DNA of 64,000 nt, taken from contig NZ_CP047897.1 in assembly GCF_009913235.1 (NCBI RefSeq), positions 3,285,001 to 3,349,000 on the forward strand. Direction: 5' to 3'. Source of the DNA: Nibribacter ruber (GTDB taxonomy: Bacteria > Bacteroidota > Bacteroidia > Cytophagales > Hymenobacteraceae). Both the position numbers and the translations under genes were made by a program. The notes beneath the pieces are model-generated. The model did no database searches and had not been told where the DNA came from. It saw nothing but the letters and a program-made list of their open reading frames with translations. Below are positions 1 through 64,000 of this stretch, one piece after another (position 1 is the stretch's first letter; each line of letters opens with the position of its first letter).

Positions 1-2124
1 GGCACGGCGGCTTTTGTCAAAGAGAAGATAATAGCCGTAGACATAGCCAATGACCGGCGTTGGGAAGACTACAAAGACTTGGCGCTGCCCTATGGCCTGA
101 AAGCCAGCTGGTCTTTCCCCATTAAAGGCTCCACCCAGCAGGTATTGGGCACGCTGGCCGTGTACTACAAACAAATAAAGGCGCCTACCCCCGCCGAAGA
201 AAGCTCCCTGGAGAGCATCAAGAACTTGCTGCAGCTCATTCTGGAGAACAAGCTAGCCGAAGAGGCGCTGCGCCACAGCAATGAGCGGTACCATTTTGCC
301 ACCTCGGCCACCCATGACGCCATCTATGACTGGGACGTGGTCACCAACAGCCTGTACTGGGGCGTAGGGTTTGAGAAAGTATTTGGCGTGGAGCGCACTC
401 CGCAGACTTCTACCATTGCCTTTTGGACCAGCCTGCTGCACCCTTTAGACAGAGACCGCATTATCGCCTCGCTAGAAACCGCCTTGCAGGACAGCCAGTC
501 AGATAAGTGGCAGATTGAATACCGGTCCCTGAGAAGCGATGGCACTACCGTGTTCATTGAAGAGCGCGGCTTCATCATACGGGACGATGCCGGTAAGGCC
601 ACCAGGATGGTAGGCGCGGTGCAGAACATCACAGAACGGAAAAAGGCCGAGCAGGAACTGCGCAAACTCTCCTTCATTGCCAAGGAAACCATCAACGGGG
701 TGCTCATCATTCACCTGGACGGTGCCCTGCACTGGATCAATGACGCCTTTACCAGAATGATGGGCTGGACCCTGGACGAAGTAAAAGGCAAGACCCCCAG
801 CAGCCTCATGAACGGCCCCGATACCGACTTGGCTACCATTGACCAGGTGCACGCCCACATGGACAGCCGTCAGCCATTTGAGTGCGAACTGATGCAGTAC
901 TCCAAAACCAAACAGCCGTATTGGTTTAGGTTGCAGATACAGCCCCTGGAGGACGCCAACGCAGAGGTAGACATGTTCTTTGTGCTGCTCACAGACATCA
1001 CCCAGAAAAAGGCCGAGGAGCAACAGCTGCGCCTGCTGGAGTCTGTGATCACCAACGCCAAAGATTCCATTGCCGTGAGCAAGGTGCCTGCCGTGCCGGG
1101 CGGCCTGCTGGAGACCATTTTCGTGAACCCGGCCTTTACGCAGGTAACCGGCTACACAGCAGAAGACGTGTTGGGCAAGGAGCTCAAAATGCTGGGCGGT
1201 CCCATAGTGGATGCCGCCCAGGGAGAGGCTCTCTTCCAGCTGGAGCAGGCAATCCAGACGGGTACGCCCTGTGAGATTGAACTGATCAACTACAAAAAGA
1301 ACGGAGAGAAGTACTGGGCGCACCTGGAGGCTATTCCTATCTACAACAAAACCGGTGAGCATGCCCATTGGCTGTTCGTGCACCAGGACATAACAGCTCG
1401 TAAGAACTATCAGGCAGAGCGCGAGGTCCTCATTGCCGAACTCACCCAGAACAACGCAGATTTAAAGCAATTCTCCTTCATCACGTCTCATAACCTGCGC
1501 GCGCCGCTCTCTAACTTGGTGGGCATCTCCAACCTGATAGACATGCAGGCCATCCCAGAGGGCAGAAACCGGGTGCTCATTGAGAAGTTCAAGGAATCTA
1601 CCGTGCAGCTGAACCACATCATTGACGACCTGCTGGAGATTCTGGTCATCAAGAACAACGTGGTCCTCCAGAAAGAACCGCTTTCTCTATCAGAAGCCTA
1701 CACCAGAGTGCAGAACTCCCTGGACCGGCTCCTGCAAGAAGTGCAGGGCCAGGTGCACCGGGACTTCACCGCCGGGGATGAGGTGCACTTTAACGCCGGC
1801 TACCTGCACAGCATCTTATTGAACCTGCTTTCCAACGCCATCAAGTACCGTTCTCCCCAGCGGCCGCTGCGCGTACAGGTGAAAACAGAGCGCACCCCAG
1901 ATGCCCTGGTGCTCACTTTCACAGATAATGGCCTTGGAATAGATTTAAACCGCTACAGAGACCGTATCTTTGGCCTGTACCAGCGCTTCCATGACAACCC
2001 AGACAGCAAAGGGCTGGGGCTGTACATAGTACATTCACAAGTAAAGGCCATGGGAGGCAATATTCTGGTGACCAGTGAAGTTAATGAAGGAACAACCTTT
2101 GTGATTGAATTCAAGGCGCGGTAA
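1..2124 (+). CDS. GAF/multi-PAS sensor histidine kinase, 5' end cut by window
   Basis: Senses signals through stacked PAS domains and autophosphorylates a histidine to pass phosphate to a response regulator. The frame is open from base 1 with no stop, and the first ~75 visible residues look like the end of a GAF domain, so the true start lies upstream; the TTG at 79 is not a credible start. Visible order: GAF end, three PAS/PAC units (about residues 95-215, 220-340, 345-470, each ending in a DIT-type motif), dimerisation helix with SHNLRAPL (phospho-His near residue 497), then the ATPase with N box (LLSNAIKYR), G1 (DNGLGID) and G2 (KGLGLYIV). No membrane segment is visible, so it may be cytoplasmic. 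The receiver gene starts 4 bp after its stop and is the probable partner. Confidence 0.9.
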   Translation, partial: GTAAFVKEKIIAVDIANDRRWEDYKDLALPYGLKASWSFPIKGSTQQVLGTLAVYYKQIKAPTPAEESSLESIKNLLQLILENKLAEEALRHSNERYHFATSATHDAIYDWDVVTNSLYWGVGFEKVFGVERTPQTSTIAFWTSLLHPLDRDRIIASLETALQDSQSDKWQIEYRSLRSDGTTVFIEERGFIIRDDAGKATRMVGAVQNITERKKAEQELRKLSFIAKETINGVLIIHLDGALHWINDAFTRMMGWTLDEVKGKTPSSLMNGPDTDLATIDQVHAHMDSRQPFECELMQYSKTKQPYWFRLQIQPLEDANAEVDMFFVLLTDITQKKAEEQQLRLLESVITNAKDSIAVSKVPAVPGGLLETIFVNPAFTQVTGYTAEDVLGKELKMLGGPIVDAAQGEALFQLEQAIQTGTPCEIELINYKKNGEKYWAHLEAIPIYNKTGEHAHWLFVHQDITARKNYQAEREVLIAELTQNNADLKQFSFITSHNLRAPLSNLVGISNLIDMQAIPEGRNRVLIEKFKESTVQLNHIIDDLLEILVIKNNVVLQKEPLSLSEAYTRVQNSLDRLLQEVQGQVHRDFTAGDEVHFNAGYLHSILLNLLSNAIKYRSPQRPLRVQVKTERTPDALVLTFTDNGLGIDLNRYRDRIFGLYQRFHDNPDSKGLGLYIVHSQVKAMGGNILVTSEVNEGTTFVIEFKAR

Positions 2125-2128
2125 GGAA

Positions 2129-2560
2129 ATGGTGGAGAAGGTGTTATTGATTGACGATGACGAAATCACGCTCCTGCTCTGTGAGTTTATCATAGAGCAG
2201 AATGATTTTACCCGGCAGGTGCTAAAACTCACCAACGGCAAGCAAGGGCTTGATTTATTTGCCAACTATGCCGAGGACCTGGAACAAGGGCTGGCCATCA
2301 AAGCGCCTTCCCTGGTGTTCCTGGACCTGAACATGCCGGTCATGAACGGCTGGGATTTTCTGGAAGGCTTCTCGCAAGACTACCAAGCGCTGTTTCCAGA
2401 GACCCGCGTGGTGGTGCTTTCCTCTTCCATTGACCCCCAAGATTTTCTACGCGCCCGGCAGTATGATTTTGTGGCAGACTTCCTCAACAAGCCCCTCAAT
2501 GATGATTCCATCCAGGGACTACGCATCAACAAAAAACTGCAGTCTGTATTTCAGGGATAG
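2129..2560 (+). CDS. Single-domain response regulator (CheY-like receiver)
   Basis: A stand-alone receiver of 143 residues with no output domain. It shows the acidic pocket (LLIDDDE near residue 8), the phospho-acceptor Asp in FLDLNMPVMNGWDF, a conserved Ser stretch (VVLSSS) and the Lys in NKPL. I chose the ATG at 2129 because it gives the normal MVEKVLLIDDD beginning; an earlier TTG inside the kinase gene adds only unrelated residues. The 4-bp gap to the kinase suggests one transcript and a phosphorelay pair. With no DNA-binding or enzymatic domain, it probably acts by protein contact or as a phosphate sink. Confidence 0.9.
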   Translation: MVEKVLLIDDDEITLLLCEFIIEQNDFTRQVLKLTNGKQGLDLFANYAEDLEQGLAIKAPSLVFLDLNMPVMNGWDFLEGFSQDYQALFPETRVVVLSSSIDPQDFLRARQYDFVADFLNKPLNDDSIQGLRINKKLQSVFQG

Positions 2561-2603
2561 CAAGTAGATGCCTTGCCTGGGGACATGTCTTCTTGACCAT
2601 GGT

Positions 2604-2641
2604 CGTTTTTGGGCTATTTCCTGGAAAACAGGCCAAAAACG
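2604..2641. repeat. 38-bp palindromic element, copy 1
   Basis: Outer arms CGTTTTT/AAAAACG perfect; inner hexamers GGGCTA and CAGGCC pair only in part. Lies between two same-direction genes, 43 bp after the receiver stop and 46 bp before ispD. Confidence 0.9.
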
Positions 2642-2687
2642 GTTCGCCTTCTAGCTACCTTCTTAGGTTTAGCTATCTTGCAGCGTC

Positions 2688-3395
2688 ATGCAAGAACAAG
2701 ACTTTCCTACATATGCCGTAGTGGTGGCCGGCGGCTCTGGCAGCCGCATGCAGGCGCAGGTGCCCAAGCAGTTTCTGCCGGTGGGCGGCTTGCCCGTGCT
2801 CATGCACACGCTGCTTCGGTTTCAAGCCTATGACGCGCACATGCCAATTGTGCTGGTATTGCCCGCCGCTGAAATCCCTACCTGGCAAGAGCTCTGTTTG
2901 CAGCATGACTTCAAGGTAAAGCACAATGTGGTGGCCGGTGGCAAAACCCGGTTTCAGTCGGTGCAGAATGGGTTGGCCGCTCTGAGGTCATTTGAAGACG
3001 GAGTGGTGGCGGTGCATGACGGCGTTCGGCCGTTTGTGACCCAGGAAATCATACGCACCGCTTTTGAGACGGCCCATGACAAAGGAACCGCGGTAGTGAC
3101 TGTGCCATTGAAAGACTCTATTAGAAGAGTGACGGGCGCCGCCTCCAAAGCCGTGAATAGAAACGCCTACCGGCTGGTGCAGACGCCGCAGTGCTTCAGG
3201 CTGCCGCTTCTGCGCCGGGCGTATGAACAGACGGAGAGCGCTCAGTTCACCGATGATGCCTCTGTGGTGGAGAAGTTTGGGCATAAGATTCATCTGGTGG
3301 AAGGGGCCTACCAGAACATAAAGCTCACCACCCCAGAAGATATGCTTTTGGCGGAGGCCTTTTTGGCGGCAGAGCAAGCAGGCCAGAAGCAATAA
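2688..3395 (+). CDS. ispD: 2-C-methyl-D-erythritol 4-phosphate cytidylyltransferase
   Basis: Third step of the MEP isoprenoid pathway: joins CTP and methylerythritol phosphate to form CDP-methylerythritol, in the cytoplasm. The 235-residue length is typical. The N-terminal nucleotide-binding signature AGGSGSRM followed by PKQFLPVGG is plain, as are AVHDGVRPF (metal/CTP site) and TDDASVVE near the C-terminus. It stands alone between two 38-bp elements. A weak -7-like TATCTTG lies just upstream of the ATG, so the leader may be very short. Confidence 0.95.
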   Translation: MQEQDFPTYAVVVAGGSGSRMQAQVPKQFLPVGGLPVLMHTLLRFQAYDAHMPIVLVLPAAEIPTWQELCLQHDFKVKHNVVAGGKTRFQSVQNGLAALRSFEDGVVAVHDGVRPFVTQEIIRTAFETAHDKGTAVVTVPLKDSIRRVTGAASKAVNRNAYRLVQTPQCFRLPLLRRAYEQTESAQFTDDASVVEKFGHKIHLVEGAYQNIKLTTPEDMLLAEAFLAAEQAGQKQ

Positions 3396-3430
3396 ACACC
3401 CATCCTCCGTACACTTTCCCATTCTACCTT

Positions 3431-3925
3431 ATGGAAACTCCTGGAATAGTAGATCTACCCGAGAAGGTGCTGGTAGGTTTGCGTATCAACACCACGTTGG
3501 CAGAGGACAGCGCGCCCGCCTTATGGGGACAGTTTATGCCGCGCCGCAAGCATATTGCAAACAGCATAGGGCAGGAGTTGTATTCAGTGGAGGTATACCC
3601 AGAAGGCTATTTTCTGGAGACTCCGCAACCATCTGCCGTTTTTGAGAAATGGGCGGCGGTAGAAGTAGCGGCCCACCAAGAAGTGACTGGCTTTGATACA
3701 TTGATGGTGCCCGCCGGAAAGTATGCCGTGTTTGTACACAAGGGCCCTTCGCATGAGTTTTATAAAACGGCCCAGTACATTTTTGGGGTCTGGTTACCCA
3801 CTTCAGGCTTCGTGCTGGATCACAGGCCGCATTTTGAAGTGATGGGGCCTAAGTACCTGGGACATCTGCATCCAGATTCTGAAGAAGAGATTTGGGTGCC
3901 TGTACGGGAAGCTCTTTCGCTTTAA
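3431..3925 (+). CDS. GyrI-like / AraC effector-binding domain protein
   Basis: A 164-residue free-standing effector-binding domain of the GyrI-like (SOUL/AraC_E_bind) fold, which binds small hydrophobic or cationic ligands; some members are hydrolases or gyrase inhibitors. The recognisable parts are the central strand FDTLMVPAGKYAVFVHKG, the following FYKTAQYIFGVWLP helix and the C-terminal EEEIWVPV strand with its acidic residue. No DNA-binding helix-turn-helix is attached, so it is not a regulator by itself. Starts 35 bp after ispD and may share its transcript. The ligand cannot be told from sequence. Confidence 0.8.
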   Translation: METPGIVDLPEKVLVGLRINTTLAEDSAPALWGQFMPRRKHIANSIGQELYSVEVYPEGYFLETPQPSAVFEKWAAVEVAAHQEVTGFDTLMVPAGKYAVFVHKGPSHEFYKTAQYIFGVWLPTSGFVLDHRPHFEVMGPKYLGHLHPDSEEEIWVPVREALSL

Positions 3926-3954
3926 GCCGGCAGTGCCAGATGACAAGGAGGGTT

Positions 3955-3992
3955 CGTTTTTGCCCTGTTTTCTGGGAAATAGCCTAAAAACG
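3955..3992. repeat. 38-bp palindromic element, copy 2
   Basis: Between convergent genes, 29 bp after the GyrI-like stop. Inner hexamers GCCCTG and TAGCCT match poorly, so only the outer arms and the centre are palindromic. Confidence 0.9.
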
Positions 3993-4108
3993 GCCCTTGC
4001 TATAAACAGACAGCAGCGGAGACGAGAAGTTTGATGCCAAAGCTACAACAAGCAGCGGCTCTACCGCTTGCAATCGAAGAGGTCACAGAAGTGACACCAG
4101 ATGAAAGC

Positions 4109-4834
4109 TTATTGCACGGGTACTTCTTTGTGTTCCAGATAGTGTTGGTGGGCCAGTACGGTCTCGGGGCTTATCTTTTCCAGCTGCGGGTTGGGTTGGG
4201 AGAGGTTGAGTATGTACCCGTCTAGCGGCAGGAGGTTCAACAGATCATGGGTAATGCAGAGCACGGTCTTCTGTTGTTCCTGCACCCAGGAGGTCATCAA
4301 ATCAAAGACACGTTTTTTGTGGTATACATCCAGTTGTTGAGTGGGTTCATCCAACAGCGCCAGGGGTGCGTCTTGCAACATCAACTGGGCCAGCCAGACC
4401 AACTGCTGCTCACCGCCAGAAAGGTCTGTGAAGGTTCTGTTGCCCAAGTGTGAAATATGCAGCTGCGCCAGCACGTCTTCTACGTATTGGTAGTCTGTGG
4501 CGCCATACGGCTCTAATAATCGCTTCTGCCTGAAAAGCCCCATCACTACCAATTCGCGCGCCAGGATAGGGAAGGCCACGTTGTTCTTCTGCGGAAGGTA
4601 GGAAAGCGTGCGGGCCATGGCGCCGGTGCGCGTGGGCAAGGGCTGGCCCTGTACCAATACTTGTCCCTTATAAGGAATCTGCCCGGTCAAGGCCTTTAAC
4701 AAAGTTGACTTGCCACTGCCATTGTGCCCAATGATGGCAATGAACGTTGGGCTAGGCACCAAAAAAGAAAGGTTGCGGATTAGCACGCGCTCCGCGTACC
4801 CCGCAACCAATTCTCTTATCTCTAAAATGGCCAA
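4109..4834 (-). CDS. ABC transporter ATP-binding protein (FecE-like), orphan
   Basis: ATPase subunit of an import-type ABC transporter; closest in style to siderophore/haem/cobalamin ATPases. In 241 residues it carries Walker A (GHNGSGKST, near residue 37), Q-loop (LPQKN), signature (LSGGEQQ), Walker B (LALLDEPTQQLD) and H-loop (ITHD). No permease or binding protein lies beside it: upstream is DUF2795 and downstream the convergent GyrI-like gene. It must work with a permease encoded elsewhere. A 31-bp AT-rich inverted repeat sits directly upstream of its start. Confidence 0.88.
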   Translation of the reverse strand: MAILEIRELVAGYAERVLIRNLSFLVPSPTFIAIIGHNGSGKSTLLKALTGQIPYKGQVLVQGQPLPTRTGAMARTLSYLPQKNNVAFPILARELVVMGLFRQKRLLEPYGATDYQYVEDVLAQLHISHLGNRTFTDLSGGEQQLVWLAQLMLQDAPLALLDEPTQQLDVYHKKRVFDLMTSWVQEQQKTVLCITHDLLNLLPLDGYILNLSQPNPQLEKISPETVLAHQHYLEHKEVPVQ

Positions 4835-4837
4835 ATC

Positions 4838-4920
4838 AATTAGAAATTAGAAATTAAAAATTAGAAATAGGAGAGAAGCACAAAGGCTCATTTCTAATTT
4901 CTAATTCATAATTTCTAATT
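4838..4920. repeat. AT-rich inverted repeat (TTAGAAATTA type)
   Basis: Arms 4838-4868 and 4890-4920 are 28/31 complementary and are built from the tandem unit TTAGAAATTA; a 21-bp spacer lies between. It begins 6 bp after the stop of DUF2795 (minus strand) and ends just upstream of the ABC gene start, so it probably works as a strong hairpin between the two minus-strand genes. Confidence 0.85.
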
Positions 4921-4926
4921 AAAATA

Positions 4927-5148
4927 TTAGTATTCGTCCTCGTTGAACATGAAGTCCTCTTTGGTCGGGTAGTCCGGCCAAACCTCCTCAATGCTCTCGT
5001 ATGGCTGACCATCGTCTTCCAAAGCCTGCAGGTTTTCTACCACTTCCATGGGCGCACCCGAACGGATAGAGTAGTCAATCAGTTCATCCTTGGTGGCCGG
5101 CCATGGTGCGTCTTCCAGGTAAGAGGCTAGTTCCAGTGTCCAATACAT
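4927..5148 (-). CDS. DUF2795 domain protein
   Basis: A 73-residue acidic protein of the DUF2795 family, small proteins common in Bacteroidota and some other phyla. The family pattern is visible: ELASYLEDAPWPATKDELIDYSIRSGAP followed in time by NLQALEDDGQPYESIEEVWPDY, a predicted helical bundle resembling a winged or ParB-like fold. Function is unknown. It is expressed alone on the minus strand, upstream of the ABC gene, with an AT-rich hairpin after its stop. Confidence 0.85.
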   Translation of the reverse strand: MYWTLELASYLEDAPWPATKDELIDYSIRSGAPMEVVENLQALEDDGQPYESIEEVWPDYPTKEDFMFNEDEY

Positions 5149-5298
5149 AGTAAAATCTCCTTAAAGTATAGCTGTTAATTGTTGCAAAAATAGAATTTAG
5201 ATTGACAAATCAAACCCTTCTCAGCAAAGCTGTAGCGGGAATGGATATTTGCACAACGCGAGAGGCGCAAAAATGTTGAGATTTTACAGAATATTTTC

Positions 5299-6108
5299 CT
5301 ACTCGTGGCGGGCGGGGCTGGTGCCGTCGCCGGTGTTGAACAGGAAATGCACGCCCACCTGTACGCCAATCACCAGGTTCTGGCGCAGGTTGTACCAGTC
5401 TGGGTCTCTTCTTTGCGCTTCGGGCAGCGTCTTGTCATTGATGTTTTCTTCTTTTCTGATGTTCACAAAATTATAATGCCCACGCAGGTTAACACTGAGG
5501 TAGGTGTTGGAATTAACGTCAAACTCTACGCCAGAGCCCGCGGCAATACCGGCGTCATATTGGTTGAAGGTGCCCACTCGGCTGTCTTTCTGGCGGTCCT
5601 CTTCGTCATAACTGGCCAGCAGGAACGTGCCGCCCGGCACGTTGAACTGGTCTCCTTTTTGGGAGTAGGTGCCGGCCCGGCTCAAGCGGTTGGTTTCAGT
5701 GCCTTTTTGCAGAAAGCTCACCTGCGGCCCGAAGTGAAAGTTAAAGCGCAGGCGGCCGGTGGTGGTGTATTTGAAGAGCAAGGGCACGTTCCAGTACACC
5801 AGCTCAATTTCCTTTTCGCCGGTCTTGTCACCGTTCACGTCTACAATGTCAAAGTTCTCGCCCTGCTTGGACCGGATGAGCTCTACCTGCAGGTTGTGGT
5901 TCTCATTGAACTTGTAGCCAGCGGTAATGCCAAAAGGTGCCCACTTGGTGGTGAATTTATGCTTGTAGTTGACGTCTTCGTACTGCTCATCATTGATGAT
6001 CCAAGTGTTCTGGACCTGCGTGGTCACGCCCACGTAAGGACCCTTGGTGCTTTGGGCCTGAGACAGAAATGGTAAAACGAGGAAGGGGAGTAAAAGGTAT
6101 TTTTTCAT
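5299..6108 (-). CDS. Outer membrane beta-barrel protein (PorT-type)
   Basis: A 269-residue secreted barrel. Residues 1-18 form a signal peptide (MKKYLLLPFLVLPFLSQAQ). The remainder alternates short amphipathic strands with turns: GPYVGVTTQ, PFGITAGYKFNENHNLQVEL, RFNFHFGPQVSFL, GIAAGSGVEFDVNSNTYLSVNLRGHYNFVNI, VIGVQVGVHFLF. This layout is that of the PorT/OMP_b-brl_2 family of Bacteroidota. The protein ends with a tail after the last strand (NTGDGTSPARHE), slightly unusual for a barrel that normally ends in an aromatic residue. Role unknown. Confidence 0.8.
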   Translation of the reverse strand: MKKYLLLPFLVLPFLSQAQSTKGPYVGVTTQVQNTWIINDEQYEDVNYKHKFTTKWAPFGITAGYKFNENHNLQVELIRSKQGENFDIVDVNGDKTGEKEIELVYWNVPLLFKYTTTGRLRFNFHFGPQVSFLQKGTETNRLSRAGTYSQKGDQFNVPGGTFLLASYDEEDRQKDSRVGTFNQYDAGIAAGSGVEFDVNSNTYLSVNLRGHYNFVNIRKEENINDKTLPEAQRRDPDWYNLRQNLVIGVQVGVHFLFNTGDGTSPARHE

Positions 6109-6213
6109 AGTGTAAGCCGTTTGGTTTTTAAGAGCCTGTTTAAAATTTGGATTCGCGGGCGAAACAAAACGTTAAAGATGCTCCAGGTTTAACTCAAACG
6201 GCTTACGATGAAC

Positions 6214-7533
6214 TTAGGCTGTTTTGTTACTGCTAGAAGTAGTTCTTTTCTTCAGGAGCTCAATCAGCTCGTTTTTGGTGCGCAGTTTCCGGTTGAAATT
6301 CTTAATCTTTCCTTCCAGCATGTTTCGGAAGGTTTCATTGCTCTGGTTAGGGTGCAGGCGGTCCAGGTTGGTTTGCAACACCTCCAGCTCGGCTTTGTCT
6401 GACTTGATGAACTCACGCAGCGCGTTGATGCGGGCATGAACCTGGTCGTTTTCAGAATTCTTGCCTTCTGGTAAGGGACGCTTGCGCATGTAGTGCTCCA
6501 AGCTACTCATCTCAAAGATCTTGTCACACGCCACCAGGAAACTTTCCCAAACGGCGTCAGACTCGTCCTGTTTTACGGGGCCCACCTTCTTCCAGGCGGC
6601 CTGCAGTTCTTTGGCGCGCGAGACGGCTTCTGAGGTGGGTCGCTCCAGAAGTTCCTCGGCTTCGGCTACCAAAGATTTTTTCCGGGCCAGGTTGTCTTCC
6701 AGGTATTTGTCCTTGGACTCGGTCTTCTGGCTGTTGATATGCTTTTTAAGACGCTCAAAGAAATGGTTGTTGGCCGCCCTGAAGCTGTTCCAGAGGTCAT
6801 TGGACATCTTGCGGGGCAGAGTGCCCCCAATCTCTTTCCACTGGTTCTGCAGGTCTTTGAGTTTCTTGCTGGTCTCTTCCCATTCCTCAGAGTTCTTCAC
6901 GGCCTCAGACTGGGCAATCAACGCCTTGTACTTGTCTACCGTGCGGGAGAGCATGTCCTTCTTGTCCTGGAAGAACTCCTTTTTGCGGGTAAAGAAAGCC
7001 TCTACGGCGGTTCTAAAGCGCTCCTCCAGCTCGTCGGTCAGGTTTTTTTCTACAGGACCGGTCTTGATCCAGGTCTGGCGCATCTCCTTGAGCTTGTCTG
7101 AGGTCTCCTGCCAGTCAATGCTGTTGATGAGCTCCTCGGCTTGCTGAATGAGGGTTACCTTGGTAGAAAGGTTCTTGTCGCGGTTGCGGGCAATGGCAGT
7201 CTTAATCTCTTCTTCGGCCGCGGTGAGGCGGTGGTGCAGGGCCTCAAAGTCCCCAATGGCGTCATATTTCTCCACCTGTTCTTTCAGGTGCAGGACTTTC
7301 ATCAGGAAGGAACCTTTGTTCTCAGAGGTCTCTATTTTCTCCAGCAGATGGTCCACCTTCTGTCTAAAGTTCTCAAAACGGTTGGCAAAGTAGAGCAGGG
7401 AATCTTCGGGCACCTCCTTTACTTCGCCTACCTGGCGGGCCGGGAAATTCATGAATGGCTTAAGCCATACCTGGGTTCCCTCCACGTAGCCGAACTTATG
7501 GGCTTCCTCAGACAAATCTTTGGTTTCCATCAA
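6214..7533 (-). CDS. DUF349 repeat protein
   Basis: A 439-residue, highly charged, all-helical cytoplasmic protein with repeated DUF349 units, each seen as a pattern such as W..TSDKLKEMRQTWIKTGPV, then R..FRTAVEAFFTRKKEFF. At least four units are visible (near residues 140-210, 215-285, 290-350 and after). The C-terminal 70 residues form a basic coiled coil. The family is widespread in Bacteroidota and no biochemical role is settled. It faces ettA across a 253-bp divergent gap holding copy 3 of the 38-bp element. Confidence 0.85.
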   Translation of the reverse strand: MMETKDLSEEAHKFGYVEGTQVWLKPFMNFPARQVGEVKEVPEDSLLYFANRFENFRQKVDHLLEKIETSENKGSFLMKVLHLKEQVEKYDAIGDFEALHHRLTAAEEEIKTAIARNRDKNLSTKVTLIQQAEELINSIDWQETSDKLKEMRQTWIKTGPVEKNLTDELEERFRTAVEAFFTRKKEFFQDKKDMLSRTVDKYKALIAQSEAVKNSEEWEETSKKLKDLQNQWKEIGGTLPRKMSNDLWNSFRAANNHFFERLKKHINSQKTESKDKYLEDNLARKKSLVAEAEELLERPTSEAVSRAKELQAAWKKVGPVKQDESDAVWESFLVACDKIFEMSSLEHYMRKRPLPEGKNSENDQVHARINALREFIKSDKAELEVLQTNLDRLHPNQSNETFRNMLEGKIKNFNRKLRTKNELIELLKKRTTSSSNKTA

Positions 7534-7702
7534 CTGGATAATTTTCTAAAAATGGATAGTCTATTTTCCTACAAGTTTATGAATTGCCGTCAATTTTCAT
7601 AACCCCGCACCGCCAAAATTGCGATATTTGCGAGCCTAGGCAACAACATTCCAAGCCGGACGTCTGCATACATACTGATTTCTGAGGATGAATGTTCCAG
7701 TG

Positions 7703-7740
7703 CGTTTTTAGGCTATTTTTGTGAAAACAGGTCAAAAACG
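7703..7740. repeat. 38-bp palindromic element, copy 3
   Basis: In the divergent gap between DUF349 and ettA, 46 bp before the ettA start. Inner hexamers AGGCTA/CAGGTC. Confidence 0.9.
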
Positions 7741-7786
7741 ATTTCTTAGCCGCTAAGCACCAGTATCTAACCATAGCAATAGGTTC

Positions 7787-9454
7787 ATGAGCAACGAAAC
7801 CATCATCTTCTCCATGGCGGGGGTAAGCAAGATTTACCCACCCCAGAAACAAGTTCTTAAAAACATTTACCTCTCTTTCTTCTACGGGGCCAAAATTGGC
7901 GTGCTGGGCCTCAACGGCTCTGGTAAGTCTTCCCTCTTAAAGGTGATTGCCGGCGTAGACAAAGCCTATCAAGGCGAAGTGGCGTTCTCGCCGGGCTATT
8001 CTGTGGGTTACCTGGAGCAGGAACCGCAGCTAGACCCCACCAAAACCGTGATGGAGATTGTGCAGGAAGGCGTAGCCGAAACGGTGGCCCTCTTAAAGGA
8101 GTTTGACGAAATCAACGAGGCTTTTGCCCAAGAAGACGCCGACTTTGACAAGCTCATTGCCCGCCAGGGCGAAGTGCAGGAACGCCTGGACCATTTAGGT
8201 GCCTGGGAACTGGACAGCAAACTGGAGCGCGCCATGGACGCCCTGCGCACACCGCCCTCTGAGGCTATCATTGGTAACCTGTCTGGTGGTGAGAAACGTC
8301 GCGTAGCCCTTTGCCGCCTGCTGTTGCAAGAGCCAGACGTGTTGCTCCTAGATGAACCTACCAACCACTTGGACGCCGAATCTGTTCTGTGGCTGGAGCA
8401 ACACTTACAACAATACAAAGGCACCGTCATAGCCGTAACCCACGATAGATACTTCTTAGATAAAGTAGCCGGCTGGATTCTGGAATTGGACCGTGGCGAG
8501 GGTATTCCCTGGAAAGGAAACTACACCAGCTGGCTAGAGCAGAAGTCTGAGCGTTTGGCCAAGGAAGAGAAAACCGAAAGCAAGCGTCAGAAAACCTTAC
8601 AGCGTGAATTAGAGTGGGCTCGCATGTCGCCTAAGGCGCGTCAGGCCAAGTCTAAAGCGCGTTTGGGCAATTATGAGAAAATGGCCTCTGAGGAAGCAAA
8701 AGAGAAAGAACAAAGACTGGAGCTCTTCATTCCAGACGGTCCGCGTTTGGGTAATGTTGTGATTGAAGCCGAAAACCTGAAAAAGGCCTACGGGGACAAG
8801 CTCCTCTTTGAAGACCTAACTTTCAATTTGCCACCAGCGGGTATTGTAGGCATCATCGGGCCGAATGGTGCGGGTAAATCTACCTTGTTTAGGTTAATCA
8901 CGGGCCGTGAAACGCCAGACGCTGGTACCATCAACGTGGGCCCAACCGTAGAATTCGCCTACGTAGACCAGCAGCACGAAAGCCTGGACCCCAACAAGTC
9001 TGTGTTTGAGACCATCTCGGGTGGTACGGAGACTATGCTTTTGGCCGGACGTCAAGTGAACGCCCGCGCCTATGTGAGCAAGTTCAACTTTAGTGGCGGT
9101 GACCAGGAGAAGAAAGTAGGCGTGCTGTCTGGGGGTGAGCGTAACCGCGTGCACCTGGCCATGACCCTCAAGCAAGGTGCCAACTTGCTCCTTCTGGATG
9201 AACCTACCAACGACCTGGACGTGAACGCCATCCGCGCTTTGGAAGACGCGTTGGAGAACTTCGCGGGTTGCGCCGTAGTCATCTCTCACGACCGCTGGTT
9301 CTTGGATAGAATTGCCACCCACATCCTGGCCTTTGAGGGCGACTCCCAAGTAGTCTGGTTTGAAGGAAACTTCTCAGACTATGAAGAAGCGAAGAAGAAA
9401 CGCCTGGGTGATGTGGAGCCGAAGCGCATCCGCTACAAGAAGCTGATGGACTAA
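7787..9454 (+). CDS. ettA: Energy-dependent translational throttle protein EttA
   Basis: ABC-F ATPase that binds the ribosomal E site and gates the first peptide bond according to ATP/ADP ratio. The 555-residue length fits. Two ATPase domains are seen: first with Walker A GLNGSGKSS and signature LSGGEKRR, second with GPNGAGKST and LSGGERNR; both Walker B motifs read LLLDEPTN. Between them lies the charged linker (ERLAKEEKTESKRQKTL), and the EttA-type arm insert follows the first Walker A. No membrane segments are present, which rules out a transporter. Confidence 0.95.
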   Translation: MSNETIIFSMAGVSKIYPPQKQVLKNIYLSFFYGAKIGVLGLNGSGKSSLLKVIAGVDKAYQGEVAFSPGYSVGYLEQEPQLDPTKTVMEIVQEGVAETVALLKEFDEINEAFAQEDADFDKLIARQGEVQERLDHLGAWELDSKLERAMDALRTPPSEAIIGNLSGGEKRRVALCRLLLQEPDVLLLDEPTNHLDAESVLWLEQHLQQYKGTVIAVTHDRYFLDKVAGWILELDRGEGIPWKGNYTSWLEQKSERLAKEEKTESKRQKTLQRELEWARMSPKARQAKSKARLGNYEKMASEEAKEKEQRLELFIPDGPRLGNVVIEAENLKKAYGDKLLFEDLTFNLPPAGIVGIIGPNGAGKSTLFRLITGRETPDAGTINVGPTVEFAYVDQQHESLDPNKSVFETISGGTETMLLAGRQVNARAYVSKFNFSGGDQEKKVGVLSGGERNRVHLAMTLKQGANLLLLDEPTNDLDVNAIRALEDALENFAGCAVVISHDRWFLDRIATHILAFEGDSQVVWFEGNFSDYEEAKKKRLGDVEPKRIRYKKLMD

Positions 9455-9457
9455 GTC

Positions 9458-9514
9458 CGTTTTTCACTTATTTTCCAGAAAAGAGCCCGAAAACGAAAGT
9501 CTTCGGGCTCTTTT
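9458..9514. terminator. 38-bp element (copy 4) merged with a terminator
   Basis: The element spans 9458-9495. Its right half (AAAAGAGCCCGAA, 9479-9491) also forms a perfect 13-bp stem with 9502-9514 (TTCGGGCTCTTTT), giving a U-ending hairpin 25 bp after the ettA stop. The left hexamer CACTTA is the most divergent of all copies. Confidence 0.85.
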
Positions 9515-9583
9515 GGTTTCATATAGAATTTTGTCTCAGGACTATCTTTAGAAAAAGCTATATTCAATTCCTAACCAACCAAT

Positions 9584-10423
9584 ATGAACAAGCTTTTCCT
9601 CTTTTTAGAATCCACTCCCCAGAGTAAGGCCTGGGTCTTGCTGGGCGTCATCTTCAGCATGGCTTTCATTCCTTTGCTGGCCAATTTGGTCTTTGAGGTG
9701 GAGGCGTGGAAGGGGCTTTTAGAAAACCAAGGATACCTGCTGGGCTGGGGACTCATTGTGTACTTGCTATGGACAGCGTTGCTTCTTTTCTTTAAGCGGA
9801 AGGATAGCTTACAATGGAGTCATCTTTCCTTGCAGAAGGCAGAAATAAAGAAAGGACTTATTTGGGGGTGTGCTGCTTATCTGATAGTGCAAGCGGTCCT
9901 GTGGCTAAAGCTTGTTTCTTCGGGGCAAAGCCTGACCCTGACCACGCATTTTTCATCGTTTGAAGGGTTTTCAAAAGCCATAGGCATTTTTGTCTTCAAC
10001 ATCATCATAGGCGCTTTTCTAGAGGAGGTTTTGAACAGGGCCTACTTACTTCCGCAGTTCTATTTGCTTCTGAAAAAAGTGGTTAAGTTTAAACCAATAG
10101 CCCTACTGTTGGCCTTGGTGATTACCCAGTTGGCGTTTGCAGTTTCTCATTTGCCAAGAGACCTTTTTAGGTATGACGTCACTTCCTTGGATGCCTTACT
10201 AAGCACGCAAGGCAACTTGTTTTGGAGCGGCATTATTTACGCAGTGCTTTACCTCAGGACCCGGAATATTTTGTTTGTGAGCATTTTTCACGCATTGGCT
10301 AACTTCCAATTGGCGGTTTTAGCCTCAGATGTATCGATGCTTTTGTACAACAGCATCGCGTTTTACATGATGGCTCTTATTTGGAGAAAGCCTAAAGAGA
10401 CGTTGGAACCTGCCTGGGTTTAG
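9584..10423 (+). CDS. CPBP family intramembrane metalloprotease
   Basis: A 279-residue polytopic membrane protein with about eight hydrophobic segments. The Abi/CPBP motifs are present in order: EEVLNR (the EExxxR motif) at about residue 148, a His in FAVSHLPRD, and a final FHALANF helix. These residues form the active site of the CPBP (CAAX protease and bacteriocin-processing) family. Substrate is unknown; in bacteria members act in peptide maturation, bacteriocin self-immunity or scaffold roles. Monocistronic by spacing. Confidence 0.85.
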   Translation: MNKLFLFLESTPQSKAWVLLGVIFSMAFIPLLANLVFEVEAWKGLLENQGYLLGWGLIVYLLWTALLLFFKRKDSLQWSHLSLQKAEIKKGLIWGCAAYLIVQAVLWLKLVSSGQSLTLTTHFSSFEGFSKAIGIFVFNIIIGAFLEEVLNRAYLLPQFYLLLKKVVKFKPIALLLALVITQLAFAVSHLPRDLFRYDVTSLDALLSTQGNLFWSGIIYAVLYLRTRNILFVSIFHALANFQLAVLASDVSMLLYNSIAFYMMALIWRKPKETLEPAWV

Positions 10424-10538
10424 AAACTCTTGTAAGGGGTTAGGACTGGATCTGTCAATTCAGATTTTCAGCGCAATTGAGGTAACTTTCTACGGCCTCC
10501 CTCAGTAAAAATCCTCTGAACCAAACGTGTAGAAAGCC

Positions 10539-10775
10539 ATGACAGAGAGAAAGATATATCACGTGAACAAAACCGAGGAAGGTTGGGAAGGCAAGTTGGA
10601 GGACGGACAGAGAGCCTCGGTGACGGGTACCAACAAGCAGGAGGTGGTGAAGAAGACCATTGAGATAGCCAAGAACCACAACACCAGCTCGGTCATCATC
10701 CATACCCAGGACGGCAAAATAGAAGAGGAACGCACCTTCCCTAGAGGCAGCGACCCAGAAAAGACTAAAGGATAA
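10539..10775 (+). CDS. DUF2188 domain protein
   Basis: A 78-residue protein of the DUF2188 family, whose members have a short beta-hairpin fold and no established role. The family features are visible: HVNKTEEGWEGKLEDGQRAS, then a helix (KQEVVKKTIEIAKNHN) and the strand SSVIIHTQDGKIEEERTF. Highly charged and without a signal peptide, so cytoplasmic. Often found in stress or DNA-protection contexts, but nothing here shows that. Confidence 0.8.
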   Translation: MTERKIYHVNKTEEGWEGKLEDGQRASVTGTNKQEVVKKTIEIAKNHNTSSVIIHTQDGKIEEERTFPRGSDPEKTKG

Positions 10776-10816
10776 TTTAATCGTCAATCCTTATCATATT
10801 TAAAACAGAGCAGATC

Positions 10817-10878
10817 CGTTTTTGCCCTGTTTTCACCAAAAGAGCCCCAAAACGCTAAGTTCTCGGGCTCTTTTGGTG
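10817..10878. terminator. 38-bp element (copy 5) merged with a bidirectional terminator
   Basis: The element is 10817-10854. From its centre, 10834-10847 (CACCAAAAGAGCCC) pairs perfectly over 14 bp with 10865-10878. It lies between convergent genes, and both strands give an A-rich then U-rich stem, so it can stop transcription from either side. Confidence 0.85.
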
Positions 10879-10960
10879 GATGGGTAGCGGAAGATGCTTG
10901 CTAAGGCGGTGGCTTTGTGCAAAGAAGCAAGCCCTAGGCGTAGCTTGGCTGGTCAGAGGC

Positions 10961-11272
10961 TTAGGGGCACAGTTGCTTCAAGGTGGTGAGAAGCTGTTCG
11001 CCTTGCTGTACCTCGGCGGCGGTGCCGCACTGTTTGGCTTTGGCTATTAAATTGACCACGGCGTCTTTGTAGGGCGCGCAGGTGGCCGCAGATCCGTTGG
11101 CAGCAGCCCAGGCTTGAGCTGTGTCAGAGACTTTTAGGTAGGCTTGTCTTAGTTCTTCTGTACAGTTACCTGCCAGGTCTTCGTCATCATCCCCGCCGCC
11201 CGGGCAAGAGGTTAAAGTGACACTGAAGAAAACAGCTACTAAGAGCATAAAAATGGAATTGAATCTTTTCAT
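10961..11272 (-). CDS. Small putative lipoprotein
   Basis: 103 residues. I start at the ATG giving MKRFNSIFMLLVAVFFSVTLTSC, a clean lipoprotein signal with lipobox LTSC; an upstream in-frame start adds an unlikely 13 residues. After the Cys comes an acidic linker (GGGDDDED, the usual Bacteroidota export signal for surface lipoproteins is acidic), then a helical domain with three further cysteines (GNCTEEL, AATCAPY, KQC) and a final LCP. The cysteines suggest disulphides in the periplasm or on the surface. Not a family I can name. Confidence 0.7.
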   Translation of the reverse strand: MKRFNSIFMLLVAVFFSVTLTSCPGGGDDDEDLAGNCTEELRQAYLKVSDTAQAWAAANGSAATCAPYKDAVVNLIAKAKQCGTAAEVQQGEQLLTTLKQLCP

Positions 11273-11514
11273 TAGAAGGTCTTTGGTGCAGCATAAAATA
11301 AGCCATAACATTCAATAATCTGAATACTTAAATGTAGGTATTTTAATGACAGCCAATGCGTTGTGAGGCCTATGGTTGGCACTTGTAGTGTGGTATAATC
11401 TTAATAGAAGAATAAAGCCTTTGCAAGCAACTAGGTGCATGTGGCATCAGTGACAGAAGCTTTCAGCCAAAATCACTAGCTTGCCAGGCTGTTTAAATTT
11501 GCTGTTCCTGCCCC

Positions 11515-12417
11515 ATGAAACACCTGTTTGCTCTCCTTTGCCTGTGTCTATCTGTTTGTGCCACATCGCTCCAAGCCCAAACCGCCGCACCCAAACTCAT
11601 CACCTGGCAAGACTTGATGCAACTGCCCAAGCCTGCGCCGGGCCAGGAAATATCCTATGGCACAGATTCTTTGCAGTTTGGCGAGTTGCGGCTGCCTCAG
11701 GGCAAAGGTCCCTTCCCGGTGGTGGTGGTTATTCATGGCGGTTGCTGGCTTTCTCAATACAATTACCAGTACATGAACCACGCAAGCGCCGCCCTCACCA
11801 AAGCCGGCTATGCTACCTGGAACATTGAATTCAGGCGGGTAGGCAATCCGGGCGGCGGTTGGCCGGGTACGTTTCTGGACGTGGCGCAGGGCATAGACTT
11901 TGTGAAGCAATTGGCCAAACAATACCCGGTGAACGCCAAAGAAGTGGTGTTGATGGGACACTCGGCAGGCGGGCATCTGGCGTTGTGGGCGGCAACCAGA
12001 CACTGTATCTCCAAGGAAAGCCCGCTCTACAAGCAGAAGCCCCTCAAGATAAAAGGAGTAGTCTCTTTGGCCGGAATAGCAGATTTAAAAACCTATGCCA
12101 CCGCCCCCGGAAGCTGCAACAGCGCCGTTCCTCAGTTAATGGGCGGTAGGCTAGACCAGGTGCCCGACCTTTACGCGGTAGCTTCTCCGTTGGGCCGCAT
12201 GCCCCTCAAGCTTCCGGTGCGCATGGTGCAGGGAGACAAAGATCCCATTGTGCCGGTTAGCCAGGCGAAGAGCATGGCCAGTTTCTCAAGCCAAAAGCAG
12301 TACCTGGTCCAAGAGGTGATAGTGCCCAATGCCGGCCATTTTGATTTGGTGGCACCCACGTCGCCGGTTTGGTCTACCGTAGAGCAGGCGGTGAAAGAGG
12401 TGTTGGCAAAAAAGTAA
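11515..12417 (+). CDS. Secreted alpha/beta hydrolase (esterase/lipase-like)
   Basis: Hydrolyses ester or amide bonds of an unknown substrate outside the cytoplasm. Residues 1-21 are a signal peptide. The 300-residue protein shows an oxyanion HGG motif (VVVIHGGCW), the nucleophile in MGHSAGG (near residue 149), the acid in GDKDPIVP and the His in NAGHFDL. The order and spacing match the BD-FAE/dienelactone-hydrolase-like esterases. Convergent with the YceI gene. Confidence 0.85.
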   Translation: MKHLFALLCLCLSVCATSLQAQTAAPKLITWQDLMQLPKPAPGQEISYGTDSLQFGELRLPQGKGPFPVVVVIHGGCWLSQYNYQYMNHASAALTKAGYATWNIEFRRVGNPGGGWPGTFLDVAQGIDFVKQLAKQYPVNAKEVVLMGHSAGGHLALWAATRHCISKESPLYKQKPLKIKGVVSLAGIADLKTYATAPGSCNSAVPQLMGGRLDQVPDLYAVASPLGRMPLKLPVRMVQGDKDPIVPVSQAKSMASFSSQKQYLVQEVIVPNAGHFDLVAPTSPVWSTVEQAVKEVLAKK

Positions 12418-12453
12418 TTGCCGTCAAAGAAGTCACACCCAGGCCAAGGCTGC

Positions 12454-12510
12454 CGTTTTTAGCCTGTTTTCATGAAAAGAGCCCGAAAACGCTAGGTCTT
12501 CGGGCTCTTT
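12454..12510. terminator. 38-bp element (copy 6) merged with a terminator
   Basis: Element 12454-12491; its right half (12476-12487, AAAGAGCCCGAA) forms a perfect 12-bp stem with 12499-12510. Between the convergent esterase and YceI genes, so it likely ends both transcripts. Confidence 0.85.
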
Positions 12511-12531
12511 CAATTGTAAGGCAAACGAGGG

Positions 12532-13233
12532 TTATACGCCGTCTGCGGCGGCCTCATTGGGTTTCTTGGCCTTCAGGTCCAGTTCAATGTTCACGGTCTC
12601 AGAGATGAACTTGTCTCCCAGGGTCTTGTCATTGCCATAGTTCATCTGCCACTGGCGGCGATCAATGTCAAAGTTGGCCTTGGCTTTGATGCCGTTGTCG
12701 TCCAGGTCAATGCGCGCCGGGAACGTGATGTTCTTGGTCACGTCTTTGAGCGTGAGGTTGCCACTCACATTGAAGTTGGCGCCCTCTACCAGAGACGTGT
12801 CTTTGCTGTTGGGCTCATACGGGGCAACGTTGGTGATCTCAAAGGCGGCGGTGCCAAACTTGGCCGCATCAAAGAAGTCGCCGCTCAAGAGGTGGGGCCG
12901 CAGCTTGGTGTCAAACATTTCGCCTTCTTGCTCCAGGTCCAGGGAGTTGATGTTGATGAGGAACGTACCGCCCGTGAGCTGGTTGTTGGCCACCGTTACC
13001 TGCCCAGAGGCCAGGTGGAAGTAGCCCGGGTGGTTCTTTCCTACGCCGTTACCGGTAAACTTCACTCTAGAATCGGCGGTGTCTACCACAAAGGTCTGGC
13101 CGGTGGCGCTGGCGGCTTGTTTCTCATCTGTAATGTTGGCGGTGTCTCCCTTGGGAGCCTTGTCGCAGGAGGCAAGGCCCAGGCCGGCGGCCAGGAGCAG
13201 GCCAAGCGTGTACATACAAAAGGACTTTTTCAT
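12532..13233 (-). CDS. YceI family lipoprotein
   Basis: 233 residues. The signal ends in the lipobox LASC, then a short spacer and a YceI lipocalin-like barrel that in known members binds isoprenoid or other hydrophobic ligands. Family marks: FVVDTADSRVKFTG near the start, SGQVTVANNQLTGGTFLININSL split by a turn, FFDAAKFGTAAFEIT, NLTLKDVTKNITFP and the C-terminal FDIDRRQWQMNYG. Anchored probably to the inner face of a membrane. Ligand and role unknown. Confidence 0.9.
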   Translation of the reverse strand: MKKSFCMYTLGLLLAAGLGLASCDKAPKGDTANITDEKQAASATGQTFVVDTADSRVKFTGNGVGKNHPGYFHLASGQVTVANNQLTGGTFLININSLDLEQEGEMFDTKLRPHLLSGDFFDAAKFGTAAFEITNVAPYEPNSKDTSLVEGANFNVSGNLTLKDVTKNITFPARIDLDDNGIKAKANFDIDRRQWQMNYGNDKTLGDKFISETVNIELDLKAKKPNEAAADGV

Positions 13234-13539
13234 AGGTGTGTAGTTGAAGATGGATGGGTGGTTGCTGTAACCTACTGGTTGAATTGACTTGAACGGCGAT
13301 TTACCTTCTTGGTTATGAGTAGGTTGGTGGTTCTTAAAAGGATTGGTTGCAATAGACTTTATAAGACGAGCATGTTCGTTTTTGGCCTGTTTTCTGGGAA
13401 ATAGCCTAAAAACGGCCTTGGGTGAGGCGCTGTAGAGGGCAGGCTGTTAATGTTTTGTTAAACACGGCCCGAAAGGCGACAAGTGCCTTTGATTTTAGCT
13501 AACATTAACTTCCCAACCATTCACCTACTATACAAACAC
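13234..13539. other. Divergent intergenic region between yceI-like and barrel genes
   Basis: 306 bp holding promoters for both flanking genes and copy 7 of the 38-bp element. I could not assign a confident -33/-7 pair for either gene. Confidence 0.5.
13377..13414. repeat. 38-bp palindromic element, copy 7
   Basis: In a divergent gap, 125 bp before the barrel gene start. Right half identical to copy 2 (centre TTTTCTGGGAAA plus TAGCCT). Confidence 0.9.
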
Positions 13540-16335
13540 ATGAAATCAATTTTACTGCTGGTTTTCTTTTCAGCTGTAGTTCTTCTGCCCGGGCGGGCTT
13601 TCTCACAGAATCAAAAAGGCGAGGTGAAAGGCAAACTGCTGGACGTGCAGCACAAAGAGCCGCTGGGCTATGCCACCATTGCCGTGTATACCGCCCAGGA
13701 CACCTCCTTGGTCACGTTCAGGGTGAGTGATGAGAAGGGAGGCTTTAGAGTGCCCAGCCTGGCGGTGAACCAGCCCTTGCGCATTGTCATCTCCATGACT
13801 GGTTTCAAAACCTACCGGAAGGAGTTCACCCTCACGCCAGAGCAGCTCAACCTAGACCTGGGCGAGATAGGCATGACCATGACCGACAACGTGCTGGGCG
13901 AGGTGCTGATCTCGGCTGAGACGCCGCCCATCATTGTGCGCAAGGACACGCTGGAGTTCAACGCCAACTCGTTCAAAACCCTGCCCACGGCACTGCTGGA
14001 GGATTTGTTGAAGAAACTGCCGGGCGTGACCGTAGACCAGGCGGGTGATATTTCTGTGAACGGCAAGCGCGTGAACAAGATTCTGGTGGACGGGAAGGAG
14101 TTCTTCGGGAATGACCCCAAGGTGGCTTCCAGAAACCTGCCAGCCGACATGATTGAGAAGGTGCAGGTGGTCAATGACCCAGACGCCGTGCGCCGCGACC
14201 CAGACCTGCCCGTGAACGAGATTCCGCAGGTGATCAACTTAAAACTCAAGAAAGGCATCAAGCAGGGCGCCTTTGGCAAGGCCTACGCGGGCAAAGGCAC
14301 GGGCAAGCTGTATGAGGCCGGCGGCATTCTCAACGTGTTCAGAGACACCACCCAGATCAGCTTGCTAGGCTATTCCAACAGCTTGAACCGGCCGGGCTTC
14401 GGGTTTGAGGACATCTCGCGCATAGGCGGTTTCAATAGAAGCGGCATGAACTCCATCATGGTGCGCAGTGACGGCGGCTTCGCGGTGAATGGCATCTCCT
14501 TTGGCGGCACCGAAGACGGTATTCAGCAGTCCAGCGGCGCGGGCGGCAACTTCAACACCATTCTGGCCAAAGACCTGAAACTGAACCTGCAGTACTTCTT
14601 CGGGGGCATTGACGCAGACCTGGACCAGATTGTGAACTCGCTGCAGACGCTACAGGAAGATACCACCAACAGCCGCCGCAGCAGAGACCAGTTCTCCCGG
14701 AGCCTCAATCACAGGATAGGCGGCCGTCTGGACTGGAAGATAGACTCCCTCACCACGTTCAGCATTACTCCCGGCATCACGTTTGCTACCACCAGAACCA
14801 ACCAGCGCCAGTTTACCACCACCACCGGCAATTTCGGCGTGTTGGCCAATGAAAGCGACAATCGGCAGGTTATGGAGAGTGACAACACCACCTTGTCCGG
14901 TGAGACCTCCTATGAGCGCCTTTCCAGAAAGAAGAAAGGCCGGTCCTTCAACTTCTTCGGGAATTACAACTTCAACCTGGGTGATCAGCAGCAGTACTAC
15001 ACCATCACAGACCGCTTTTACAGACCTGAGGCCTCTGTAGACTACACAGACCAGCTGCGCGCCAATGAGGTGAACAACACGGCCGTCAACACTTCTTTCT
15101 CCTTTACAGAGCCTTTTAGTAAGACGCTGAGCGCCGTGGCCAGGTTCAACACCGAGTATTTTGAGAACCAGAACCTGGTGAACACCTATGACGGGAACAA
15201 TGAGACCGGCGAGTACCCGTACCAGATCCTGGCCCTCTCAGACGAGGTGGAAAGAAGCGGCTGGCGAAACTACCTTACCACCAGTGTAAAATGGAAGTAC
15301 AAAGACCTGGTCCTGCAACCGGGTGTGCGCTTTACCCTGCTCAACATTGAAAACACGTTTCTGAAGGCCCAGGACATTCCGCAGGACTACTTTTATGTGT
15401 TCCCATCATTGACGGCCTCCTGGAAAGGCTTTAACCTGAGCTACAACGTGAACGTGCGGGAACCCTCTGCCGCAGACCTGCAGCCCGTGGCAGATTATTC
15501 CAACACCTTGCTGGTGCAGGAAGGAAACCCCGCCTTAACGCCCACCATCTCCAACTCGGTGAACCTTAACTACCGCAAGTTTGACGCCAAGCGCTCCATC
15601 AACTACTGGATGTACATTTCTGGAAGCATCAGCCAGGACGCCGTGACCCGGGCCAGAACCATTGACCCAGAAACCAAGGTGCAAACGCTGCGTCCTGTCA
15701 ACACAGACGGCAACTGGCAGTTTAACGCCAACGCAGACGTGAACAAGGACTACAAGTTTGACGGCAAGCGCCAATTCTCCCTGGGGGCCTCCATGTGGTT
15801 TAACTACACCAAGTCTCTGATTCTGGTCAACAGCGTGCGCAGCTACGGGCAGAACGTGTCCTGGAACCCTACGCTCAGGGCCACCATGAACCTCAATGAC
15901 AAGCTGGAGTTCAATGAGACCTTCACCCTGGGCCTGCGCAACAGCACGTACACCTCTTCGGGTTTTAAGGACATCAGCTTTGTGACCAGAACCTCCAGAA
16001 CCGGGGTAGTGGTGCGTTTGCCCAAGCGCGTAGTCTGGGAGGCCAATTTTGACTACAGCTACAACTCCAACGTGGCCCCCGGCCTGCGCAGAGACAACGG
16101 CCGCCTCAATGTGGGCGTCACGTTCCTGTTCCTGAAAAATGACCGCGCCCAGCTCAAGTTCTCTGTGTATGACCTGCTGGACCAGAACATTGGCGCCTAC
16201 CGTTCCATCAGAGAAAACCTGGTAGAAGATTACCAGACGGTGGTGCTGCGCCGGTACGGCCTGGTCACGTTCACCTACAACATCAGAAACTTTGGCGGCA
16301 AGGTGGGCGGTACCAATACCTTCTTTAGGTTCTAA
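13540..16335 (+). CDS. Large outer membrane beta-barrel protein with carboxypeptidase-like N-terminus
   Basis: 931 residues from the ATG giving the signal peptide MKSILLLVFFSAVVLLPGRAFSQ; an earlier in-frame ATG adds 19 poor residues. A CarboxypepD_reg-like domain follows (GEVKGKLLDVQHKEPLGYATIAV), then a plug-like region (LLKKLPGVTVDQAGDISVNGKRV, with LVDGKEFFG), then a long barrel. This is the OMP_b-brl_3 architecture, related to TonB-dependent receptors but lacking a clear TonB box. Substrate unknown. Followed directly by a merged element/terminator. Confidence 0.85.
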   Translation: MKSILLLVFFSAVVLLPGRAFSQNQKGEVKGKLLDVQHKEPLGYATIAVYTAQDTSLVTFRVSDEKGGFRVPSLAVNQPLRIVISMTGFKTYRKEFTLTPEQLNLDLGEIGMTMTDNVLGEVLISAETPPIIVRKDTLEFNANSFKTLPTALLEDLLKKLPGVTVDQAGDISVNGKRVNKILVDGKEFFGNDPKVASRNLPADMIEKVQVVNDPDAVRRDPDLPVNEIPQVINLKLKKGIKQGAFGKAYAGKGTGKLYEAGGILNVFRDTTQISLLGYSNSLNRPGFGFEDISRIGGFNRSGMNSIMVRSDGGFAVNGISFGGTEDGIQQSSGAGGNFNTILAKDLKLNLQYFFGGIDADLDQIVNSLQTLQEDTTNSRRSRDQFSRSLNHRIGGRLDWKIDSLTTFSITPGITFATTRTNQRQFTTTTGNFGVLANESDNRQVMESDNTTLSGETSYERLSRKKKGRSFNFFGNYNFNLGDQQQYYTITDRFYRPEASVDYTDQLRANEVNNTAVNTSFSFTEPFSKTLSAVARFNTEYFENQNLVNTYDGNNETGEYPYQILALSDEVERSGWRNYLTTSVKWKYKDLVLQPGVRFTLLNIENTFLKAQDIPQDYFYVFPSLTASWKGFNLSYNVNVREPSAADLQPVADYSNTLLVQEGNPALTPTISNSVNLNYRKFDAKRSINYWMYISGSISQDAVTRARTIDPETKVQTLRPVNTDGNWQFNANADVNKDYKFDGKRQFSLGASMWFNYTKSLILVNSVRSYGQNVSWNPTLRATMNLNDKLEFNETFTLGLRNSTYTSSGFKDISFVTRTSRTGVVVRLPKRVVWEANFDYSYNSNVAPGLRRDNGRLNVGVTFLFLKNDRAQLKFSVYDLLDQNIGAYRSIRENLVEDYQTVVLRRYGLVTFTYNIRNFGGKVGGTNTFFRF

Positions 16336-16339
16336 GGGT

Positions 16340-16391
16340 CGTTTTTAGCCTGTTTTTCTGGAAAGAGCCCCAAACCAAATGGGGCTCTTTC
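16340..16391. terminator. Degenerate 38-bp element (copy 8) merged with a terminator
   Basis: Starts 4 bp after the barrel gene stop. The left half is normal, but the right outer arm is decayed (CAAACCA instead of AAAAACG). The stem 16361-16371 with 16381-16391 (GAAAGAGCCCC/GGGGCTCTTTC) is perfect and followed by a short T-rich run. Confidence 0.8.
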
Positions 16392-16454
16392 ATTTTAAAA
16401 TATCAATAGATAGCAAAAAGTATATATCTTAAGTGCGGGCTCTTACGTAGAGAA

Positions 16455-16470
16455 CTAGTTCTTGAACTAG
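16455..16470. promoter_or_regulatory. 16-bp palindrome upstream of kinase gene
   Basis: CTAGTTC-TT-GAACTAG, perfect 7-bp arms, 51 bp before the start of the second histidine kinase. The size fits a dimeric regulator site; no regulator can be assigned. Confidence 0.4.
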
Positions 16471-16521
16471 ACTCTTGGCGGACACGTCCAGAGAATCTGC
16501 TATACTGCTCTATCCTTTTGT

Positions 16522-18633
16522 ATGTCTACTCTTACTCCTTCCATAACGCAAGACTCCTCTAATATCTTTTTGGGAGGCGGGGAGATGGGGGCTCTCATGC
16601 GGTCCTATGACTGGGCGTCTCATCCTTTAGGGAGTCCTGATGCCTGGCCAGAGAGCTTAAAGAGCACCATCAGGTTACTCCTCAACTCCAGGTTTCCCAT
16701 GTTTGTGTGGTGGAGCCAGGAGTTATATGCCTTTCATAATGACGCCTACCTGCCGGCCTTGGGAGAAAAGCACCCAGCAGCCTTAGGAACGCCTGCCAGA
16801 GTGCTGTGGGCCGAGGCTTGGGACCAACTAGGCCAGATTGCCGAACCCATCCTGACCGGCGGCGCGCCTTTCTATGCACAGGGGCTTTACATTCCCCTAA
16901 AACGCAAAGGCTTTATGGAAGACACCTACTGGACTTTCTCCTATAGCCCTGCTTTTGATGACGAAGGCCTTGTAAATGGGATTTTCTGTGCGTGTTATGA
17001 AGAAACCATGACCGTGCTGGGCCAAAGACGGCTCAAAACCCTGAAAGACATCTCTGAGGGCACCTCACAAATAGAAACCCTGGCAGACGCCTGCCAGACC
17101 ATTTGCCACCTGCTTACCCAAAACGTAGGAGACGTGCCGTTCTGCCAGATTTACCTGCTGCATGAGCAGGAGTCTGAGGTGCAGTTGCTGGGGCAGGCAG
17201 GTGTCACAGAAACCATGGCGCCCTCGGTCATTTCCTTGCAAGAGGAGCTAGGTAAGCCCGGCTATTGGCCCTTGGCCCGAACGCAGCGCAGCCGGCAGAA
17301 AGAAGTAGTATTGCACCACGGCGGCAGCTTTGTGCCAGCGGGACAGGTTCCCGCCCATGAAAAAGCAGTGATGGTGCCCATCTTTCGGCCGGGACAAGAA
17401 GACATGCTGGGTTTTCTGGTGGCGGGCCTGAGCAACAAACTAGACTATGACCTGCCCTACCAGGACTTTCATGAGCTGGTGGCCGGCCAGATTGCCACCT
17501 CCATTGCCAGCGTGCAGGCGCAGCTGGAAACATCGCGCCGGCAGGCCTACCTGACGGAGTTGTTCCAGCAGGCACCCGTGGCCATCTGCATCATGTCTGG
17601 CCCAGAGCATATGATAGACATGGCCAATCCTGGTATCTGTGAGCTGTGGGGCAAGAAGTATGAAGACGTCATTGGCAAGCCGGTCCTGGAAGCCCTACCC
17701 GAAGTAAGAAACCAAGGCATCAAAGAACTGCTGGACGGCGTAGTGCAAACGGGCATTCCCTATGTCAACAATGAGTTGGCGATAGAACTTATGCGCAATG
17801 GTGCTCTGGAGACCGTGTACGTGAGTTTTGTCTACCATCCGCTGCGCGATACCCAAGGCAACATCATGGGCGTGATTGCCATTGCCCTGGGCATCAATGA
17901 GCAGGTAGAGGCCCGTCACCAGATGGAAGCCAAGAACCGCGAGCTGCTGGCCATCAACGCAGACCTGGACAATTTTGTGTACTCGGCCTCCCATGACCTG
18001 CGCGCGCCCATCTCCAACATTGAGGGACTCATTGACGCCCTCATTGAAGACCTGCCGCCCCAGGTACTGCAGCGCGAGGTGGTGAGCCGGGTAGTAAGCC
18101 TCATCCAAGGATCTGTGGAGCGCTTTAAACGCACCGTCTCTGACCTAACCGAAGTTGCCAAAATACAGCGCGAAGCCGGGGAGGACGTAGGTTCCATTAA
18201 CCTGGCCGAAGTGGTGGAAAAGGTATGCCTTGACTTTGACTCTGCCATGGAAAGGGCCGGAGCCCGCGTAGAAACGGATTTCACCTCTAATGCCTCCATC
18301 CAGTTCTCCGCCAAAAACGTGCGCAGCGTGGTGTACAACCTCATCAGCAACGCCCTCAAATACAGGTCTCCGGAGCGGCCGCCCGTGTTGCGCATTGCCA
18401 CTGACGTAACTCCCACCCACGTGATGCTCTCCGTGCAGGACAACGGCCTGGGCCTCAAGGTAAGTGACCACGGCAAGATTTTCTCCATGTTCAAGCGCCT
18501 GCATGACCACGTGGAAGGTACCGGCATTGGCCTCTACATTGTCAAGCGCATAGTAGAAAACGCTGGTGGCCACATTGAGGTAGAAAGCACCATAGGCCAG
18601 GGAACTACGTTCAAGGTCTATTTTAAAAGATAG
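16522..18633 (+). CDS. PAS/GAF sensor histidine kinase
   Basis: 703-residue soluble kinase. Order: an N-terminal PAS-like domain (about 30-165, with SRFPMFVWWSQELYAFHNDA), a GAF domain (about 180-345), a second PAS (about 350-470, ends in GIAL-INEQVEAR), then a dimerisation helix with SASHDLRAP (phospho-His near residue 491) and an ATPase domain with N box (LISNALKYRSP), G1 (DNGLGL) and G2 (GTGIGLYIVKR). No transmembrane segment or attached receiver is visible and no regulator gene is adjacent, so it is an orphan kinase. It belongs to the same kinase subfamily as the one at the window start. Confidence 0.9.
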   Translation: MSTLTPSITQDSSNIFLGGGEMGALMRSYDWASHPLGSPDAWPESLKSTIRLLLNSRFPMFVWWSQELYAFHNDAYLPALGEKHPAALGTPARVLWAEAWDQLGQIAEPILTGGAPFYAQGLYIPLKRKGFMEDTYWTFSYSPAFDDEGLVNGIFCACYEETMTVLGQRRLKTLKDISEGTSQIETLADACQTICHLLTQNVGDVPFCQIYLLHEQESEVQLLGQAGVTETMAPSVISLQEELGKPGYWPLARTQRSRQKEVVLHHGGSFVPAGQVPAHEKAVMVPIFRPGQEDMLGFLVAGLSNKLDYDLPYQDFHELVAGQIATSIASVQAQLETSRRQAYLTELFQQAPVAICIMSGPEHMIDMANPGICELWGKKYEDVIGKPVLEALPEVRNQGIKELLDGVVQTGIPYVNNELAIELMRNGALETVYVSFVYHPLRDTQGNIMGVIAIALGINEQVEARHQMEAKNRELLAINADLDNFVYSASHDLRAPISNIEGLIDALIEDLPPQVLQREVVSRVVSLIQGSVERFKRTVSDLTEVAKIQREAGEDVGSINLAEVVEKVCLDFDSAMERAGARVETDFTSNASIQFSAKNVRSVVYNLISNALKYRSPERPPVLRIATDVTPTHVMLSVQDNGLGLKVSDHGKIFSMFKRLHDHVEGTGIGLYIVKRIVENAGGHIEVESTIGQGTTFKVYFKR

Positions 18634-18657
18634 GCGTCAGTCCGAACCCGGTCAGTC

Positions 18658-18695
18658 CGTTTTTGGCCTGTTTGCCAGAAAACAAGCCAAAAACG
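18658..18695. repeat. 38-bp palindromic element, copy 9
   Basis: 24 bp after the kinase stop, before a same-direction TonB receptor gene. Inner hexamers GGCCTG/CAAGCC pair at 5 of 6 positions. Confidence 0.9.
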
Positions 18696-18881
18696 GACAA
18701 GGCGCTGCAGAAGACTACAACTCTTGAAACCACTCTTTTGGGGAGCTTGTGCGGCGGCTGCTTTCCTTCATGAAAAGAAAGGACGTAAGCCTCTAAACAT
18801 CCAGGGCGAAAATCTCTCAACTGTTTTCTGGTTTTGAACTGGGCACCCACCCATTGACCTGCTTTAATCGCTCATACATCC

Positions 18882-21149
18882 ATGCGACACTTCTTCCTTT
18901 TGCTGCTTCTTTCTTTTTGGTTTTGTTTTTCTGCCGGGGCGCAGCAGATGGTCACTGGGCAGGTGCAGGAGGCGCAAACCAGAAAGCCTTTGGTGGGCGT
19001 TGCCGTAACAGGAGTGGGCACTAGCGCCGGGACGGTGACAGACGCAGAAGGAAGGTTTTCTTTGGAGGTTCCAGTAGATGCCACAGCGGTGTCAGTGTCC
19101 TTGCTCGGTTATAAAACGGTGGTCGTGGCCTTGCCAACAGCATCGCAAGATTTGCTGATCTTGTTAAGTCCAGAAGTGACGCGGTTACGCGAGGTGGTGG
19201 TAACCGGCTATGAGACCCGGCGACCCTTGCAGGAAACCGCGGGTGCCATTGGCGTACTTTCCGGCAGGGAGCTGCAGCGGTTTTCAGAGACCACCTTGGT
19301 GCCCGCGCTCAATACGCTGCCCGGCGTGCGCATGGAAGAGAGAGCCACCGCCAGCTATCGACTCTCCATCAGGGGCAGCAGCCTGCGGGCGCCGTTTGGG
19401 GTACGCAACGTGAAAGTTTACCTCAATGAGATTCCGCTGGTAGAAGCCAACGGCACCATTCCCCTGAACCTACTTGATGCGGCCACTATTGGCAACGTAG
19501 AAGTGATCAAAGGACCTGCCGGAAGCGTGTATGGCGCAGGTACGGGTGGCACCGTGCTGCTGGAAACCACCAGATCCTCAGAAAGCAGCGTGATGGCGGG
19601 TGGTTTGGTAGGCTCTTACGGCTTGCGCCGAGGGTTTGCAGGCGCCAGCGTTGCCACCGAGAAATCAAACCTGCTGTTGCGCTATGATCGGCAGGCCCTG
19701 GACGGCTACCGCGAACAAAGCGCCATGGACCGGCAGACCGTTTTGCTCTCGGGCCAGTTTTATCCTACCCAGAAGCAGACGTTCTCCTTTCATGCCCTGT
19801 ACTCAGACTTGTATTATGAGCTGCCCGGCGCGCTTACCCGTGAACAATATGAGGCCAATCCGCGGCAGGCCCGGCAGCTGAACAAAGACCAGAACGCGTC
19901 TATCAATTTAGATGGATTGAATCTGGGCCTGGTGCACAGCTACCAGTTCAATGACCGCTGGAGCAACAGCACCAGTTTATTTGGCGTGTTCAGCTTCCTG
20001 AACCATCCGTTCACCAACGACTATGAGCGCAACACCAACCAAAGTTTTGGCGGCAGAACCCGTACCACCTACCGTACCCAGTTGGCCCAATTGCCCACGC
20101 GTCTGGTGTTCGGTGCAGAAGGCCAGCGCAGCTTCGTCAATTCCCGGCACTACCAAAATGTGAAAGGCTCGGCCGGCACTTTGTCTTTTGACGATGAGGT
20201 GATGGCTACCCAGGGCTTTGTCTTCGGGCAGGCAGAACTGGAGTTGCCCTCGCAGTTTATCCTCACCTTGGGCGGAAGCCTGAACACCCTGCACTATGAC
20301 CTCACGCGGGTAACCACCGGCACTACCGGCCTGGGTTCCAGCAACAGCAGAGGTTTTGATCCTCAGTTTTCGCCCAGAGTGGGCTTGGTGAAAGTCTTCT
20401 GGCCGCAGTTCTCTGCCCACGCCAGTATAAGTGCCGGTTTCTCCCCACCCACAGAGGCCGAGGTGCGCCCTTCAGACGGCAGTTTCAACACCGCCCTCCA
20501 ACCCGAACAAGGCACCAACTATGAGCTTGGCGTGCGGGGAAGTCTATGGAAGGAACGACTGGTGTATGACATAGTGGGCTTCCGGCTAGACCTGAAAGAA
20601 ACCATCCTCATTCAAAGCACCCCGCAAGACATAGACGTGTTTCAGAATGCAGGCGCCACCCGCCAGCAGGGCCTAGAAGTAGCGCTGGGCTATACCCTTC
20701 TGCAAGCGCCGCAGCAACCCGTCAGCCTCCTGAGGGTCTGGACCGCCTACACGTACAACCACTTCCGGTTCAGGAACTACCAACCCAACGAGGATGATTT
20801 TTCTGGCAACACCCTCACCGGCACCCCAGCCCATGTCCTCACGGCCGGACTAGACGCCGAAAGCCCCTTAGGCGTGTACCTGAACCTCACCACCATCTAC
20901 ACCAGCGACCTGCCTTTGAATGATGCCAACACCGTTTATGCCGATGCTTATCTGGTATTTGGCGGCAAAGTTGGTTTTAGGAGGACCTTGGGGCAGACCT
21001 GGCATATAGACCTATATGGTGGCGTAGAAAATGCCACCGATGAGTTGTACAGCCTGGGTAATGACTTAAACGGTTTCGGGAACCGCTATTTTCAAGCCGC
21101 CCCTGGTCGGAATTTTTACAGCGCCCTGCAACTGCGCAAGAGTTTTTAA
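18882..21149 (+). CDS. TonB-dependent receptor
   Basis: Outer-membrane receptor for energised uptake, 755 residues. A signal peptide (about 1-20) leads to a CarboxypepD_reg-like domain (VTGQVQEAQTRKPLVGVAVTG, ending near residue 95), a TonB-box-like LREVVVTGYET, a plug (ETTLVPALNTLPGVRMEERA through VEVIKGPAGSVYGAGTGGTVLLET) and a barrel that ends in LRKSF, with the terminal Phe needed for assembly. The plug and size resemble siderophore-type receptors (FecA-like), but no siderophore gene or Fur-box is recognisable nearby. Substrate unknown. Confidence 0.9.
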   Translation: MRHFFLLLLLSFWFCFSAGAQQMVTGQVQEAQTRKPLVGVAVTGVGTSAGTVTDAEGRFSLEVPVDATAVSVSLLGYKTVVVALPTASQDLLILLSPEVTRLREVVVTGYETRRPLQETAGAIGVLSGRELQRFSETTLVPALNTLPGVRMEERATASYRLSIRGSSLRAPFGVRNVKVYLNEIPLVEANGTIPLNLLDAATIGNVEVIKGPAGSVYGAGTGGTVLLETTRSSESSVMAGGLVGSYGLRRGFAGASVATEKSNLLLRYDRQALDGYREQSAMDRQTVLLSGQFYPTQKQTFSFHALYSDLYYELPGALTREQYEANPRQARQLNKDQNASINLDGLNLGLVHSYQFNDRWSNSTSLFGVFSFLNHPFTNDYERNTNQSFGGRTRTTYRTQLAQLPTRLVFGAEGQRSFVNSRHYQNVKGSAGTLSFDDEVMATQGFVFGQAELELPSQFILTLGGSLNTLHYDLTRVTTGTTGLGSSNSRGFDPQFSPRVGLVKVFWPQFSAHASISAGFSPPTEAEVRPSDGSFNTALQPEQGTNYELGVRGSLWKERLVYDIVGFRLDLKETILIQSTPQDIDVFQNAGATRQQGLEVALGYTLLQAPQQPVSLLRVWTAYTYNHFRFRNYQPNEDDFSGNTLTGTPAHVLTAGLDAESPLGVYLNLTTIYTSDLPLNDANTVYADAYLVFGGKVGFRRTLGQTWHIDLYGGVENATDELYSLGNDLNGFGNRYFQAAPGRNFYSALQLRKSF

Positions 21150-21218
21150 GCAGGATTTACAGGATGAAAGTTAATTTTCAGGATTGAGGTAGTAGGTAGT
21201 TTTCTCTTCGTAATGAGC

Positions 21219-21256
21219 CGTTTTTGGCTTATTTTCTAGGAATTAGGCGAAAAACG
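21219..21256. repeat. 38-bp palindromic element, copy 10
   Basis: 70 bp after the TonB receptor stop, convergent gap. Inner hexamers GGCTTA/TAGGCG; the centre has GGAAT in place of GGAAA. Confidence 0.85.
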
Positions 21257-21372
21257 GTGGCTTCAGTTAAAAATAGCTGAGGTAGGGGTGTGCTGCAACT
21301 AGTCATGTTGCGCATTTCTGCTACCACCCTAGGCCCTCCTAAAACAGGAGGGAAACGTTTCATCTGCAAGTA

Positions 21373-21415
21373 TAAACACCCTCCTTCGCCTCCTCAAAGG
21401 GAGAAATCTCCGCTG
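21373..21415 (-). repeat. CCCCTTTGAGGGG...GTGTTTA dispersed element, copy A
   Basis: Read on the minus strand: GGAGATTTCTCCC, TTTGAGGAGG, CGAAGGAGGGTGTTTA. Shares order of blocks with 38641-38682 and 49858-49900. Confidence 0.7.
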
Positions 21416-21439
21416 ACAAAGGCTAAAAGTTCAGTTCCA

Positions 21440-21910
21440 AAGATTGCTGTCTCAACCCATTGAAGCTAGGAACACACCATACTACCAACGGAAAGAATAA
21501 AGCAAACCGTGCTTTAGCACGAACGACTCTGCAGCGACAAGAACTGCACTTACCTGCAATCAATAAAGCCAGCCATCCAGCAGACGCAGAATTGGAACCA
21601 AAACCAGTCCTGGTCCTGAGCGCCTCTGGTGTTTGTGCGCCGCTGGAAGCGGCGGCAGGGACAAAGTCCCACAAACAACAGCAGTGCGAAGGGACAGGAC
21701 GAGGCCCCGCGGCCGTGAGCGCTTACCGGAAGAAATGCAACAAGGAAGTGAGTGCGCACCGGAACAGGCGGTACTGCCAAGGGAACAGCCAACGGAAGAA
21801 CACGACAAATGCCTACCAGCAAGTCACGGAAGTGAATCCGCTCCATAGTAACAAAACAGCATTGAAAGAAAGACCAACTTCAGGCCCCATTAACAAAACA
21901 GCATCAAAGG
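21440..21910 (+). repeat. GC-rich intergenic module, copy A
   Basis: Shares four blocks with 49.9-50.3 kb: GGCCCCGCGGCCG (21703), AGAAATGCAACAAG (21731), GCACCGGA (21756), GCCAACGGAA (21788). Distances between the last three (25 and 32 bp) are the same in both copies. Boundaries are approximate. Confidence 0.7.
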
Positions 21911-21925
21911 CACTCCGCCGCCAAC

Positions 21926-21971
21926 CATAAAAAAAAGGCGTTTCCGAGGGCTTTATCCCTGGAAACGCCTT
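21926..21971 (-). terminator. Terminator of the M16 peptidase gene
   Basis: Stem AAGGCGTTTCC (21935-21945) with GGAAACGCCTT (21961-21971); on the minus strand it is followed by a run of Ts. 50 bp after the peptidase stop. Confidence 0.85.
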
Positions 21972-22021
21972 GAAAACGGTGGACAGGTAAACGAATGCCT
22001 ACCCACCGCTTAAGAATCAGA

Positions 22022-25009
22022 TTAGAAAGTTCTACCTACCGTATCTTTTGGTTTACGGCCTTTCTTAGGCTCTTCTTTCTTTACGTCTACTGGAGCAGCC
22101 GCCGCAGCTGGTGCCACTGGAGCACCGTCTGGGTCTAGCTCTACCACGTCATAGCCTAGTTTCTCCAACCCTGGCTTGATGGCGGCTTTGTCGCCTACCA
22201 GCATAATGCTCATGTTGTCAACGGGTAGGTACTTCTTGGCCAGCGCGTTGATCTCCTCCTTGGTGATGTTCTGAAGGATCTCGTTCTGCTTGGCCACATA
22301 GTCTGGCGTTAGGTTATAACGCAGCATGTTGTTCAAGAAGGCAGCCTTCTGGAAGGAAGTCTCATAGCGGCGGGCATCTGACTGTCCGATGGCGTTCTTC
22401 ATGAAAGCCAATTCTGCATCCGTGATGCCTTCTTCTCTGAAGCGCTTGATTTCTTTCATGAACTCAACCACTGAGGCGTCTGAGGCATTGGAACGCACGC
22501 CCGCCGAAGCCGTGAACGGACCAGCTTCCTCAGTGCCTGAGAAGCCAGAACGGGCGCCGTAGGTGTAGCCTTTGTCTTCGCGCAGGTTCAGGTTAATGCG
22601 GCTGTTGAACGCCCCACCCAACACGTAGTTCATCAGGTTGGCTTTGTAGTATTCGCCGGTGGCATCATACGGCAAGGCCATGTACCCAATACGAATCTCA
22701 GACTGAGCGGCTTTCTCTTTGTCTACAATAAAGATCTTGGTCTTGTCAATGCCAGCCAATTTGGTGTCGGCGGGCATGTTCACTGGCTTAGGTTTCCAGG
22801 TGTTGAGGAAGGCCAGCTTAGACATGATCTGCTTCTGGTCCGTGTCGCCTACAATAACCAGGTTGGTGACAGAAGGAGAGAAGTAGTCATTGTAGAATTT
22901 CTTCACGTCTTCCAGAGAGATGTTCTCTACGGTCTTCACCGTTCCCACTACCGGAACCGCGCGGATGTTGCCTTCGCCGTACAGCATTTTGTTGTACACG
23001 TTGTCTGCCACGGTGGTAGGCTGGGTGCTCTGGTTTTTGATGGCCTCCAGACGCTGCTTTTTCAGGCGGTCAAATTCAGTGGCGTCAAATCTTGGACGGA
23101 ACATGCGCTCTTCCAGCAAGGCCAGGGTGGCATCCAGGTTTTTCACCTGAGAAGACACTTGAACGGTCATGCTCTCAGCGCCGCTGCCAAAAGAGATGGA
23201 AGAACCAAGTTTCTCTAACTGCGTGCTGATTTCCTCAGACGTAAATTTCTGGGAAGACTCATTCAGCATAGAGGCCGTCATAGAAGCCAGACCTGCCTTA
23301 GACGGATCATGCGCTTCCAGTTTGTGGCCTCCCTGGAGCGTGAACAGCAAGGTCACGGTGGGTACCTCGTCAGACTTGGCGCCAATCACCTTGATGCCGT
23401 TAGACAATTGCTCTTTCCAGAACGGAGGAACGGTAATGACCGGGTTGGCTCCGGCGGCCGGGCGCTTGCTGCGGTCAAAGGCGTCTGTGGCCTTGGTGTA
23501 TTTTAAGCCAGAATACTGGTCTGCCGGGGCTTTGTAGCCGGTGGCATCTACTTTAAAGTTGTCAGCTTTGGCAATCAGGTCAGACTTGCCTTTAGGCACT
23601 ACGCTTAGCAAGACGGCTTTCTTGCCTTTAAGGTACTGGTTGTACACCCGCTGCACGTCTGCCTTGGTCACAGAATTAACCGCCTGCATCTCTTTGGTGA
23701 GGTAGTTAGGGTTGCCGGTAAAGGTTTGGTAAGCAGCCAGCATAGAGGTCTTGCCAGACACGCTGGAAAGGCTGTTCACCATGCCAGACTCATAAGAAGC
23801 CTTGTAGCGCTCAATGTCTTCATCGGTCACGCCGCGCTTCTCAAACTCAGCCATAGACTCACGCAGTTGTTTCTCTGCGTCTGCCAGGTTCTGGGTAGGC
23901 AGCACCCGCGCCGTTAGCGTGAATTCGCCGGCCAGTTCTGAGGTAGAATGATAAGCACCCGCTGAGTTGGCCTTCTGGGTTTTTACCATGTTCTGGTAAA
24001 TGATAGACGTTCTGCCGCCGCCAATAATGCGGGATAATACGTCTAAGGCTGGCTCATCTGGGTGATTGGATGGAACCGTTGGGAAGGTGATGGTAAGAGA
24101 AGGGAAGCGTACATTGTCTTCATAAGACACGTAGCGGTCCTGGGCCAATACCGGCGCCGGCAGCTTCTGGTTTCTTACCTCAGGGCCTTTAGGAATAGAG
24201 CCGAAGTATTTTTCAGCTAGCTTCACTACTTGCTCTGGCGTCACGTCACCACCCACGGTAAGGGTAGCGTTGTTGGGACCGTACCAGCGCAGGAAGAAGT
24301 TCTTCAGGTCGTTTACGTTTACGCGGTTCAGGTCTTCAATGTACCCGATGGTGGTCCAGGAATACGGGTGACCGTATGGATACAAGGCGGCGCTGGTTTT
24401 CTCATAAGACAGGCCATACGGGGCGTTGTCTACGCGCTGGCCGCGCTCGTTTTTCACGGTCTCGCGCTGTACTTCAAACTTCTGCTGGGTTACGGCGTCT
24501 AGCAAGAAGCCCATGCGGTCTGCCTCTAACCAAATAGCTGTCTCCAGTTGGTTGCTCGGCATGGTTTCAAAGTAGTTGGTGCGGTCGCGGTTGGTGGTGC
24601 CGTTCAAGGTTCCGCCGGCTTCAGACACAATCTTGAAGTGCTCCTCATCTGCCACGTTGTCTGACCCCTGGAACATCATGTGCTCAAAGAAGTGCGCGAA
24701 ACCAGACTTGCCCACCTCTTCACGGCCCGAGCCTACGTGGTAGGTCACGTCTACGTGTACAATTGGGTCTGAATGATCCTCATGCACCACCACGGTCAAG
24801 CCGTTGGGCAGTTGGTATTTCTCATACGGGATCTTCAGTTCGCCGGGCTTGCGGGTAACCTTTTCTATAAGGCGCGTGCTGCCTTGCTGGCCTTTGGCGC
24901 TTGCCGCCGTAGTGGCCGTTTTTTTAGCCGGAGTCGCTTTTTTCTGTGCCTGGGCCTGCATAGACATGGCAACGGCCAAGCAGATAACCAGTGTACTCTT
25001 TTTAGACAT
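22022..25009 (-). CDS. M16 family zinc peptidase, fused active and inactive halves
   Basis: Periplasmic or outer-membrane-facing metallopeptidase of the insulinase/pitrilysin family, 995 residues. I start at MSKKSTLVICLAVAMSMQAQA, a good signal peptide; the frame extends 66 codons further upstream without sense. The first half has the inverted zinc motif HFFEH (HxxEH) with the downstream Glu in ETVKNERGQR. The second half repeats the fold (GGHKLEAHDPSKAGLASMTASMLNES) but lacks the motif, and ends with the R/Y pair region (NLREDKGYTYGARS) that binds substrate. One-chain pairs of this kind are common in Bacteroidota. The C-terminus has an Ala/Pro-rich then Lys-rich tail. Confidence 0.92.
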   Translation of the reverse strand: MSKKSTLVICLAVAMSMQAQAQKKATPAKKTATTAASAKGQQGSTRLIEKVTRKPGELKIPYEKYQLPNGLTVVVHEDHSDPIVHVDVTYHVGSGREEVGKSGFAHFFEHMMFQGSDNVADEEHFKIVSEAGGTLNGTTNRDRTNYFETMPSNQLETAIWLEADRMGFLLDAVTQQKFEVQRETVKNERGQRVDNAPYGLSYEKTSAALYPYGHPYSWTTIGYIEDLNRVNVNDLKNFFLRWYGPNNATLTVGGDVTPEQVVKLAEKYFGSIPKGPEVRNQKLPAPVLAQDRYVSYEDNVRFPSLTITFPTVPSNHPDEPALDVLSRIIGGGRTSIIYQNMVKTQKANSAGAYHSTSELAGEFTLTARVLPTQNLADAEKQLRESMAEFEKRGVTDEDIERYKASYESGMVNSLSSVSGKTSMLAAYQTFTGNPNYLTKEMQAVNSVTKADVQRVYNQYLKGKKAVLLSVVPKGKSDLIAKADNFKVDATGYKAPADQYSGLKYTKATDAFDRSKRPAAGANPVITVPPFWKEQLSNGIKVIGAKSDEVPTVTLLFTLQGGHKLEAHDPSKAGLASMTASMLNESSQKFTSEEISTQLEKLGSSISFGSGAESMTVQVSSQVKNLDATLALLEERMFRPRFDATEFDRLKKQRLEAIKNQSTQPTTVADNVYNKMLYGEGNIRAVPVVGTVKTVENISLEDVKKFYNDYFSPSVTNLVIVGDTDQKQIMSKLAFLNTWKPKPVNMPADTKLAGIDKTKIFIVDKEKAAQSEIRIGYMALPYDATGEYYKANLMNYVLGGAFNSRINLNLREDKGYTYGARSGFSGTEEAGPFTASAGVRSNASDASVVEFMKEIKRFREEGITDAELAFMKNAIGQSDARRYETSFQKAAFLNNMLRYNLTPDYVAKQNEILQNITKEEINALAKKYLPVDNMSIMLVGDKAAIKPGLEKLGYDVVELDPDGAPVAPAAAAAPVDVKKEEPKKGRKPKDTVGRTF

Positions 25010-25293
25010 GTTGTTTTGTTTGTTGTATGGATGAAAGGGTGATTGTCTTGATAATATTAAGAAAATTTTTCCAAATCTCCGAAGATGGATACCTGGCCAT
25101 AACTGAATGATAGTTAGGTGGTTGTCATATTTTAAGGTTTTCCGGAGAGGGGAGGATGCAGGATTAGTCGCGGGAGCAGCGGGAAAATTACATAAAGACC
25201 AGAGCAACTAAGAGGAATGGATTCGTGCCGTATGCATCTTGTTCCGCTTTAAAGGTGGATGCATGATGGGATTGGTTCTTAGAAGTTAGTTCA

Positions 25294-25331
25294 CGTTTTT
25301 GGGCTGTTTTCTGGGAAATAGCCCAAAAACG
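25294..25331. repeat. 38-bp palindromic element, copy 11
   Basis: Abuts the serine-hydrolase terminator hairpin, sharing two bases (CG) with it. Inner hexamers GGGCTG/TAGCCC pair fully if a G-T wobble is allowed. Confidence 0.9.
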
Positions 25332-25370
25332 AAGAAGCCCTGCCAGGTATTCTCTGGCAGGGCTTCTTCG
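25330..25370. terminator. Terminator after serine hydrolase gene
   Basis: Perfect 17-bp stem: 25330-25346 with 25354-25370, core GAAGCCCTGCCAG, 7-base loop. 20 bp after the stop of the minus-strand serine hydrolase. Confidence 0.8.
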
Positions 25371-25390
25371 ACTAAACAAACAGGAAAAGA

Positions 25391-26959
25391 TTACTTCACT
25401 CTGGTGAACTCCAGCTCAGAGAAGTGGAAGTCTGGGTTGTGGGCGTCCAGTCTTAGTTCTGTCAAAGTACCGTCTGGCCCGGGCAGGAAGCGCACGTTGG
25501 TAGGCGTCAACAACGCGAAGTTGTTTTTCCAGGCGAGGTTGAAAATGTCCTGTTTCCAGAAGGAAAGCTCCCCGCCCAGGGCCGGTGCGTTGGCGAAAGA
25601 CAAGACCAGTTTGCCGTTCTGCAGGGCCACGGTGGCATTGCCGTACATGGGGCTGTAGAAGGTGCCGGTGTAGGCGCTCAGGTCGCGGGTGAGTTTGGCT
25701 TTGGTCGCTTTCTCTTTGGGCTGCCTGGCTTCTTCGGCTTTCTGGGTGGCGCGGTTTTTGGCGGCCATCTCCAGGTTAAACTGGCTCCAGTCGCGGCCGT
25801 TCTGTATGCCCAAAAACTGGTCAATGGTGTAGTTGGCAATGGGGGCCATGATACTGCTCATGCTGTTGGTGAGAATGACAATGCCCAGGTTTTCTTCGGG
25901 CACCAGCACGGTGCGGCTGTTCATGCCTTCATGCCCGCCGCCGTGCACCACAATCTTGCGGCCCTGGTAGTCATTGAGCATCCAACCCAAACCGGCACCA
26001 GAGAAATGCGTGCTGGGATTGAGGGTCTGCGCCTGGGCAGGAATGGGAGTAGAATTATGCAGCGTCCACATCATGTGAGAAGAAGCCTCAGAGAAAATAC
26101 GCTTGCCGTTGTAGCTACCTCTATTGAGTTGCAGCTTAAGCCAGCGGACGTCTTGGTTCACGCTGGTGAAGATGCCGGCGGCCGGGTTCCAGTTGTCCCA
26201 GGCCGTAAGCACGGTAGGCACGGGCTTGCCGCCTTCTTTTGCTGGGTTGGCGTGCGGCGTGGTCACGTTGGCAACCCCTTTGAGCTGGTTGATGCTGGTG
26301 TAGGTCTGGTTCATGCCCAGCGGTTGCAAGATTCGCTCCTGGATGAACTGCTCCCAGGTTTTGCCAGACACCGCCTCAATCACCTGGCCGGCTATGATGA
26401 AGCCAATGTTGGAATAGCCGTAGCCGTCTCTGAAGCCGTAGGTGGGTTGTAAGTACTTGGCACGCTCCACAATTTCTTTGCGGCTGAAGGTGGTATTGTA
26501 CCAAAGCAAGTCGCCGGAGTAGGTCTGGAAACCCATGCGGTGGCTTAACAAGTCTTTGATGTTGGCTTCCTTGGTCACGTATGGGTTATACAGCTGGAAG
26601 TAGGGCAGGTATTGAGTCACCTTGTCGTCCCACTTCAGCTTGCCTTCATCCACCAGAATGGCAATGGCGGCGGCGGTGTAGGCTTTGGTGTTGGAGGCAA
26701 TCCCGAAGATGGTGTTCACATCCACGGCGCCGCCTTTCTGCATGTCTTTCACGCCGTAGCCTTTGGCAAACACCACAGAATCATTCTTGACAATGGCGAT
26801 GGCCATGCCCGGCACGTTCCAGTCTTTGAGGGCCTTCTGGTAGTAAGCATCCAGCTTCTGGAGGTCTGCCTGCGCCTGCGCCCAGAACGGGGCAGTGATG
26901 AACAAGGCAGCCAGCAGCAGCTGTCTGCGGAAGAATCTTTGGGGTATGGAAAACATCAT
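25391..26959 (-). CDS. Class C beta-lactamase-type serine hydrolase with DUF3471
   Basis: 522-residue exported serine hydrolase. A signal peptide (about 1-30, ends AQAQA) precedes the beta-lactamase/esterase domain: SxxK motif in ASNTKAYTA (Ser near residue 88), the YxN motif in GYSNIGF, and the third motif HGGGHEG (in place of KTG). The last ~100 residues form a DUF3471 beta-sandwich (LSAYTGTFYSPMYG..LVLSFANAP). Such proteins are usually esterases, peptidases or D-aminopeptidases rather than antibiotic-resistance enzymes. The Lys-rich linker (KAEEARQPKEKATKAK) joins the two domains. Confidence 0.9.
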   Translation of the reverse strand: MMFSIPQRFFRRQLLLAALFITAPFWAQAQADLQKLDAYYQKALKDWNVPGMAIAIVKNDSVVFAKGYGVKDMQKGGAVDVNTIFGIASNTKAYTAAAIAILVDEGKLKWDDKVTQYLPYFQLYNPYVTKEANIKDLLSHRMGFQTYSGDLLWYNTTFSRKEIVERAKYLQPTYGFRDGYGYSNIGFIIAGQVIEAVSGKTWEQFIQERILQPLGMNQTYTSINQLKGVANVTTPHANPAKEGGKPVPTVLTAWDNWNPAAGIFTSVNQDVRWLKLQLNRGSYNGKRIFSEASSHMMWTLHNSTPIPAQAQTLNPSTHFSGAGLGWMLNDYQGRKIVVHGGGHEGMNSRTVLVPEENLGIVILTNSMSSIMAPIANYTIDQFLGIQNGRDWSQFNLEMAAKNRATQKAEEARQPKEKATKAKLTRDLSAYTGTFYSPMYGNATVALQNGKLVLSFANAPALGGELSFWKQDIFNLAWKNNFALLTPTNVRFLPGPDGTLTELRLDAHNPDFHFSELEFTRVK

Positions 26960-27059
26960 GGGTGCTGTGTATGATTTTACGGCAGGAAGTTACGTAAAAA
27001 GCGAGATGGTTTGAAACAAAGGGTCGCGCTGCCTTCAAAACAGTTTGGTGCAGAATTGC

Positions 27060-27067
27060 TACCTTTG
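27060..27067 (+). promoter_or_regulatory. -7 element TAccTTTG for ruvX
   Basis: Exact match to the Bacteroidota -7 consensus TAnnTTTG. The first base of the 38-bp element lies 1 bp after it, so transcription would begin inside the element. No good -33 TTTG at the normal spacing. Confidence 0.5.
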
Positions 27068-27068
27068 T

Positions 27069-27106
27069 CGTTTTCGGGCTATTTTCTGGAAAACAAGGCA
27101 AAAACG
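27069..27106. repeat. 38-bp palindromic element, copy 12
   Basis: Divergent gap. The palindrome extends 6 bp beyond each end (CTTTGT/ACAAAG). It lies between the -7 element and the ruvX ATG (7 bp after), making it the probable 5' leader. Confidence 0.9.
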
Positions 27107-27113
27107 ACAAAGC

Positions 27114-27533
27114 ATGGGGCGCATTCTGGCAATTGATTATGGAGTGAAGCGCGTGGGCCTGGCCGTGACAGATCCCCTGCAACTGATTGCCTCGGCGCTG
27201 GACACGGTGCACGCCCAGGACGTGCTGCCGTTTTTGCAGAGCTATGCGCAGAAGGAGGACGTGGATCTGTTTGTGGTGGGCATGCCCGTGCACCTGGACG
27301 GAAACGCCACCAACAACACCCAGCACGTGGTAGGGTTTGTGCGCAAGCTGGAAAAGTTGTTCCCCGGCAAACAAGTGGTCACCCATGATGAACGCTTTAC
27401 CTCTAGAATGGCGTTTAGAACCATGGTAGACCTGGGCCTGGGCAAGAAAGCCCGCGCCAACAAAGAAACTGTGGACAAGATAAGCGCCACCATTATTTTA
27501 CAGAGTTATTTAGAGAGCAGACAATACTTATGA
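27114..27533 (+). CDS. ruvX: Putative pre-16S rRNA nuclease / Holliday junction resolvase YqgF
   Basis: RNase H-fold nuclease of 139 residues that trims the 16S rRNA 5' end and may resolve Holliday junctions. Catalytic acids: Asp in ILAIDYGVKRVGLA (near residue 7), Glu in HDERFTSRMA and Asp in VDKISATIILQSYL. The start is the ATG of MGRILAIDYG; an earlier in-frame GTG would translate the 38-bp element. Overlaps def by 4 bp (ATGA), so the two genes are translationally coupled. Confidence 0.93.
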   Translation: MGRILAIDYGVKRVGLAVTDPLQLIASALDTVHAQDVLPFLQSYAQKEDVDLFVVGMPVHLDGNATNNTQHVVGFVRKLEKLFPGKQVVTHDERFTSRMAFRTMVDLGLGKKARANKETVDKISATIILQSYLESRQYL

Positions 27534-28096
27534 TCTATCCTATTGTTGCCTACGGCGACCCGGTTCTAAGAGCCAAAGCCAAAGACATAGCCACTGATTC
27601 TCCTGAACTGGCCAAGCTCATTGACGACATGTTTGAGACCATGTACCACGCCCACGGCGTTGGCCTGGCCGCCCCGCAGATTGGCAAGAGCGTGCGCCTG
27701 TTTGTGATTGACTCCACTCCGTTCATGGAAGATGAGGACAAGGCCAAAGGCGTGAAAAAAGCCTTCATCAACCCGGTCATTCTAGAGGAGTCTGGCGAGG
27801 AGTGGGGCTTTGACGAAGGCTGCCTAAGCATACCCGGCGTGCGCGAAGAAGTTTGGCGCCAGGAGTACGTCAAAATCCAGTACCAGGACCTGGACGGCAA
27901 GACCCATGTGGAGCAGTTTGATGACCTCACGGCCCGCGTCATCCAGCATGAGTACGACCACATTGAAGGCATCCTGTTCACCGACCACCTATCTGGTTTG
28001 AAGAAACGGTTGCTGAAAGGTAAGCTCACCAAAATCTCCAAAGGAGACGTAGACGCCGACTACCGCATGAAATTTGCCGGCATGAACAAACGGTAA
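27530..28096 (+). CDS. def: Peptide deformylase
   Basis: Removes the N-formyl group from new proteins. 188 residues with all three motifs: GVGLAAPQIG (near residue 44), EGCLSIPG with the metal Cys, and QHEYDHIEGILF with the two metal His and catalytic Glu. An insert of about 10 residues (TPFMEDEDKAKG) between motifs 1 and 2 is typical of Bacteroidota. Start overlaps the end of ruvX. A terminator hairpin follows. Confidence 0.97.
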   Translation: MIYPIVAYGDPVLRAKAKDIATDSPELAKLIDDMFETMYHAHGVGLAAPQIGKSVRLFVIDSTPFMEDEDKAKGVKKAFINPVILEESGEEWGFDEGCLSIPGVREEVWRQEYVKIQYQDLDGKTHVEQFDDLTARVIQHEYDHIEGILFTDHLSGLKKRLLKGKLTKISKGDVDADYRMKFAGMNKR

Positions 28097-28113
28097 GCGT
28101 TTTATAGATATTG

Positions 28114-28149
28114 AAAAGCCTCACTTGTGTAGAACAAGCGAGGCTTTTT
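28114..28149 (+). terminator. Terminator of ruvX-def operon
   Basis: Stem AAAAGCCTC..GAGGCTTTTT with inner ACTTGT/ACAAGC pairing; U-rich end. The next base begins copy 13 of the 38-bp element. Confidence 0.85.
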
Positions 28150-28187
28150 CGTTTTTGGGCTGTTTTGGCGAAAAGAGGCAGAAAACG
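28150..28187. repeat. 38-bp palindromic element, copy 13
   Basis: Directly abuts the def terminator; convergent gap. Inner hexamers GGGCTG/GAGGCA, right arm GAAAACG (one change). Confidence 0.85.
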
Positions 28188-28205
28188 ATCCATCTGCCAT
28201 GGTTA

Positions 28206-29027
28206 TTAATTGAAAATAAGCTTCTTATACATGAAGTCTTTCGAGCTCTTTTTCTCATACATATTTGGATAGTCAGGGCTTTTCATGCTAATAATTTTGA
28301 TGATGGCTGTTCGGTCATTCTGCCACGTACAATCAAGGGGATACCACTCAAATTGGTCAAACTCATATATTTTCTTAATTAAAGAAGCATCAGGTTTGAT
28401 TTCCCATATTTGGAAACCAATAGGCTCATCGCCCATTCCACCAGCGGCGTTTATGTTGATCAAATAAGTGCCATCCGGGGAGAGGCTAGGCCTGCCGCCA
28501 ATTTGGGTTATCTTTCCAGATTTCTTGTTAATTAAAAGGCATTTATAATCCTCATATAAGTGATTCTCAATCAAATATTGGTTGATTTTTGGAAACTGGC
28601 CCAAGTACGTGTATCTCCGGAAGTCTGAGTTGTCAAAAATGTCAGCTAAGGTATCTTTCAGTACTACTTCCTTGGTTGATGCATTAGATAAGGACAGATG
28701 AAGTTGGTTGTTGTTTTTTCTGATTTTTAGCGTGTCCTGAATTAAATCAGAGCCGCGTTCTTTCTTAGCCTTGTTGAACTCAGTTTCCGAGGCATCCTCC
28801 ACTTTAAACAAGTCAGTAGAAGCAATGGAGATGTTTATTGAATCCTGCTAAGCAGGCAGCTTCCGTTGTAGAGATGACGAAGTACTTAGCGTGTCTGATG
28901 CAGTACTCATCGTGTCTGAGGAAGTAGACTGAATTCTTGTTAGATTATCTTGGGCACTTTCCTGCGGCTCTTTGTTTTGACAGGAAATAAGTACAAATAA
29001 AAGAATAACGCTGTAGAGGCTTCTCAT
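28206..29027 (-). pseudogene. Putative lipoprotein gene interrupted by an in-frame amber codon
   Basis: The N-terminal part (29027 to 28851) begins MRSLYSVILLFVLISC, a lipoprotein signal, followed by a Ser/Thr-rich linker. A TAG at 28850-28848 stops it after 59 residues. The same frame continues without break for 213 more codons (QDSINISIASTDLFKVEDA onward) to a normal TAA, with sensible hydrophilic beta-rich sequence (PSLSPDGTYLININAAGGMG, a WD40/TolB-like blade). The continuity argues for one 273-codon gene with a single nonsense change. The 3' part could restart from a TTG at 28811 but would lack a signal. Family not recognised. Confidence 0.65.
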
Positions 29028-29059
29028 AAGTTTTGTAAGGGAATGTTTAGTAATAGATA

Positions 29060-29419
29060 CTACCTCCCATGAAACGTCAGCCTGTTGCCAAACGGGTCTA
29101 TCACTTCCATGCAAAGGGTATTGCCGCCATGGGTGGTGGCCTCTAAGGATGGTCGGTTGAATTTGTAGGGCTTGGCCAGCAGTTGGTTGTGGTACTCCTT
29201 CAGGTCTTTGAAAAGCGTAATGTAGGCCCGGGCGCCGGGGGTGCAGTCGCCGTGGTGCTCTGTGAGGTGCAGGTGCAGGTCTTGGAGAGAGAGTTGCAAA
29301 TAGTGCGGTGCATTGTCGGGTTTGTCTTCCCAGTCAATTTTGAAACCCAGCCACGTCACATAGAATTCAAGGGCCTTGTCATAATCAAAAATCCGGAAGA
29401 TGGGAATGATGGAAGCCAT
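29060..29419 (-). CDS. VOC (glyoxalase/bleomycin-resistance) family protein
   Basis: 119-residue cytoplasmic protein of the vicinal-oxygen-chelate fold. From the ATG giving MASIIPIFRIFDYDKALEFYV; a longer frame upstream has no homology sense. Pattern: strand PIFRIFD, helix KALEFYVTWLGFKIDW, HLHLTEHHGD, a second half with YHNQLLAKPY and a C-terminal EVIDPFGNRLTFHG that supplies the metal Glu. Close to the BLMA-like ligand binders that sequester bleomycin-type drugs; the actual ligand is not known. Confidence 0.85.
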   Translation of the reverse strand: MASIIPIFRIFDYDKALEFYVTWLGFKIDWEDKPDNAPHYLQLSLQDLHLHLTEHHGDCTPGARAYITLFKDLKEYHNQLLAKPYKFNRPSLEATTHGGNTLCMEVIDPFGNRLTFHGR

Positions 29420-29508
29420 GGTGGAAATGGGTAAGGTGAGCAGAGTATGATCCAAGATAAGCAGCTTTTTCAGGAATAACCCAACGGTTGGTCTTCGTAT
29501 ATACCTGC

Positions 29509-30459
29509 ATGCGAAGAATCCTGTTACTCTTCTCTTTTCTCCTGGCGTGCGCCGCGTCTGCGGGTGGCTGGGGCTTTTACGCACACCAGCGCATTAACCG
29601 GCAGGCCGTGTTCACGTTGCCGCCTGAGATGATTGGCTTCTACAAACAGCACGTGGCCTACATCACAGAACAAGCGGTAGCCCCAGACAAGCGCCGCTAC
29701 GCCGTACCCGAGGAAGGGGCCCGCCACTTCATAGACCTGGATGTGTACGGTGACAGCGCCGCCTACAAGCTTCCCCGCCGCTGGGAGGACGCCGTCTCGC
29801 AATTCACGCTAGACACCCTGCAACGGCATGGCATTGTGCCCTGGCATATCAACTTCATGCAGTACCAACTCACCGAGGCCTTCAAACAGCATGACGTGCA
29901 ACGCATTTTAAGAGTATCTGCAGAACTGGGCCATTACGTAGCCGATGCCTGCGTGCCCTTGCACACCACCAAGAACTACAACGGCCAGTTCACCAACCAG
30001 CGCGGCATTCACGGCCTCTGGGAAAGCCGCCTCCCCGAACTCTGGAGCCTAGACTATGATTTCTTTCTGGGACCACCACAACTCTTGAAAAACCCCAGTC
30101 GCACCGCCTGGGACATTGTGGCCCGCTCCAATACCGCCCTGGACTCAGTCTTCACCTTTGAACGGCAAGTGACCCAACATTTACCTGAGGACAAGAAATA
30201 CAGCCTGGAGGAACGTGGCACCACCACCGTCAAAGTCTATTCAAGAGAGTTCAGCAAGGAATACCACCAAGCCCTGCAAGGCCAGGTAGAGCGGCAGATG
30301 CGGCTGGCCACGCACCTGGTGGCCAGCTTCTGGTACACCGCTTGGGTGAACGCCGGCCAACCCAACCTCAAGAACCTACAACCCCTCACCCCAGAACAAC
30401 GCCAGCAACTAGAGGCAGACAAAGTCACCTTCCAAACCGGAGAGCATGACGACCGATGA
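29509..30459 (+). CDS. Zinc-dependent phospholipase C-like / S1-P1 nuclease-like secreted protein
   Basis: 316 residues. Start at the ATG giving MRRILLLFSFLLACAASAGG; after cleavage the mature N-terminus places W and H residues (GGWGFYAHQRIN) as zinc ligands, as in phospholipase C and S1/P1 nucleases. Further ligands: HFIDLD, then GHYVADACVPLHT (HxxxD then H) and HGLWES. All helices, no cysteine pattern. Whether it cleaves phospholipids or nucleotides cannot be told; most Bacteroidota members are annotated only by fold. Divergent from the VOC gene. Confidence 0.85.
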   Translation: MRRILLLFSFLLACAASAGGWGFYAHQRINRQAVFTLPPEMIGFYKQHVAYITEQAVAPDKRRYAVPEEGARHFIDLDVYGDSAAYKLPRRWEDAVSQFTLDTLQRHGIVPWHINFMQYQLTEAFKQHDVQRILRVSAELGHYVADACVPLHTTKNYNGQFTNQRGIHGLWESRLPELWSLDYDFFLGPPQLLKNPSRTAWDIVARSNTALDSVFTFERQVTQHLPEDKKYSLEERGTTTVKVYSREFSKEYHQALQGQVERQMRLATHLVASFWYTAWVNAGQPNLKNLQPLTPEQRQQLEADKVTFQTGEHDDR

Positions 30460-30510
30460 TCTGCAAAAGCTTTAGGAGCGGCAAGACAAAAGAATTGATC
30501 GATGTTTAAC

Positions 30511-30545
30511 GCATATCTTTCCCCTTTGAAAGGGGTAGGGAGATG
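30511..30545 (+). repeat. CCCCTTTGAGGGG-type dispersed element, copy B
   Basis: TTTCCCCTTTGAAAGGGG followed by TAGGGAGATG; short version lacking the GTGTTTA end. Confidence 0.6.
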
Positions 30546-30601
30546 ACAACGCAGGCCGGATAATTACAGCAGTAGAGATTTGCGCACTTTTTTTTCGGTA
30601 C

Positions 30602-30663
30602 CCGCGAGGTTAGTCTGGAGACTAACCAGCACCCCTAGTCACGGGTCCAGAGACTCGCGCTAG
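30602..30663. repeat. Nested palindrome cluster of the AGTCT type
   Basis: Perfect hairpin GGTTAGTCT-GG-AGACTAACC (30608-30627) enclosed by CGCGAG (30603) and CTCGCG (30654). The tail AGACTCGCGCTA is shared with the cluster at 56.1 kb. Confidence 0.75.
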
Positions 30664-30705
30664 ATTATAATGCCCATCTCCGTCGGAGCGGGTTAGGTGA
30701 GGCTA

Positions 30706-30743
30706 CGTTTTTAGCTTGTTTCCCAGAAAACAGACCAAAAACG
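30706..30743. repeat. 38-bp palindromic element, copy 14
   Basis: Between same-direction genes. Inner hexamers AGCTTG/CAGACC, poorly paired. Confidence 0.9.
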
Positions 30744-30882
30744 GCAGGCAACTCAAACGGCAGAAATGGGTCTCTTGCAAAAGACCTGCGCAAGTTTGGG
30801 GCATCTATTTCCATAATCAGTAGAAAGTGCTTTACTTTAGAAAAGAATGCTGCCAGAGAAAAAGCAGCTTTACATCTTGAAT

Positions 30883-31560
30883 ATGACTTTAGGGAAAAAA
30901 AATGGCCACAGGCTGTATAGATGGGTATTGGTAGGAGGACTGGCACTGGCCAGTTGCACGCCGCAGACCAAAGAAGACGAGGCTGTAACCACCACCGCAG
31001 AAGCCCCGGCGGCGCAGCCCTCCAATGGCATAGATGATGCGCCCTTTGCCATCACCGTGCCCCAGGGCTTTGATGTGAAAAGCTTGAACCTTCCTGAAGA
31101 CGATACCAAAAATCCTTTGAAGCAGGTGGAGCGTCTTTCCATGGCGCACGTGGTGCAAGACCCCTGGACCAAGCTAGACCGCCAGTACAGAGAATTGCTG
31201 TTAGTGCAGGAAGACGAGCCCTACCATTTCATTCTGCAGCAGCAGGCGGCCAACGTCATGTTGCGCAACCATCTGTTCGGGCATTATTACCAGGACCCAA
31301 ACAACCCGCAGTTGCAAGAGGCCATTGGCTTTTACACCCGTCAGTTGCTGCAAGCCAAGTCTGAAGACGCAGAACTGGTGTACAAATGCCTGAGAGCCCT
31401 AAAGGATTCCTGGCCCAATGAGCAGATCAAGCAAGTGGCCATGGCTACGGCGGCCCGGGTGCAGGCCCGGCCCATTACGTCGGTGGCAGATACTACGGGG
31501 AGGGCCAAGTACAAGCTGACGTATGGCAAGGCGCTGACCAAGATGGCTGAGAAACTATAG
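30883..31560 (+). CDS. Putative lipoprotein of unknown function
   Basis: 225 residues from the ATG giving MTLGKKNGHRLYRWVLVGGLALASC, with lipobox LASC; an in-frame ATG 12 codons earlier is less likely. A Thr/Ala/Pro linker follows, then a helical domain (KNPLKQVERLSMAHVVQDPWTKLDR split by turns, LLVQEDEPYHFILQQQAANVMLRNHL) resembling a repeat-helix bundle. No catalytic motif. It precedes the S41 protease gene by 143 bp, so the pair may be co-transcribed. Family not recognised. Confidence 0.7.
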   Translation: MTLGKKNGHRLYRWVLVGGLALASCTPQTKEDEAVTTTAEAPAAQPSNGIDDAPFAITVPQGFDVKSLNLPEDDTKNPLKQVERLSMAHVVQDPWTKLDRQYRELLLVQEDEPYHFILQQQAANVMLRNHLFGHYYQDPNNPQLQEAIGFYTRQLLQAKSEDAELVYKCLRALKDSWPNEQIKQVAMATAARVQARPITSVADTTGRAKYKLTYGKALTKMAEKL

Positions 31561-31703
31561 GCCTGCCACCCGGCCAGACGCAACTTTCAAGCGGCGAATA
31601 TTGTAGTATGAAGGAAGGGGCCGGCGATCTGTGCCTTTCTGCTGGAGGAGCAATTGTATTTGCGCCTGAACATTGCCATCCTTTACCTGTTTTACCAGAT
31701 ACC

Positions 31704-33341
31704 ATGGGAGAGAAAATCAAGAATTCCACGTTTCAGATACGGTTACCGCTCTTTTTGGGCCTGGCGGTAGCGTTGGGGGTGTTGCTGGGGGCTACGGTCT
31801 TCAGGCCCAGCGCCAGTAATCCAGAGGGCACGGCCCGCGGCTACCTCAAGTTCAGGGAAATCCTCAGCTACATTGACCGCGAATACGTGGACACCGTCAA
31901 CACCGAGGAACTGTCTGAGTACGCCATCTCTCAGATGCTGGAAAAGCTGGACCCGCACTCGTCCTACATTCCAGCCAAAGAACTGAGCCTGGCCAAATCT
32001 TATCTGGAAAGCGATTTTGACGGCATTGGCGTGGAGTTCAACATCTTCAGAGATACGTTGTATGTGATTGCGCCCATGAGCGGAGGCCCTTCGGAACAAG
32101 TAGGGATTCAGGCGGGGGACAAGATCATCAAGGTAGACAATGAGTCCATGACCGGCGGAAACCTCACCACAGAAAAGGTCTTCGCCAAACTGCGCGGTCC
32201 GCGCAACTCCAAGGTAAACCTGACCGTTCTGCGCCGCGGCGAAAAGAAGCCGATTGCCTTTACCGTAACGCGGCGCAAGATTCCGTCGGTGTCAGTAGAC
32301 GTGGGGTACATGGTGGACGACCAAACCGGGTATATTAAGGTGAGCCGCTTCTCTAACGGCACGTATGAAGAGTTCAAGCAGCAGCTCACCAAGCTCAAGA
32401 AACAAGGCATGAAGCGCCTGGTGCTGGATTTAAGAGACAACCCCGGCGGCTATTTAGACCACGCCACCCGCATGGCCGATGAATTTATTTCTGGTAGTAA
32501 AAAGCTGGTGTACACAGACGGCAAAGGCTCTAAATATGATGCTGACTACTATGCCCGCGCCAAAGGCGATTTTGAAAACGGTGACCTGGTAGTGTTGGTG
32601 AACGAAGGCAGCGCGAGCGCTTCTGAGATTCTGGCCGGGGCCTTGCAAGACCATGACCGGGCATTGATTGTGGGCAGACGTTCCTTTGGGAAAGGCCTGG
32701 TGCAGGTACCCATTTCCTTGTCAGACGGCGGGGAACTGCGCCTGACCATCTCCAGGTACTATACGCCTAGCGGCCGTTCCATCCAGAAACCGTACAGCCC
32801 CGAAACCTCAGAAGAATATGACAATGAGCTGGAGGAGCGCTACAAGCACGGCGAGTTCTTCAGCCAGGATAGCATCAAGTTCAATGACTCGCTTAAGTAC
32901 AAGACAGACAATGGCCGGGTAGTGTACGGCGGCGGCGGCATCATGCCAGACGTGTTTGTGCCCAGAGACACCATGGAGTACACCAACCTGCTGGTAGAGC
33001 TGTACCGCAAAAACGTGCTGCGCGAATATGCCTTGTCTTACTACAGAGACCACAAGAAGGAGCTGGAGAAAATGCCGTTCCCGCAGTTTAAAGCCTCTTT
33101 CAACGTGACAGACGCCATGGTGCAGGGCATGCTCAAAGATGCTGGGCTGGCCGGGGTGAAGGCAAACCAACAGGAGCTGAAGCGCTCTGACAGAATCATC
33201 AGAAACAACATCAAGGCCTTTGTGGCCAGGAGCATTTACCAGTCTGAAGGCTTCTACCCGGTGCTCAATGAGCTGGACAAAGATTTCCAGAAGGCCCTGA
33301 GTTCCTTTGGGCAGGCCAGGCAGATTAGTCTGGGCAAATAA
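31704..33341 (+). CDS. S41 family C-terminal processing peptidase
   Basis: Periplasmic serine protease (CtpA/Prc-like), 545 residues from MGEKIKNSTFQIRLPLF, which begins with an uncleaved or signal-type membrane anchor (about 12-32). An N-terminal helical region (SYIDREYVDTVNTEELSEYA) precedes the PDZ domain (about 95-190; GIQAGDKIIKVDNE). The catalytic domain has LRDNPGGYLDHA, the nucleophile Ser in VNEGSASASEIL and the general-base Lys in GRRSFGKGLVQ. It trims C-termini of exported proteins. A good terminator follows. Confidence 0.92.
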   Translation: MGEKIKNSTFQIRLPLFLGLAVALGVLLGATVFRPSASNPEGTARGYLKFREILSYIDREYVDTVNTEELSEYAISQMLEKLDPHSSYIPAKELSLAKSYLESDFDGIGVEFNIFRDTLYVIAPMSGGPSEQVGIQAGDKIIKVDNESMTGGNLTTEKVFAKLRGPRNSKVNLTVLRRGEKKPIAFTVTRRKIPSVSVDVGYMVDDQTGYIKVSRFSNGTYEEFKQQLTKLKKQGMKRLVLDLRDNPGGYLDHATRMADEFISGSKKLVYTDGKGSKYDADYYARAKGDFENGDLVVLVNEGSASASEILAGALQDHDRALIVGRRSFGKGLVQVPISLSDGGELRLTISRYYTPSGRSIQKPYSPETSEEYDNELEERYKHGEFFSQDSIKFNDSLKYKTDNGRVVYGGGGIMPDVFVPRDTMEYTNLLVELYRKNVLREYALSYYRDHKKELEKMPFPQFKASFNVTDAMVQGMLKDAGLAGVKANQQELKRSDRIIRNNIKAFVARSIYQSEGFYPVLNELDKDFQKALSSFGQARQISLGK

Positions 33342-33347
33342 GCCAGA

Positions 33348-33384
33348 AAGCGCAGCAGGATGTACATTCTGCTGCGCTTTTTTT
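33348..33384 (+). terminator. Terminator of S41 protease gene
   Basis: Stem AAAGCGCAGCAG (33348-33359) with CTGCTGCGCTTT (33369-33380), then a run of Ts. Confidence 0.9.
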
Positions 33385-33412
33385 GTTTCTTTACTGTTCA
33401 GGCGCCCTCGGT

Positions 33413-33450
33413 CGTTTTTTGCCTGTTTCCTGGAAATCAAGCCAAAAACG
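33413..33450. repeat. 38-bp palindromic element, copy 15
   Basis: 63 bp before the homogentisate dioxygenase start, downstream of a canonical terminator. Inner hexamers TGCCTG/CAAGCC. Confidence 0.9.
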
Positions 33451-33512
33451 GAGCGCTTCAGAAGCCAGCTTCATTCACTCAATCCATCCATCACTCAATC
33501 ACTCATTTAGTA

Positions 33513-34712
33513 ATGGCATACTATCATAAATTAGGCACATTTCCACATAAACGGCACACGCAGTTCAGACAGCCAGACGGCAGCTTGTACCATGAGCAGT
33601 TGGTGGGCACGCTGGGCTTCAGCGGGGTTTCTTCGTTGCTGTACCACAAGAACCCGCCTACCAAGATCACGCGCATAGACGAGCCCATTCCCTACGCGCC
33701 CACCAAGTCCAACGTGCAGCTGGCACCCTACCACCTGCGTCCGTTCAAAGGCGAATCTACCGGCCAGGATTACCTGTCTGCGCGCAAGACCGTTTTGATG
33801 AACAATGACTGCGTGATTTCCATCTGCCTGCCCGTGGAGCGCGAGATGACGTATTTCTACAAGAATGCACTGGCAGATGAGATTGTGTTCATCCATGAAG
33901 GCTCGGGTGAGTTGCTCTCGCAGATGGGCCGCCTGGAGGTAAGAGCCGGTGACTATGTGGTCATTCCCAGAACCATCATCCACCAATGGAAATGGAACGA
34001 AGGCCCCGTGCGTCTGCTCATCACTGAGAGCTTTAGCCCGGTAGAGACGGTGCGCCGCTATAGAAACCATTTCGGGCAGTTGCTGGAACACTCACCGTAC
34101 TGTGAGCGTGACATCAGAGCACCACATGAACTGGTGATGGATGACGCCCCCGGCGATTACCTGGTCCAGATTAAAAAAGAAGGCTTCCTGCACCAGTACC
34201 ATTATGGGTTTTCGCCGCTGGATGTGGTGGGTTGGGACGGATATTTCTATCCGTACGCGCTGTCCATCCATGACTTTGAGCCCATTACCGGCCGCATTCA
34301 CCAGCCACCTCCCGTGCACCAGACCTTTGAGACGCAGGGCTTTGTGGTCTGCTCCTTTGTGCCGCGTCTGTTTGACTACCACCCGCTGGCCATTCCGGCG
34401 CCCTACAACCACTCCAACGTAGACTCAGATGAGATTCTGTACTATGTAGAGGGCAACTTCATGAGCAGAAAAGGCGTGGACATCGGGTCGTTTACCATTC
34501 ATCCCAGCGGCCTTCCGCACGGTCCGCACCCGGGCACGGTAGAAGCCAGCATCGGCAAGAAAGAAACCCATGAACTGGCCGTCATGATTGACACGTTCAA
34601 GCCTTTGTATTTGGCGGTAGATGCCTTGGAACTGCTGGATCAGAACTACCCCATGAGCTGGAACCCAGACGTAGCCCCACAGGCACCACGTCCCGCAGAT
34701 ATGATGGATTAG
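33513..34712 (+). CDS. hmgA: Homogentisate 1,2-dioxygenase
   Basis: Iron enzyme that opens the ring of homogentisate to maleylacetoacetate in tyrosine degradation. 399 residues starting MAYYHKLGTFPHKRHTQFR, the normal N-terminus; the frame runs upstream through a 38-bp element but that part is not coding. Two-cupin (bicupin) fold: first cupin DEIVFIHEGSGELLSQMG..GDYVVIPR, second with the iron site in NHSNVDSDEILYYVEGNF and PSGLPHGPHPG. Shorter than the 430-450 residues of many proteobacterial enzymes but usual for Bacteroidota. The other pathway genes (fumarylacetoacetase, 4-HPPD) are not in the window. Confidence 0.93.
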   Translation: MAYYHKLGTFPHKRHTQFRQPDGSLYHEQLVGTLGFSGVSSLLYHKNPPTKITRIDEPIPYAPTKSNVQLAPYHLRPFKGESTGQDYLSARKTVLMNNDCVISICLPVEREMTYFYKNALADEIVFIHEGSGELLSQMGRLEVRAGDYVVIPRTIIHQWKWNEGPVRLLITESFSPVETVRRYRNHFGQLLEHSPYCERDIRAPHELVMDDAPGDYLVQIKKEGFLHQYHYGFSPLDVVGWDGYFYPYALSIHDFEPITGRIHQPPPVHQTFETQGFVVCSFVPRLFDYHPLAIPAPYNHSNVDSDEILYYVEGNFMSRKGVDIGSFTIHPSGLPHGPHPGTVEASIGKKETHELAVMIDTFKPLYLAVDALELLDQNYPMSWNPDVAPQAPRPADMMD

Positions 34713-34713
34713 C

Positions 34714-34751
34714 GTTTTTGGCTTGTTTTCTGAGAAACATGCCAAAAACGG
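34714..34751. repeat. 38-bp palindromic element, copy 16
   Basis: Begins 1 bp after the hmgA stop codon, between that stop and the hmgA terminator. Inner hexamers GGCTTG/CATGCC. Confidence 0.9.
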
Positions 34752-34753
34752 GT

Positions 34754-34802
34754 AAAGCCAGAGCAGCCTCTCTTGATGAAGGAGAGGCTGCTCTGGCTTT
34801 AT
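34754..34802 (+). terminator. Terminator of hmgA
   Basis: Perfect 20-bp stem (34754-34773 with 34783-34802), core CCAGAGCAGCCTCTC, loop TTGATGAAG. Immediately follows copy 16. Confidence 0.9.
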
Positions 34803-34823
34803 ATGGAAAGTATTCAAATATAA

Positions 34824-35129
34824 ATGGCCTCTGTAGAGATGGAAATAAGAAGTGATGAGAATGCTTTAATTGGCAAATGGACAATGCATGGCACACAAGT
34901 TTCTTTAGACGAGGTTTCGCTCAGAATTAGCCAACTCATAGAAAAGCATCTGGTAAAGCTAGGAACTGACCCTAGCGGTTGGAATGTGCTTTTCAAAGAT
35001 CCAAAGGATGGCAGGTTTTGGGAATTGAGTTATCCAGAAAGTCATTTGCAAGGTGGAGGTCCGCCGGCCTTACGGCATCTTCCTGAGGCAGATGTTAAAG
35101 CAAACTATAAGACCGTTATTGGAAAATGA
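34824..35129 (+). CDS. Orphan Imm27-family immunity protein
   Basis: 101 residues matching the immunity protein 27 pattern: LIGKWTMHG then LDEVSLRISQLIEKHLVKLGTD, the GWNVLFKDPKDGRFWELSYPESH core (cited here in pieces) and the GGGPPALR end. Imm27 proteins neutralise polymorphic toxins used in contact-dependent competition. No toxin, Rhs/VgrG or secretion gene lies beside it, so it looks like a stand-alone defence or a leftover. Family assignment from memory of the motif order. Confidence 0.75.
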   Translation: MASVEMEIRSDENALIGKWTMHGTQVSLDEVSLRISQLIEKHLVKLGTDPSGWNVLFKDPKDGRFWELSYPESHLQGGGPPALRHLPEADVKANYKTVIGK

Positions 35130-35430
35130 GCAAAACTTTCAACAACGTTTTAGTTTTAGGAACCAGTTTGCTTATGTAATTAGGGTTCTAATTTGCAATA
35201 GCCTTAGCGGCCTTTTGGCTGTTTGGGAGCGGTGAAGCCCTTCCTAAAAAGGAATGTTGGCTAGTCGCTGCTTTCCATATTGTGCAGGTAGGTTTGATGA
35301 TTTTCCTGTTTAGGAAGAAAATATTCATTACCAGCACGGCCTACTTTTTTAGTGCTTCTACAGTTATTAAGCATGCATTTTACTTGAGAATCTATCCGTT
35401 TTCGGTCTAATCCAGTTACGCTTTCCTCTT

Positions 35431-35468
35431 CGTTTTTAGCCTCTTTTTCCCAAAACAAGCCAAAAACG
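35431..35468. repeat. 38-bp palindromic element, copy 17
   Basis: 65 bp before the GroES-like gene, upstream of its -7 element. Inner hexamers AGCCTC/CAAGCC. Confidence 0.9.
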
Positions 35469-35497
35469 ACACGCTTCCTCTATTCTTCACTGTGTTT

Positions 35498-35505
35498 TAT
35501 CTTTG
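35498..35505 (+). promoter_or_regulatory. -7 element TAtcTTTG for groES-like gene
   Basis: Exact TAnnTTTG, 28 bp before the ATG. The usual -33 TTTG is absent at 20-bp spacing. Confidence 0.55.
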
Positions 35506-35533
35506 CGGCAAAAGTACCAACGCTTAAAGTATC

Positions 35534-35914
35534 ATGCCCAAGAACACGCCTCAAAGCAAGCTGCGGAAGTTGATAGTGGTGGGAGACCGGTTGCTCATTC
35601 AACCCAAGTCTACCAGAGAACAAACCAAGAGCGGGTTGTTTCTGCCGCCCGGCGTTCAGGAGAAAGAGAAAGTGCAGGAAGGCTACGTGATGAAGGTGGG
35701 GCCCGGCTATCCCATTCCGGCAGACTACGGGCTGGAGGATGAGATGTGGAGCGCAGCGGAGAAGGAGGCCGTGCGCTACATTCCCTTGCAGGCCCATGAG
35801 GGAGACCTGGCCATTTACCTGCAGCGCGATGCCGTTGAAATCAACTACCACGGCGATAAATATTTCATTGTGCCCCAGAGCGCGGTGCTTTTACTAGAGC
35901 GCGAAGAAGACTAA
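35534..35914 (+). CDS. GroES-like co-chaperone family protein
   Basis: 126 residues with a Cpn10 fold: LIVVGDRLLIQPKSTREQTKSGLFLP at the start, EGYVMKVGPG in the middle and the final GDKYFIVPQSAVLLL. It differs from true GroES by a longer insert (IPADYGLEDEMWSAAEKEAVRYIP) where the mobile loop and roof lie, and no groEL follows. Bacteroidota commonly carry this as an extra gene beside the real groES-groEL elsewhere. Its partner is not known. Confidence 0.85.
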   Translation: MPKNTPQSKLRKLIVVGDRLLIQPKSTREQTKSGLFLPPGVQEKEKVQEGYVMKVGPGYPIPADYGLEDEMWSAAEKEAVRYIPLQAHEGDLAIYLQRDAVEINYHGDKYFIVPQSAVLLLEREED

Positions 35915-35932
35915 ATCCCTTACCCGCAAAAG

Positions 35933-35975
35933 AAAGCCTGTCCTGCCGAAGCGATTGTTCGGCAGGACAGGCTTT
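35933..35975. terminator. Bidirectional terminator
   Basis: Perfect 18-bp stem: 35933-35950 with 35958-35975, core GCCTGTCCTGCCGAA, 7-base loop, A-run before and T-run after. Serves the convergent GroES-like and DUF3566-like genes. Confidence 0.9.
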
Positions 35976-35992
35976 GTGCGTTGTAAATACGT

Positions 35993-36319
35993 TTATTGGT
36001 AAAGGTCTGGGTCTGTGGCGACAGACTCGGTTTGGATTTCTATGCCGCCCGTCCAGCCGGCCACCAGGTTGTAGACCGCGCACGCAATGGCCGTGAAGAT
36101 AAACCCGAAGAACGCATACAAGAGAGGCGCCACAAAGAAGAAGGCCGTCCCGAAGGCTTGCCAAACTCCTGAGTCTACTCCCGTGTCTGGGGTGGGCAGG
36201 GCGGTCATGAACAAACCTAGGGGAATGAAAATTACAGCGAAAAGGAGCAAATAGATGATGGCTGCTATTTTAGCTGCTTGCCAGACGTTGATTCTGCGGA
36301 GGCGTACCGTTTTCAGCAT
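35993..36319 (-). CDS. DUF3566-like membrane protein
   Basis: 108 residues from the ATG at 36319 (MLKTVRLRRINVWQAAK); an in-frame GTG 8 codons upstream is possible. N-terminal LRRINVWQAAKIAAIIYLLL, a first transmembrane helix, then a second, glycine-rich helical hairpin (APLLYAFFGFIFTAIACAVYNLVAGW) and the ending GGIEIQTE. These marks are those of the DUF3566 family. Function unknown. Confidence 0.75.
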   Translation of the reverse strand: MLKTVRLRRINVWQAAKIAAIIYLLLFAVIFIPLGLFMTALPTPDTGVDSGVWQAFGTAFFFVAPLLYAFFGFIFTAIACAVYNLVAGWTGGIEIQTESVATDPDLYQ

Positions 36320-36669
36320 TCGTTTTTTTGAGTAAGATACCACCTTTTCAGAAATGCCGCCCGGTTTTTTCTATCCTGCTTCCTCCTTGTCGTTTTTGCC
36401 CTGTTTTCCAGAAAATAGCTTAAAAACGGACGCGCCAGTGTTCGGTTTCAGGTCACCTTTGTTCAGTTTCGAACAGTGTTTATAATAATAAATTAATGTA
36501 AGTAATTGATAATCAATAATTTTTATAATTGGCACAGCGATTGTCTTCTGAACAGTAGCGTTAAAAGTGGATCACGTGCAACGGTTAAAGGAAACAGTTG
36601 TCTTTGCAGTGAACTTGTGGTAGCAGCGTGGGCGCCTTGGTTAAATTCTCATGTAAACGAATGTAGCGT
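36320..36669. other. Divergent AT-rich gap
   Basis: Holds copy 18 of the 38-bp element and an AT-rich stretch (about 36478-36530) before the small secreted protein. No resolved promoter. Confidence 0.5.
36391..36428. repeat. 38-bp palindromic element, copy 18
   Basis: In a divergent gap, 71 bp upstream of the DUF3566-like start. Inner hexamers GCCCTG/TAGCTT, unpaired. Confidence 0.9.
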
Positions 36670-36933
36670 ATGCGGTTCTTTTTCCTCCCTTCGCTGGTAG
36701 CCTTGGTGCTCCTGAATCTCTGGTTTCCGGTACAGCCTGCCGTGTACCTGAGCCATTGTGCACAAGACCGTCATGCACTGCAGGCCCGGGCGCTGGCCAT
36801 GAAACCGGCCTCCTTGCCGGAGGCAGATGCTGAAGAGGCTTACCCTGATGACCTGGACGGGCAGCAGGTAGCCCTGGAAGGACTAGAGGCGCTGACCCAG
36901 ACCATGATTCAGAAATTGAAAATGATACGATAG
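36670..36933 (+). CDS. Small secreted protein of unknown function
   Basis: 87 residues: a hydrophobic N-terminal helix (MRFFFLPSLVALVLLNLWF) that may be a signal peptide, then a polar, acidic stretch (LPEADAEEAYPDDLDG) and a final amphipathic helix. No family recognised. A real terminator 50 bp after its stop supports that it is transcribed. Confidence 0.5.
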   Translation: MRFFFLPSLVALVLLNLWFPVQPAVYLSHCAQDRHALQARALAMKPASLPEADAEEAYPDDLDGQQVALEGLEALTQTMIQKLKMIR

Positions 36934-36982
36934 AAGCCGCCCTTGCGTAGGCTTTCAAGATATTTGGTTGTTTGTGTAGAGT

Positions 36983-37006
36983 CGGCCCCTAATGGGGCCG
37001 TTTCTT
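36983..37006 (+). terminator. Terminator after small secreted protein gene
   Basis: Stem CGGCCCC (36983-36989), loop TAAT, GGGGCCG (36994-37000), then TTTCTT. Confidence 0.75.
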
Positions 37007-37120
37007 ATGTAGGGGCTTCCCAAAAGCTGACAAGAATCATGACCGGGCATGACCAGCGTAGTCTGCACCGGTCCGTCAGAAACCCGACTTTTGTAACATT
37101 CCACCTGATTCTCTTGGCTT

Positions 37121-38494
37121 ATGGCTTCTGCTGCTTTGCTTCAAAAATACAACGTGCCCGTGCCGCGGTACACCAGCTATCCTACCGTGCCCTTCTGGGG
37201 AAACCAACTGCCGGCCAATGAAGACTGGCAGAAGGTGCTGCTGCAGACCTTTGCCGCCACTAACCAACAAGAAGGCATTAGCCTGTACCTGCATCTGCCT
37301 TTCTGCGAGAGCCTGTGCACGTACTGCGGATGCAACAAGCGCATCACCAAGAACCACGGCGTGGAGCCCATCTACCTGAAGGCCATTTTGCAGGAATGGG
37401 ACCGTTACAAAGCGTTGCTTCCTCAGAAGCCCGTCATCAGAGAGATTCACCTGGGCGGTGGCACGCCTACGTTCTTCAGCCCAGAGCATTTAACTCATTT
37501 AATTGAAAGCCTGCTGATGGATTGCGAGGTGCACCCAGACCACGAGTTCAGTTTTGAGGGCCACCCCAATAACACCACGCTAGAACATTTAGAGGCTTTG
37601 TACAAAGTAGGCTTCCGGCGCGTGAGCTACGGCGTGCAGGACCTCTCTGAAAAAGTGCAGATAGCCATTCACCGGATTCAGCCGCTGGAGAACCTGGTGC
37701 GGGCCACTGAGCAGGCCCGGGCCGTGGGGTACACCTCCATCAACTATGATTTGATTTACGGGCTGCCGTTCCAGACCCTGGAGAGCATTGAGAACACCTT
37801 CCAGGAAGTGATAGCCCTCCAACCTGACCGCATTGCCTACTACAGTTACGCCCACGTTCCCTGGAAAGAAAAATCGCAGCGCGCTTATTCTGAAGAGGAC
37901 CTGCCCAAAGACGCTGAGAAACTGGCTTTGTACCAACTGGGCACGCGGTTATTGTTAGAAGCCGGTTACCAGGATGTGGGGATGGACCATTTCGCGTTCC
38001 CAGAGGAGGCCCTGTGCGTGGCTCAGCAGGAAGAACGTCTGCATCGTAATTTCATGGGCTACACTACCAACCAGACTCAGCTCATGATTGGCTTGGGCGT
38101 GTCTTCCATCAGTGACCTGGGCAAAGGCTACATGCAGAACGTGAAGACCGTGGAAGAGTATTACGCCCTGTTGGCCATGGGCGAGTGGCCCCAGTTCAAG
38201 GGCTATCTTCTTACGGAGCAAGACGTTCAACTACGCCGTCATATCCTGAACATTGCCTGCCACGGCAAGACCTCGTGGTCTGGTACGGCCTCGCAGGCGC
38301 TGGTGGAACAGACCATTTTCCCGGCGTTGCAAGACCTGGCGCAGGATGGTCTCATAAACCTCACCTCTTCTGATTTGAAACTGACTGCCTTAGGACGGAA
38401 TTTCCTGAGATCTGTGTGTGCCGCGTTTGATATGTATTTGCAGGCGCCTGTTGCCGGTGTAGAGCAGAAACCTATGTTTAGTCAGGCAGTGTAA
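37121..38494 (+). CDS. hemN: Oxygen-independent coproporphyrinogen III oxidase
   Basis: Radical-SAM enzyme of haem synthesis that converts coproporphyrinogen III to protoporphyrinogen IX without O2. 457 residues; N-terminal PVPRYTSYPTVPFW is the HemN-specific start (not HemW), the 4Fe-4S motif is CESLCTYCGC (CxxxCxxC), followed by GGGTPTFF, the SAM site region and HIPRQP-like IHRIQPLE. HemN proper includes the C-terminal domain (QLRRHILNIACHG). Monocistronic. Confidence 0.95.
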   Translation: MASAALLQKYNVPVPRYTSYPTVPFWGNQLPANEDWQKVLLQTFAATNQQEGISLYLHLPFCESLCTYCGCNKRITKNHGVEPIYLKAILQEWDRYKALLPQKPVIREIHLGGGTPTFFSPEHLTHLIESLLMDCEVHPDHEFSFEGHPNNTTLEHLEALYKVGFRRVSYGVQDLSEKVQIAIHRIQPLENLVRATEQARAVGYTSINYDLIYGLPFQTLESIENTFQEVIALQPDRIAYYSYAHVPWKEKSQRAYSEEDLPKDAEKLALYQLGTRLLLEAGYQDVGMDHFAFPEEALCVAQQEERLHRNFMGYTTNQTQLMIGLGVSSISDLGKGYMQNVKTVEEYYALLAMGEWPQFKGYLLTEQDVQLRRHILNIACHGKTSWSGTASQALVEQTIFPALQDLAQDGLINLTSSDLKLTALGRNFLRSVCAAFDMYLQAPVAGVEQKPMFSQAV

Positions 38495-38518
38495 GTAGTG
38501 AATGAATGAAGATGAAAG

Positions 38519-38556
38519 CGTTTTTGGTCTGTTTCCTAGAAAACAGACCAAAAACG
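38519..38556. repeat. 38-bp palindromic element, copy 19
   Basis: 24 bp after hemN. Fully paired inner hexamers GGTCTG/CAGACC; the palindrome extends 4 bp on each side (AAAG/CTTT). Confidence 0.92.
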
Positions 38557-38640
38557 CTTTTTTGTTTATAATGGATTAAATTGATAATTACCGCAGTCTC
38601 CCCCCTTGAAGATTACCAACACTGCAATTACAATTGCTAA

Positions 38641-38682
38641 CGCGGATTCTCCCCTTGAGGGGAGCATAGAGGGGTGTTTACA
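38641..38682 (+). repeat. CCCCTTTGAGGGG...GTGTTTA dispersed element, copy C
   Basis: CGCGGATTCTCCCC, TTGAGGGGAG, CATAGAGGGGTGTTTACAC. A partial copy (GCAGTCTCCCCCCTTGAAG) lies just upstream at 38593. Confidence 0.75.
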
Positions 38683-39091
38683 CTTGATGATATTCAAGAG
38701 GTGTCTGCCTCCCAACTCCTCCTTACTAACTTGTCTTTTCTTACTTTCTGCCTGGGATTGTCACTTTTCTCCTTGATGAGAAAAGTAACCAAAAGAATCA
38801 AGAAGCCTCAAACTCGCTGCCGCTCAGACAGTGATGCTTCATTTCTTTGCACCTGGCTGGCGAGATTCGTTTCATGGTCAGCTTACGCCGCTGCCACTTC
38901 ACCGGCTGCTACTAGCTCGCTCCCATGCTCCGGGCGCACAGCCAAGGCTGCCCTGCGCAAGGTCGCTCGGTGAGCGGGAAGGTGGTGGAGGAGTTGCAAA
39001 GCCTTATCTCGCGTGCGCGGATGAATGAGGGACGTGAACATTGTTTAATGTAGAGACAAAGGCACCGCCTTGTCTCATACGCATGGCTGAA

Positions 39092-39130
39092 AAGCTCCCC
39101 TTCTGATTTAGGAGGGGTTGAGGGTGGTTA
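39092..39130 (+). repeat. CCCCTTTGAGGGG-type dispersed element, copy D
   Basis: GCTCCCCTTCTGATTTAGGAGGGGTT (split) then GAGGGTGGTT; a longer loop and a different end from the other copies. Confidence 0.6.
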
Positions 39131-39157
39131 TCCTTTCCGGACGTCTGCGCCAAATGC

Positions 39158-39195
39158 CTTTTTTGGCCTATTTCCCAGAAAACAAGCCAAAAACG
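39158..39195. repeat. 38-bp palindromic element, copy 20
   Basis: Left arm CTTTTTT (second base changed); inner hexamers GGCCTA/CAAGCC. Convergent gap before hemJ. Confidence 0.85.
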
Positions 39196-39262
39196 GATAG
39201 TGGTATTGCCGCGTTCAGGACTCCCATAGGCCTACCCGAATGCAACTGATAGACCTGTGGGC

Positions 39263-39790
39263 TTACGCTTTTCTCAGCTTCTTGTAGGCCAGGATGGCTA
39301 GCATTAAGACCACTGAGAGGCCAATGAACCCTACTACGCCCCAAGTGGCGTTCAGGCCGCTTTTCATGACCACCAAGAAGACGATGGCTACCAGGAAGAG
39401 GGTGGCTACTTCGTTCCAGATTCTGAGTTGGGTGGAGGATTGTTGGATTTCACCGCGCTGGTGTTGTTGGAAGATGCGATGGCAGTAGAGGTGATAGGCC
39501 AACAGCCCGGCCACAAAGCCCAGCTTAGCCCAGAGCCAGCCGGGGATCTCGGGGTAGTAATGCAGCAGGCTCAGGCCCATGATGACGGTTAACACGGCAG
39601 ACGGCCAGGTGATGCCGTACCACAGGCGCTTCTGCATCAAGGCAAACTGGGTTTGTAGAATGGATTTTTCGGGTTCTGGTTTCTGGGCCGTCTCTGCGTA
39701 GTACACAAACAGGCGCACAATGTAGAAGAGGCCGGCAAACCAGGTCACCACAAAAATGATATGAAGGGATTTGAGGTACAGAAAGCTCAT
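39263..39790 (-). CDS. hemJ: Protoporphyrinogen IX oxidase HemJ
   Basis: Membrane protein of 175 residues that makes protoporphyrin IX from protoporphyrinogen IX. Family marks: an N-terminal His in LYLKSLHIIFVVTWFAGLFY, PRLFVYHAE-like IVRLFVYYAETA, and a TM with MQKRLWYGITWPSAVL. Four or five transmembrane segments. It lies 0.8 kb from hemN and faces it, so two consecutive haem steps are close but not in one operon. Confidence 0.9.
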   Translation of the reverse strand: MSFLYLKSLHIIFVVTWFAGLFYIVRLFVYYAETAQKPEPEKSILQTQFALMQKRLWYGITWPSAVLTVIMGLSLLHYYPEIPGWLWAKLGFVAGLLAYHLYCHRIFQQHQRGEIQQSSTQLRIWNEVATLFLVAIVFLVVMKSGLNATWGVVGFIGLSVVLMLAILAYKKLRKA

Positions 39791-39891
39791 AGAGACGCAG
39801 CGCTAAAAAGATAAGCAAGAAACGTTAGGCAAAAATGGCGGTTTGCCGCCAAGAAACCTACCACCCCTTTTTCATTTGGCAGAACCCCGTC

Positions 39892-39929
39892 CGTTTTTGG
39901 GCTTTTTTCCAGGAAACAGCCTAAAAACG
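39892..39929. repeat. 38-bp palindromic element, copy 21
   Basis: Directly abuts the stop codon (39930-39932) of the minus-strand barrel gene, between it and hemJ. Inner hexamers GGGCTT/CAGCCT. Confidence 0.9.
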
Positions 39930-40541
39930 CTACAGCATGTACCGCAGTCCGAAAGAAAGGTTGACAATGTCTCCCATGGAAATGCCTGAGTTACGGTATT
40001 TGTCTACCAACATCACGTCGCTGGTACCCAGTTCGGTGTAGAATTCTGTGTAATGAATGCGGTTCTTGCTAGTAAACTCTTTGCTGAGGGCCGTGCCCAC
40101 AAAGGGAAGGATGCGGGCGGCGGTGGGCCAGATGTAGTAGCCTTCGGGGTAACGCTCTGGGAAGAAGCTCTCAAACTGCTGACCCACCGTGAGGCTGAGG
40201 CCCGCGCCGGCTCTTATAAAGCTTATTTTCACGTCTTTGAACAGCGGCTTGGGGTTGGACTGGTAATAGGTGCGCAGCGTGAACGTATGGTTGGTGTGCT
40301 TGATGTCATAACCCGGCGTGAATCCGTACATGGCCTCCATGTTGGTTCGGTCATGCTTGCCGAAATCATAGCCTACGCCCGCTGACAGAAACCCGATGAG
40401 GCCCGCGTGCTGCAGCACCAGATAGTCTGGCGCATACCATTTGTTTTTGGGTCGGTCTGCTTTTTCCTGGGCCTGGGCCAGGAAAGACAAGGCCGTGAAG
40501 AGAAGGACCAGCAGCTGCTTATGGAAAAAGGATGGTTTCAT
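39930..40541 (-). CDS. Outer membrane beta-barrel protein
   Basis: 203 residues: signal peptide (about 1-24, ends SFLAQAQ), then a small barrel with LIGFLSAGVGYDFG, HTFTLRTYYQSN, ISFIRAGAGLSLTVG and the final IVNLSFGLRYML with a hydrophobic C-terminus. It follows the metallophosphoesterase gene with a gap of 3 bp, so the pair forms an operon and may act together at the outer membrane. Family not further resolved. Confidence 0.75.
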   Translation of the reverse strand: MKPSFFHKQLLVLLFTALSFLAQAQEKADRPKNKWYAPDYLVLQHAGLIGFLSAGVGYDFGKHDRTNMEAMYGFTPGYDIKHTNHTFTLRTYYQSNPKPLFKDVKISFIRAGAGLSLTVGQQFESFFPERYPEGYYIWPTAARILPFVGTALSKEFTSKNRIHYTEFYTELGTSDVMLVDKYRNSGISMGDIVNLSFGLRYML

Positions 40542-40544
40542 GGG

Positions 40545-41351
40545 CTAGAAGTGAATTCGCTCTAAGGTGACAATGTCACCCACCACGGTGACCAGCATGT
40601 AGCTGCGCTTGATGGCGGCGTCTACGGTCAGGTAGGGAATGCCGTCATTGTAGAGCTGCTCATAGCGGTAGTTGTGCGTGTGGCCGTGCATGGACATCTT
40701 CACGTTGTACTGGCGCATAAGGCTGGCGTATTTCTGTTCTTTGTTGGGGTTGGCCTCTGAGTTGTTGGGCGCCATGTGCGAGATGACGAATTTGTTGGGC
40801 GTGCCTTCGGCGTTCTTCAGTTCTTGCTCCAGCCAGGTCACATCGGGCACCTTGTCGTCAAACTCCAGGAAGTTGGTGTTCAGGAAGATGAATTTGTTGG
40901 GGCCAAACGTGAAGGAGTAGTCAAAGGGGCCGTACATGCGCTGGTAGAGTTTTTTGCCTTCGCCCAGGCAGTCATGGTTGCCCACTACGGTCATATACGG
41001 CACGTTGAGCTTAGACAAGGCCATGTGCATGCGCTCAAACTCGTCTGTGAAAGCATAGTTGGTCAGGTCGCCGGCGTGCAGCACAAAGGCAAGGTTGCGG
41101 CGATTCATGTCAGCGATCATGTCCTCGGTCTCCTCATAATAGCCCTGGGTATCTCCCGTAAACGCGAAGCGCAGGGGAGTGGCAGGGTCATACGTCGCCT
41201 CAATTTCTTTGATTCTTTGAAGATTCTTCTGGGTGAGGCCCTGGTAGTCTATGTTGCCCGCATATGGGTGGTAGTCTATGAGGTCACAAGAGGGGAGAAG
41301 CGCTAAGAGAAGCAGCCAGCCGCATAACCGGTAAAGGTGTGGCATACGCAT
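40545..41351 (-). CDS. Lipoprotein metallophosphoesterase
   Basis: 268 residues. Signal with lipobox LLPSC (near residue 22), then a calcineurin-like phosphoesterase domain with ordered metal motifs: FTGDTQG, HAGDLTNYA, VGNHDC, VISHMAP and HGHTHNY. Such proteins are exported phosphatases or phosphodiesterases; substrate unknown. First gene of a two-gene operon with the barrel. Divergent from the lipoprotein-like gene at 41.5 kb. Confidence 0.88.
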   Translation of the reverse strand: MRMPHLYRLCGWLLLLALLPSCDLIDYHPYAGNIDYQGLTQKNLQRIKEIEATYDPATPLRFAFTGDTQGYYEETEDMIADMNRRNLAFVLHAGDLTNYAFTDEFERMHMALSKLNVPYMTVVGNHDCLGEGKKLYQRMYGPFDYSFTFGPNKFIFLNTNFLEFDDKVPDVTWLEQELKNAEGTPNKFVISHMAPNNSEANPNKEQKYASLMRQYNVKMSMHGHTHNYRYEQLYNDGIPYLTVDAAIKRSYMLVTVVGDIVTLERIHF

Positions 41352-41508
41352 AAGATGAAGCGGAAAAGTGTATAAGCAGTTTTGGATGAGGCCTGGCAGT
41401 AGAGACGGCCCCAGAGGTGGGTGTTTCTACTACGTAAAGACTGTGGGAACCTACGTAGAAGTCCAAAAAAAGGATGTGGTAAAATGCTTAAAACCTGTTC
41501 ATTATCAT

Positions 41509-41516
41509 TATATTTG
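41509..41516 (+). promoter_or_regulatory. -7 element TAtaTTTG
   Basis: Exact TAnnTTTG, 17 bp before the ATG at 41533, which supports that start over an earlier in-frame one. Confidence 0.55.
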
Positions 41517-41532
41517 TTTTCAGGTGCTTTCT

Positions 41533-42021
41533 ATGTCTTTGCTGCAGAGAGTTTTATTTTCCTCTTTTTCGATACTCTTAACAGGAGCGAGCGCCTGCCA
41601 GCGAATGGAAAACACCCCAGAAACCAACAACACGTCCTCTACTTCCCCTGGTAAGCGTCTGAGGGCCTCGGCGGCCAGGCCCCAACTGCCTGAGCAGGAC
41701 GCCCTGGCACCTGATCAGGTACACGTATGGGTGCGGGTGGTGGACGTGTTGCCCGTTTTGGATAAAACCGATACCGGCCCCTGTGGACAATCCCCCTGTT
41801 CAGCAGAGGTGTTGGTAGAGAAAGTGCTGGCGTACGGGGCTGCCTTTACGGCCAACCTGGCGCAAGGGCAGCAGGTGCGGGTGCATTTTCCCATGACGCT
41901 AGAGGCAGTTGCAGGTCGTCCGGCCATAAAGGTGGGTGACAGGTTAGACGCCCTGTTGTCACAGACGGCTGCACCTGAAGGAACAAACTACCGCATGCAT
42001 GGGTTTGCCCTTCTGCCATGA
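41533..42021 (+). CDS. Putative small lipoprotein of unknown function
   Basis: 162 residues from MSLLQRVLFSSFSILLTGASAC, a lipoprotein signal. After an Asn/Thr/Ser linker comes a beta-rich domain with two close cysteines (GPCGQSPCSAEVL) between HVWVRVVDVLPV and VRVHFPMTLE, resembling an OB-type small barrel. The cysteines may bind metal or form a disulphide. Ends 65 bp before the T9SS cargo gene. No family recognised. Confidence 0.65.
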   Translation: MSLLQRVLFSSFSILLTGASACQRMENTPETNNTSSTSPGKRLRASAARPQLPEQDALAPDQVHVWVRVVDVLPVLDKTDTGPCGQSPCSAEVLVEKVLAYGAAFTANLAQGQQVRVHFPMTLEAVAGRPAIKVGDRLDALLSQTAAPEGTNYRMHGFALLP

Positions 42022-42086
42022 GAAGTAGTTGCCCGGCATTTTACAACCAAGCTTAAACAAACAATTACTCTATCTATACTTATTGC

Positions 42087-44957
42087 ATGAAAATTACGCA
42101 GCAGCAACGGCAGGTTGGCCTATCCAGCGCCTTGCTATTCTTCTTTGGAGCCCTTCTGTACATGGCCTCCTTCTTGCCAGGGCCGCTACACCCGAGCGCT
42201 TACTCTTCAAAAAAAGGAACCGGCAAGATTGGCGTTGACGCCAGGGCCGCAAGACTTCACAAACAGGGCTCCATTGGCACCCCAGAAAACCCCAATGCCC
42301 GTTCAGAATATGAGTTTGAGCGCCTCAAAGACCCAAAAACTGGCAGAATACCTGAGAACATAAGAGAGCGGGAGCTGGATTTTGCGTCCCATATTCCTAC
42401 GGCAGAGCAGGTTCTTCGGCAGAAAAACCCTTATTCCCGCATGGCATCGGCTAACTGGAGCCGCCGCGGACCTTACAACGTGGGCGGCCGCACGAGAGCC
42501 TTTGCCTTTGACGTGACCAATGAGAACGTTCTCTTGGCAGGCGGCGTGTCTGGCGGTATGTGGCGAAGCACCAACGGCGGTAACTCCTGGGCAAAAGTGA
42601 CCGAGGCTAATGAACTGCAAAGCGTGACCACCGTGGCGCAGGACAAAAGACCCGGCAAAACCAACATCTGGTACTATGGAACCGGTGAACTCTTGGGCAA
42701 CTCCGCCAGCAAGGTGGGAGCCAGCTATTACGGCAACGGCATGTTCAAGTCTGTGGACAACGGCGTGACCTGGAATCCCTTAACCACCACCCAAGTGCCC
42801 AACAACACAGCTTTTTACAACGTGTTTGAGTTTGTGTACCGCGTGGCAACGGGTGTCTCCACCACCATGGATGAAGTGTATGCGGCCCTTCCGGGCGTAA
42901 TCATGCGCTCCACCAACGGAGGTAGCACCTGGAACCCGGTCCTTGGTTTCGGAAAAGAGACCCAGGATTTTGCCAAAAGCTCTTACTTTACAGACATTAC
43001 AGTGTCTCCTTCTGGGGTGAAGTACGCCGGCATGAGCCAGTATGCATCTGGCAACGGTAGTTCTCTCACCAAAGGCGCCTTCCGGTCTACGGACGGCGTT
43101 ACCTGGACAGACATTACCCCAACCACTTGGCCTGCCACCTATGAGCGTATGGTCATGGATGTGTCTAAGTCCAATGAGAACATTGTCTACTTCTTTGTAT
43201 ATGTAGAAAATGCCTCTGGCGCTGAGACTCCTAACCTTTGGAAATATGAGTACCTGTCTGGCACCGGCGCCGGTGCGGGCGGAACCTGGACCAACCTGAG
43301 CGCCAACATTCCCATGCTGGGCGGCAAGTCTGGTGACTTGAGTCTGCAGGGCGGCTACAACATGGTGGTGAAGGTGAAGCCAGACAACCCCAACGTAGTG
43401 ATTCTGGGAGGAACCAACCTTTACATTTCTACCAACGGCTATACTTCTACCTCGGCCACCAAGAAAATTGGCGGCTATACTGTTACCAACGCCAACTACT
43501 CTCTATACCCATCTCACCATCCAGATCAGCACGAGGTAGCTTTTTCACTTACTTCTCCTTCGCGCGTGTACTCTGCGCATGACGGTGGCATTAGCAAGAC
43601 AACCAATGTGCTGGCTTCTGAAGTGGAGTGGGCTTCTTTGAACCGCGGTTACCTCACCACTCAGTTTTATACCGTAGCCATGGACCTGAACACCACCGAC
43701 AACTTTATTGTGGGAGGCCTGCAGGACAACGGAAGCTGGTCAACAGAAACCACGGCAGAGACCAGTATCTGGGAAGAAGTACTGGGCGGCGACGGTGCTT
43801 TCACCGCTGTGACGGCGCACTCCTTGCTGGTCTCTGTGCAGAACGGTACCATCTACCGCTTCATTTTCGGCGAGGATGGTTTATACACCGGCCAGTACAG
43901 CCGTGTAGATCCGCCTAAGGCCACCGGTTACTTGTTCATCAACCCGTACAACATTGATCCGAACAACGAGCAGACCATGTACCTACCGGCCGGTGACACC
44001 CTATGGCGCAACAAGAACATTGATGCCCTGCCAAGAGGCGGCAGCCAGTCGGCCACGGGCTGGGAGGTGATTGCGGCTCTCAATACCAATGAGGTGATTT
44101 CTGCCGTGGGCGTGAGCAAAGTGCCTGCCAACATGGTGTACTTTGGCACCAGAGGCGGCAAGCTGTATAGAATACAAGATGGCTTGGCAACAACGCCTTC
44201 TAAAATTGACGTGACCGGCATCAACTTCCCATCTGGGAACATTGGTTGTATTGCCGTAGATCCCCGTGACGCCAACAAAGTAGTGGTAGCCTTTACCAAC
44301 TACGGCATTATTAGTTTGTACGCCACAGAAAACGGCGGAGCTTCCTGGACCCCGGTGGCGGGTAACCTGGAGCAGAACCCTAACGGCTCGGGCAACGGTC
44401 CTTCTACCCGCTGGGTAAGCATCTTGCCAAGCAGAAACGGTAACCTGAAGTATTTTGTGGGCACCAGCACCGGATTGTACGCCACCTCGCAGCTGAATGG
44501 AGACAACACCACCTGGGTGCAGGAGGGCGCCAACTCTATTGGACAGGTGCCGGTAGACATGGTGATCAGCAGAACCACAGATGACCTGGTGGTAGTAGGG
44601 ACCCACGGAAACGGTGTGTACAGCGCTCGCTATGACGGTCCTCTGGCCTCTGCAGATGAAGTGGAACTGGCTACGCAAGTAGGCTTGGGCAATAGCTATC
44701 CAAACCCATTCCGGAAGGGGTCTTTGACTACCATTCCGTTTACCCTGGAGAAAGCCGCCCAGGTGAATCTGACCGTCTTTGACTTAACCGGAAGAGCCGT
44801 GGCTACTCTGGTGAATGGCAAGCTGACCTCGGGTAGACATGTTGCCACCTGGAACGGTGCCGGCACCGGTAAGCAGAGCCTGCCTACGGGTACGTACTTG
44901 TATCAACTCACCGTTGATGGCAAGCGGGAAACCAAGCGCGTGGTCTTTGTTAAATAA
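42087..44957 (+). CDS. T9SS-exported BNR-repeat (sialidase/Vps10-like) protein
   Basis: 956-residue secreted protein. A signal peptide (hydrophobic to about residue 33) is followed by a propeller with repeated BNR-type motifs: GGMWRSTNGGNSW, GMFKSVDNGVTW, IMRSTNGGSTW, FRSTDGVTW, SLYATENGGASW. The last ~85 residues are a type IX C-terminal sorting domain: NSYPNPF, a LTVFDLTGRAVATLVNG turn and the final GTYLYQLTV..RVVFVK. It is therefore exported by T9SS and displayed on the surface or released. The Asp-box blades suggest glycan or peptide binding; no catalytic residues are evident. Confidence 0.88.
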   Translation: MKITQQQRQVGLSSALLFFFGALLYMASFLPGPLHPSAYSSKKGTGKIGVDARAARLHKQGSIGTPENPNARSEYEFERLKDPKTGRIPENIRERELDFASHIPTAEQVLRQKNPYSRMASANWSRRGPYNVGGRTRAFAFDVTNENVLLAGGVSGGMWRSTNGGNSWAKVTEANELQSVTTVAQDKRPGKTNIWYYGTGELLGNSASKVGASYYGNGMFKSVDNGVTWNPLTTTQVPNNTAFYNVFEFVYRVATGVSTTMDEVYAALPGVIMRSTNGGSTWNPVLGFGKETQDFAKSSYFTDITVSPSGVKYAGMSQYASGNGSSLTKGAFRSTDGVTWTDITPTTWPATYERMVMDVSKSNENIVYFFVYVENASGAETPNLWKYEYLSGTGAGAGGTWTNLSANIPMLGGKSGDLSLQGGYNMVVKVKPDNPNVVILGGTNLYISTNGYTSTSATKKIGGYTVTNANYSLYPSHHPDQHEVAFSLTSPSRVYSAHDGGISKTTNVLASEVEWASLNRGYLTTQFYTVAMDLNTTDNFIVGGLQDNGSWSTETTAETSIWEEVLGGDGAFTAVTAHSLLVSVQNGTIYRFIFGEDGLYTGQYSRVDPPKATGYLFINPYNIDPNNEQTMYLPAGDTLWRNKNIDALPRGGSQSATGWEVIAALNTNEVISAVGVSKVPANMVYFGTRGGKLYRIQDGLATTPSKIDVTGINFPSGNIGCIAVDPRDANKVVVAFTNYGIISLYATENGGASWTPVAGNLEQNPNGSGNGPSTRWVSILPSRNGNLKYFVGTSTGLYATSQLNGDNTTWVQEGANSIGQVPVDMVISRTTDDLVVVGTHGNGVYSARYDGPLASADEVELATQVGLGNSYPNPFRKGSLTTIPFTLEKAAQVNLTVFDLTGRAVATLVNGKLTSGRHVATWNGAGTGKQSLPTGTYLYQLTVDGKRETKRVVFVK

Positions 44958-44976
44958 GAGATAACATGATGCGCAT

Positions 44977-45012
44977 AAAAAAAGCGGCCCTTGCAGAAGG
45001 GTCGCTTTTTTT
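44977..45012 (+). terminator. Terminator after T9SS protein gene
   Basis: AAAAAAAGCG with CGCTTTTTTT enclosing GCCCTT/AAGGGT (one wobble), U-run at the end. 20 bp after the stop. Confidence 0.85.
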
Positions 45013-45019
45013 ATGGCTT

Positions 45020-45057
45020 CGTTTTTGGCTTGTTTTAGTGAAAACAGGCTAAAAACG
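45020..45057. repeat. 38-bp palindromic element, copy 22
   Basis: Convergent gap, 5 bp after the hemB stop. Inner hexamers GGCTTG/CAGGCT. Confidence 0.9.
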
Positions 45058-45062
45058 GAGTT

Positions 45063-46043
45063 TTATTTCTTCAGGTACTGGGCAAACTCTTTTGCGAAGT
45101 AGGTAAGGATGATGTCTGCGCCGGCGCGTTTCATGCTCAGCAACGTCTCTAGCATAATCTTCTCACCGTCAATCCAGCCGTTTTGGGCGGCGGCTTTCAC
45201 CATGGCGTACTCGCCGCTCACGTTGTAGGCCACAATAGGCAGGTTGGAGTTGTCACGCAGAAGTTTGATGACGTCCAGGTAAGACAAAGCCGGCTTTACC
45301 ATCAGGTAATCGGCGCCCTCGGCGGTGTCCAGTTCTGCCTCAATCAGGGCCTCGCGGCTGTTGGCCGGGTTCATCTGGTAGGTTTTCTTGTCGCCGTGTT
45401 TAGGGGCTGACTCCAAGGCATCTCTGAACGGACCGTAGTAGGCGCTGGCGTACTTGGCGGTGTAGCTCATGATAGAGACGTTGTAGAAGGCGTGCTTGTC
45501 CAGGATGTTTCTGATGTGTGCCACGCGGCCATCCATCATATCTGAGGGGGCAATGATGTCGGCACCGGCCTGGGCCTGCGCTAAGGCCATCTGACCCAGC
45601 ACTTCCAGAGAAGCGTCATTGATGATCTCGCCGTTGTCAACCACGCCGTCATGGCCATCTGAACTGTAGGGGTCCATGGCTACGTCGGTGGCCAGGATCA
45701 CGCCCGGGAACTGGCGCTTGATCTCAGAAACGGCCTTCAGGTACAGGCCTTCAGGGTTTTTACTTTCCAATGCGAAGCGGTCTTTCTTGGCCTCAGGAAT
45801 ATTGGGAAACGGCGCGAAGGTTTTTATGCCGAGCTCCATGCACTGGCCAATTTCATCCAAAGTTCTGTCTAGCGTAAACCTGGAAATGCCCGGCATGGAC
45901 GGAATGGCCACGGTCTGGTTCTGGCCCTCGGTGATGAAAAGGGGATAGATTAAATCATGCACGCTCACGTGGTTTTCCTGCACCAGGTCACGGATCACGT
46001 CTGACTTGCGGTTCCGGCGGGGCCGGCGGGTTAAATGGTTCAT
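45063..46043 (-). CDS. hemB: Delta-aminolevulinic acid dehydratase (porphobilinogen synthase)
   Basis: Second common step of tetrapyrrole synthesis: joins two 5-aminolevulinate into porphobilinogen. 326 residues. Schiff-base lysines lie in MSYTAKYASAYYGPFR and MVKPALSYLD; substrate-binding GADIIAPSDMMDGRV is present. The metal site reads TDVAMDPYSSDGHDG, with Asp where zinc enzymes have the Cys triad, so this is the Mg-responsive type. N-terminal RRPRRNRKSDVIRDLVQE is family typical. Confidence 0.97.
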   Translation of the reverse strand: MNHLTRRPRRNRKSDVIRDLVQENHVSVHDLIYPLFITEGQNQTVAIPSMPGISRFTLDRTLDEIGQCMELGIKTFAPFPNIPEAKKDRFALESKNPEGLYLKAVSEIKRQFPGVILATDVAMDPYSSDGHDGVVDNGEIINDASLEVLGQMALAQAQAGADIIAPSDMMDGRVAHIRNILDKHAFYNVSIMSYTAKYASAYYGPFRDALESAPKHGDKKTYQMNPANSREALIEAELDTAEGADYLMVKPALSYLDVIKLLRDNSNLPIVAYNVSGEYAMVKAAAQNGWIDGEKIMLETLLSMKRAGADIILTYFAKEFAQYLKK

Positions 46044-46260
46044 AGCAGCTTATACGGTTTTGGGCAAGTGGGCCTATACAAGAGGCGGACTCGCTGCTGA
46101 TTTAACAAAAGAGCAGGCAAATTAGTGTGCAAGACGCATTAAAATCTGCACGCCAAAAGGGCTCTACGCCGCAAAGGTACGGCCCTGCCATCTGGCATGC
46201 CACTATTCTTTTGGTTATTGCACTGGGCAACAAGCCCGGTTCATTAAAAAGTTATGCGGT

Positions 46261-46297
46261 CGTTTTTGGGCTGTTTTCTCGGAACAGCCCAAAAACG
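46261..46297. repeat. 37-bp form of the palindromic element, copy 23
   Basis: The only copy that is one base short. Inner hexamers GGGCTG/CAGCCC pair perfectly and the palindrome extends beyond each end (GCGGT/ACCGC), making it the most perfect hairpin in the set. 25 bp after the rhomboid stop. Confidence 0.92.
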
Positions 46298-46322
46298 ACC
46301 GCGAAGTCACAAAACGGAAAGA

Positions 46323-48158
46323 TTACGCAGACACTTGTTCCTGTTCTTCCACCAGATCCTCTTCCATCAGTTCCTCTCCTTCCGCTGGCAGTAGCGAGTC
46401 TTTGTAAAGGAAATAGTAACCATAGCCTAACACGAAGCCAGTGACCAAGCCGCCTATATGCGCCGCATTGTCAATGCCGCCCGTAAGGCCATACAGCAAG
46501 TTGAACCCAATGAACAGGCCAATGGAGGTAAGAAAAGATGTTTTGAAATCCTTAGGGAAGACTTTGGTGGTGAGCAGCGCCAGATAGAAACCGTACAGCC
46601 CGAAGATGGCGCCAGAGGCCCCCACGCTCACCTGCGCCTCATACCACCACATGCTGGCCAGACTAGCCGCCACCCCGCAGATGAGGTAGAGAAGTACGTA
46701 TCTGTTTCTCCCCAGCAACGGTTCCAGAAACAGCCCAATAAACAGCAGCGCATACATGTTCATGAACAGGTGCATGATGCCGCCGTGTAAAAAGACGCTG
46801 GTCAGCAGGCGCCAGTAGTCTCCTTCCTGCACGGCCGGCCGGTAGTTGGCACCCCATGAAAGTAAATCCAGGGCCTCAAAACTGATAAAGCCCAGGCCCG
46901 CCGCTACCATGGCCACAAATACCAGTACATTAAGGTACATGAGAATAGGCGTCACCTGAAATCCTTCAAACGGCAGGAAACCAGTCAACTGCTTGCGTAA
47001 ATACCGGGCAGACCAGCGTTTTTTTCTGCGGGGCTTGCGTTTTTTGGCCGTAGACAATGGCACTGCTGCCAATAATAATAGCCAAACAAGGCTGCTGATG
47101 CCCAGGGAATAAAACACCCAAGGCAGCGTCTGGCCGTTGCGCGCGGCAAACGGTTCTTGGTGGGCAATTAGCAGTGGGCCTAGCCCGGTGTGTTGGTATT
47201 GCGGGTTCTTTTGAATGCTGATTTGAAACGCTTCTAAATCGCGGTGAGTGGGCGTTAGGCGCTCCAAAAAAGCAAATTGGTCCAGGTTCTTTTGCTCTAA
47301 ATCAGCTTTCGTCTCTTGCGTGAAGGCTTCAAATTCCCGTTCCTTTTCTTCGCGGGATAAGTTGTTGCTGATGGTTTTTGAATATTCCAACGCCAGATAC
47401 CCTCGTGGGGTGGAGGCTATCAAGACTACGCCCTTCCGCCCGCGGTCACCATAGAGTCGTTCGGCGGCCGTGTCTTTTAAAACAGTGACAGAGGCAATCT
47501 CCTCCGGATCAAGTTTGCCGGCAAGAAGCTTTTCTGGACCGTCTGATGGTGTAGGGGATGCAATAATCTCGCCGTCCAACACATATAACGGGCCAGTAAG
47601 ATTGCCTGATGTGGAAGTACTGTCCTCGTTACTTTTCAAGCTTACCCGAATAGGGCAGGTGATGTAATAAGTAAAAACCAGGTCGCGGTTGCGTTTGCCA
47701 GCCGTGGTGGTTTCCTGGAAAATCCCGATGTTCTTCTTGTCTATGTAGTAGTTTTTGAGTGCGTAATATTTGGTTGGAGGCAGCTTCCCGATTTGCGTAA
47801 TAGAATCTAGCTGCGTGAGTTTGCCCGTGGCGGTCTCCAGATAGTTTTGGGCCACCAGCGTAGGCACGGCCATGCCAATGATGGCTAATAGGGTGTACAG
47901 CGTGGGCAGATCACCTGATTTTCTCTTCAGGTGCAGGAGTTGGATGCGCTTCCTAAACCAAAAGAGCACCAGCAGGGCCGCCAAGCCAAAAGGCAGTACA
48001 AACTCTGGGATGATGCTCTGCACCTGAAATAGCTCCAGTTTGATGAAGACCAGCCAGTTGAAGGCGGTGTAGAACATCAATAGGCCAATAGACAGCAGCA
48101 GGAACGGCAGGAAGATCTTCGTTCCCTTAACACGGAAAGCGGACATTGAGAAAGCCAA
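46323..48158 (-). CDS. Rhomboid intramembrane protease with TonB-plug-like insert
   Basis: 611 residues. Residues ~15-110: three hydrophobic helices. About 130-265: an extracytoplasmic domain holding LYVLDGEIIAS, DPEEIASVTVLKDTAAERLYGDRG and KGVVLIASTPRG, the signature of the plug of SusC/TonB receptors. About 345-600: rhomboid core with HGGIMHLFMNMYALLFIG, the Ser nucleophile in GASGAIFGLYG and the His in NAAHIGGL. It cleaves membrane helices; the plug may bind a target. Ends with an acidic tail. Monocistronic, with a terminator between it and rocD. Confidence 0.85.
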   Translation of the reverse strand: MAFSMSAFRVKGTKIFLPFLLLSIGLLMFYTAFNWLVFIKLELFQVQSIIPEFVLPFGLAALLVLFWFRKRIQLLHLKRKSGDLPTLYTLLAIIGMAVPTLVAQNYLETATGKLTQLDSITQIGKLPPTKYYALKNYYIDKKNIGIFQETTTAGKRNRDLVFTYYITCPIRVSLKSNEDSTSTSGNLTGPLYVLDGEIIASPTPSDGPEKLLAGKLDPEEIASVTVLKDTAAERLYGDRGRKGVVLIASTPRGYLALEYSKTISNNLSREEKEREFEAFTQETKADLEQKNLDQFAFLERLTPTHRDLEAFQISIQKNPQYQHTGLGPLLIAHQEPFAARNGQTLPWVFYSLGISSLVWLLLLAAVPLSTAKKRKPRRKKRWSARYLRKQLTGFLPFEGFQVTPILMYLNVLVFVAMVAAGLGFISFEALDLLSWGANYRPAVQEGDYWRLLTSVFLHGGIMHLFMNMYALLFIGLFLEPLLGRNRYVLLYLICGVAASLASMWWYEAQVSVGASGAIFGLYGFYLALLTTKVFPKDFKTSFLTSIGLFIGFNLLYGLTGGIDNAAHIGGLVTGFVLGYGYYFLYKDSLLPAEGEELMEEDLVEEQEQVSA

Positions 48159-48201
48159 GGTGGTAGGGGTTAGTCTTCTCTAAAGATAGAATTTCCTGAA
48201 T

Positions 48202-48243
48202 AAAAAGAAAAGCCGACCCTGGGCAGGATCGGCTTTTCTTTTT
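48202..48243 (-). terminator. Terminator of rocD
   Basis: Stem AAAAAGAAAAGCCGA with TCGGCTTTTCTTTTT, loop CCCTGGGCAGGA. 20 bp after the rocD stop on the minus strand. Confidence 0.88.
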
Positions 48244-48262
48244 GTAGGTAAATGCTTGAAGC

Positions 48263-49504
48263 TTAAAACGCTGCCAGCGTCTGTTCAATGATGTCACAGC
48301 ACTCGTGCAGCTGTTCCTCTGTGATGACCAGCGGAGGCGCAAACCGGATGATGTCGCCGTGGGTAGGCTTGGCCAGCAGGCCGTTCTCCATCAGTTTCAC
48401 GCACACGTCCCAGGCCGTACGGCCGTCTGCGGTGGGTTTAATCACTACGGCATTCAACAACCCGCGTCCGCGCACCAGGGTTACCAGTTCTGGGTGGCGG
48501 TCTTTCAATTCATTCATGCGCTTCCGGAAGATGTCTCCCAGCTTGCGGGCGTTTTCTACCAGGTTCTCGTCTTTGATTACGTCCAGGGCGGCCATGGCCA
48601 CGGCGCAGGCCAACGGATTTCCGCCAAAGGTAGAGCCGTGTTCGCCTGGCTGAATGCTCAGCATCACCTCGTCATTGGCCAAAGCCACCGAGATTGGCAG
48701 CACCCCGCCAGAAAGGGCCTTGCCCAGGATCAAGATGTCTGGTTTGGCGTCTTCATAGTCAGAGGCCAGCATTTTGCCGGTACGGCCAATTCCGGTCTGG
48801 ATTTCGTCTACTATAAAGAGCACGTTGTATTTCTTGCACAGCGCTTTGGCCTTGGCCAGGTAGCCTTCAGAAGGAACCACCACGCCGGCCTCGCCTTGGA
48901 TAGGCTCTACCATGAAACCGCACACGTGCAGGTTTTCCTGCAGCGCCAGTTCCAGGGCCTCTAGATTGTCATACGGCACTACTTTATAGCCCGGCATGTA
49001 CGGCCCGAAGCCGGTAGTGCTGCTTGGGTCTGTGGAGAAGGAGATGATGCCCGTGGTGCGACCGTGGAAGTTATGTTCCACCACAATGATTTCTGCTTCA
49101 TGCGCCGGAATGCCTTTTTGGGTGTAGCCCCATTTTCGGGCTAGTTTCAAGGCGGTTTCTACGGCCTCGGCACCCGAGTTCATGAGCAGGGCTTTGTCAT
49201 AGCCGAACAGCTCAGACAGATATTTCTCACAAGGGCCCAGCTTGTCATTGTAAAAGGCGCGGGAGGTGAGGGTTAGTTGCTGGGCCTGCTGGGTGAGGGC
49301 GCCAATGATGCGTGGGTGGCAGTGGCCCTGGTTCATGGCACTGTAGGCGCTCAGAAAATCATAGTAGCGCTTGCCTTCCACATCCCACAGGAAAACTCCC
49401 TCGCCCCGATTCAAGACTACCGGCAGGGGATGGTAGTTGTGCGCACCGTACTTATCTTCCAGTTCAATGGCCTGTTGGCTAAAGGTAATTGACAATGTAT
49501 CCAT
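48263..49504 (-). CDS. rocD: Ornithine aminotransferase
   Basis: PLP enzyme that moves the delta-amino group of ornithine to 2-oxoglutarate, linking arginine breakdown to proline and glutamate. 413 residues, matching the family. Marks: N-terminal [66 protein letters not shown] and the PLP-binding Lys in ILGKALSGG. Monocistronic; the other genes of the path are not in the window. Confidence 0.95.
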
Positions 49505-49773
49505 ATGCTAAAGTGTTTACTGGGTGGAAGGAGGGCCAATGAAGCAAGGCAACCCCAATTCTATTCTGTACGAAGATTCTCTCTTCGTGATAAAAGTAAA
49601 GAAAAGTCTTTACTTCAACCCCTCAGAAGGAAATAGCATATAAGATTTTGTCTATTTAATAAGGGAATAAGAAAAGACTTTGGGTGGCGCTCCTCCTTGT
49701 CTTGCCCGTGGCGATTGGTGCAAACGCCTTATTGGACACATTCTTAATTGCTGATGGTCTGTAGTTCAAGCGG

Positions 49774-49811
49774 CGTTTTTAGCCTGTTTTGTGGAAATTA
49801 GGCCAAAAACG
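49774..49811. repeat. 38-bp palindromic element, copy 24
   Basis: Divergent gap. Inner hexamers AGCCTG/TAGGCC, centre with GTGGAAAT. Confidence 0.9.
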
Positions 49812-49857
49812 GTTTTTCATTGCTGGTTGCTAATTGTTGATTGATTTACCTGCTGAA

Positions 49858-49900
49858 GTAAACACCCCCCCCTTCGCCCCCCTCAAGGGGGGAATCTGCG
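49858..49900 (-). repeat. CCCCTTTGAGGGG...GTGTTTA dispersed element, copy E
   Basis: Minus strand: CGCAGATTCCCCCCTT, GAGGGGGG, CGAAGGGGGGGGTGTTTAC. Followed at once by the GC-rich module, as at 21.4 kb. Confidence 0.75.
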
Positions 49901-49904
49901 ATTG

Positions 49905-50345
49905 GCGAAGGCCTCTGCTACGGGCACCTGTTCCAATTGCGGCTTACAGAGGCTTCTACTAGACGCACCGATTCCAGTCTTTCCGTCGAGTCGCCTAAGC
50001 AGGTTGCCGCCTCCGGTTAGAACAACGGTAATGACGGAGAACCAGCAGTTCCTCTACCAAAACTGTATCCACGCAGAAGAGGCAAGCTGGTACAGCGCGA
50101 GGGGGGAAGACGGGGCCCCGCGGCCGCTTATCAGTAGAAATGAAACAAGACAGCATAAAGGCACCGGAGGAAGCGGCAATGCTCCAGGAATGGCCAACGG
50201 GAATGCTTACATATAAGAAGAATGGCACGATAGTGACGTCCGCGCCATAGTCGCAAAAGGAAAGAAGGCATCAGACTAAATCGGGAGGAGGTGAATACCA
50301 ACAACGACAGGTAGCAACGCAAGCAAAGAAGTGGATAGAAGACAT
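49905..50345 (+). repeat. GC-rich intergenic module, copy B
   Basis: Blocks GGCCCCGCGGCCG (50114), AGAAATGAAACAAG (50136), GCACCGGA (50161), GCCAACGGGA (50193) match copy A at 21.4 kb with one 6-bp difference between the first two blocks. Confidence 0.7.
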
Positions 50346-50379
50346 GGCGACAGCAATCAACAATCAATAATAACACCGC

Positions 50380-50417
50380 CGTTTTTAGCCTAATTCCCAG
50401 AAAACAACCCAAAAACG
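50380..50417. repeat. 38-bp palindromic element, copy 25
   Basis: Divergent gap, 22 bp before the -7 element of the DUF5522 gene. Inner hexamers AGCCTA/CAACCC. Confidence 0.88.
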
Positions 50418-50438
50418 GAATTTTCCACCAACACTGCG

Positions 50439-50446
50439 TATCTTTG
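50439..50446 (+). promoter_or_regulatory. -7 element TAtcTTTG for DUF5522 gene
   Basis: Exact TAnnTTTG ending 4 bp before the ATG, so the transcript would begin at or just after the start codon: a leaderless or very short leader mRNA. Confidence 0.5.
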
Positions 50447-50450
50447 CCGC

Positions 50451-50648
50451 ATGAGACCAAAGCCGCTTCCGTTGCAACCGGGAGACACGTATTTCAATGA
50501 GCAGGGCTTGATGGTTTTCACGGAGCAGTACCACCTGCGGCGCGGCTATTGCTGCCAGAGCGGGTGCAGGCACTGCCCGTACGGGTACCAGAAAGAGGCC
50601 AAAAAAGACCAGAATACCCCAAGTAAGGATGGCGGTAAAAGCGGGTAA
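50451..50648 (+). CDS. DUF5522 family protein
   Basis: 65-residue protein with the compact family core: YFNEQGLMVFTEQYHLRRGY followed by CCQSGCRHCPYGY. The four cysteines (CC..C..C) suggest a zinc or iron-sulphur knuckle. The C-terminus is a Lys-rich tail. Function unknown; typical Bacteroidota small protein. Sits before rpmB but has its own promoter-like site. Confidence 0.85.
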   Translation: MRPKPLPLQPGDTYFNEQGLMVFTEQYHLRRGYCCQSGCRHCPYGYQKEAKKDQNTPSKDGGKSG

Positions 50649-50692
50649 TACGCTTTTTTAGAACGGATTAAAGAAAAAAGTTTAGCGGGGGC

Positions 50693-50724
50693 TTTGACAT
50701 TATCTATCTTTTTGCGGATATTTG
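50693..50724 (+). promoter_or_regulatory. Promoter of rpmB
   Basis: -33 TTTG (50693-50696), 20-bp spacer, then GATATTTG (50717-50724), one change from TAnnTTTG. Spacing matches the rpmG promoter exactly. Confidence 0.6.
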
Positions 50725-50758
50725 CGTCCCTTTTGTAATAAACGATACTAACGATACA

Positions 50759-50998
50759 ATGGCACGAGTTTGTGATTTAACCGGTAAAAGAGTGCAGGTG
50801 GGTAACCGCGTTTCGCACGCCAACAATAAGACAAAACGCAAGTTTTACCCGAACTTGCAGAAGAAGCGCTTCTACATCCCAGAAGAAGATGCATGGGTGA
50901 CTTTGAAAGTTTCTACCTCTGCCATCCGTACCATCTCTAAGAACGGTATCTCTGCGGTATTGAAGAAAGCAAAAGACGAAGGATACATCGTTTACTAG
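50759..50998 (+). CDS. rpmB: 50S ribosomal protein L28
   Basis: Large-subunit protein of 79 residues. The start MARVCDLTGKRVQVGNRVSHANNKTK (split) is the L28 signature, as are RKFYPNLQKKRF and KVSTSAIRTISKNG. In related genomes rpmB is followed directly by rpmG; here an M24 peptidase gene lies between them. Confidence 0.97.
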   Translation: MARVCDLTGKRVQVGNRVSHANNKTKRKFYPNLQKKRFYIPEEDAWVTLKVSTSAIRTISKNGISAVLKKAKDEGYIVY

Positions 50999-51005
50999 GT
51001 AGCAT

Positions 51006-52628
51006 ATGAAAAGCATGCGGCACTTATGGTTTTTACTGCTAGTGTCGCTTCCGCTTGGAGCGATGGGGCAGTCAACCACTCCCTCAGACAAACCTGCGGA
51101 CTTTTTAACCAAAGAATTTCACCGGCAACGGAGAGAGCAACTGCGGCAACTGCTGCCGGCTCGCTCCGTTGCCGTTTTCTTTTCTGCCCCAGTAAGAAAC
51201 CGCGCCAATGACGTGGACTTCCACTACCACCAGAACCCAGACTTCTACTACCTCACCGGCTACAAGGAGCCTAACTCCGTTTTGCTCCTGTTTTCAGAAA
51301 AACAAAACATCAACGGACAAGCCACCACAGAGGTAGTCTTCGCGCAGCCCCGCAACCCGCAGGCAGAGTCCTGGACCGGCAAGCGCCTGGGCGCCGAGGG
51401 CGTGAAAAACCAACTGGGGCTGGCTGCCGCTTACCCTAATACCGACTTCAATGCCTTTAAGCTGGATACTGCCAGTCTGCAGCAGGTGCTGTTCTTTGAG
51501 TTGCCGCATGACGTGCGCAATGAAGAAAGAGACCGCAGTGACCTCTATGACTTGCTGGCGCAGTTCAAGCAGAAAGTAGGCATCACCAATGGCAAGAGTT
51601 TCGCACACCAGGAACTATACAACGCCATCAGGCAGTATGATGCCCGGGCAGGCCAGCAAGTGCAACAAGAGGTGAAGCGTCAGATGGAAGCAGATCCGGC
51701 TCTTGCGAACAATGCTAACTTAAAAGACTATGTAGCGGCTAAAGACGCTTCGGCCAGAGCTGCGGTAGTAGCCAGAATCCCAAAAGAGAAACTGGACATG
51801 TCTTCCTTAGAGGAGATCATGAACCAGATGCGTGAAACCAAGACTCCTGAGGAACTGGTGCTGTTGCGCAAAGCAGTGGCGATGTCGGCTATTGGCCAAC
51901 TGGAGGTTATGAAAGCCATGCAACCGGGCATGTCTGAGATGGAAGTGCAGGGCATTCATGAATACGTCTACAAGAAATATGGCGCCGAATATGAAGGCTA
52001 CCCGTCTATTGTAGGCGCCGGCAACAACGGGTGTATTTTGCACTATACAGAAAATGAACGTCCAAAGCTAAACAATGACTTAGTATTGATGGATTTGGGC
52101 GCCGAGTACCACGGCTACACCGCTGATGTGACCCGTACCATTCCGGCCAACGGCAAGTTCACCCCAGAGCAAAAGCAGATTTATGAACTGGTGTACGTCG
52201 CGCAAGAGGCAGGTTTCGCGCAGTGCAAAGTGGGCAATGACTTTCAGGCCCCTAACCAAGCGGCGCAGAAAGTAATGGCCGATGGCTTGATTAAACTCGG
52301 CATCATCAAAACGCCCGAAGAGGCCCGCAAGTACACCATGCACGGCGTGTCGCATTACTTGGGCTTGGATGTGCATGACAGAGGCACCTACGGACCGTTT
52401 AAGCACAATACGGTGATCACGGTAGAGCCTGGCATCTATATTCCGGAGGGAAGCCCCGTGGACAAGAAATGGTGGGGCATTGGCGTGCGCATTGAAGATG
52501 ACGTTCTCATTACCAACACTGGTTGGGAAAACCTGTCTAAGGGCGCGCCCAGAAGTGTGAAAGACATTGAAGCCACCATGGCCCAGCCAAGTGCGCTAGA
52601 TGACTTCAAGCTGCCGGTATTAAAGTAA
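51006..52628 (+). CDS. Exported Xaa-Pro aminopeptidase (M24)
   Basis: 540-residue metallopeptidase that removes an N-terminal residue before proline. A signal peptide (about 1-22, ends GAMGQ) sets it in the periplasm. The N-terminal creatinase-like domain has RNRANDVDFHYHQNPDFYYLTGY (split), and the catalytic domain shows the five metal ligands: LMDLGAEYHGYTADVTR, HGVSHYLGLDVHD, ITVEPGIYIP and VRIEDDVLIT. Starts 7 bp after rpmB, so it is transcribed with it. A Leu/Gln-rich spacer between domains is longer than in E. coli PepP. Confidence 0.92.
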   Translation: MKSMRHLWFLLLVSLPLGAMGQSTTPSDKPADFLTKEFHRQRREQLRQLLPARSVAVFFSAPVRNRANDVDFHYHQNPDFYYLTGYKEPNSVLLLFSEKQNINGQATTEVVFAQPRNPQAESWTGKRLGAEGVKNQLGLAAAYPNTDFNAFKLDTASLQQVLFFELPHDVRNEERDRSDLYDLLAQFKQKVGITNGKSFAHQELYNAIRQYDARAGQQVQQEVKRQMEADPALANNANLKDYVAAKDASARAAVVARIPKEKLDMSSLEEIMNQMRETKTPEELVLLRKAVAMSAIGQLEVMKAMQPGMSEMEVQGIHEYVYKKYGAEYEGYPSIVGAGNNGCILHYTENERPKLNNDLVLMDLGAEYHGYTADVTRTIPANGKFTPEQKQIYELVYVAQEAGFAQCKVGNDFQAPNQAAQKVMADGLIKLGIIKTPEEARKYTMHGVSHYLGLDVHDRGTYGPFKHNTVITVEPGIYIPEGSPVDKKWWGIGVRIEDDVLITNTGWENLSKGAPRSVKDIEATMAQPSALDDFKLPVLK

Positions 52629-52643
52629 GAGAATTAATTGTAC

Positions 52644-52681
52644 CGTTTTTGGCCTGTTTTAGCAGAAATAGCGCAAAAATG
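52644..52681. repeat. 38-bp palindromic element, copy 26
   Basis: 15 bp after the M24 stop. Right arm ends AAAAATG instead of AAAAACG; inner hexamers GGCCTG/TAGCGC. Confidence 0.85.
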
Positions 52682-52753
52682 GTAGCTTTGCAAATGGTTA
52701 GGGAGCCGGGCCGTGGGCATTAGGTGATACTTGACTAAAAAAGTAGTATCGTA

Positions 52754-52785
52754 TTTGTAATTAAGTAACTAAGGCTGTATATTTG
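52754..52785 (+). promoter_or_regulatory. Promoter of rpmG
   Basis: -33 TTTG (52754-52757), 20-bp spacer, exact -7 TAtaTTTG (52778-52785), 28 bp before the ATG. The best promoter match seen in the window. Confidence 0.7.
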
Positions 52786-52813
52786 CAGTCCTAAATAAAA
52801 AATCAACTTCGCG

Positions 52814-53002
52814 ATGGCAAAGAAAGCTAAAGGCAATAGAGTTCAGGTGATTTTGGAGTGCACTGAGCAGAAAAACTCCGGCGTACCTGGCATGTCTCGG
52901 TATATCACTACCAAAAACAGAAAGAACACTCCTGAGCGTATGGAGATGAAGAAGTTCAATCCTTTCATGAAGAAAGTAACTGTACATAAAGAAATTAAAT
53001 AA
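52814..53002 (+). CDS. rpmG: 50S ribosomal protein L33
   Basis: 62-residue ribosomal protein: [18 protein letters not shown], then [28 protein letters not shown] (split). Only one Cys remains of the zinc set, so this is the Cys-minus form. It has its own promoter and is followed 2 bp later by DUF4295. Confidence 0.96.
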
Positions 53003-53004
53003 CC

Positions 53005-53157
53005 ATGGCTAAGAAAGTAGTTGCAACCCTGAAGACCGCCACTGGTAAAGACTGGGCGAAGGTGATCAAAGCTGTTAAGTCTCCTAAGACTGGCGCTTAC
53101 ACTTTTAGAGAAGAGATGGTGCCGATTGACCAAGTTCAAGACGCTCTTAAAAAATAA
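53005..53157 (+). CDS. DUF4295 small basic protein
   Basis: 50 residues beginning MAKKVVATLKTATGKDWAKV and ending with DQVQDALKK. Bacteroidota-only family, almost always directly after rpmG and before ftsY, as here. Highly basic, suggesting ribosome association (inference). Too short for a usual ORF search. Confidence 0.9.
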   Translation: MAKKVVATLKTATGKDWAKVIKAVKSPKTGAYTFREEMVPIDQVQDALKK

Positions 53158-53188
53158 TTGCCTTATATCGCAATCAAGATATACCTGT

Positions 53189-53217
53189 AAAAGTCCCTCC
53201 ATACCAGGGACTTTTTT
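53189..53217 (+). terminator. Terminator after DUF4295
   Basis: Stem AAAAGTCCCT (53189-53198) with AGGGACTTTT (53206-53215), ending in a T-run. Confidence 0.9.
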
Positions 53218-53268
53218 GGTATTCAAGCCTTTTTAATCTAATCAACCCAATCGCCTCTACCCACCGCT

Positions 53269-54231
53269 ATGGCACTTTTCGGTTTCTTCAGCAAAGACAA
53301 AAAAGATTCTCTGGACAAAGGCCTTGAGAAAACCAAGACCAGCTTCCTGGACCAGCTTAGCAAAGCAGTAGTTGGTAAGTCTAAAGTAGACGAAGAGGTT
53401 CTAGATGAGCTGGAGACCGTTTTGGTGCACGCAGACGTGGGGATTGGCACCACGGTTAAAATCATTGAGCGCATTGAGAAACGTGTAGCCCGTGACAAAT
53501 ACGTAGGCACTTCTGACCTGGACCGCATCCTGCGCGAAGAGATCATGGAGCTCATGGAGGAGAACAAAGGCGGGATTGCCGCAGACTTCAGCCTTCCAGA
53601 CACCGGCGGTCAGCCGTACGTGATCATGGTAGTAGGCGTGAACGGTGTGGGCAAAACCACTACCATTGGTAAGCTAGCCTCGCAGTTTCATAAAGCCGGA
53701 AAGAAGGTTGTGTTGGGTGCTGGAGATACGTTTAGAGCCGCCGCCGTGGACCAACTTAAAATCTGGGGTGACCGCGTGGGTATTCCGGTGGTGGACCATG
53801 GCATGAACACAGACCCAGCCTCTGTGGCCTATGACGCCGTGAAGAAAGGCGTGGAGATGGGCGCTGATGTGGTCATCATTGATACCGCTGGCCGTCTGCA
53901 TACCAAAGTTGGCTTGATGAACGAGCTTACTAAAATCAAACGCGTGATGCAGAAAGTCATTGACGCCTCTCCGCATGAGGTATTGCTCGTCTTAGACGGC
54001 AGCACCGGGCAGAACGCCGTGATTCAAGCCCGCGAGTTTACCAAAGCCACCGAGGTAACTGCCCTAGCCGTGACCAAATTGGACGGAACTGCCAAAGGTG
54101 GCGTTATCATTGGTATCTCAGACGAATTCAAGATTCCTGTGAAATATATTGGAGTGGGCGAGCGGGTAGAGGACCTGCAAGTATTTGACAAGCGCGAATT
54201 CGTGGACTCTTTGTTCTCTAAAAACAAATAG
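53269..54231 (+). CDS. ftsY: Signal recognition particle receptor FtsY
   Basis: SRP receptor GTPase that docks ribosome-nascent chains at the inner membrane. 320 residues: N-terminal basic amphipathic start (MALFGFFSKDKKDSLDK) that serves as membrane anchor, NG domain with GVNGVGKTTTIGKLA (P-loop), ADTFRAAA-like GDTFRAAAVDQL, DTAGRLHTK and TKLDGTAKGG. The acidic A domain is absent, as usual in Bacteroidota. Terminator on its upstream side, so it has an independent start. Confidence 0.97.
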   Translation: MALFGFFSKDKKDSLDKGLEKTKTSFLDQLSKAVVGKSKVDEEVLDELETVLVHADVGIGTTVKIIERIEKRVARDKYVGTSDLDRILREEIMELMEENKGGIAADFSLPDTGGQPYVIMVVGVNGVGKTTTIGKLASQFHKAGKKVVLGAGDTFRAAAVDQLKIWGDRVGIPVVDHGMNTDPASVAYDAVKKGVEMGADVVIIDTAGRLHTKVGLMNELTKIKRVMQKVIDASPHEVLLVLDGSTGQNAVIQAREFTKATEVTALAVTKLDGTAKGGVIIGISDEFKIPVKYIGVGERVEDLQVFDKREFVDSLFSKNK

Positions 54232-54233
54232 GC

Positions 54234-54271
54234 CGTTTTTGGGCTGATTTCCAGAAAAGAAGCCAAAAACG
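54234..54271. repeat. 38-bp palindromic element, copy 27
   Basis: Starts 2 bp after the ftsY stop. Inner hexamers GGGCTG/GAAGCC, centre ATTTCCAGAAAA. Confidence 0.9.
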
Positions 54272-54316
54272 GAAGCTAGAGGTGTCAAATAGATATAATT
54301 CCAATCCCACAATTCC

Positions 54317-54429
54317 CACTCGCTCGCGTCCCGCGAGTGTGAGTCACTCCGGCCTCTGGCCGTGTTGGGCATAAGTAGAAAGCAGCCAGAGGCTGTAGGT
54401 ATCTCACACTCGCGGGACGCGAGCGAGTG
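54317..54429. repeat. Large perfect inverted repeat (27-bp arms)
   Basis: Arms 54317-54343 and 54403-54429 are 27/27 complementary, core GCTCGCGTCCCGCGAG. Inside, CCTCTGGC (54353) and GCCAGAGG (54385) form a second 8-bp stem. The whole is a 113-bp two-step hairpin between ftsY and rimO. Confidence 0.95.
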
Positions 54430-54529
54430 AAATTTGAATATATCCATTTAATTGGGCGCAGACTAAACCAAAAGAGCCTGTTTGGTTGTTGCCCTTCCAT
54501 CAAAGAAAACAGGCTAAAGTAGAAGGCAC

Positions 54530-55894
54530 GTGAAAGTAAGATCCCTTAAACAAGACAAATACAACGTAATCACCCTGGGTTGCTCCAAAAATCTGGTAGA
54601 CTCAGAGGTGCTGATGGGCCAGTTGCAGGCCAATGAGTTTGATGTAGTGCATGACTCTGAGAAAGACGATGCCAACATCATCATTGTGAACACCTGCGGC
54701 TTTATTGACAATGCCAAGCAAGAGTCTATTGACACCATTCTGCGCTACGCAGACGCCAAAGACGCCGGGGCCATTGACAAACTCTACGTGACCGGTTGCC
54801 TTTCGCAACGCTACAAAGATTCTTTAGAAACTGAGATTCCGCAGGTAGATGCTTTTTTTGGTACCATGGAACTGCCACAGCTCTTGAAAACCTTAGAAGC
54901 CAACTACAAGCATGAGTTGATTGGTGAGCGGCTAATCACCACGCCTTCACATTACGCCTACTTTAAAATAGCCGAGGGCTGTAACCGTCCCTGCTCGTTT
55001 TGCGCCATCCCCTTGATGCGCGGCAAGCACATGGACCGCCCAATGGAGGACTTGGTACGCGAAGCCACGCGCCTAGCCAACATGGGTACCAAAGAACTGA
55101 TCCTGATTGCCCAAGACTTAACCTATTACGGCTTACAGCAATACGGTGAGCGCAAGCTAGCCGAGTTATTACAACGCTTGTCTGACGTGAACGGCATTGA
55201 GTGGATTAGAATGCAATACGCCTACCCGTCTCAATTCCCGATGGATGCGTTGGACGTAATGGCCGAACGTTCTAACATCTGCAAGTACCTGGACATGCCG
55301 TTGCAGCACATCTCTGACAACATGCTCAAGACAATGCGCCGCGGTATTTCTAAGCGTCGTACGCTGGAGCTGGTAGACACCATTCGTCAGCGCGTACCAG
55401 ACATCGCGCTACGCACTACCTTGATTGCCGGTCACCCTGGTGAGACGCAGAAGGACTTCGAGGAGATGTACCAGTGGGTAGAAGAATCACGCTTTGACCG
55501 CCTGGGTATCTTCACCTACTCACATGAGGAGAACACGCACGCCTTCAGCCTGGAAGACAACGTGCCGGAAGAGGTGAAGCAGGAGCGCGCCGATACCATC
55601 ATGGAATTGCAGCAGGGCATCTCTATGGAGTTGAACGAAGCCAAAGTGGGCAACACCTATAAAGTGCTGTTTGACCGCAAGGAAAGCGGCTATTATGTGG
55701 GCCGTACCCAGTATGACTCGCCGGAAGTGGACAATGAAGTATTGGTGCCAGCAGACAGCGCCTATGTGCGTCTGGGAGACTTCGCTAACGTGAAAATCAC
55801 CGATTCTTCTGACTTTGACCTGTACGGCGAAGTAGTAGGAAGCGCGCAGGAATCTGCAATGCACATTTCTACGGTAGATGCCATTTCAGAATAA
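54530..55894 (+). CDS. rimO: Ribosomal protein S12 methylthiotransferase RimO
   Basis: Radical-SAM enzyme that adds a methylthio group to an Asp of S12. 454 residues starting at GTG (MKVRSLKQDKYNVITLGCSKNLVDSE, split). It has the N-terminal UPF0004 cysteines (GCSKN, NTCGF, GCLSQ), the radical-SAM CxxxCxxC (CNRPCSFC) and a C-terminal TRAM domain. The RimO-specific LGCSKNLVDSE rules out MiaB. Confidence 0.95.
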   Translation: MKVRSLKQDKYNVITLGCSKNLVDSEVLMGQLQANEFDVVHDSEKDDANIIIVNTCGFIDNAKQESIDTILRYADAKDAGAIDKLYVTGCLSQRYKDSLETEIPQVDAFFGTMELPQLLKTLEANYKHELIGERLITTPSHYAYFKIAEGCNRPCSFCAIPLMRGKHMDRPMEDLVREATRLANMGTKELILIAQDLTYYGLQQYGERKLAELLQRLSDVNGIEWIRMQYAYPSQFPMDALDVMAERSNICKYLDMPLQHISDNMLKTMRRGISKRRTLELVDTIRQRVPDIALRTTLIAGHPGETQKDFEEMYQWVEESRFDRLGIFTYSHEENTHAFSLEDNVPEEVKQERADTIMELQQGISMELNEAKVGNTYKVLFDRKESGYYVGRTQYDSPEVDNEVLVPADSAYVRLGDFANVKITDSSDFDLYGEVVGSAQESAMHISTVDAISE

Positions 55895-55896
55895 AC

Positions 55897-55934
55897 TGTT
55901 TTTAGCCTGATTCTCAGGAAACAAGCTAAAAACG
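55897..55934. repeat. 38-bp palindromic element, copy 28
   Basis: 2 bp after the rimO stop; first base changed (TGTTTTT). Inner hexamers AGCCTG/CAAGCT. Confidence 0.88.
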
Positions 55935-56013
55935 AAATAGGAGTAAGGCTCACAGGTTCTCAGAATCTGTGGGCCTTGTTTGTTTTAGGCAAGTGCCGCT
56001 TCTTTTTCTGGCG

Positions 56014-56131
56014 CGAGTCTTCAGACTCGTGACAAAGGATGAAGGGAGTCTCCAGACTCACTAAAACCAGCAATGCGTCAAATTGGAGTCTGAAGACTCC
56101 ACCCATCCCACATCACGAGTCTGAAGACTCG
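56014..56131. repeat. Cluster of four AGTCT..AGACT palindromes
   Basis: Perfect palindromes at 56014-56029 (CGAGTCT-TC-AGACTCG), 56046-56059 (GAGTCT-CC-AGACTC), 56085-56100 (GGAGTCT-GA-AGACTCC) and 56116-56131 (CGAGTCT-GA-AGACTCG). Same core as the cluster at 30.6 kb. Confidence 0.9.
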
Positions 56132-56145
56132 CGCTATATAAGATT

Positions 56146-56183
56146 CGTTTTTGGTCTCTTTTTCAGAAAACAAGTCAAAAACG
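56146..56183. repeat. 38-bp palindromic element, copy 29
   Basis: Follows the palindrome cluster by 14 bp. Inner hexamers GGTCTC/CAAGTC. Confidence 0.88.
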
Positions 56184-56303
56184 GTAACGAGCAGAAATGC
56201 TTCGTCCATTTCAAAAACCTTGTACAGGCATTTCGGTTTCCTGTAGGCAACCGCCTTCATAGCACAGAGACGCAAGAGCCAACGCAAATCCCAAAATAGC
56301 GTT

Positions 56304-56311
56304 TACCTTTG
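56304..56311 (+). promoter_or_regulatory. -7 element TAccTTTG for bshC
   Basis: Exact TAnnTTTG, 19 bp before the first ATG of bshC. Confidence 0.55.
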
Positions 56312-56330
56312 CAACGAAGGTTGCTATTAA

Positions 56331-57908
56331 ATGACGACCGCTCCCCGTATGAAAGTTTCCTGTATTGACTATAGCGCCACCGGCGCCTTCTCTAAATTAG
56401 TTGTGGATTATCTCAACAGAGATGCCAAACTCCAGCCTTTCTATCAGCATTTTCCAGAGGTACCTGCCTTTTCCAAGATTATGGAAGAACGCAGGTATCC
56501 TGCTAGCCAACGGCAGATTCTGGTAGAGGAACTTCAGCGCCAGTATGACGGCGTAGAGATGCCAGAGGCGGTGCAGTCCAATATTTTGGCGCTGAGCCAA
56601 GAGCAGACCTACACCATCACCACCGGCCACCAGCTCAACATCTTCACTGGTCCGCTATACTTCATCTACAAGATTGTCACTGCCATTACCACTGCCCGTG
56701 CATTGAAGCAGGCGTACCCAGCGCAGATCTTTGTGCCCGTGTACTGGATGGCCACCGAAGACCACGACTTTGCCGAAGTGAACCATTTCACGCTCTTCGG
56801 GAAGGAGTACACTTGGGAGAGCGAGGAGAAAGGCGCCGTGGGCCGCTTTGCCACCGATGGCTTGAATGAGATACTGGATGCCCTGCCAGAGCAGTACGAA
56901 CTTTTTGAGGAAGCCTATACCAACAGCACCACCCTGGCAGAGGCTACCCGTAAAATTGTGAATGGATTGTTTGGCACGTACGGTGTAGTGTGCGTTGACG
57001 GCGACAGTCCAGCCCTTAAGCAACTGTTTGTGCCCGCAGTGCAGAAGGAGCTGACGGAGCAGACGTCTTACAAAGAAATTACCCGCACCAATGAGGCGCT
57101 GCAAGCCCAAGGCTACAAGCCCCAGGTCATGACCCGTGAGATTAACCTGTTCTACTTGGATCAGCACCTGCGCGAGCGCATTGTGCAGGAAGACGGACAG
57201 TACAAAGTCTTAAACACCAACCTGACTTTTACAGAAGCAGAAATCCTGCAGCATCTGCAGGAACATCCAGAACGTTTCAGTCCGAATGTAGTATTGCGGC
57301 CTCTGTACCAAGAGATGGTCTTGCCCAACCTGGCTTATATTGGGGGCGGGGCCGAGGTGGCCTACTGGTTCCAGTTGAAGGGAATCTTTGAGGCATTCCA
57401 GGTTCCTTACCCAGCGGTGATGTTGCGCAACTCGGCCATGTATTTGACCAAGCCCAACGCGCATCGCCTGGAGAAACTGGGGCTTACCCCGGTAGAAATG
57501 TTCAGAGACATGCCAGAACTGAAGAAGCGACTGGCGGAGCTGTTGAATCAGGAAGAACTGAGTCTGGAAGCCCAACGTCAAGCCCTAGAGAACGCTTACA
57601 AGCAGGTAGAAGAATTGGCCCAAAGCATTGACCCAACCTTGGTGAAAGCAGTAGGTGCCGAAGCGCAGAAAGGTGCGCAAAGCCTGCAAATGCTGGAGAA
57701 AAAGCTGAACAAGGCCATCGAGAACAAGAACGACACGGCCTACAACCAATTGGCCAACCTCAAGGAGAAACTCTTCCCCACGGGTGTGTTGCAGGAGCGC
57801 GTGGACAATTTGCTGTCTTACCAGACTAACAATCCTGACTTCATCCAGCACTTGGTAGAAGCGTTCCAGCCGTTCGGGCACCAGTTTACCGTGCTGCAGG
57901 AAGACTAA
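56331..57908 (+). CDS. bshC: Bacillithiol biosynthesis cysteine-adding enzyme
   Basis: Last step of bacillithiol synthesis: adds cysteine to glucosaminyl-malate. 525 residues, typical length. Family marks: N-terminal CIDYSATGAFSKLVVDYL, QTYTITTGHQLNIFTGPLYFIYKI (split), PVYWMATEDHDFAEVNHF and a C-terminal coiled coil (about 430-490). Homologues begin at MKVSCIDY, so the true start may be the second ATG (56349). Followed 3 bp later by the formyl-THF cyclo-ligase, forming an operon. Confidence 0.93.
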   Translation: MTTAPRMKVSCIDYSATGAFSKLVVDYLNRDAKLQPFYQHFPEVPAFSKIMEERRYPASQRQILVEELQRQYDGVEMPEAVQSNILALSQEQTYTITTGHQLNIFTGPLYFIYKIVTAITTARALKQAYPAQIFVPVYWMATEDHDFAEVNHFTLFGKEYTWESEEKGAVGRFATDGLNEILDALPEQYELFEEAYTNSTTLAEATRKIVNGLFGTYGVVCVDGDSPALKQLFVPAVQKELTEQTSYKEITRTNEALQAQGYKPQVMTREINLFYLDQHLRERIVQEDGQYKVLNTNLTFTEAEILQHLQEHPERFSPNVVLRPLYQEMVLPNLAYIGGGAEVAYWFQLKGIFEAFQVPYPAVMLRNSAMYLTKPNAHRLEKLGLTPVEMFRDMPELKKRLAELLNQEELSLEAQRQALENAYKQVEELAQSIDPTLVKAVGAEAQKGAQSLQMLEKKLNKAIENKNDTAYNQLANLKEKLFPTGVLQERVDNLLSYQTNNPDFIQHLVEAFQPFGHQFTVLQED

Positions 57909-57911
57909 TCC

Positions 57912-58484
57912 ATGTTAAAGGCCCATCTCAGAAAAGCCTACCTGGCCAAACGCCGCAATCTCTCTGAGGCCGAGGTGGAGGATATGAGCCTCCAGATAGC
58001 AAATCGGTTTTTTGAGGATTTCCAGCCGGTGAAAGGGCAGACGGTGCATGTTTTTCTACCCATTCTGCACCACCGTGAAATCAATACCTGGCGCATCATC
58101 CATAAACTTTGGGAACAGTTCCCAGAGGTGCGGGTGGCTACGTCTGTCTCGCATCTGGAGGATTGCAGTATGACGCATTTCCTCATTACCCCAGAAACCA
58201 AACTGGTCACCAACCGCTGGGGAATTCCTGAGCCGGTACAAGCCCAGCAAATCACAGAACAAGAAATTGATTTGGTGCTGGTGCCGTTGCTGGTGTTTGA
58301 TTTGCAAGGCCACCGCGTAGGCTACGGCAAAGGGTTCTATGATCGTTTTTTGGCTTTTTTACCCAAAACAAGCCAAAAACGAGGCCTGTCCTTAGAGCCG
58401 CCGGTTCCCAAAATTGAAGACGTGCACCCTTTGGATCTAATCTTAGATGCCGTGATTACCCCTCAACAGACCTTCTGGTTCTAG
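57912..58484 (+). CDS. 5-formyltetrahydrofolate cyclo-ligase containing a 38-bp element
   Basis: Converts 5-formyl-THF to 5,10-methenyl-THF with ATP (MTHFS; ygfA in E. coli). 190 residues: basic N-terminal helix (LRKAYLAKRRNLSE), VHVFLPILHHREINTW, and the nucleotide/folate motif GYGKGFYDRF near residue 140. Directly after that motif the frame reads through copy 30 of the dispersed element (codons for RFLAFLPKTSQKR), then resumes with GLSLEPPVP and ends normally at LDAVITPQQTFWF. By recalled family alignment the length of this loop is unchanged, so the protein is probably active. Confidence 0.9.
   Translation: MLKAHLRKAYLAKRRNLSEAEVEDMSLQIANRFFEDFQPVKGQTVHVFLPILHHREINTWRIIHKLWEQFPEVRVATSVSHLEDCSMTHFLITPETKLVTNRWGIPEPVQAQQITEQEIDLVLVPLLVFDLQGHRVGYGKGFYDRFLAFLPKTSQKRGLSLEPPVPKIEDVHPLDLILDAVITPQQTFWF
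58344..58381. repeat. 38-bp palindromic element inside a coding region, copy 30
   Basis: Perfect outer arms and 38-bp length; inner hexamers TGGCTT/CAAGCC pair at 4 of 6. The only copy inside a gene, about 100 bp before its stop. Confidence 0.92.
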
Positions 58485-58800
58485 CTCCTCCCAGGGGCTC
58501 CCTCTGATTTTCCTATTCCCTCTAAATTGTATTCCAAGGAAAGTATTCTAAGAGGTAATTCTTCTTGCATCTCCTTTCCTAACAACCAATCTTTTAGCCA
58601 TGTCTTTGCCTTGTACACGAGGGCAGGGGTGCTTTTCTGTGGTGTTTTGAACTTACTTGTTGCTTGGGGCTAGCAGGAAGATGGATTAGAGGCAACAAAA
58701 AGCTATATATCTGAAAGCTATTATTTATATTTAGTTTTCAGGTAACTCTTTCTGTTCCTACTCTTTTGCATTTTCTTACTCACCCATAAAACAAACTAGC
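58485..58800. other. Upstream region of the SusC/SusD operon
   Basis: 316 bp, with no 38-bp element. A -7-like TATATTTAG (58726-58734, one change from TAnnTTTG) lies 67 bp before the SusC start in an AT-rich stretch. No sigma/anti-sigma gene pair is adjacent. Confidence 0.4.
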
Positions 58801-61800
58801 ATGAAAAAACCCTTACTGCTATTATTAACTTTTCTGATGTCATGGGCGGTGGCGTATGCCCAGCAGCGGGAAATTAGAGGAAAAGTGACCGGCTCAGATG
58901 ACGGGACAGGCCTGGCAGGCGTGAGCGTGGTGGTGAAAGGCACTACCAACGGCACCTCTACAGACGGTGAAGGAAACTTTAGATTGAATGTCTCTGGTGA
59001 TAACCCTGTGCTGGTTTTCAGCTACCTGGGCTACCTGAGCAAAGAGGTGGCCGTAGGCAGCCAGACCAGTGTGGACGTGACCATTGCCCCAGACAATAAA
59101 ATGCTGAAAGAGGTGGTGGTGACGGCCCTGGGCATTGAGCGCAGCGAGCGGTCCTTGGGCTATTCCACCCAAGAGGTGCAGGGCGAAAACCTCACCTTCA
59201 CCAAAGAGCAAAACGTGCTGGGATCCCTTTCCGGTAAAGTGGCCGGGGTGCAGGTAACCGGTTCTTCTGGAGCCAGCATGGGCGGTACCCAGAAACTGGT
59301 GATACGCGGGGTGAACTCTATTAATGGCTCCAGCCCGCCTTTGTTGGTAGTGGATGGAACGCCCATTGCCAATACCAACTTCGCGGGTGACGCCGGCGCC
59401 GACTTCGGAAACCTGGGCCAGGACATCAACCCTGAGGATATTGAATCCATTAACGTGCTCAAAGGCCCGGCGGCCTCGGCCTTGTACGGGATACGCGGCC
59501 AGTACGGCGTGATCATGATCACTACCAAGAAAGGCGCCAAGGGAGCCAAGAAAGTAAGCGTGCAACTGAACTCGGCGTTCGCCATTGAGAAGGCCGGCAA
59601 TTTTATGCCCTTACAGAATCTGTATGGCGGCGGGTCTAAGCAAACCTGGAACCAACTGGCCAACGGACAGAAGTATGTGCAATTAGACGTAGATGAAAGC
59701 TGGGGACCCAAAATGGACGGCACCCTGGCCCGCCAGTTCTACAGTTTTTACCCGCAGGACGCAGACTTTGGCAAGGAGACGCCTTTTGTGGCGCATCCAG
59801 ACAATATCAGAGACTATTATGAAACCGGCACCAATCTGAATAATGGCGTAACCATTTCAGGCGGCGGTGAGAACACCAACTTCAGGTTGAGCTTTAATGA
59901 TACCAGAATACAAGGAGTAGAGCCAAACACCTTCCTCAAGCGAAACAACGTAGGCGTGAGCGCCGGCATAGACATCAACAAGAAATTGAATGTCTCCACC
60001 AACCTCAACATTGCCACCAACAATGCCCAGCGTCCAACCCAAGGCTCTGAGTTTGGGGCCCGCTACACCACGCAGTGGTTCCAACGCAGCGTAGACATGA
60101 ACCGCCTGAAAAACTATAAGTATGACGACGGCACATTCCTGCAGTGGAACTTACGCAACCCTACGCCAGGTTCCAGCGGCGAGATAACCAACTTCAAGGC
60201 CCTCTATTGGAACAACCCTTATTTTGAAGCCTATGAAAACCCCACCACCGACAGCCGTGAGCGTTTGTTTGGGGACGTAGGGATGACCTATCAAGTGCTG
60301 CCAGAGGTTAAACTGAGCGGATTTGTGCGTTCAGACATGTATACCCAGAACATAGAGTCCAGAATTGGGTTTGGTGGTCAGGAGGCAGTGCCAGCGTATT
60401 CTACAGGCAAGTATCAGGGCCGCCAGATGAACTATGAGTTTCTGGCCCAGTATGACAAAGAGTGGGGTGGGTTTTCTGTGAACGCCAACCTGGGAGCCAA
60501 CTTGTTCAATGACAAGTATACTTATTTGTCTATGGCTACGGTGGGTGGACTTTCGGCCCCGGGCTTCTACAACATTGAGGCCTCTATTGACCGCCCGGTA
60601 ACTGCTTCTTATTTGCGTGAAAAAGAAATAAGAAGTTTGTATGGCATGGTGTCATTAGGGTACAAAGACACATACTTCCTGGATGCTTCCCTCCGGAACG
60701 ATAATTCTTCGGCCTTGCCGCCTAAAAACAACTCTTACTGGTATCCATCGTTATCCGGGTCTTTTGTGTTCAGCGAACTGATTAAGTGGAACCCGCTTTC
60801 TTTGGGTAAACTTAGGGTAAGCTACGCGCAGGCAGGGTCAGACTTGCAGCCTTACCAAACCACTGCATTCTACAACGTGGGCACCGTATACGCAGGTACC
60901 ACCAGCGTGAATACGCTTTCAGTGCCAGACAACCTCAATAACCCATTGCTTGAACCTTCCTTCGCGCATTCATATGAGGCAGGCATAGACCTTAAATTCT
61001 TCAATAACCGCTTGGGTCTAGACCTGACCTATTACCAGCAGAAAAACAAGAACCAGATCATTCCGCTGCGGGTGTCTGGCGCCAGCGGTTACGGCACGGC
61101 TACCGTGAATGCCGGTTTAATTGAGAACAAAGGCTTTGAACTATCTTTAACAGGAAGCCCGCTTCAAACCGAGAGATTCTCCTGGAATGCTACTTTCAAC
61201 ATTTCCAGAAACAGAAGCCAGGTAGTAGAATTAGCAGAAGGCAGTGACGTATACAACCACTATTCTACCACGTACTCTTCCACTACCAGCTACCTGAACT
61301 CTTATGCCGGCCAGGCTTTTGGAGTATTGGTGGGTCAGTCTTACCAACGCGATGCCGCCACGGGTAAAATATTGCTAGGGTCAAACGGTGTGCCGTTGTT
61401 CACGGCGGCCACGCACAACTTCGGGAGCGTGATGCCAGACTATACCGGCGGGTTCCAAAACTCGTTCAGGGTCTGGAAGTTTGACCTCTCTGCCATGATT
61501 GACTACCAGATGGGAGGCCAGTTCTTCAGCAGGTCAAAAATGCTGGCTATGAGAACCGGACAGGCCGCTGAGACTGCTGCCATGAATGACCGCGGTAAAA
61601 ACGTGCGTGACCCAGTGGCAGAAGGCGGCGGGGTACGCGTTGAAGGCGTGTATGGCCCTGGCGTGAAAGTGAACGGCGTAGATGTAAGCGGTCAGGAAGC
61701 GGTAGTCTATGTGAACCCGCAGACGCTGTACGGCACCACCGCCAGAAGAATCTATGATGACTGGTTGTATGACGCTTCTTACGTGAAGCTGAGAGAGGTT

Positions 61801-62022
61801 CGTCTGGGCTACACTTTAGACAAAGCCATATTGGGCAAGCTGCCATTTGAGTCAGTAGGCATCGCGTTGATTTCGCGTAACGTGGCGCAGCTCTGGCAGA
61901 AGGCCCCTAAAGGCTTAGATCCGTCAGAACTATCCAGCGGAGGCCAGTCCATCAGCTGGTATGAGTCTGGGCAGTTGAGCACCGTGCGTTCTTACGGGGT
62001 AAACCTTAACATCACCTTTTAA
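58801..62022 (+). CDS. SusC/RagA family TonB-linked outer membrane protein
   Basis: Outer-membrane importer that works with a SusD lipoprotein lid; 1073 residues. Signal peptide (about 1-20, ends AYAQ), CarboxypepD_reg-like domain (REIRGKVTGSDDGTGLAGVSV, about 22-105), TonB-box-like EVVVTALGI, plug (GSLSGKVAGVQVTGSSG, VIRGVNSING, INVLKGPAASALYG, GVIMITTKKG) and a barrel ending NLNITF. Substrate unknown: no glycoside hydrolase or peptidase gene lies nearby, so it may import peptides or small oligomers. Confidence 0.95.
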   Translation: MKKPLLLLLTFLMSWAVAYAQQREIRGKVTGSDDGTGLAGVSVVVKGTTNGTSTDGEGNFRLNVSGDNPVLVFSYLGYLSKEVAVGSQTSVDVTIAPDNKMLKEVVVTALGIERSERSLGYSTQEVQGENLTFTKEQNVLGSLSGKVAGVQVTGSSGASMGGTQKLVIRGVNSINGSSPPLLVVDGTPIANTNFAGDAGADFGNLGQDINPEDIESINVLKGPAASALYGIRGQYGVIMITTKKGAKGAKKVSVQLNSAFAIEKAGNFMPLQNLYGGGSKQTWNQLANGQKYVQLDVDESWGPKMDGTLARQFYSFYPQDADFGKETPFVAHPDNIRDYYETGTNLNNGVTISGGGENTNFRLSFNDTRIQGVEPNTFLKRNNVGVSAGIDINKKLNVSTNLNIATNNAQRPTQGSEFGARYTTQWFQRSVDMNRLKNYKYDDGTFLQWNLRNPTPGSSGEITNFKALYWNNPYFEAYENPTTDSRERLFGDVGMTYQVLPEVKLSGFVRSDMYTQNIESRIGFGGQEAVPAYSTGKYQGRQMNYEFLAQYDKEWGGFSVNANLGANLFNDKYTYLSMATVGGLSAPGFYNIEASIDRPVTASYLREKEIRSLYGMVSLGYKDTYFLDASLRNDNSSALPPKNNSYWYPSLSGSFVFSELIKWNPLSLGKLRVSYAQAGSDLQPYQTTAFYNVGTVYAGTTSVNTLSVPDNLNNPLLEPSFAHSYEAGIDLKFFNNRLGLDLTYYQQKNKNQIIPLRVSGASGYGTATVNAGLIENKGFELSLTGSPLQTERFSWNATFNISRNRSQVVELAEGSDVYNHYSTTYSSTTSYLNSYAGQAFGVLVGQSYQRDAATGKILLGSNGVPLFTAATHNFGSVMPDYTGGFQNSFRVWKFDLSAMIDYQMGGQFFSRSKMLAMRTGQAAETAAMNDRGKNVRDPVAEGGGVRVEGVYGPGVKVNGVDVSGQEAVVYVNPQTLYGTTARRIYDDWLYDASYVKLREVRLGYTLDKAILGKLPFESVGIALISRNVAQLWQKAPKGLDPSELSSGGQSISWYESGQLSTVRSYGVNLNITF

Positions 62023-62033
62023 TTTGAATGATC

Positions 62034-63428
62034 ATGAAGAAGTTATATATTTTACTCCTGTCGGGTGTACTGCTGGGGGGGTGCAATAATTTTGACGACG
62101 ATATTAACATTACCCCGAACGCGCCAAGTGCGTCTTCAGGGATGCAGCTGCTGGCCAACGCCATGCTCTCGCTGCCAGGGCTGGGTTCTTCGCCGCAGGG
62201 TGAATTCATGGCGCAGTACCTAGCGGAGACCCAATACCCTACGGCCTCTCTTTATCCTACCGGCGGCACCAGCTTTTATGGGTTGTACCAAGGGCCGTTG
62301 ATGAACATAGAGGAGACGCTCAAGTCGCAGGACCTGAATACTTTGCAAGGACCTATCGCTAACCAACTGGCGGTGGCCAAAATCTTGAAAGCCTATTACT
62401 TCTGGCATATCACAGACCGCTGGGGAGACGTTCCTTACTCCCAGGCCTTGCAGGGGAACGCTAATTTCACGCCCGCCTATGATACGCAGGAGTCTATCTA
62501 CAACAGCCTGTTTGTATTGCTGAAAGAGGCCAACGACCAGATAGTGCCTGGCAACGTGACCAATGACATCATCTACAACGGTGACATGACCAAGTGGAAG
62601 AAGCTGGGCAACACCATCAGATTACTGATGGCGCTGCGCCTTTCCAACGTGAACCCTACCAAAGGCAAGGCAGAATTCAACGCAGCTCTTACCGATGGCA
62701 TCATGACCAGCAACGCCGATAGCTTTGTGTTTAAACACCTCCTGGACGCCAACAACCAGAACTACTGGTACGGTGAAGTGAGCAGGGGCCGCGAATGGTG
62801 GGCCTTAACCCAAACGCTGGTAGATTACATGAAGCCGGTAGAGGATCCGCGCCTGCTCGTGTATGGCCAACCCACCAAAACCACCAAAGAATACGTGGGT
62901 CTGCCCTTCGGGACTACGGCGGGTATGCCGAACACGTCCTCTTACTCCCTGTTAGGGACGGCCATCTTCGCGCAGAATGCCCCGGTCTATCTGGTGACCT
63001 ATGCCCAGGCCCTGTTTGCCAAGGCCGAGGCCGCTAAATTAGGTTGGATTGATGGCGGTGACGCAGAGGCTAAAATCAACTATGACCTGGCGGTGCAGAA
63101 CTCCATCCTGCAATGGACCGGAAGCACCAACGGAGCCAGTGCCTTGCTGGCCCAGCCCGGCATTGCCTATGACCCCGCCAATGCCCTGCAGCAGATTGGC
63201 AACCAGCGCTACGTGCACCTGTTCATGAACGGGTATGAAGCCTGGGCAGAATGGAGAAGGACCGGTTACCCTAACAACCTGGTCCCTTCGGGTGGGAATG
63301 CGGTCCCTACCCGCAATATGTACCCCTCAGATGAAGCCTTCCTGAACGCAGCAAACTACAATGCAGCCGTGCAAAGATTAAACGGCGGAGATACGCTGTA
63401 CGGAAAAGTATGGTGGGACAAAGACTAG
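62034..63428 (+). CDS. SusD/RagB family nutrient-binding lipoprotein
   Basis: Surface lipoprotein that captures substrate for the SusC porin. 464 residues from MKKLYILLLSGVLLGGC with lipobox LGGC; an ATG two codons earlier is also possible. The SusD-like 2 family is shown by the early INITPNAPSAS, tetratricopeptide helices (AKILKAYYFWHITDRWGDVPYSQAL, split), and the C-terminal GYEAWAEWRRTGYP. Starts 11 bp after SusC; the pair is one operon. Confidence 0.93.
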   Translation: MKKLYILLLSGVLLGGCNNFDDDINITPNAPSASSGMQLLANAMLSLPGLGSSPQGEFMAQYLAETQYPTASLYPTGGTSFYGLYQGPLMNIEETLKSQDLNTLQGPIANQLAVAKILKAYYFWHITDRWGDVPYSQALQGNANFTPAYDTQESIYNSLFVLLKEANDQIVPGNVTNDIIYNGDMTKWKKLGNTIRLLMALRLSNVNPTKGKAEFNAALTDGIMTSNADSFVFKHLLDANNQNYWYGEVSRGREWWALTQTLVDYMKPVEDPRLLVYGQPTKTTKEYVGLPFGTTAGMPNTSSYSLLGTAIFAQNAPVYLVTYAQALFAKAEAAKLGWIDGGDAEAKINYDLAVQNSILQWTGSTNGASALLAQPGIAYDPANALQQIGNQRYVHLFMNGYEAWAEWRRTGYPNNLVPSGGNAVPTRNMYPSDEAFLNAANYNAAVQRLNGGDTLYGKVWWDKD

Positions 63429-63443
63429 CCAACCATTGCTCAT

Positions 63444-63485
63444 AAAAAAAGAGAAGGCTGGGTTTGTCCAGCCTTCTCTTTTTTT
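63444..63485. terminator. Terminator of SusC/SusD operon
   Basis: Stem GAGAAGGCTGG (63451-63461) with CCAGCCTTCTC (63468-63478), A-run before and T-run after; also works on the other strand. Confidence 0.92.
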
Positions 63486-63646
63486 ATGGGTTTTATTGAA
63501 TAGAATCTGTTCAGTAAAGAAGAAGAGGCATGTAGTACAGCTACCTTTTAATGGTATAACCAACAGACCTAATGGAAGCGATGTTCTACTTGTTGGTGAT
63601 AACACCAACAAGGGTGACTGTAATAAGTGTTTAGGAAGGATATTCC

Positions 63647-63684
63647 CGTTTTTGGGCTGTTTTCCAGGAAATAGCCCAAAAACG
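63647..63684. repeat. 38-bp palindromic element, copy 31
   Basis: Convergent gap. Inner hexamers GGGCTG/TAGCCC (one wobble), centre TTTTCCAGGAAA. Confidence 0.92.
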
Positions 63685-63736
63685 AGGTGTGTAAAGTTGA
63701 CTCAAGACTCAGGACTCGCGACTCAAGACTATATGG

Positions 63737-64000
63737 TTACCCTTCAAAGAAAGAAATGAGGTTACCTACGTAGCTTTCCTCCCAGCCTTCCACCAAATCA
63801 TCATAGTCTTCATCTGGAATGTTGGTTTGCTTTACTTCCAGAGAGGTGCCCTGTTTATGGGCGTGGGTTTTGATGGTGACAATGGAAGGTTCTTCCTGCT
63901 CCCCAAAATACCACTGTTGCACAATCTTGCGGTTTTCTTCAAACTCCAGGTTTTTGCCTACAATGCTTCCTTCCCAAAGCGAGAATTCTGAGCCGGGCGT
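63737..64000 (-). CDS. SRPBCC (AHSA1-like) protein, 5' end cut by window
   Basis: The frame is open to the window edge, giving 87 C-terminal residues. They match the AHSA1/START-like ligand-binding fold: GSEFSLWEGSIVGKNLEF, KIVQQWYFGE, then SIVTIKTHAHKQGTSLEVKQ (split) and the C-terminal helix EGWEESYVGNLISFF. Members bind hydrophobic ligands or Hsp90. The start lies beyond base 64000; an internal GTG is not a start. Confidence 0.85.
   Translation of the reverse strand, partial: TPGSEFSLWEGSIVGKNLEFEENRKIVQQWYFGEQEEPSIVTIKTHAHKQGTSLEVKQTNIPDEDYDDLVEGWEESYVGNLISFFEG

What the first reader, a model, noticed from the sequence alone, without database searches (positions are those of the whole stretch)
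2604..63684. A fixed-length 38-bp palindromic element, 31 copies in 64 kb, one per transcription-unit boundary
I aligned 31 copies by hand. Thirty are exactly 38 bp and one is 37. Layout: CGTTTTT, six variable bases (mostly RGSCTG), a 12-base centre TTTTCNNGGAAA, six variable bases, AAAAACG. The outer seven and the centre are strongly kept, the hexamers vary. Nine copies lie between convergent genes, 15 between co-directional, 6 between divergent genes and 1 in a CDS. There is no U-tract after the hairpin, several copies lie next to a separate true terminator (25.3, 28.1, 34.7 kb), and 6 divergent gaps hold no 3' end, so terminator function alone does not fit. No common target-site duplication is seen. 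I do not know a named family with this layout; possible roles are a nucleoid-protein or recombination/uptake site, a processing hairpin, or a REP-like mobile element.
Basis: partly seen in the sequence, partly recalled or inferred. Interest (0 to 1): 0.88.

Follow-up and report, generated by a model that had tools for sequence, protein, structure and literature searches.

The report
Genome-wide 38-bp marks at gene boundaries
A bacterium and the sampled relatives in its genus carry a 38-letter, nearly symmetric DNA sign at many boundaries between neighbouring genes, largely kept at the same places in different species while its spelling shifts in step, which points to an unknown protein that reads it.

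Summary
The window holds 30 strong 38-bp copies and one of 37 bp. A 1.024-Mb sample of the genome holds 429, about 1,820 extrapolated; a shuffled control had none. A generic form occurs in 16 of 16 Rufibacter (GTDB sense) genomes, 0 of 114 others of the family and 0 of 383 others of the order.

It is not a recent mobile burst: of 137 gaps compared with the sister species, 68 have it in both, 63 in neither, 6 in one. In 11 more distant congeners, 76 of 83 comparisons of occupied gaps are positive, against 1 of 22 for empty gaps once one badly called gap is left out.

Most copies are not hairpins: arms of 382 copies pair less than chance; about a tenth (47 of 429) have complementary flanks, and those do pair. 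Half-sites practically never stand alone. Spelling shifts in concert at fixed places between species.

Best reading: a double-stranded site bound by an unidentified protein that marks, perhaps insulates, transcription-unit boundaries. Partner and function are not shown; some results, told in the report, go against it.

The parts
2604..2641 (.). 38-bp element
   Evidence: copy in the orthologous G007 gap
3955..3992 (.). 38-bp element, convergent gap
   Evidence: G007 gap
7703..7740 (.). 38-bp element upstream of ettA, divergent gap
   Evidence: a version seen by eye in the ettA upstream of the 10 Rufibacter species (this one included) printed
9458..9495 (.). 38-bp element just after the ettA stop codon
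10817..10854 (.). 38-bp element
12454..12491 (.). 38-bp element, convergent gap; its right arm could pair with DNA just downstream
13377..13414 (.). 38-bp element, divergent gap
16340..16377 (.). 38-bp element just after a stop codon
18658..18695 (.). 38-bp element
21219..21256 (.). 38-bp element, convergent gap
25294..25331 (.). 38-bp element next to a separate terminator-like hairpin
27069..27106 (.). 38-bp element, divergent gap, directly downstream of a TANNTTTG-type sequence (promoter motif recalled)
28150..28187 (.). 38-bp element
30706..30743 (.). 38-bp element
33413..33450 (.). 38-bp element downstream of a separate terminator-like hairpin
34713..34750 (.). 38-bp element directly after a stop codon
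   Evidence: gene end 34712
35431..35468 (.). 38-bp element
36391..36428 (.). 38-bp element
38519..38556 (.). 38-bp element with complementary flanks (terminator-like), convergent gap
39158..39195 (.). 38-bp element, second copy in a gap that is 675 bp longer than in G007
39892..39929 (.). 38-bp element directly after a stop codon (- strand gene)
   Evidence: clear version in 5 of the 6 congener gaps printed, degenerate in G009
44977..45012 (.). separate terminator-like hairpin (A-tract, GC stem, T-tract) beside element 45020
   Evidence: read from the sequence printed
45020..45057 (.). 38-bp element, convergent gap
46261..46297 (.). 37-bp copy (one base short in the right arm)
49774..49811 (.). 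38-bp element, divergent gap
   Evidence: (the G007 gap holds one copy, this one two)
50380..50417 (.). 38-bp element, divergent gap, second copy
52644..52681 (.). 38-bp element
54234..54271 (.). 38-bp element starting 3 bp after a stop codon
55897..55934 (.). 38-bp element starting 3 bp after a stop codon, followed by a separate terminator-like hairpin
56146..56183 (.). 38-bp element, second copy in a gap 251 bp longer than in G007
58344..58381 (.). 38-bp element inside a called gene (57912-58484)
63647..63684 (.). 38-bp element

Best explanation
Each copy is a double-stranded, pseudo-symmetric binding site for a sequence-specific protein of this genus, acting as a dimer or larger. Two 19-bp arms with T-rich cores about one helical turn apart (positions 3-7 and 14-17) face each other at a fixed distance around a centre that is TG or CA in most copies of G000. 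The protein would occupy about 1,800 sites, in most convergent gaps and often within 50 bp behind a stop codon. There it probably marks or insulates the boundary between neighbouring transcription units, by stopping read-through polymerase or blocking the spread of supercoiling, alongside ordinary terminators. In about a tenth of copies the site has complementary flanks and forms part of a longer hairpin, often terminator-like. When specificity changes in a species, the set of sites is re-spelled in place. Shown by sequence analysis: the two arms and fixed spacing, independent variation of the arms in G000, core conservation, position at gene boundaries, shared positions between species, concerted change of spelling. 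Inferred: that a protein reads it (about 0.65), and that it insulates transcription or topology (about 0.35). The protein is not identified.
For: Arms vary independently: hexamer pairs 748 against 770 expected (sd 11) in 201 copies; 1,363 against 1,431 (sd 15.8) in 382 copies without complementary flanks. No sense-strand preference: G.T 101 against A.C 118; orientation 24 forward, 26 reverse, 65 ties (co-directional gaps). Half-sites at score 23 or more in 624 kb: 441 inside elements, 2 outside, both in length variants of the element. In 54 one-to-one pairs with G007, identity is 0.97-1.00 at positions 4-6 and 15-16, 0.63-0.70 at 8, 10, 13, 17 and 19, and 0.80 in flanks counting aligned positions only. 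Position rule: gaps of 80-199 bp are occupied in 32 of 35 convergent, 77 of 148 co-directional and 3 of 28 divergent cases. Of 121 single copies in co-directional gaps of 120-399 bp, 66 start within 50 bp of the stop codon and 24 within 10 bp or overlapping it. Shared positions: 68, 63, 4 and 2 of 137 gaps; 76 of 83 occupied against 1 of 31 empty comparisons in 11 congeners. Concerted spelling: in 16 pairs G013 has C at position 13 in 32 of 32 arms where G000 has G 19, A 7, C 5, T 1. Separate terminator-like hairpins coexist in 67 of 126 occupied convergent gaps.
Confidence: 0.4

Rival explanations
1. Remnant of a short REP- or MITE-like mobile family that spread through intergenic DNA at the base of the genus, was later domesticated, and is still copied or overwritten now and then.
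For: Not found in sister genera. In G005, 14 of the 30 listed pattern matches are one identical 36-mer; 16 share the centre TGGA, 1 has TCCA. Some second copies lie in gaps much longer than in the sister species. 15 of 16 Rufibacter genomes have a Y1 transposase hit; I did not check whether copies flank those genes.
Against: Presence and absence agree in 131 of 137 gaps between G000 and G007; no clean 38-bp insertion in the four discordant gaps I read, nor in the lengths of the others. G007 has no Y1_Tnp hit at E 0.001 though it is full of copies. No GTAG or CGTC tag is enriched in the flanks. In the G005 DNA held, TTTTTGGAAAAA and TTTTTCCAAAAA occur 4 and 3 times, without orientation bias.
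Confidence: 0.21
2. RNA hairpin: a bidirectional 3'-end, terminator or processing structure acting in the transcript.
For: 47 of 429 copies have at least 6 of 8 complementary flanking pairs (about 10 expected from the rate), and their arms pair more than expected (225 against 201, sd 4.5). Excess of perfect hexamers in free copies (32 against 18.3). Positive arm association in some congeners. Bias to 3' ends.
Against: The other 382 copies of G000 pair less than expected overall. No strand preference, random orientation. The T-run lies on the 5' side of the stem and A on the 3' side. Separate terminator-like hairpins coexist. Occupied divergent gaps.
Confidence: 0.14
3. Self-recognition or DNA-uptake mark (like DUS or USS) kept at high density by recombination and re-spelled together with its receptor.
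For: Copy number, species dialects and shared positions resemble uptake sequences (Neisseriaceae dialects: PMC3630211, listing and start of abstract seen; the rest recalled). Spacing is slightly more even than reshuffled occupancy (coefficient of variation 0.93 against 1.01; 3% of simulations as low), and occupied co-directional gaps lie somewhat further from the next copy (p 0.017-0.018).
Against: Half-sites practically never occur singly. 13 of 429 copies lie wholly in called genes, and occupancy follows gap class much more than spacing. Competence genes were not looked for.
Confidence: 0.12
4. Chromosome-wide nucleoid-organising or segregation site (in the manner of Noc, SlmA or MatP), intergenic only because coding sequence cannot hold it.
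For: Even density (2-6 per 10 kb in all 49 stretches sampled); protein-site anatomy.
Against: No origin or terminus trend in the sample. Occupancy depends on gap class at equal length. One ParB_N hit per Rufibacter genome.
Confidence: 0.13

Closest known systems
REP/BIME (GTAG) and CGTC-tagged palindromic repeats
   Same: Short (20-40 bp), extragenic, palindromic, high copy number; CGTC repeats are reported from Bacteroidetes too and lack a dedicated transposase (PMC3733652, passages read)
   Different: No GTAG or CGTC tag enriched, arms of free copies do not co-vary in G000, positions shared across a genus
DNA uptake sequences with species dialects (Neisseriaceae DUS)
   Same: Very high copy number (recalled) and spelling that differs as a set between related species
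   Different: 38-bp two-armed site, half-sites not found singly, mostly intergenic; uptake not tested. PMC3630211: listing and start of abstract only
HIP1 highly iterated palindrome of cyanobacteria
   Same: Palindrome kept at very high copy number in a lineage
   Different: HIP1 is GCGATCGC and linked to DNA methyltransferases (PMC4390886, start of abstract); here the site is 38 bp, degenerate inside and tied to gene boundaries
Intrinsic terminators
   Same: About a tenth of copies have complementary flanks and paired arms, many terminator-like
   Different: The other copies lack overall arm covariation and a T-tract after the stem, and coexist with separate terminator-like hairpins
Noc / ParB-type binding sites
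   Same: Dyad with a TTTC..GAAA-like core (resemblance recalled, not tested)
   Different: 38 bp, about 1,800 copies, gene-boundary rule, one ParB_N hit per genome

Membership tests
REP repeats (GTAG or CGTC tagged) | GTAG or CGTC tetranucleotide at one end | tested here: not met
   In 429 copies each tag motif or its complement occurs 2-15 times per 12-bp flank, against about 15 expected
REP repeats (GTAG type, RAYT-mobilised) | Associated Y1 tyrosine transposase | tested here: inconclusive
   G007 has 0 hits with 659 loose-pattern copies, but 15 of 16 genomes have hits (G000 3, best E 1.7e-6); flanks of those genes not examined
REP repeats | Hairpin with paired stem | tested here: not met
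   382 copies pair less than independent arms would, although 32 of them have perfect hexamers against 18.3 expected; met in 47 copies with complementary flanks
DUS / USS uptake sequences | Single motif occurs and suffices alone (recalled) | tested here: not met
   441 half-sites in elements, 2 outside
DUS / USS uptake sequences | Mediates DNA uptake | not testable with these tools
   needs transformation assays
DUS / USS uptake sequences | Species dialects that change as a set | tested here: met
Intrinsic terminator | Covarying stem followed by a T-tract | tested here: not met
   for most copies; stem part met in the subset with complementary flanks
Known RNA family (Rfam) | Match above the gathering score | tested here: not met
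   0 matches in the window
Noc / ParB-type sites | Extra ParB paralogue in the genus | tested here: not met
   one ParB_N hit in each of 16 Rufibacter genomes, as in the 9 other genomes of the family searched
Protein-bound operator or insulator site (works like) | Arms vary independently, fixed spacing, core conserved | tested here: met
   with the exceptions
Protein-bound operator or insulator site (works like) | Identified binding protein | tested here: inconclusive
   HU-like and ParB-like families not expanded; nothing else tested

The most novel reading that the evidence does not exclude
A genus-wide boundary code: one protein, still unknown, reads about 1,800 two-armed 38-bp sites that separate transcription units, and the whole set is rewritten in place when the code changes, partly by a copying process (in G005 one spelling, unconstrained centre included, recurs identically at 14 of 30 listed places). 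That would be a chromatin-like insulator system in a bacterium with its own concerted evolution.
Probability: 0.22. Interest if true: 0.93.

Novelty: new variant of a known kind. Interest (0 to 1): 0.8.

Why it matters
Bacterial transcripts are thought to be separated mainly by terminators. A double-stranded mark at most convergent boundaries of a genus, kept in place over long divergence and re-spelled as a set, would be a new layer of genome organisation. It would also be a natural experiment in how some 1,800 sites and one reader co-evolve. It gives a directly testable object: a short bait for pull-down, and many replicate sites for transcript and topology mapping.

Tried and rejected
Chance: rejected (Markov control; backwards pattern 0 in 14 of 16 genomes and 1 in G009 and G010, so the 2 loose matches of G009 in that call mean little). 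Confined to the window: rejected (196 exact matches in the genome). Hairpin for most copies in G000: rejected by arm independence, with the counter-signals. Sense-strand wobble test: no signal. Transposon ends: half-sites practically never alone. Replacement of intrinsic terminators: not supported in convergent gaps (73 of 144 in 13 Rufibacter species, 20 of 36 in other genera), open in co-directional gaps (101 of 541 against 51 of 162; 12 of 73 occupied against 18 of 66 empty). Origin/terminus trend: none seen. Replichore-dependent orientation in G000: not significant (p 0.29 and 0.085). ParB and HU expansion: none. Plasmid records: one weak Rhodococcus match to one consensus 38-mer. Viral contigs, G000 spelling: 0. 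Genome contigs, G000 spelling: 0, but near genomes may be left out there and congeners use other spellings, so this shows little. Prior descriptions: none seen in the listings.

Caveats: my gene caller is simple and truncates some starts; the gap called 41346-42440 is wrong, since ORFs of 217 and 956 aa reach into it, and it supplied 9 of the 31 empty comparisons. The 20 stretches were partly chosen near exact matches; 14 stretches around 2.0-2.3 Mb chosen without that hold 107 copies in 280 kb, about 1,660 per genome. Some stretches of congeners were chosen because they hold a match, which raises the counts, and the profiles of loosely spelled species include some false sites. Terminators were found by a rough script. 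The G005 tallies were made by eye from the 30 lines printed; my note overstated them (16 identical copies to 0.85 Mb; the lines show 14 identical, 16 with centre TGGA, 0.15-0.72 Mb). My note called the palindromes of other genera ordinary terminators; only up to 14 examples per group were printed, and most, not all, look so. On re-check I lowered the main odds from 0.42 to 0.40, the protein step from 0.7 to 0.65 and the novel case from 0.25 to 0.22, because of the perfect-hexamer excess, the weaker empty-gap control and the missing orientation bias in held G005 DNA; two rivals went up by 0.01.
Full report
What is there. The window carries 30 strong 38-bp copies and one 37-bp copy of a palindromic element. 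A profile trained on 31 window matches found 205 places at score 14 or more in 464 kb (202 at 28 or more), and none at 8 or more in an order-3 Markov control. In 1.024 Mb (49 stretches, 21 contiguous pieces) there are 429 copies, which scales to about 1,820 in the 4.35-Mb chromosome; 14 stretches chosen without regard to matches give about 1,660. Density is 2 to 6 per 10 kb in every stretch, without an evident origin or terminus trend.

Which organism. Weak NCBIfam hits below their cut-offs (SusC/RagA, PorY) suggest Bacteroidota. Contig lengths shared between and one search identify G001 as Rufibacter ruber, G015 as R. glacialis, and G016 and G021 as Adhaeribacter. The window's own species name is not known to me.

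Anatomy. Each 19-bp arm reads CGTTTTT-RGSYTR-TTTTC-N. Positions 4-6 and 15-16 are T in 398-401 of 402 arms; positions 8, 10, 11, 13, 17 and 19 vary. The centre is TG or CA in 141 of 201 copies; in congeners it looks less fixed (sites printed, by eye). GTTTT is exact at arm positions 2-6 in 376 of 402 arms and at 13-17 in 151, so a strict double motif is not general. At score 23 or more, 441 half-sites lie in elements and 2 outside (624 kb), and those two belong to the 37-bp copy and to a slightly longer variant; at 14 or more it is 528 and 10, with 5 in the control.

The arms vary independently in G000. A hairpin should show compensation. Hexamer pairs are 748 against 770 expected (sd 11) in 201 copies, and 1,363 against 1,431 (sd 15.8) in the 382 copies without complementary flanks. 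At position 13 the arms tend to differ. Against this, 32 of the 382 have perfectly matching hexamers where 18.3 are expected, so a paired minority exists among them too. Overall Z in the other species: G007, G001, G013, G010, G008, G006, G009 between -1.9 and 0.6; G014 1.4, G005 1.6, G003 2.6, G015 3.4, G004 4.3; position 7 is positive in G005 and G006. Mixing of good and poor sites could produce part of this. The perfect copies listed for several congeners are mostly complementary at unspecified positions (by eye). There is no preference for G.T over A.C on the sense strand (101 against 118), and orientation toward genes is random (24, 26, 65 ties).

A paired subset. In 26 of 264 copies at least 6 of 8 flanking bases are complementary, against about 6 expected; their arms pair better (16.0 against 13.9 of 18, p 2e-6). 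In the larger set it is 47 of 429, with 225 hexamer pairs against 201 expected, sd 4.5. Many of the printed ones carry A before and T after the outer stem, like intrinsic terminators; I did not count these.

Where it sits. On 1.024 Mb, occupied gaps (up to 1,000 bp) are 79 of 96 convergent, 208 of 495 co-directional and 34 of 95 divergent. At 80-199 bp the order is 32 of 35, 77 of 148, 3 of 28. Convergent gaps of 40-199 bp hold exactly one in 39 of 45 and never two. For 121 single copies in co-directional gaps of 120-399 bp the median distance is 41 bp from the upstream stop and 110 bp from the next start; 66 start within 50 bp of the stop. In 13 species (40-400 bp) the tally is 126 of 144 convergent, 283 of 541 co-directional and 48 of 118 divergent (some stretches had been chosen for a match). 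Occupancy follows gap class more than spacing, with a small evenness effect.

It stays put. Against the sister species G007, 137 orthologous gaps split into 68 with a copy in both, 63 in neither, 4 only in G000 and 2 only in G007. In 54 pairs core positions are 97-100% identical and variable ones 63-73%; flanks are 80% where aligned, and about three quarters of flank positions align. Variable positions agree more between orthologs than between unrelated copies (for example position 19, 0.66 against 0.34), as vertical descent predicts; core positions are equally high in unrelated copies, since both members are profile hits. In 11 congeners (median protein identity about 70-82% in the six measured) a genus profile leaving out the species tested finds a version in 76 of 83 species-by-gap comparisons occupied in G000 and in 1 of 31 empty ones. 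These repeat 17 occupied and 9 empty gaps, and 9 of the 31 are one badly called gap; without it, 1 of 22. With another cut-off and four congeners the table is 44, 6, 22 and 4; the four positives in gaps empty in G000 are all in G013.

It is limited to the genus at this sensitivity. A generic palindrome pattern occurs in 16 of 16 Rufibacter genomes (2 to 403 matches) and in 0 of 114 other genomes of the family and 0 of 383 others of the order, some the same. A motif-free palindrome scan of samples from other genera gives lower densities (5.0-12.5 per 100 kb against 11.5-28.8), and the examples printed look mostly like terminators.

The spelling shifts as a set. Iterated profiles give CGTTTTTGGCCTGTTTTC in G000 and G007, CGTTTTCGGGCTCATTTC in G013, CGTTTAGGGGCTGTTTTT in G005 and CGTTTTAGGCCTGTTTTC in G006, with information per arm from 24.5 bits (G000) down to 10.5 (G009). 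In 16 orthologous pairs G013 has C at position 13 in 32 of 32 arms where G000 has G 19, A 7, C 5, T 1, and A or G at position 14 in 31 of 32 where G000 has T 28, A 4; in 12 pairs G006 has A at position 7 in 16 of 24 where G000 has T in 22 of 24. Sites changed together without moving, which a changed reader or an overwriting process would do.

What it is not. Rfam has no match in the window. No REP tag is enriched. G007 has no Y1 transposase hit, though 15 of 16 genomes have. Separate terminator-like hairpins coexist in 67 of 126 occupied convergent gaps, though in one count they were rarer in occupied than in empty co-directional gaps (12 of 73 against 18 of 66). ParB-type and HU-type genes are present in ordinary number. 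Four discordant gaps between G000 and G007 that I read, and the lengths of the others, show longer insertions or sequence decay, not clean 38-bp insertions.

Mechanism. The best-supported step is that the double-stranded site is read by a protein with twofold contacts. That it insulates transcription units rests on position alone; occupied divergent gaps favour insulation or topology over termination as such. The strongest rival is a domesticated mobile family: in G005, 14 of 30 listed matches are one identical 36-mer, and 16 have the centre TGGA against 1 TCCA. In the 118 kb of G005 held, however, the two orientations of a similar centre occur 4 and 3 times, so the orientation bias is unconfirmed.

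Novelty and value. The broad kind, high-copy interspersed palindromes, is known. The combination of independent arms, two-armed layout, gene-boundary rule, positional conservation across a genus and concerted re-spelling is not described in anything I saw (searches; listings and abstract starts only, except passages of PMC3733652).

Noticed in passing
G005 contig C1, about 0.15-0.72 Mb (listed): Fourteen of the 30 listed pattern matches are one identical 36-mer; 16 have the centre TGGA and 1 the reverse TCCA, which suggests recent copying. The orientation bias is not seen in the 118 kb of G005 held (4 against 3).
   Followed up: partly
window 38519, 12454 and 25294; 47 of 429 copies genome-wide: A minority of copies sits inside or beside terminator-like hairpins, often with complementary flanks, as if terminator and element had fused.
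   Followed up: partly
window 7530-7787: The region between the gene at 6214 and ettA is strongly conserved across the genus beyond the element (sequences printed).
   Followed up: no
window 31560-31704 and 4786-6214: Some gaps of about 100-150 bp (31560/31704; 4786/4927; 5148/5299; 6108/6214) lack the element in every species mapped; they may lie within operons.
   Followed up: no
G000 chromosome, about 0.6 and 2.8 Mb: GC skew changes sign near these places, which suggests terminus and origin there and not at base 1.
   Followed up: no
L162 (CALPQG020000073.1): A contig titled as a Bifidobacterium breve MAG encodes an ornithine aminotransferase 75% identical to that of the window, so the record is probably mislabelled or contaminated.
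   Followed up: no
   Followed up: no
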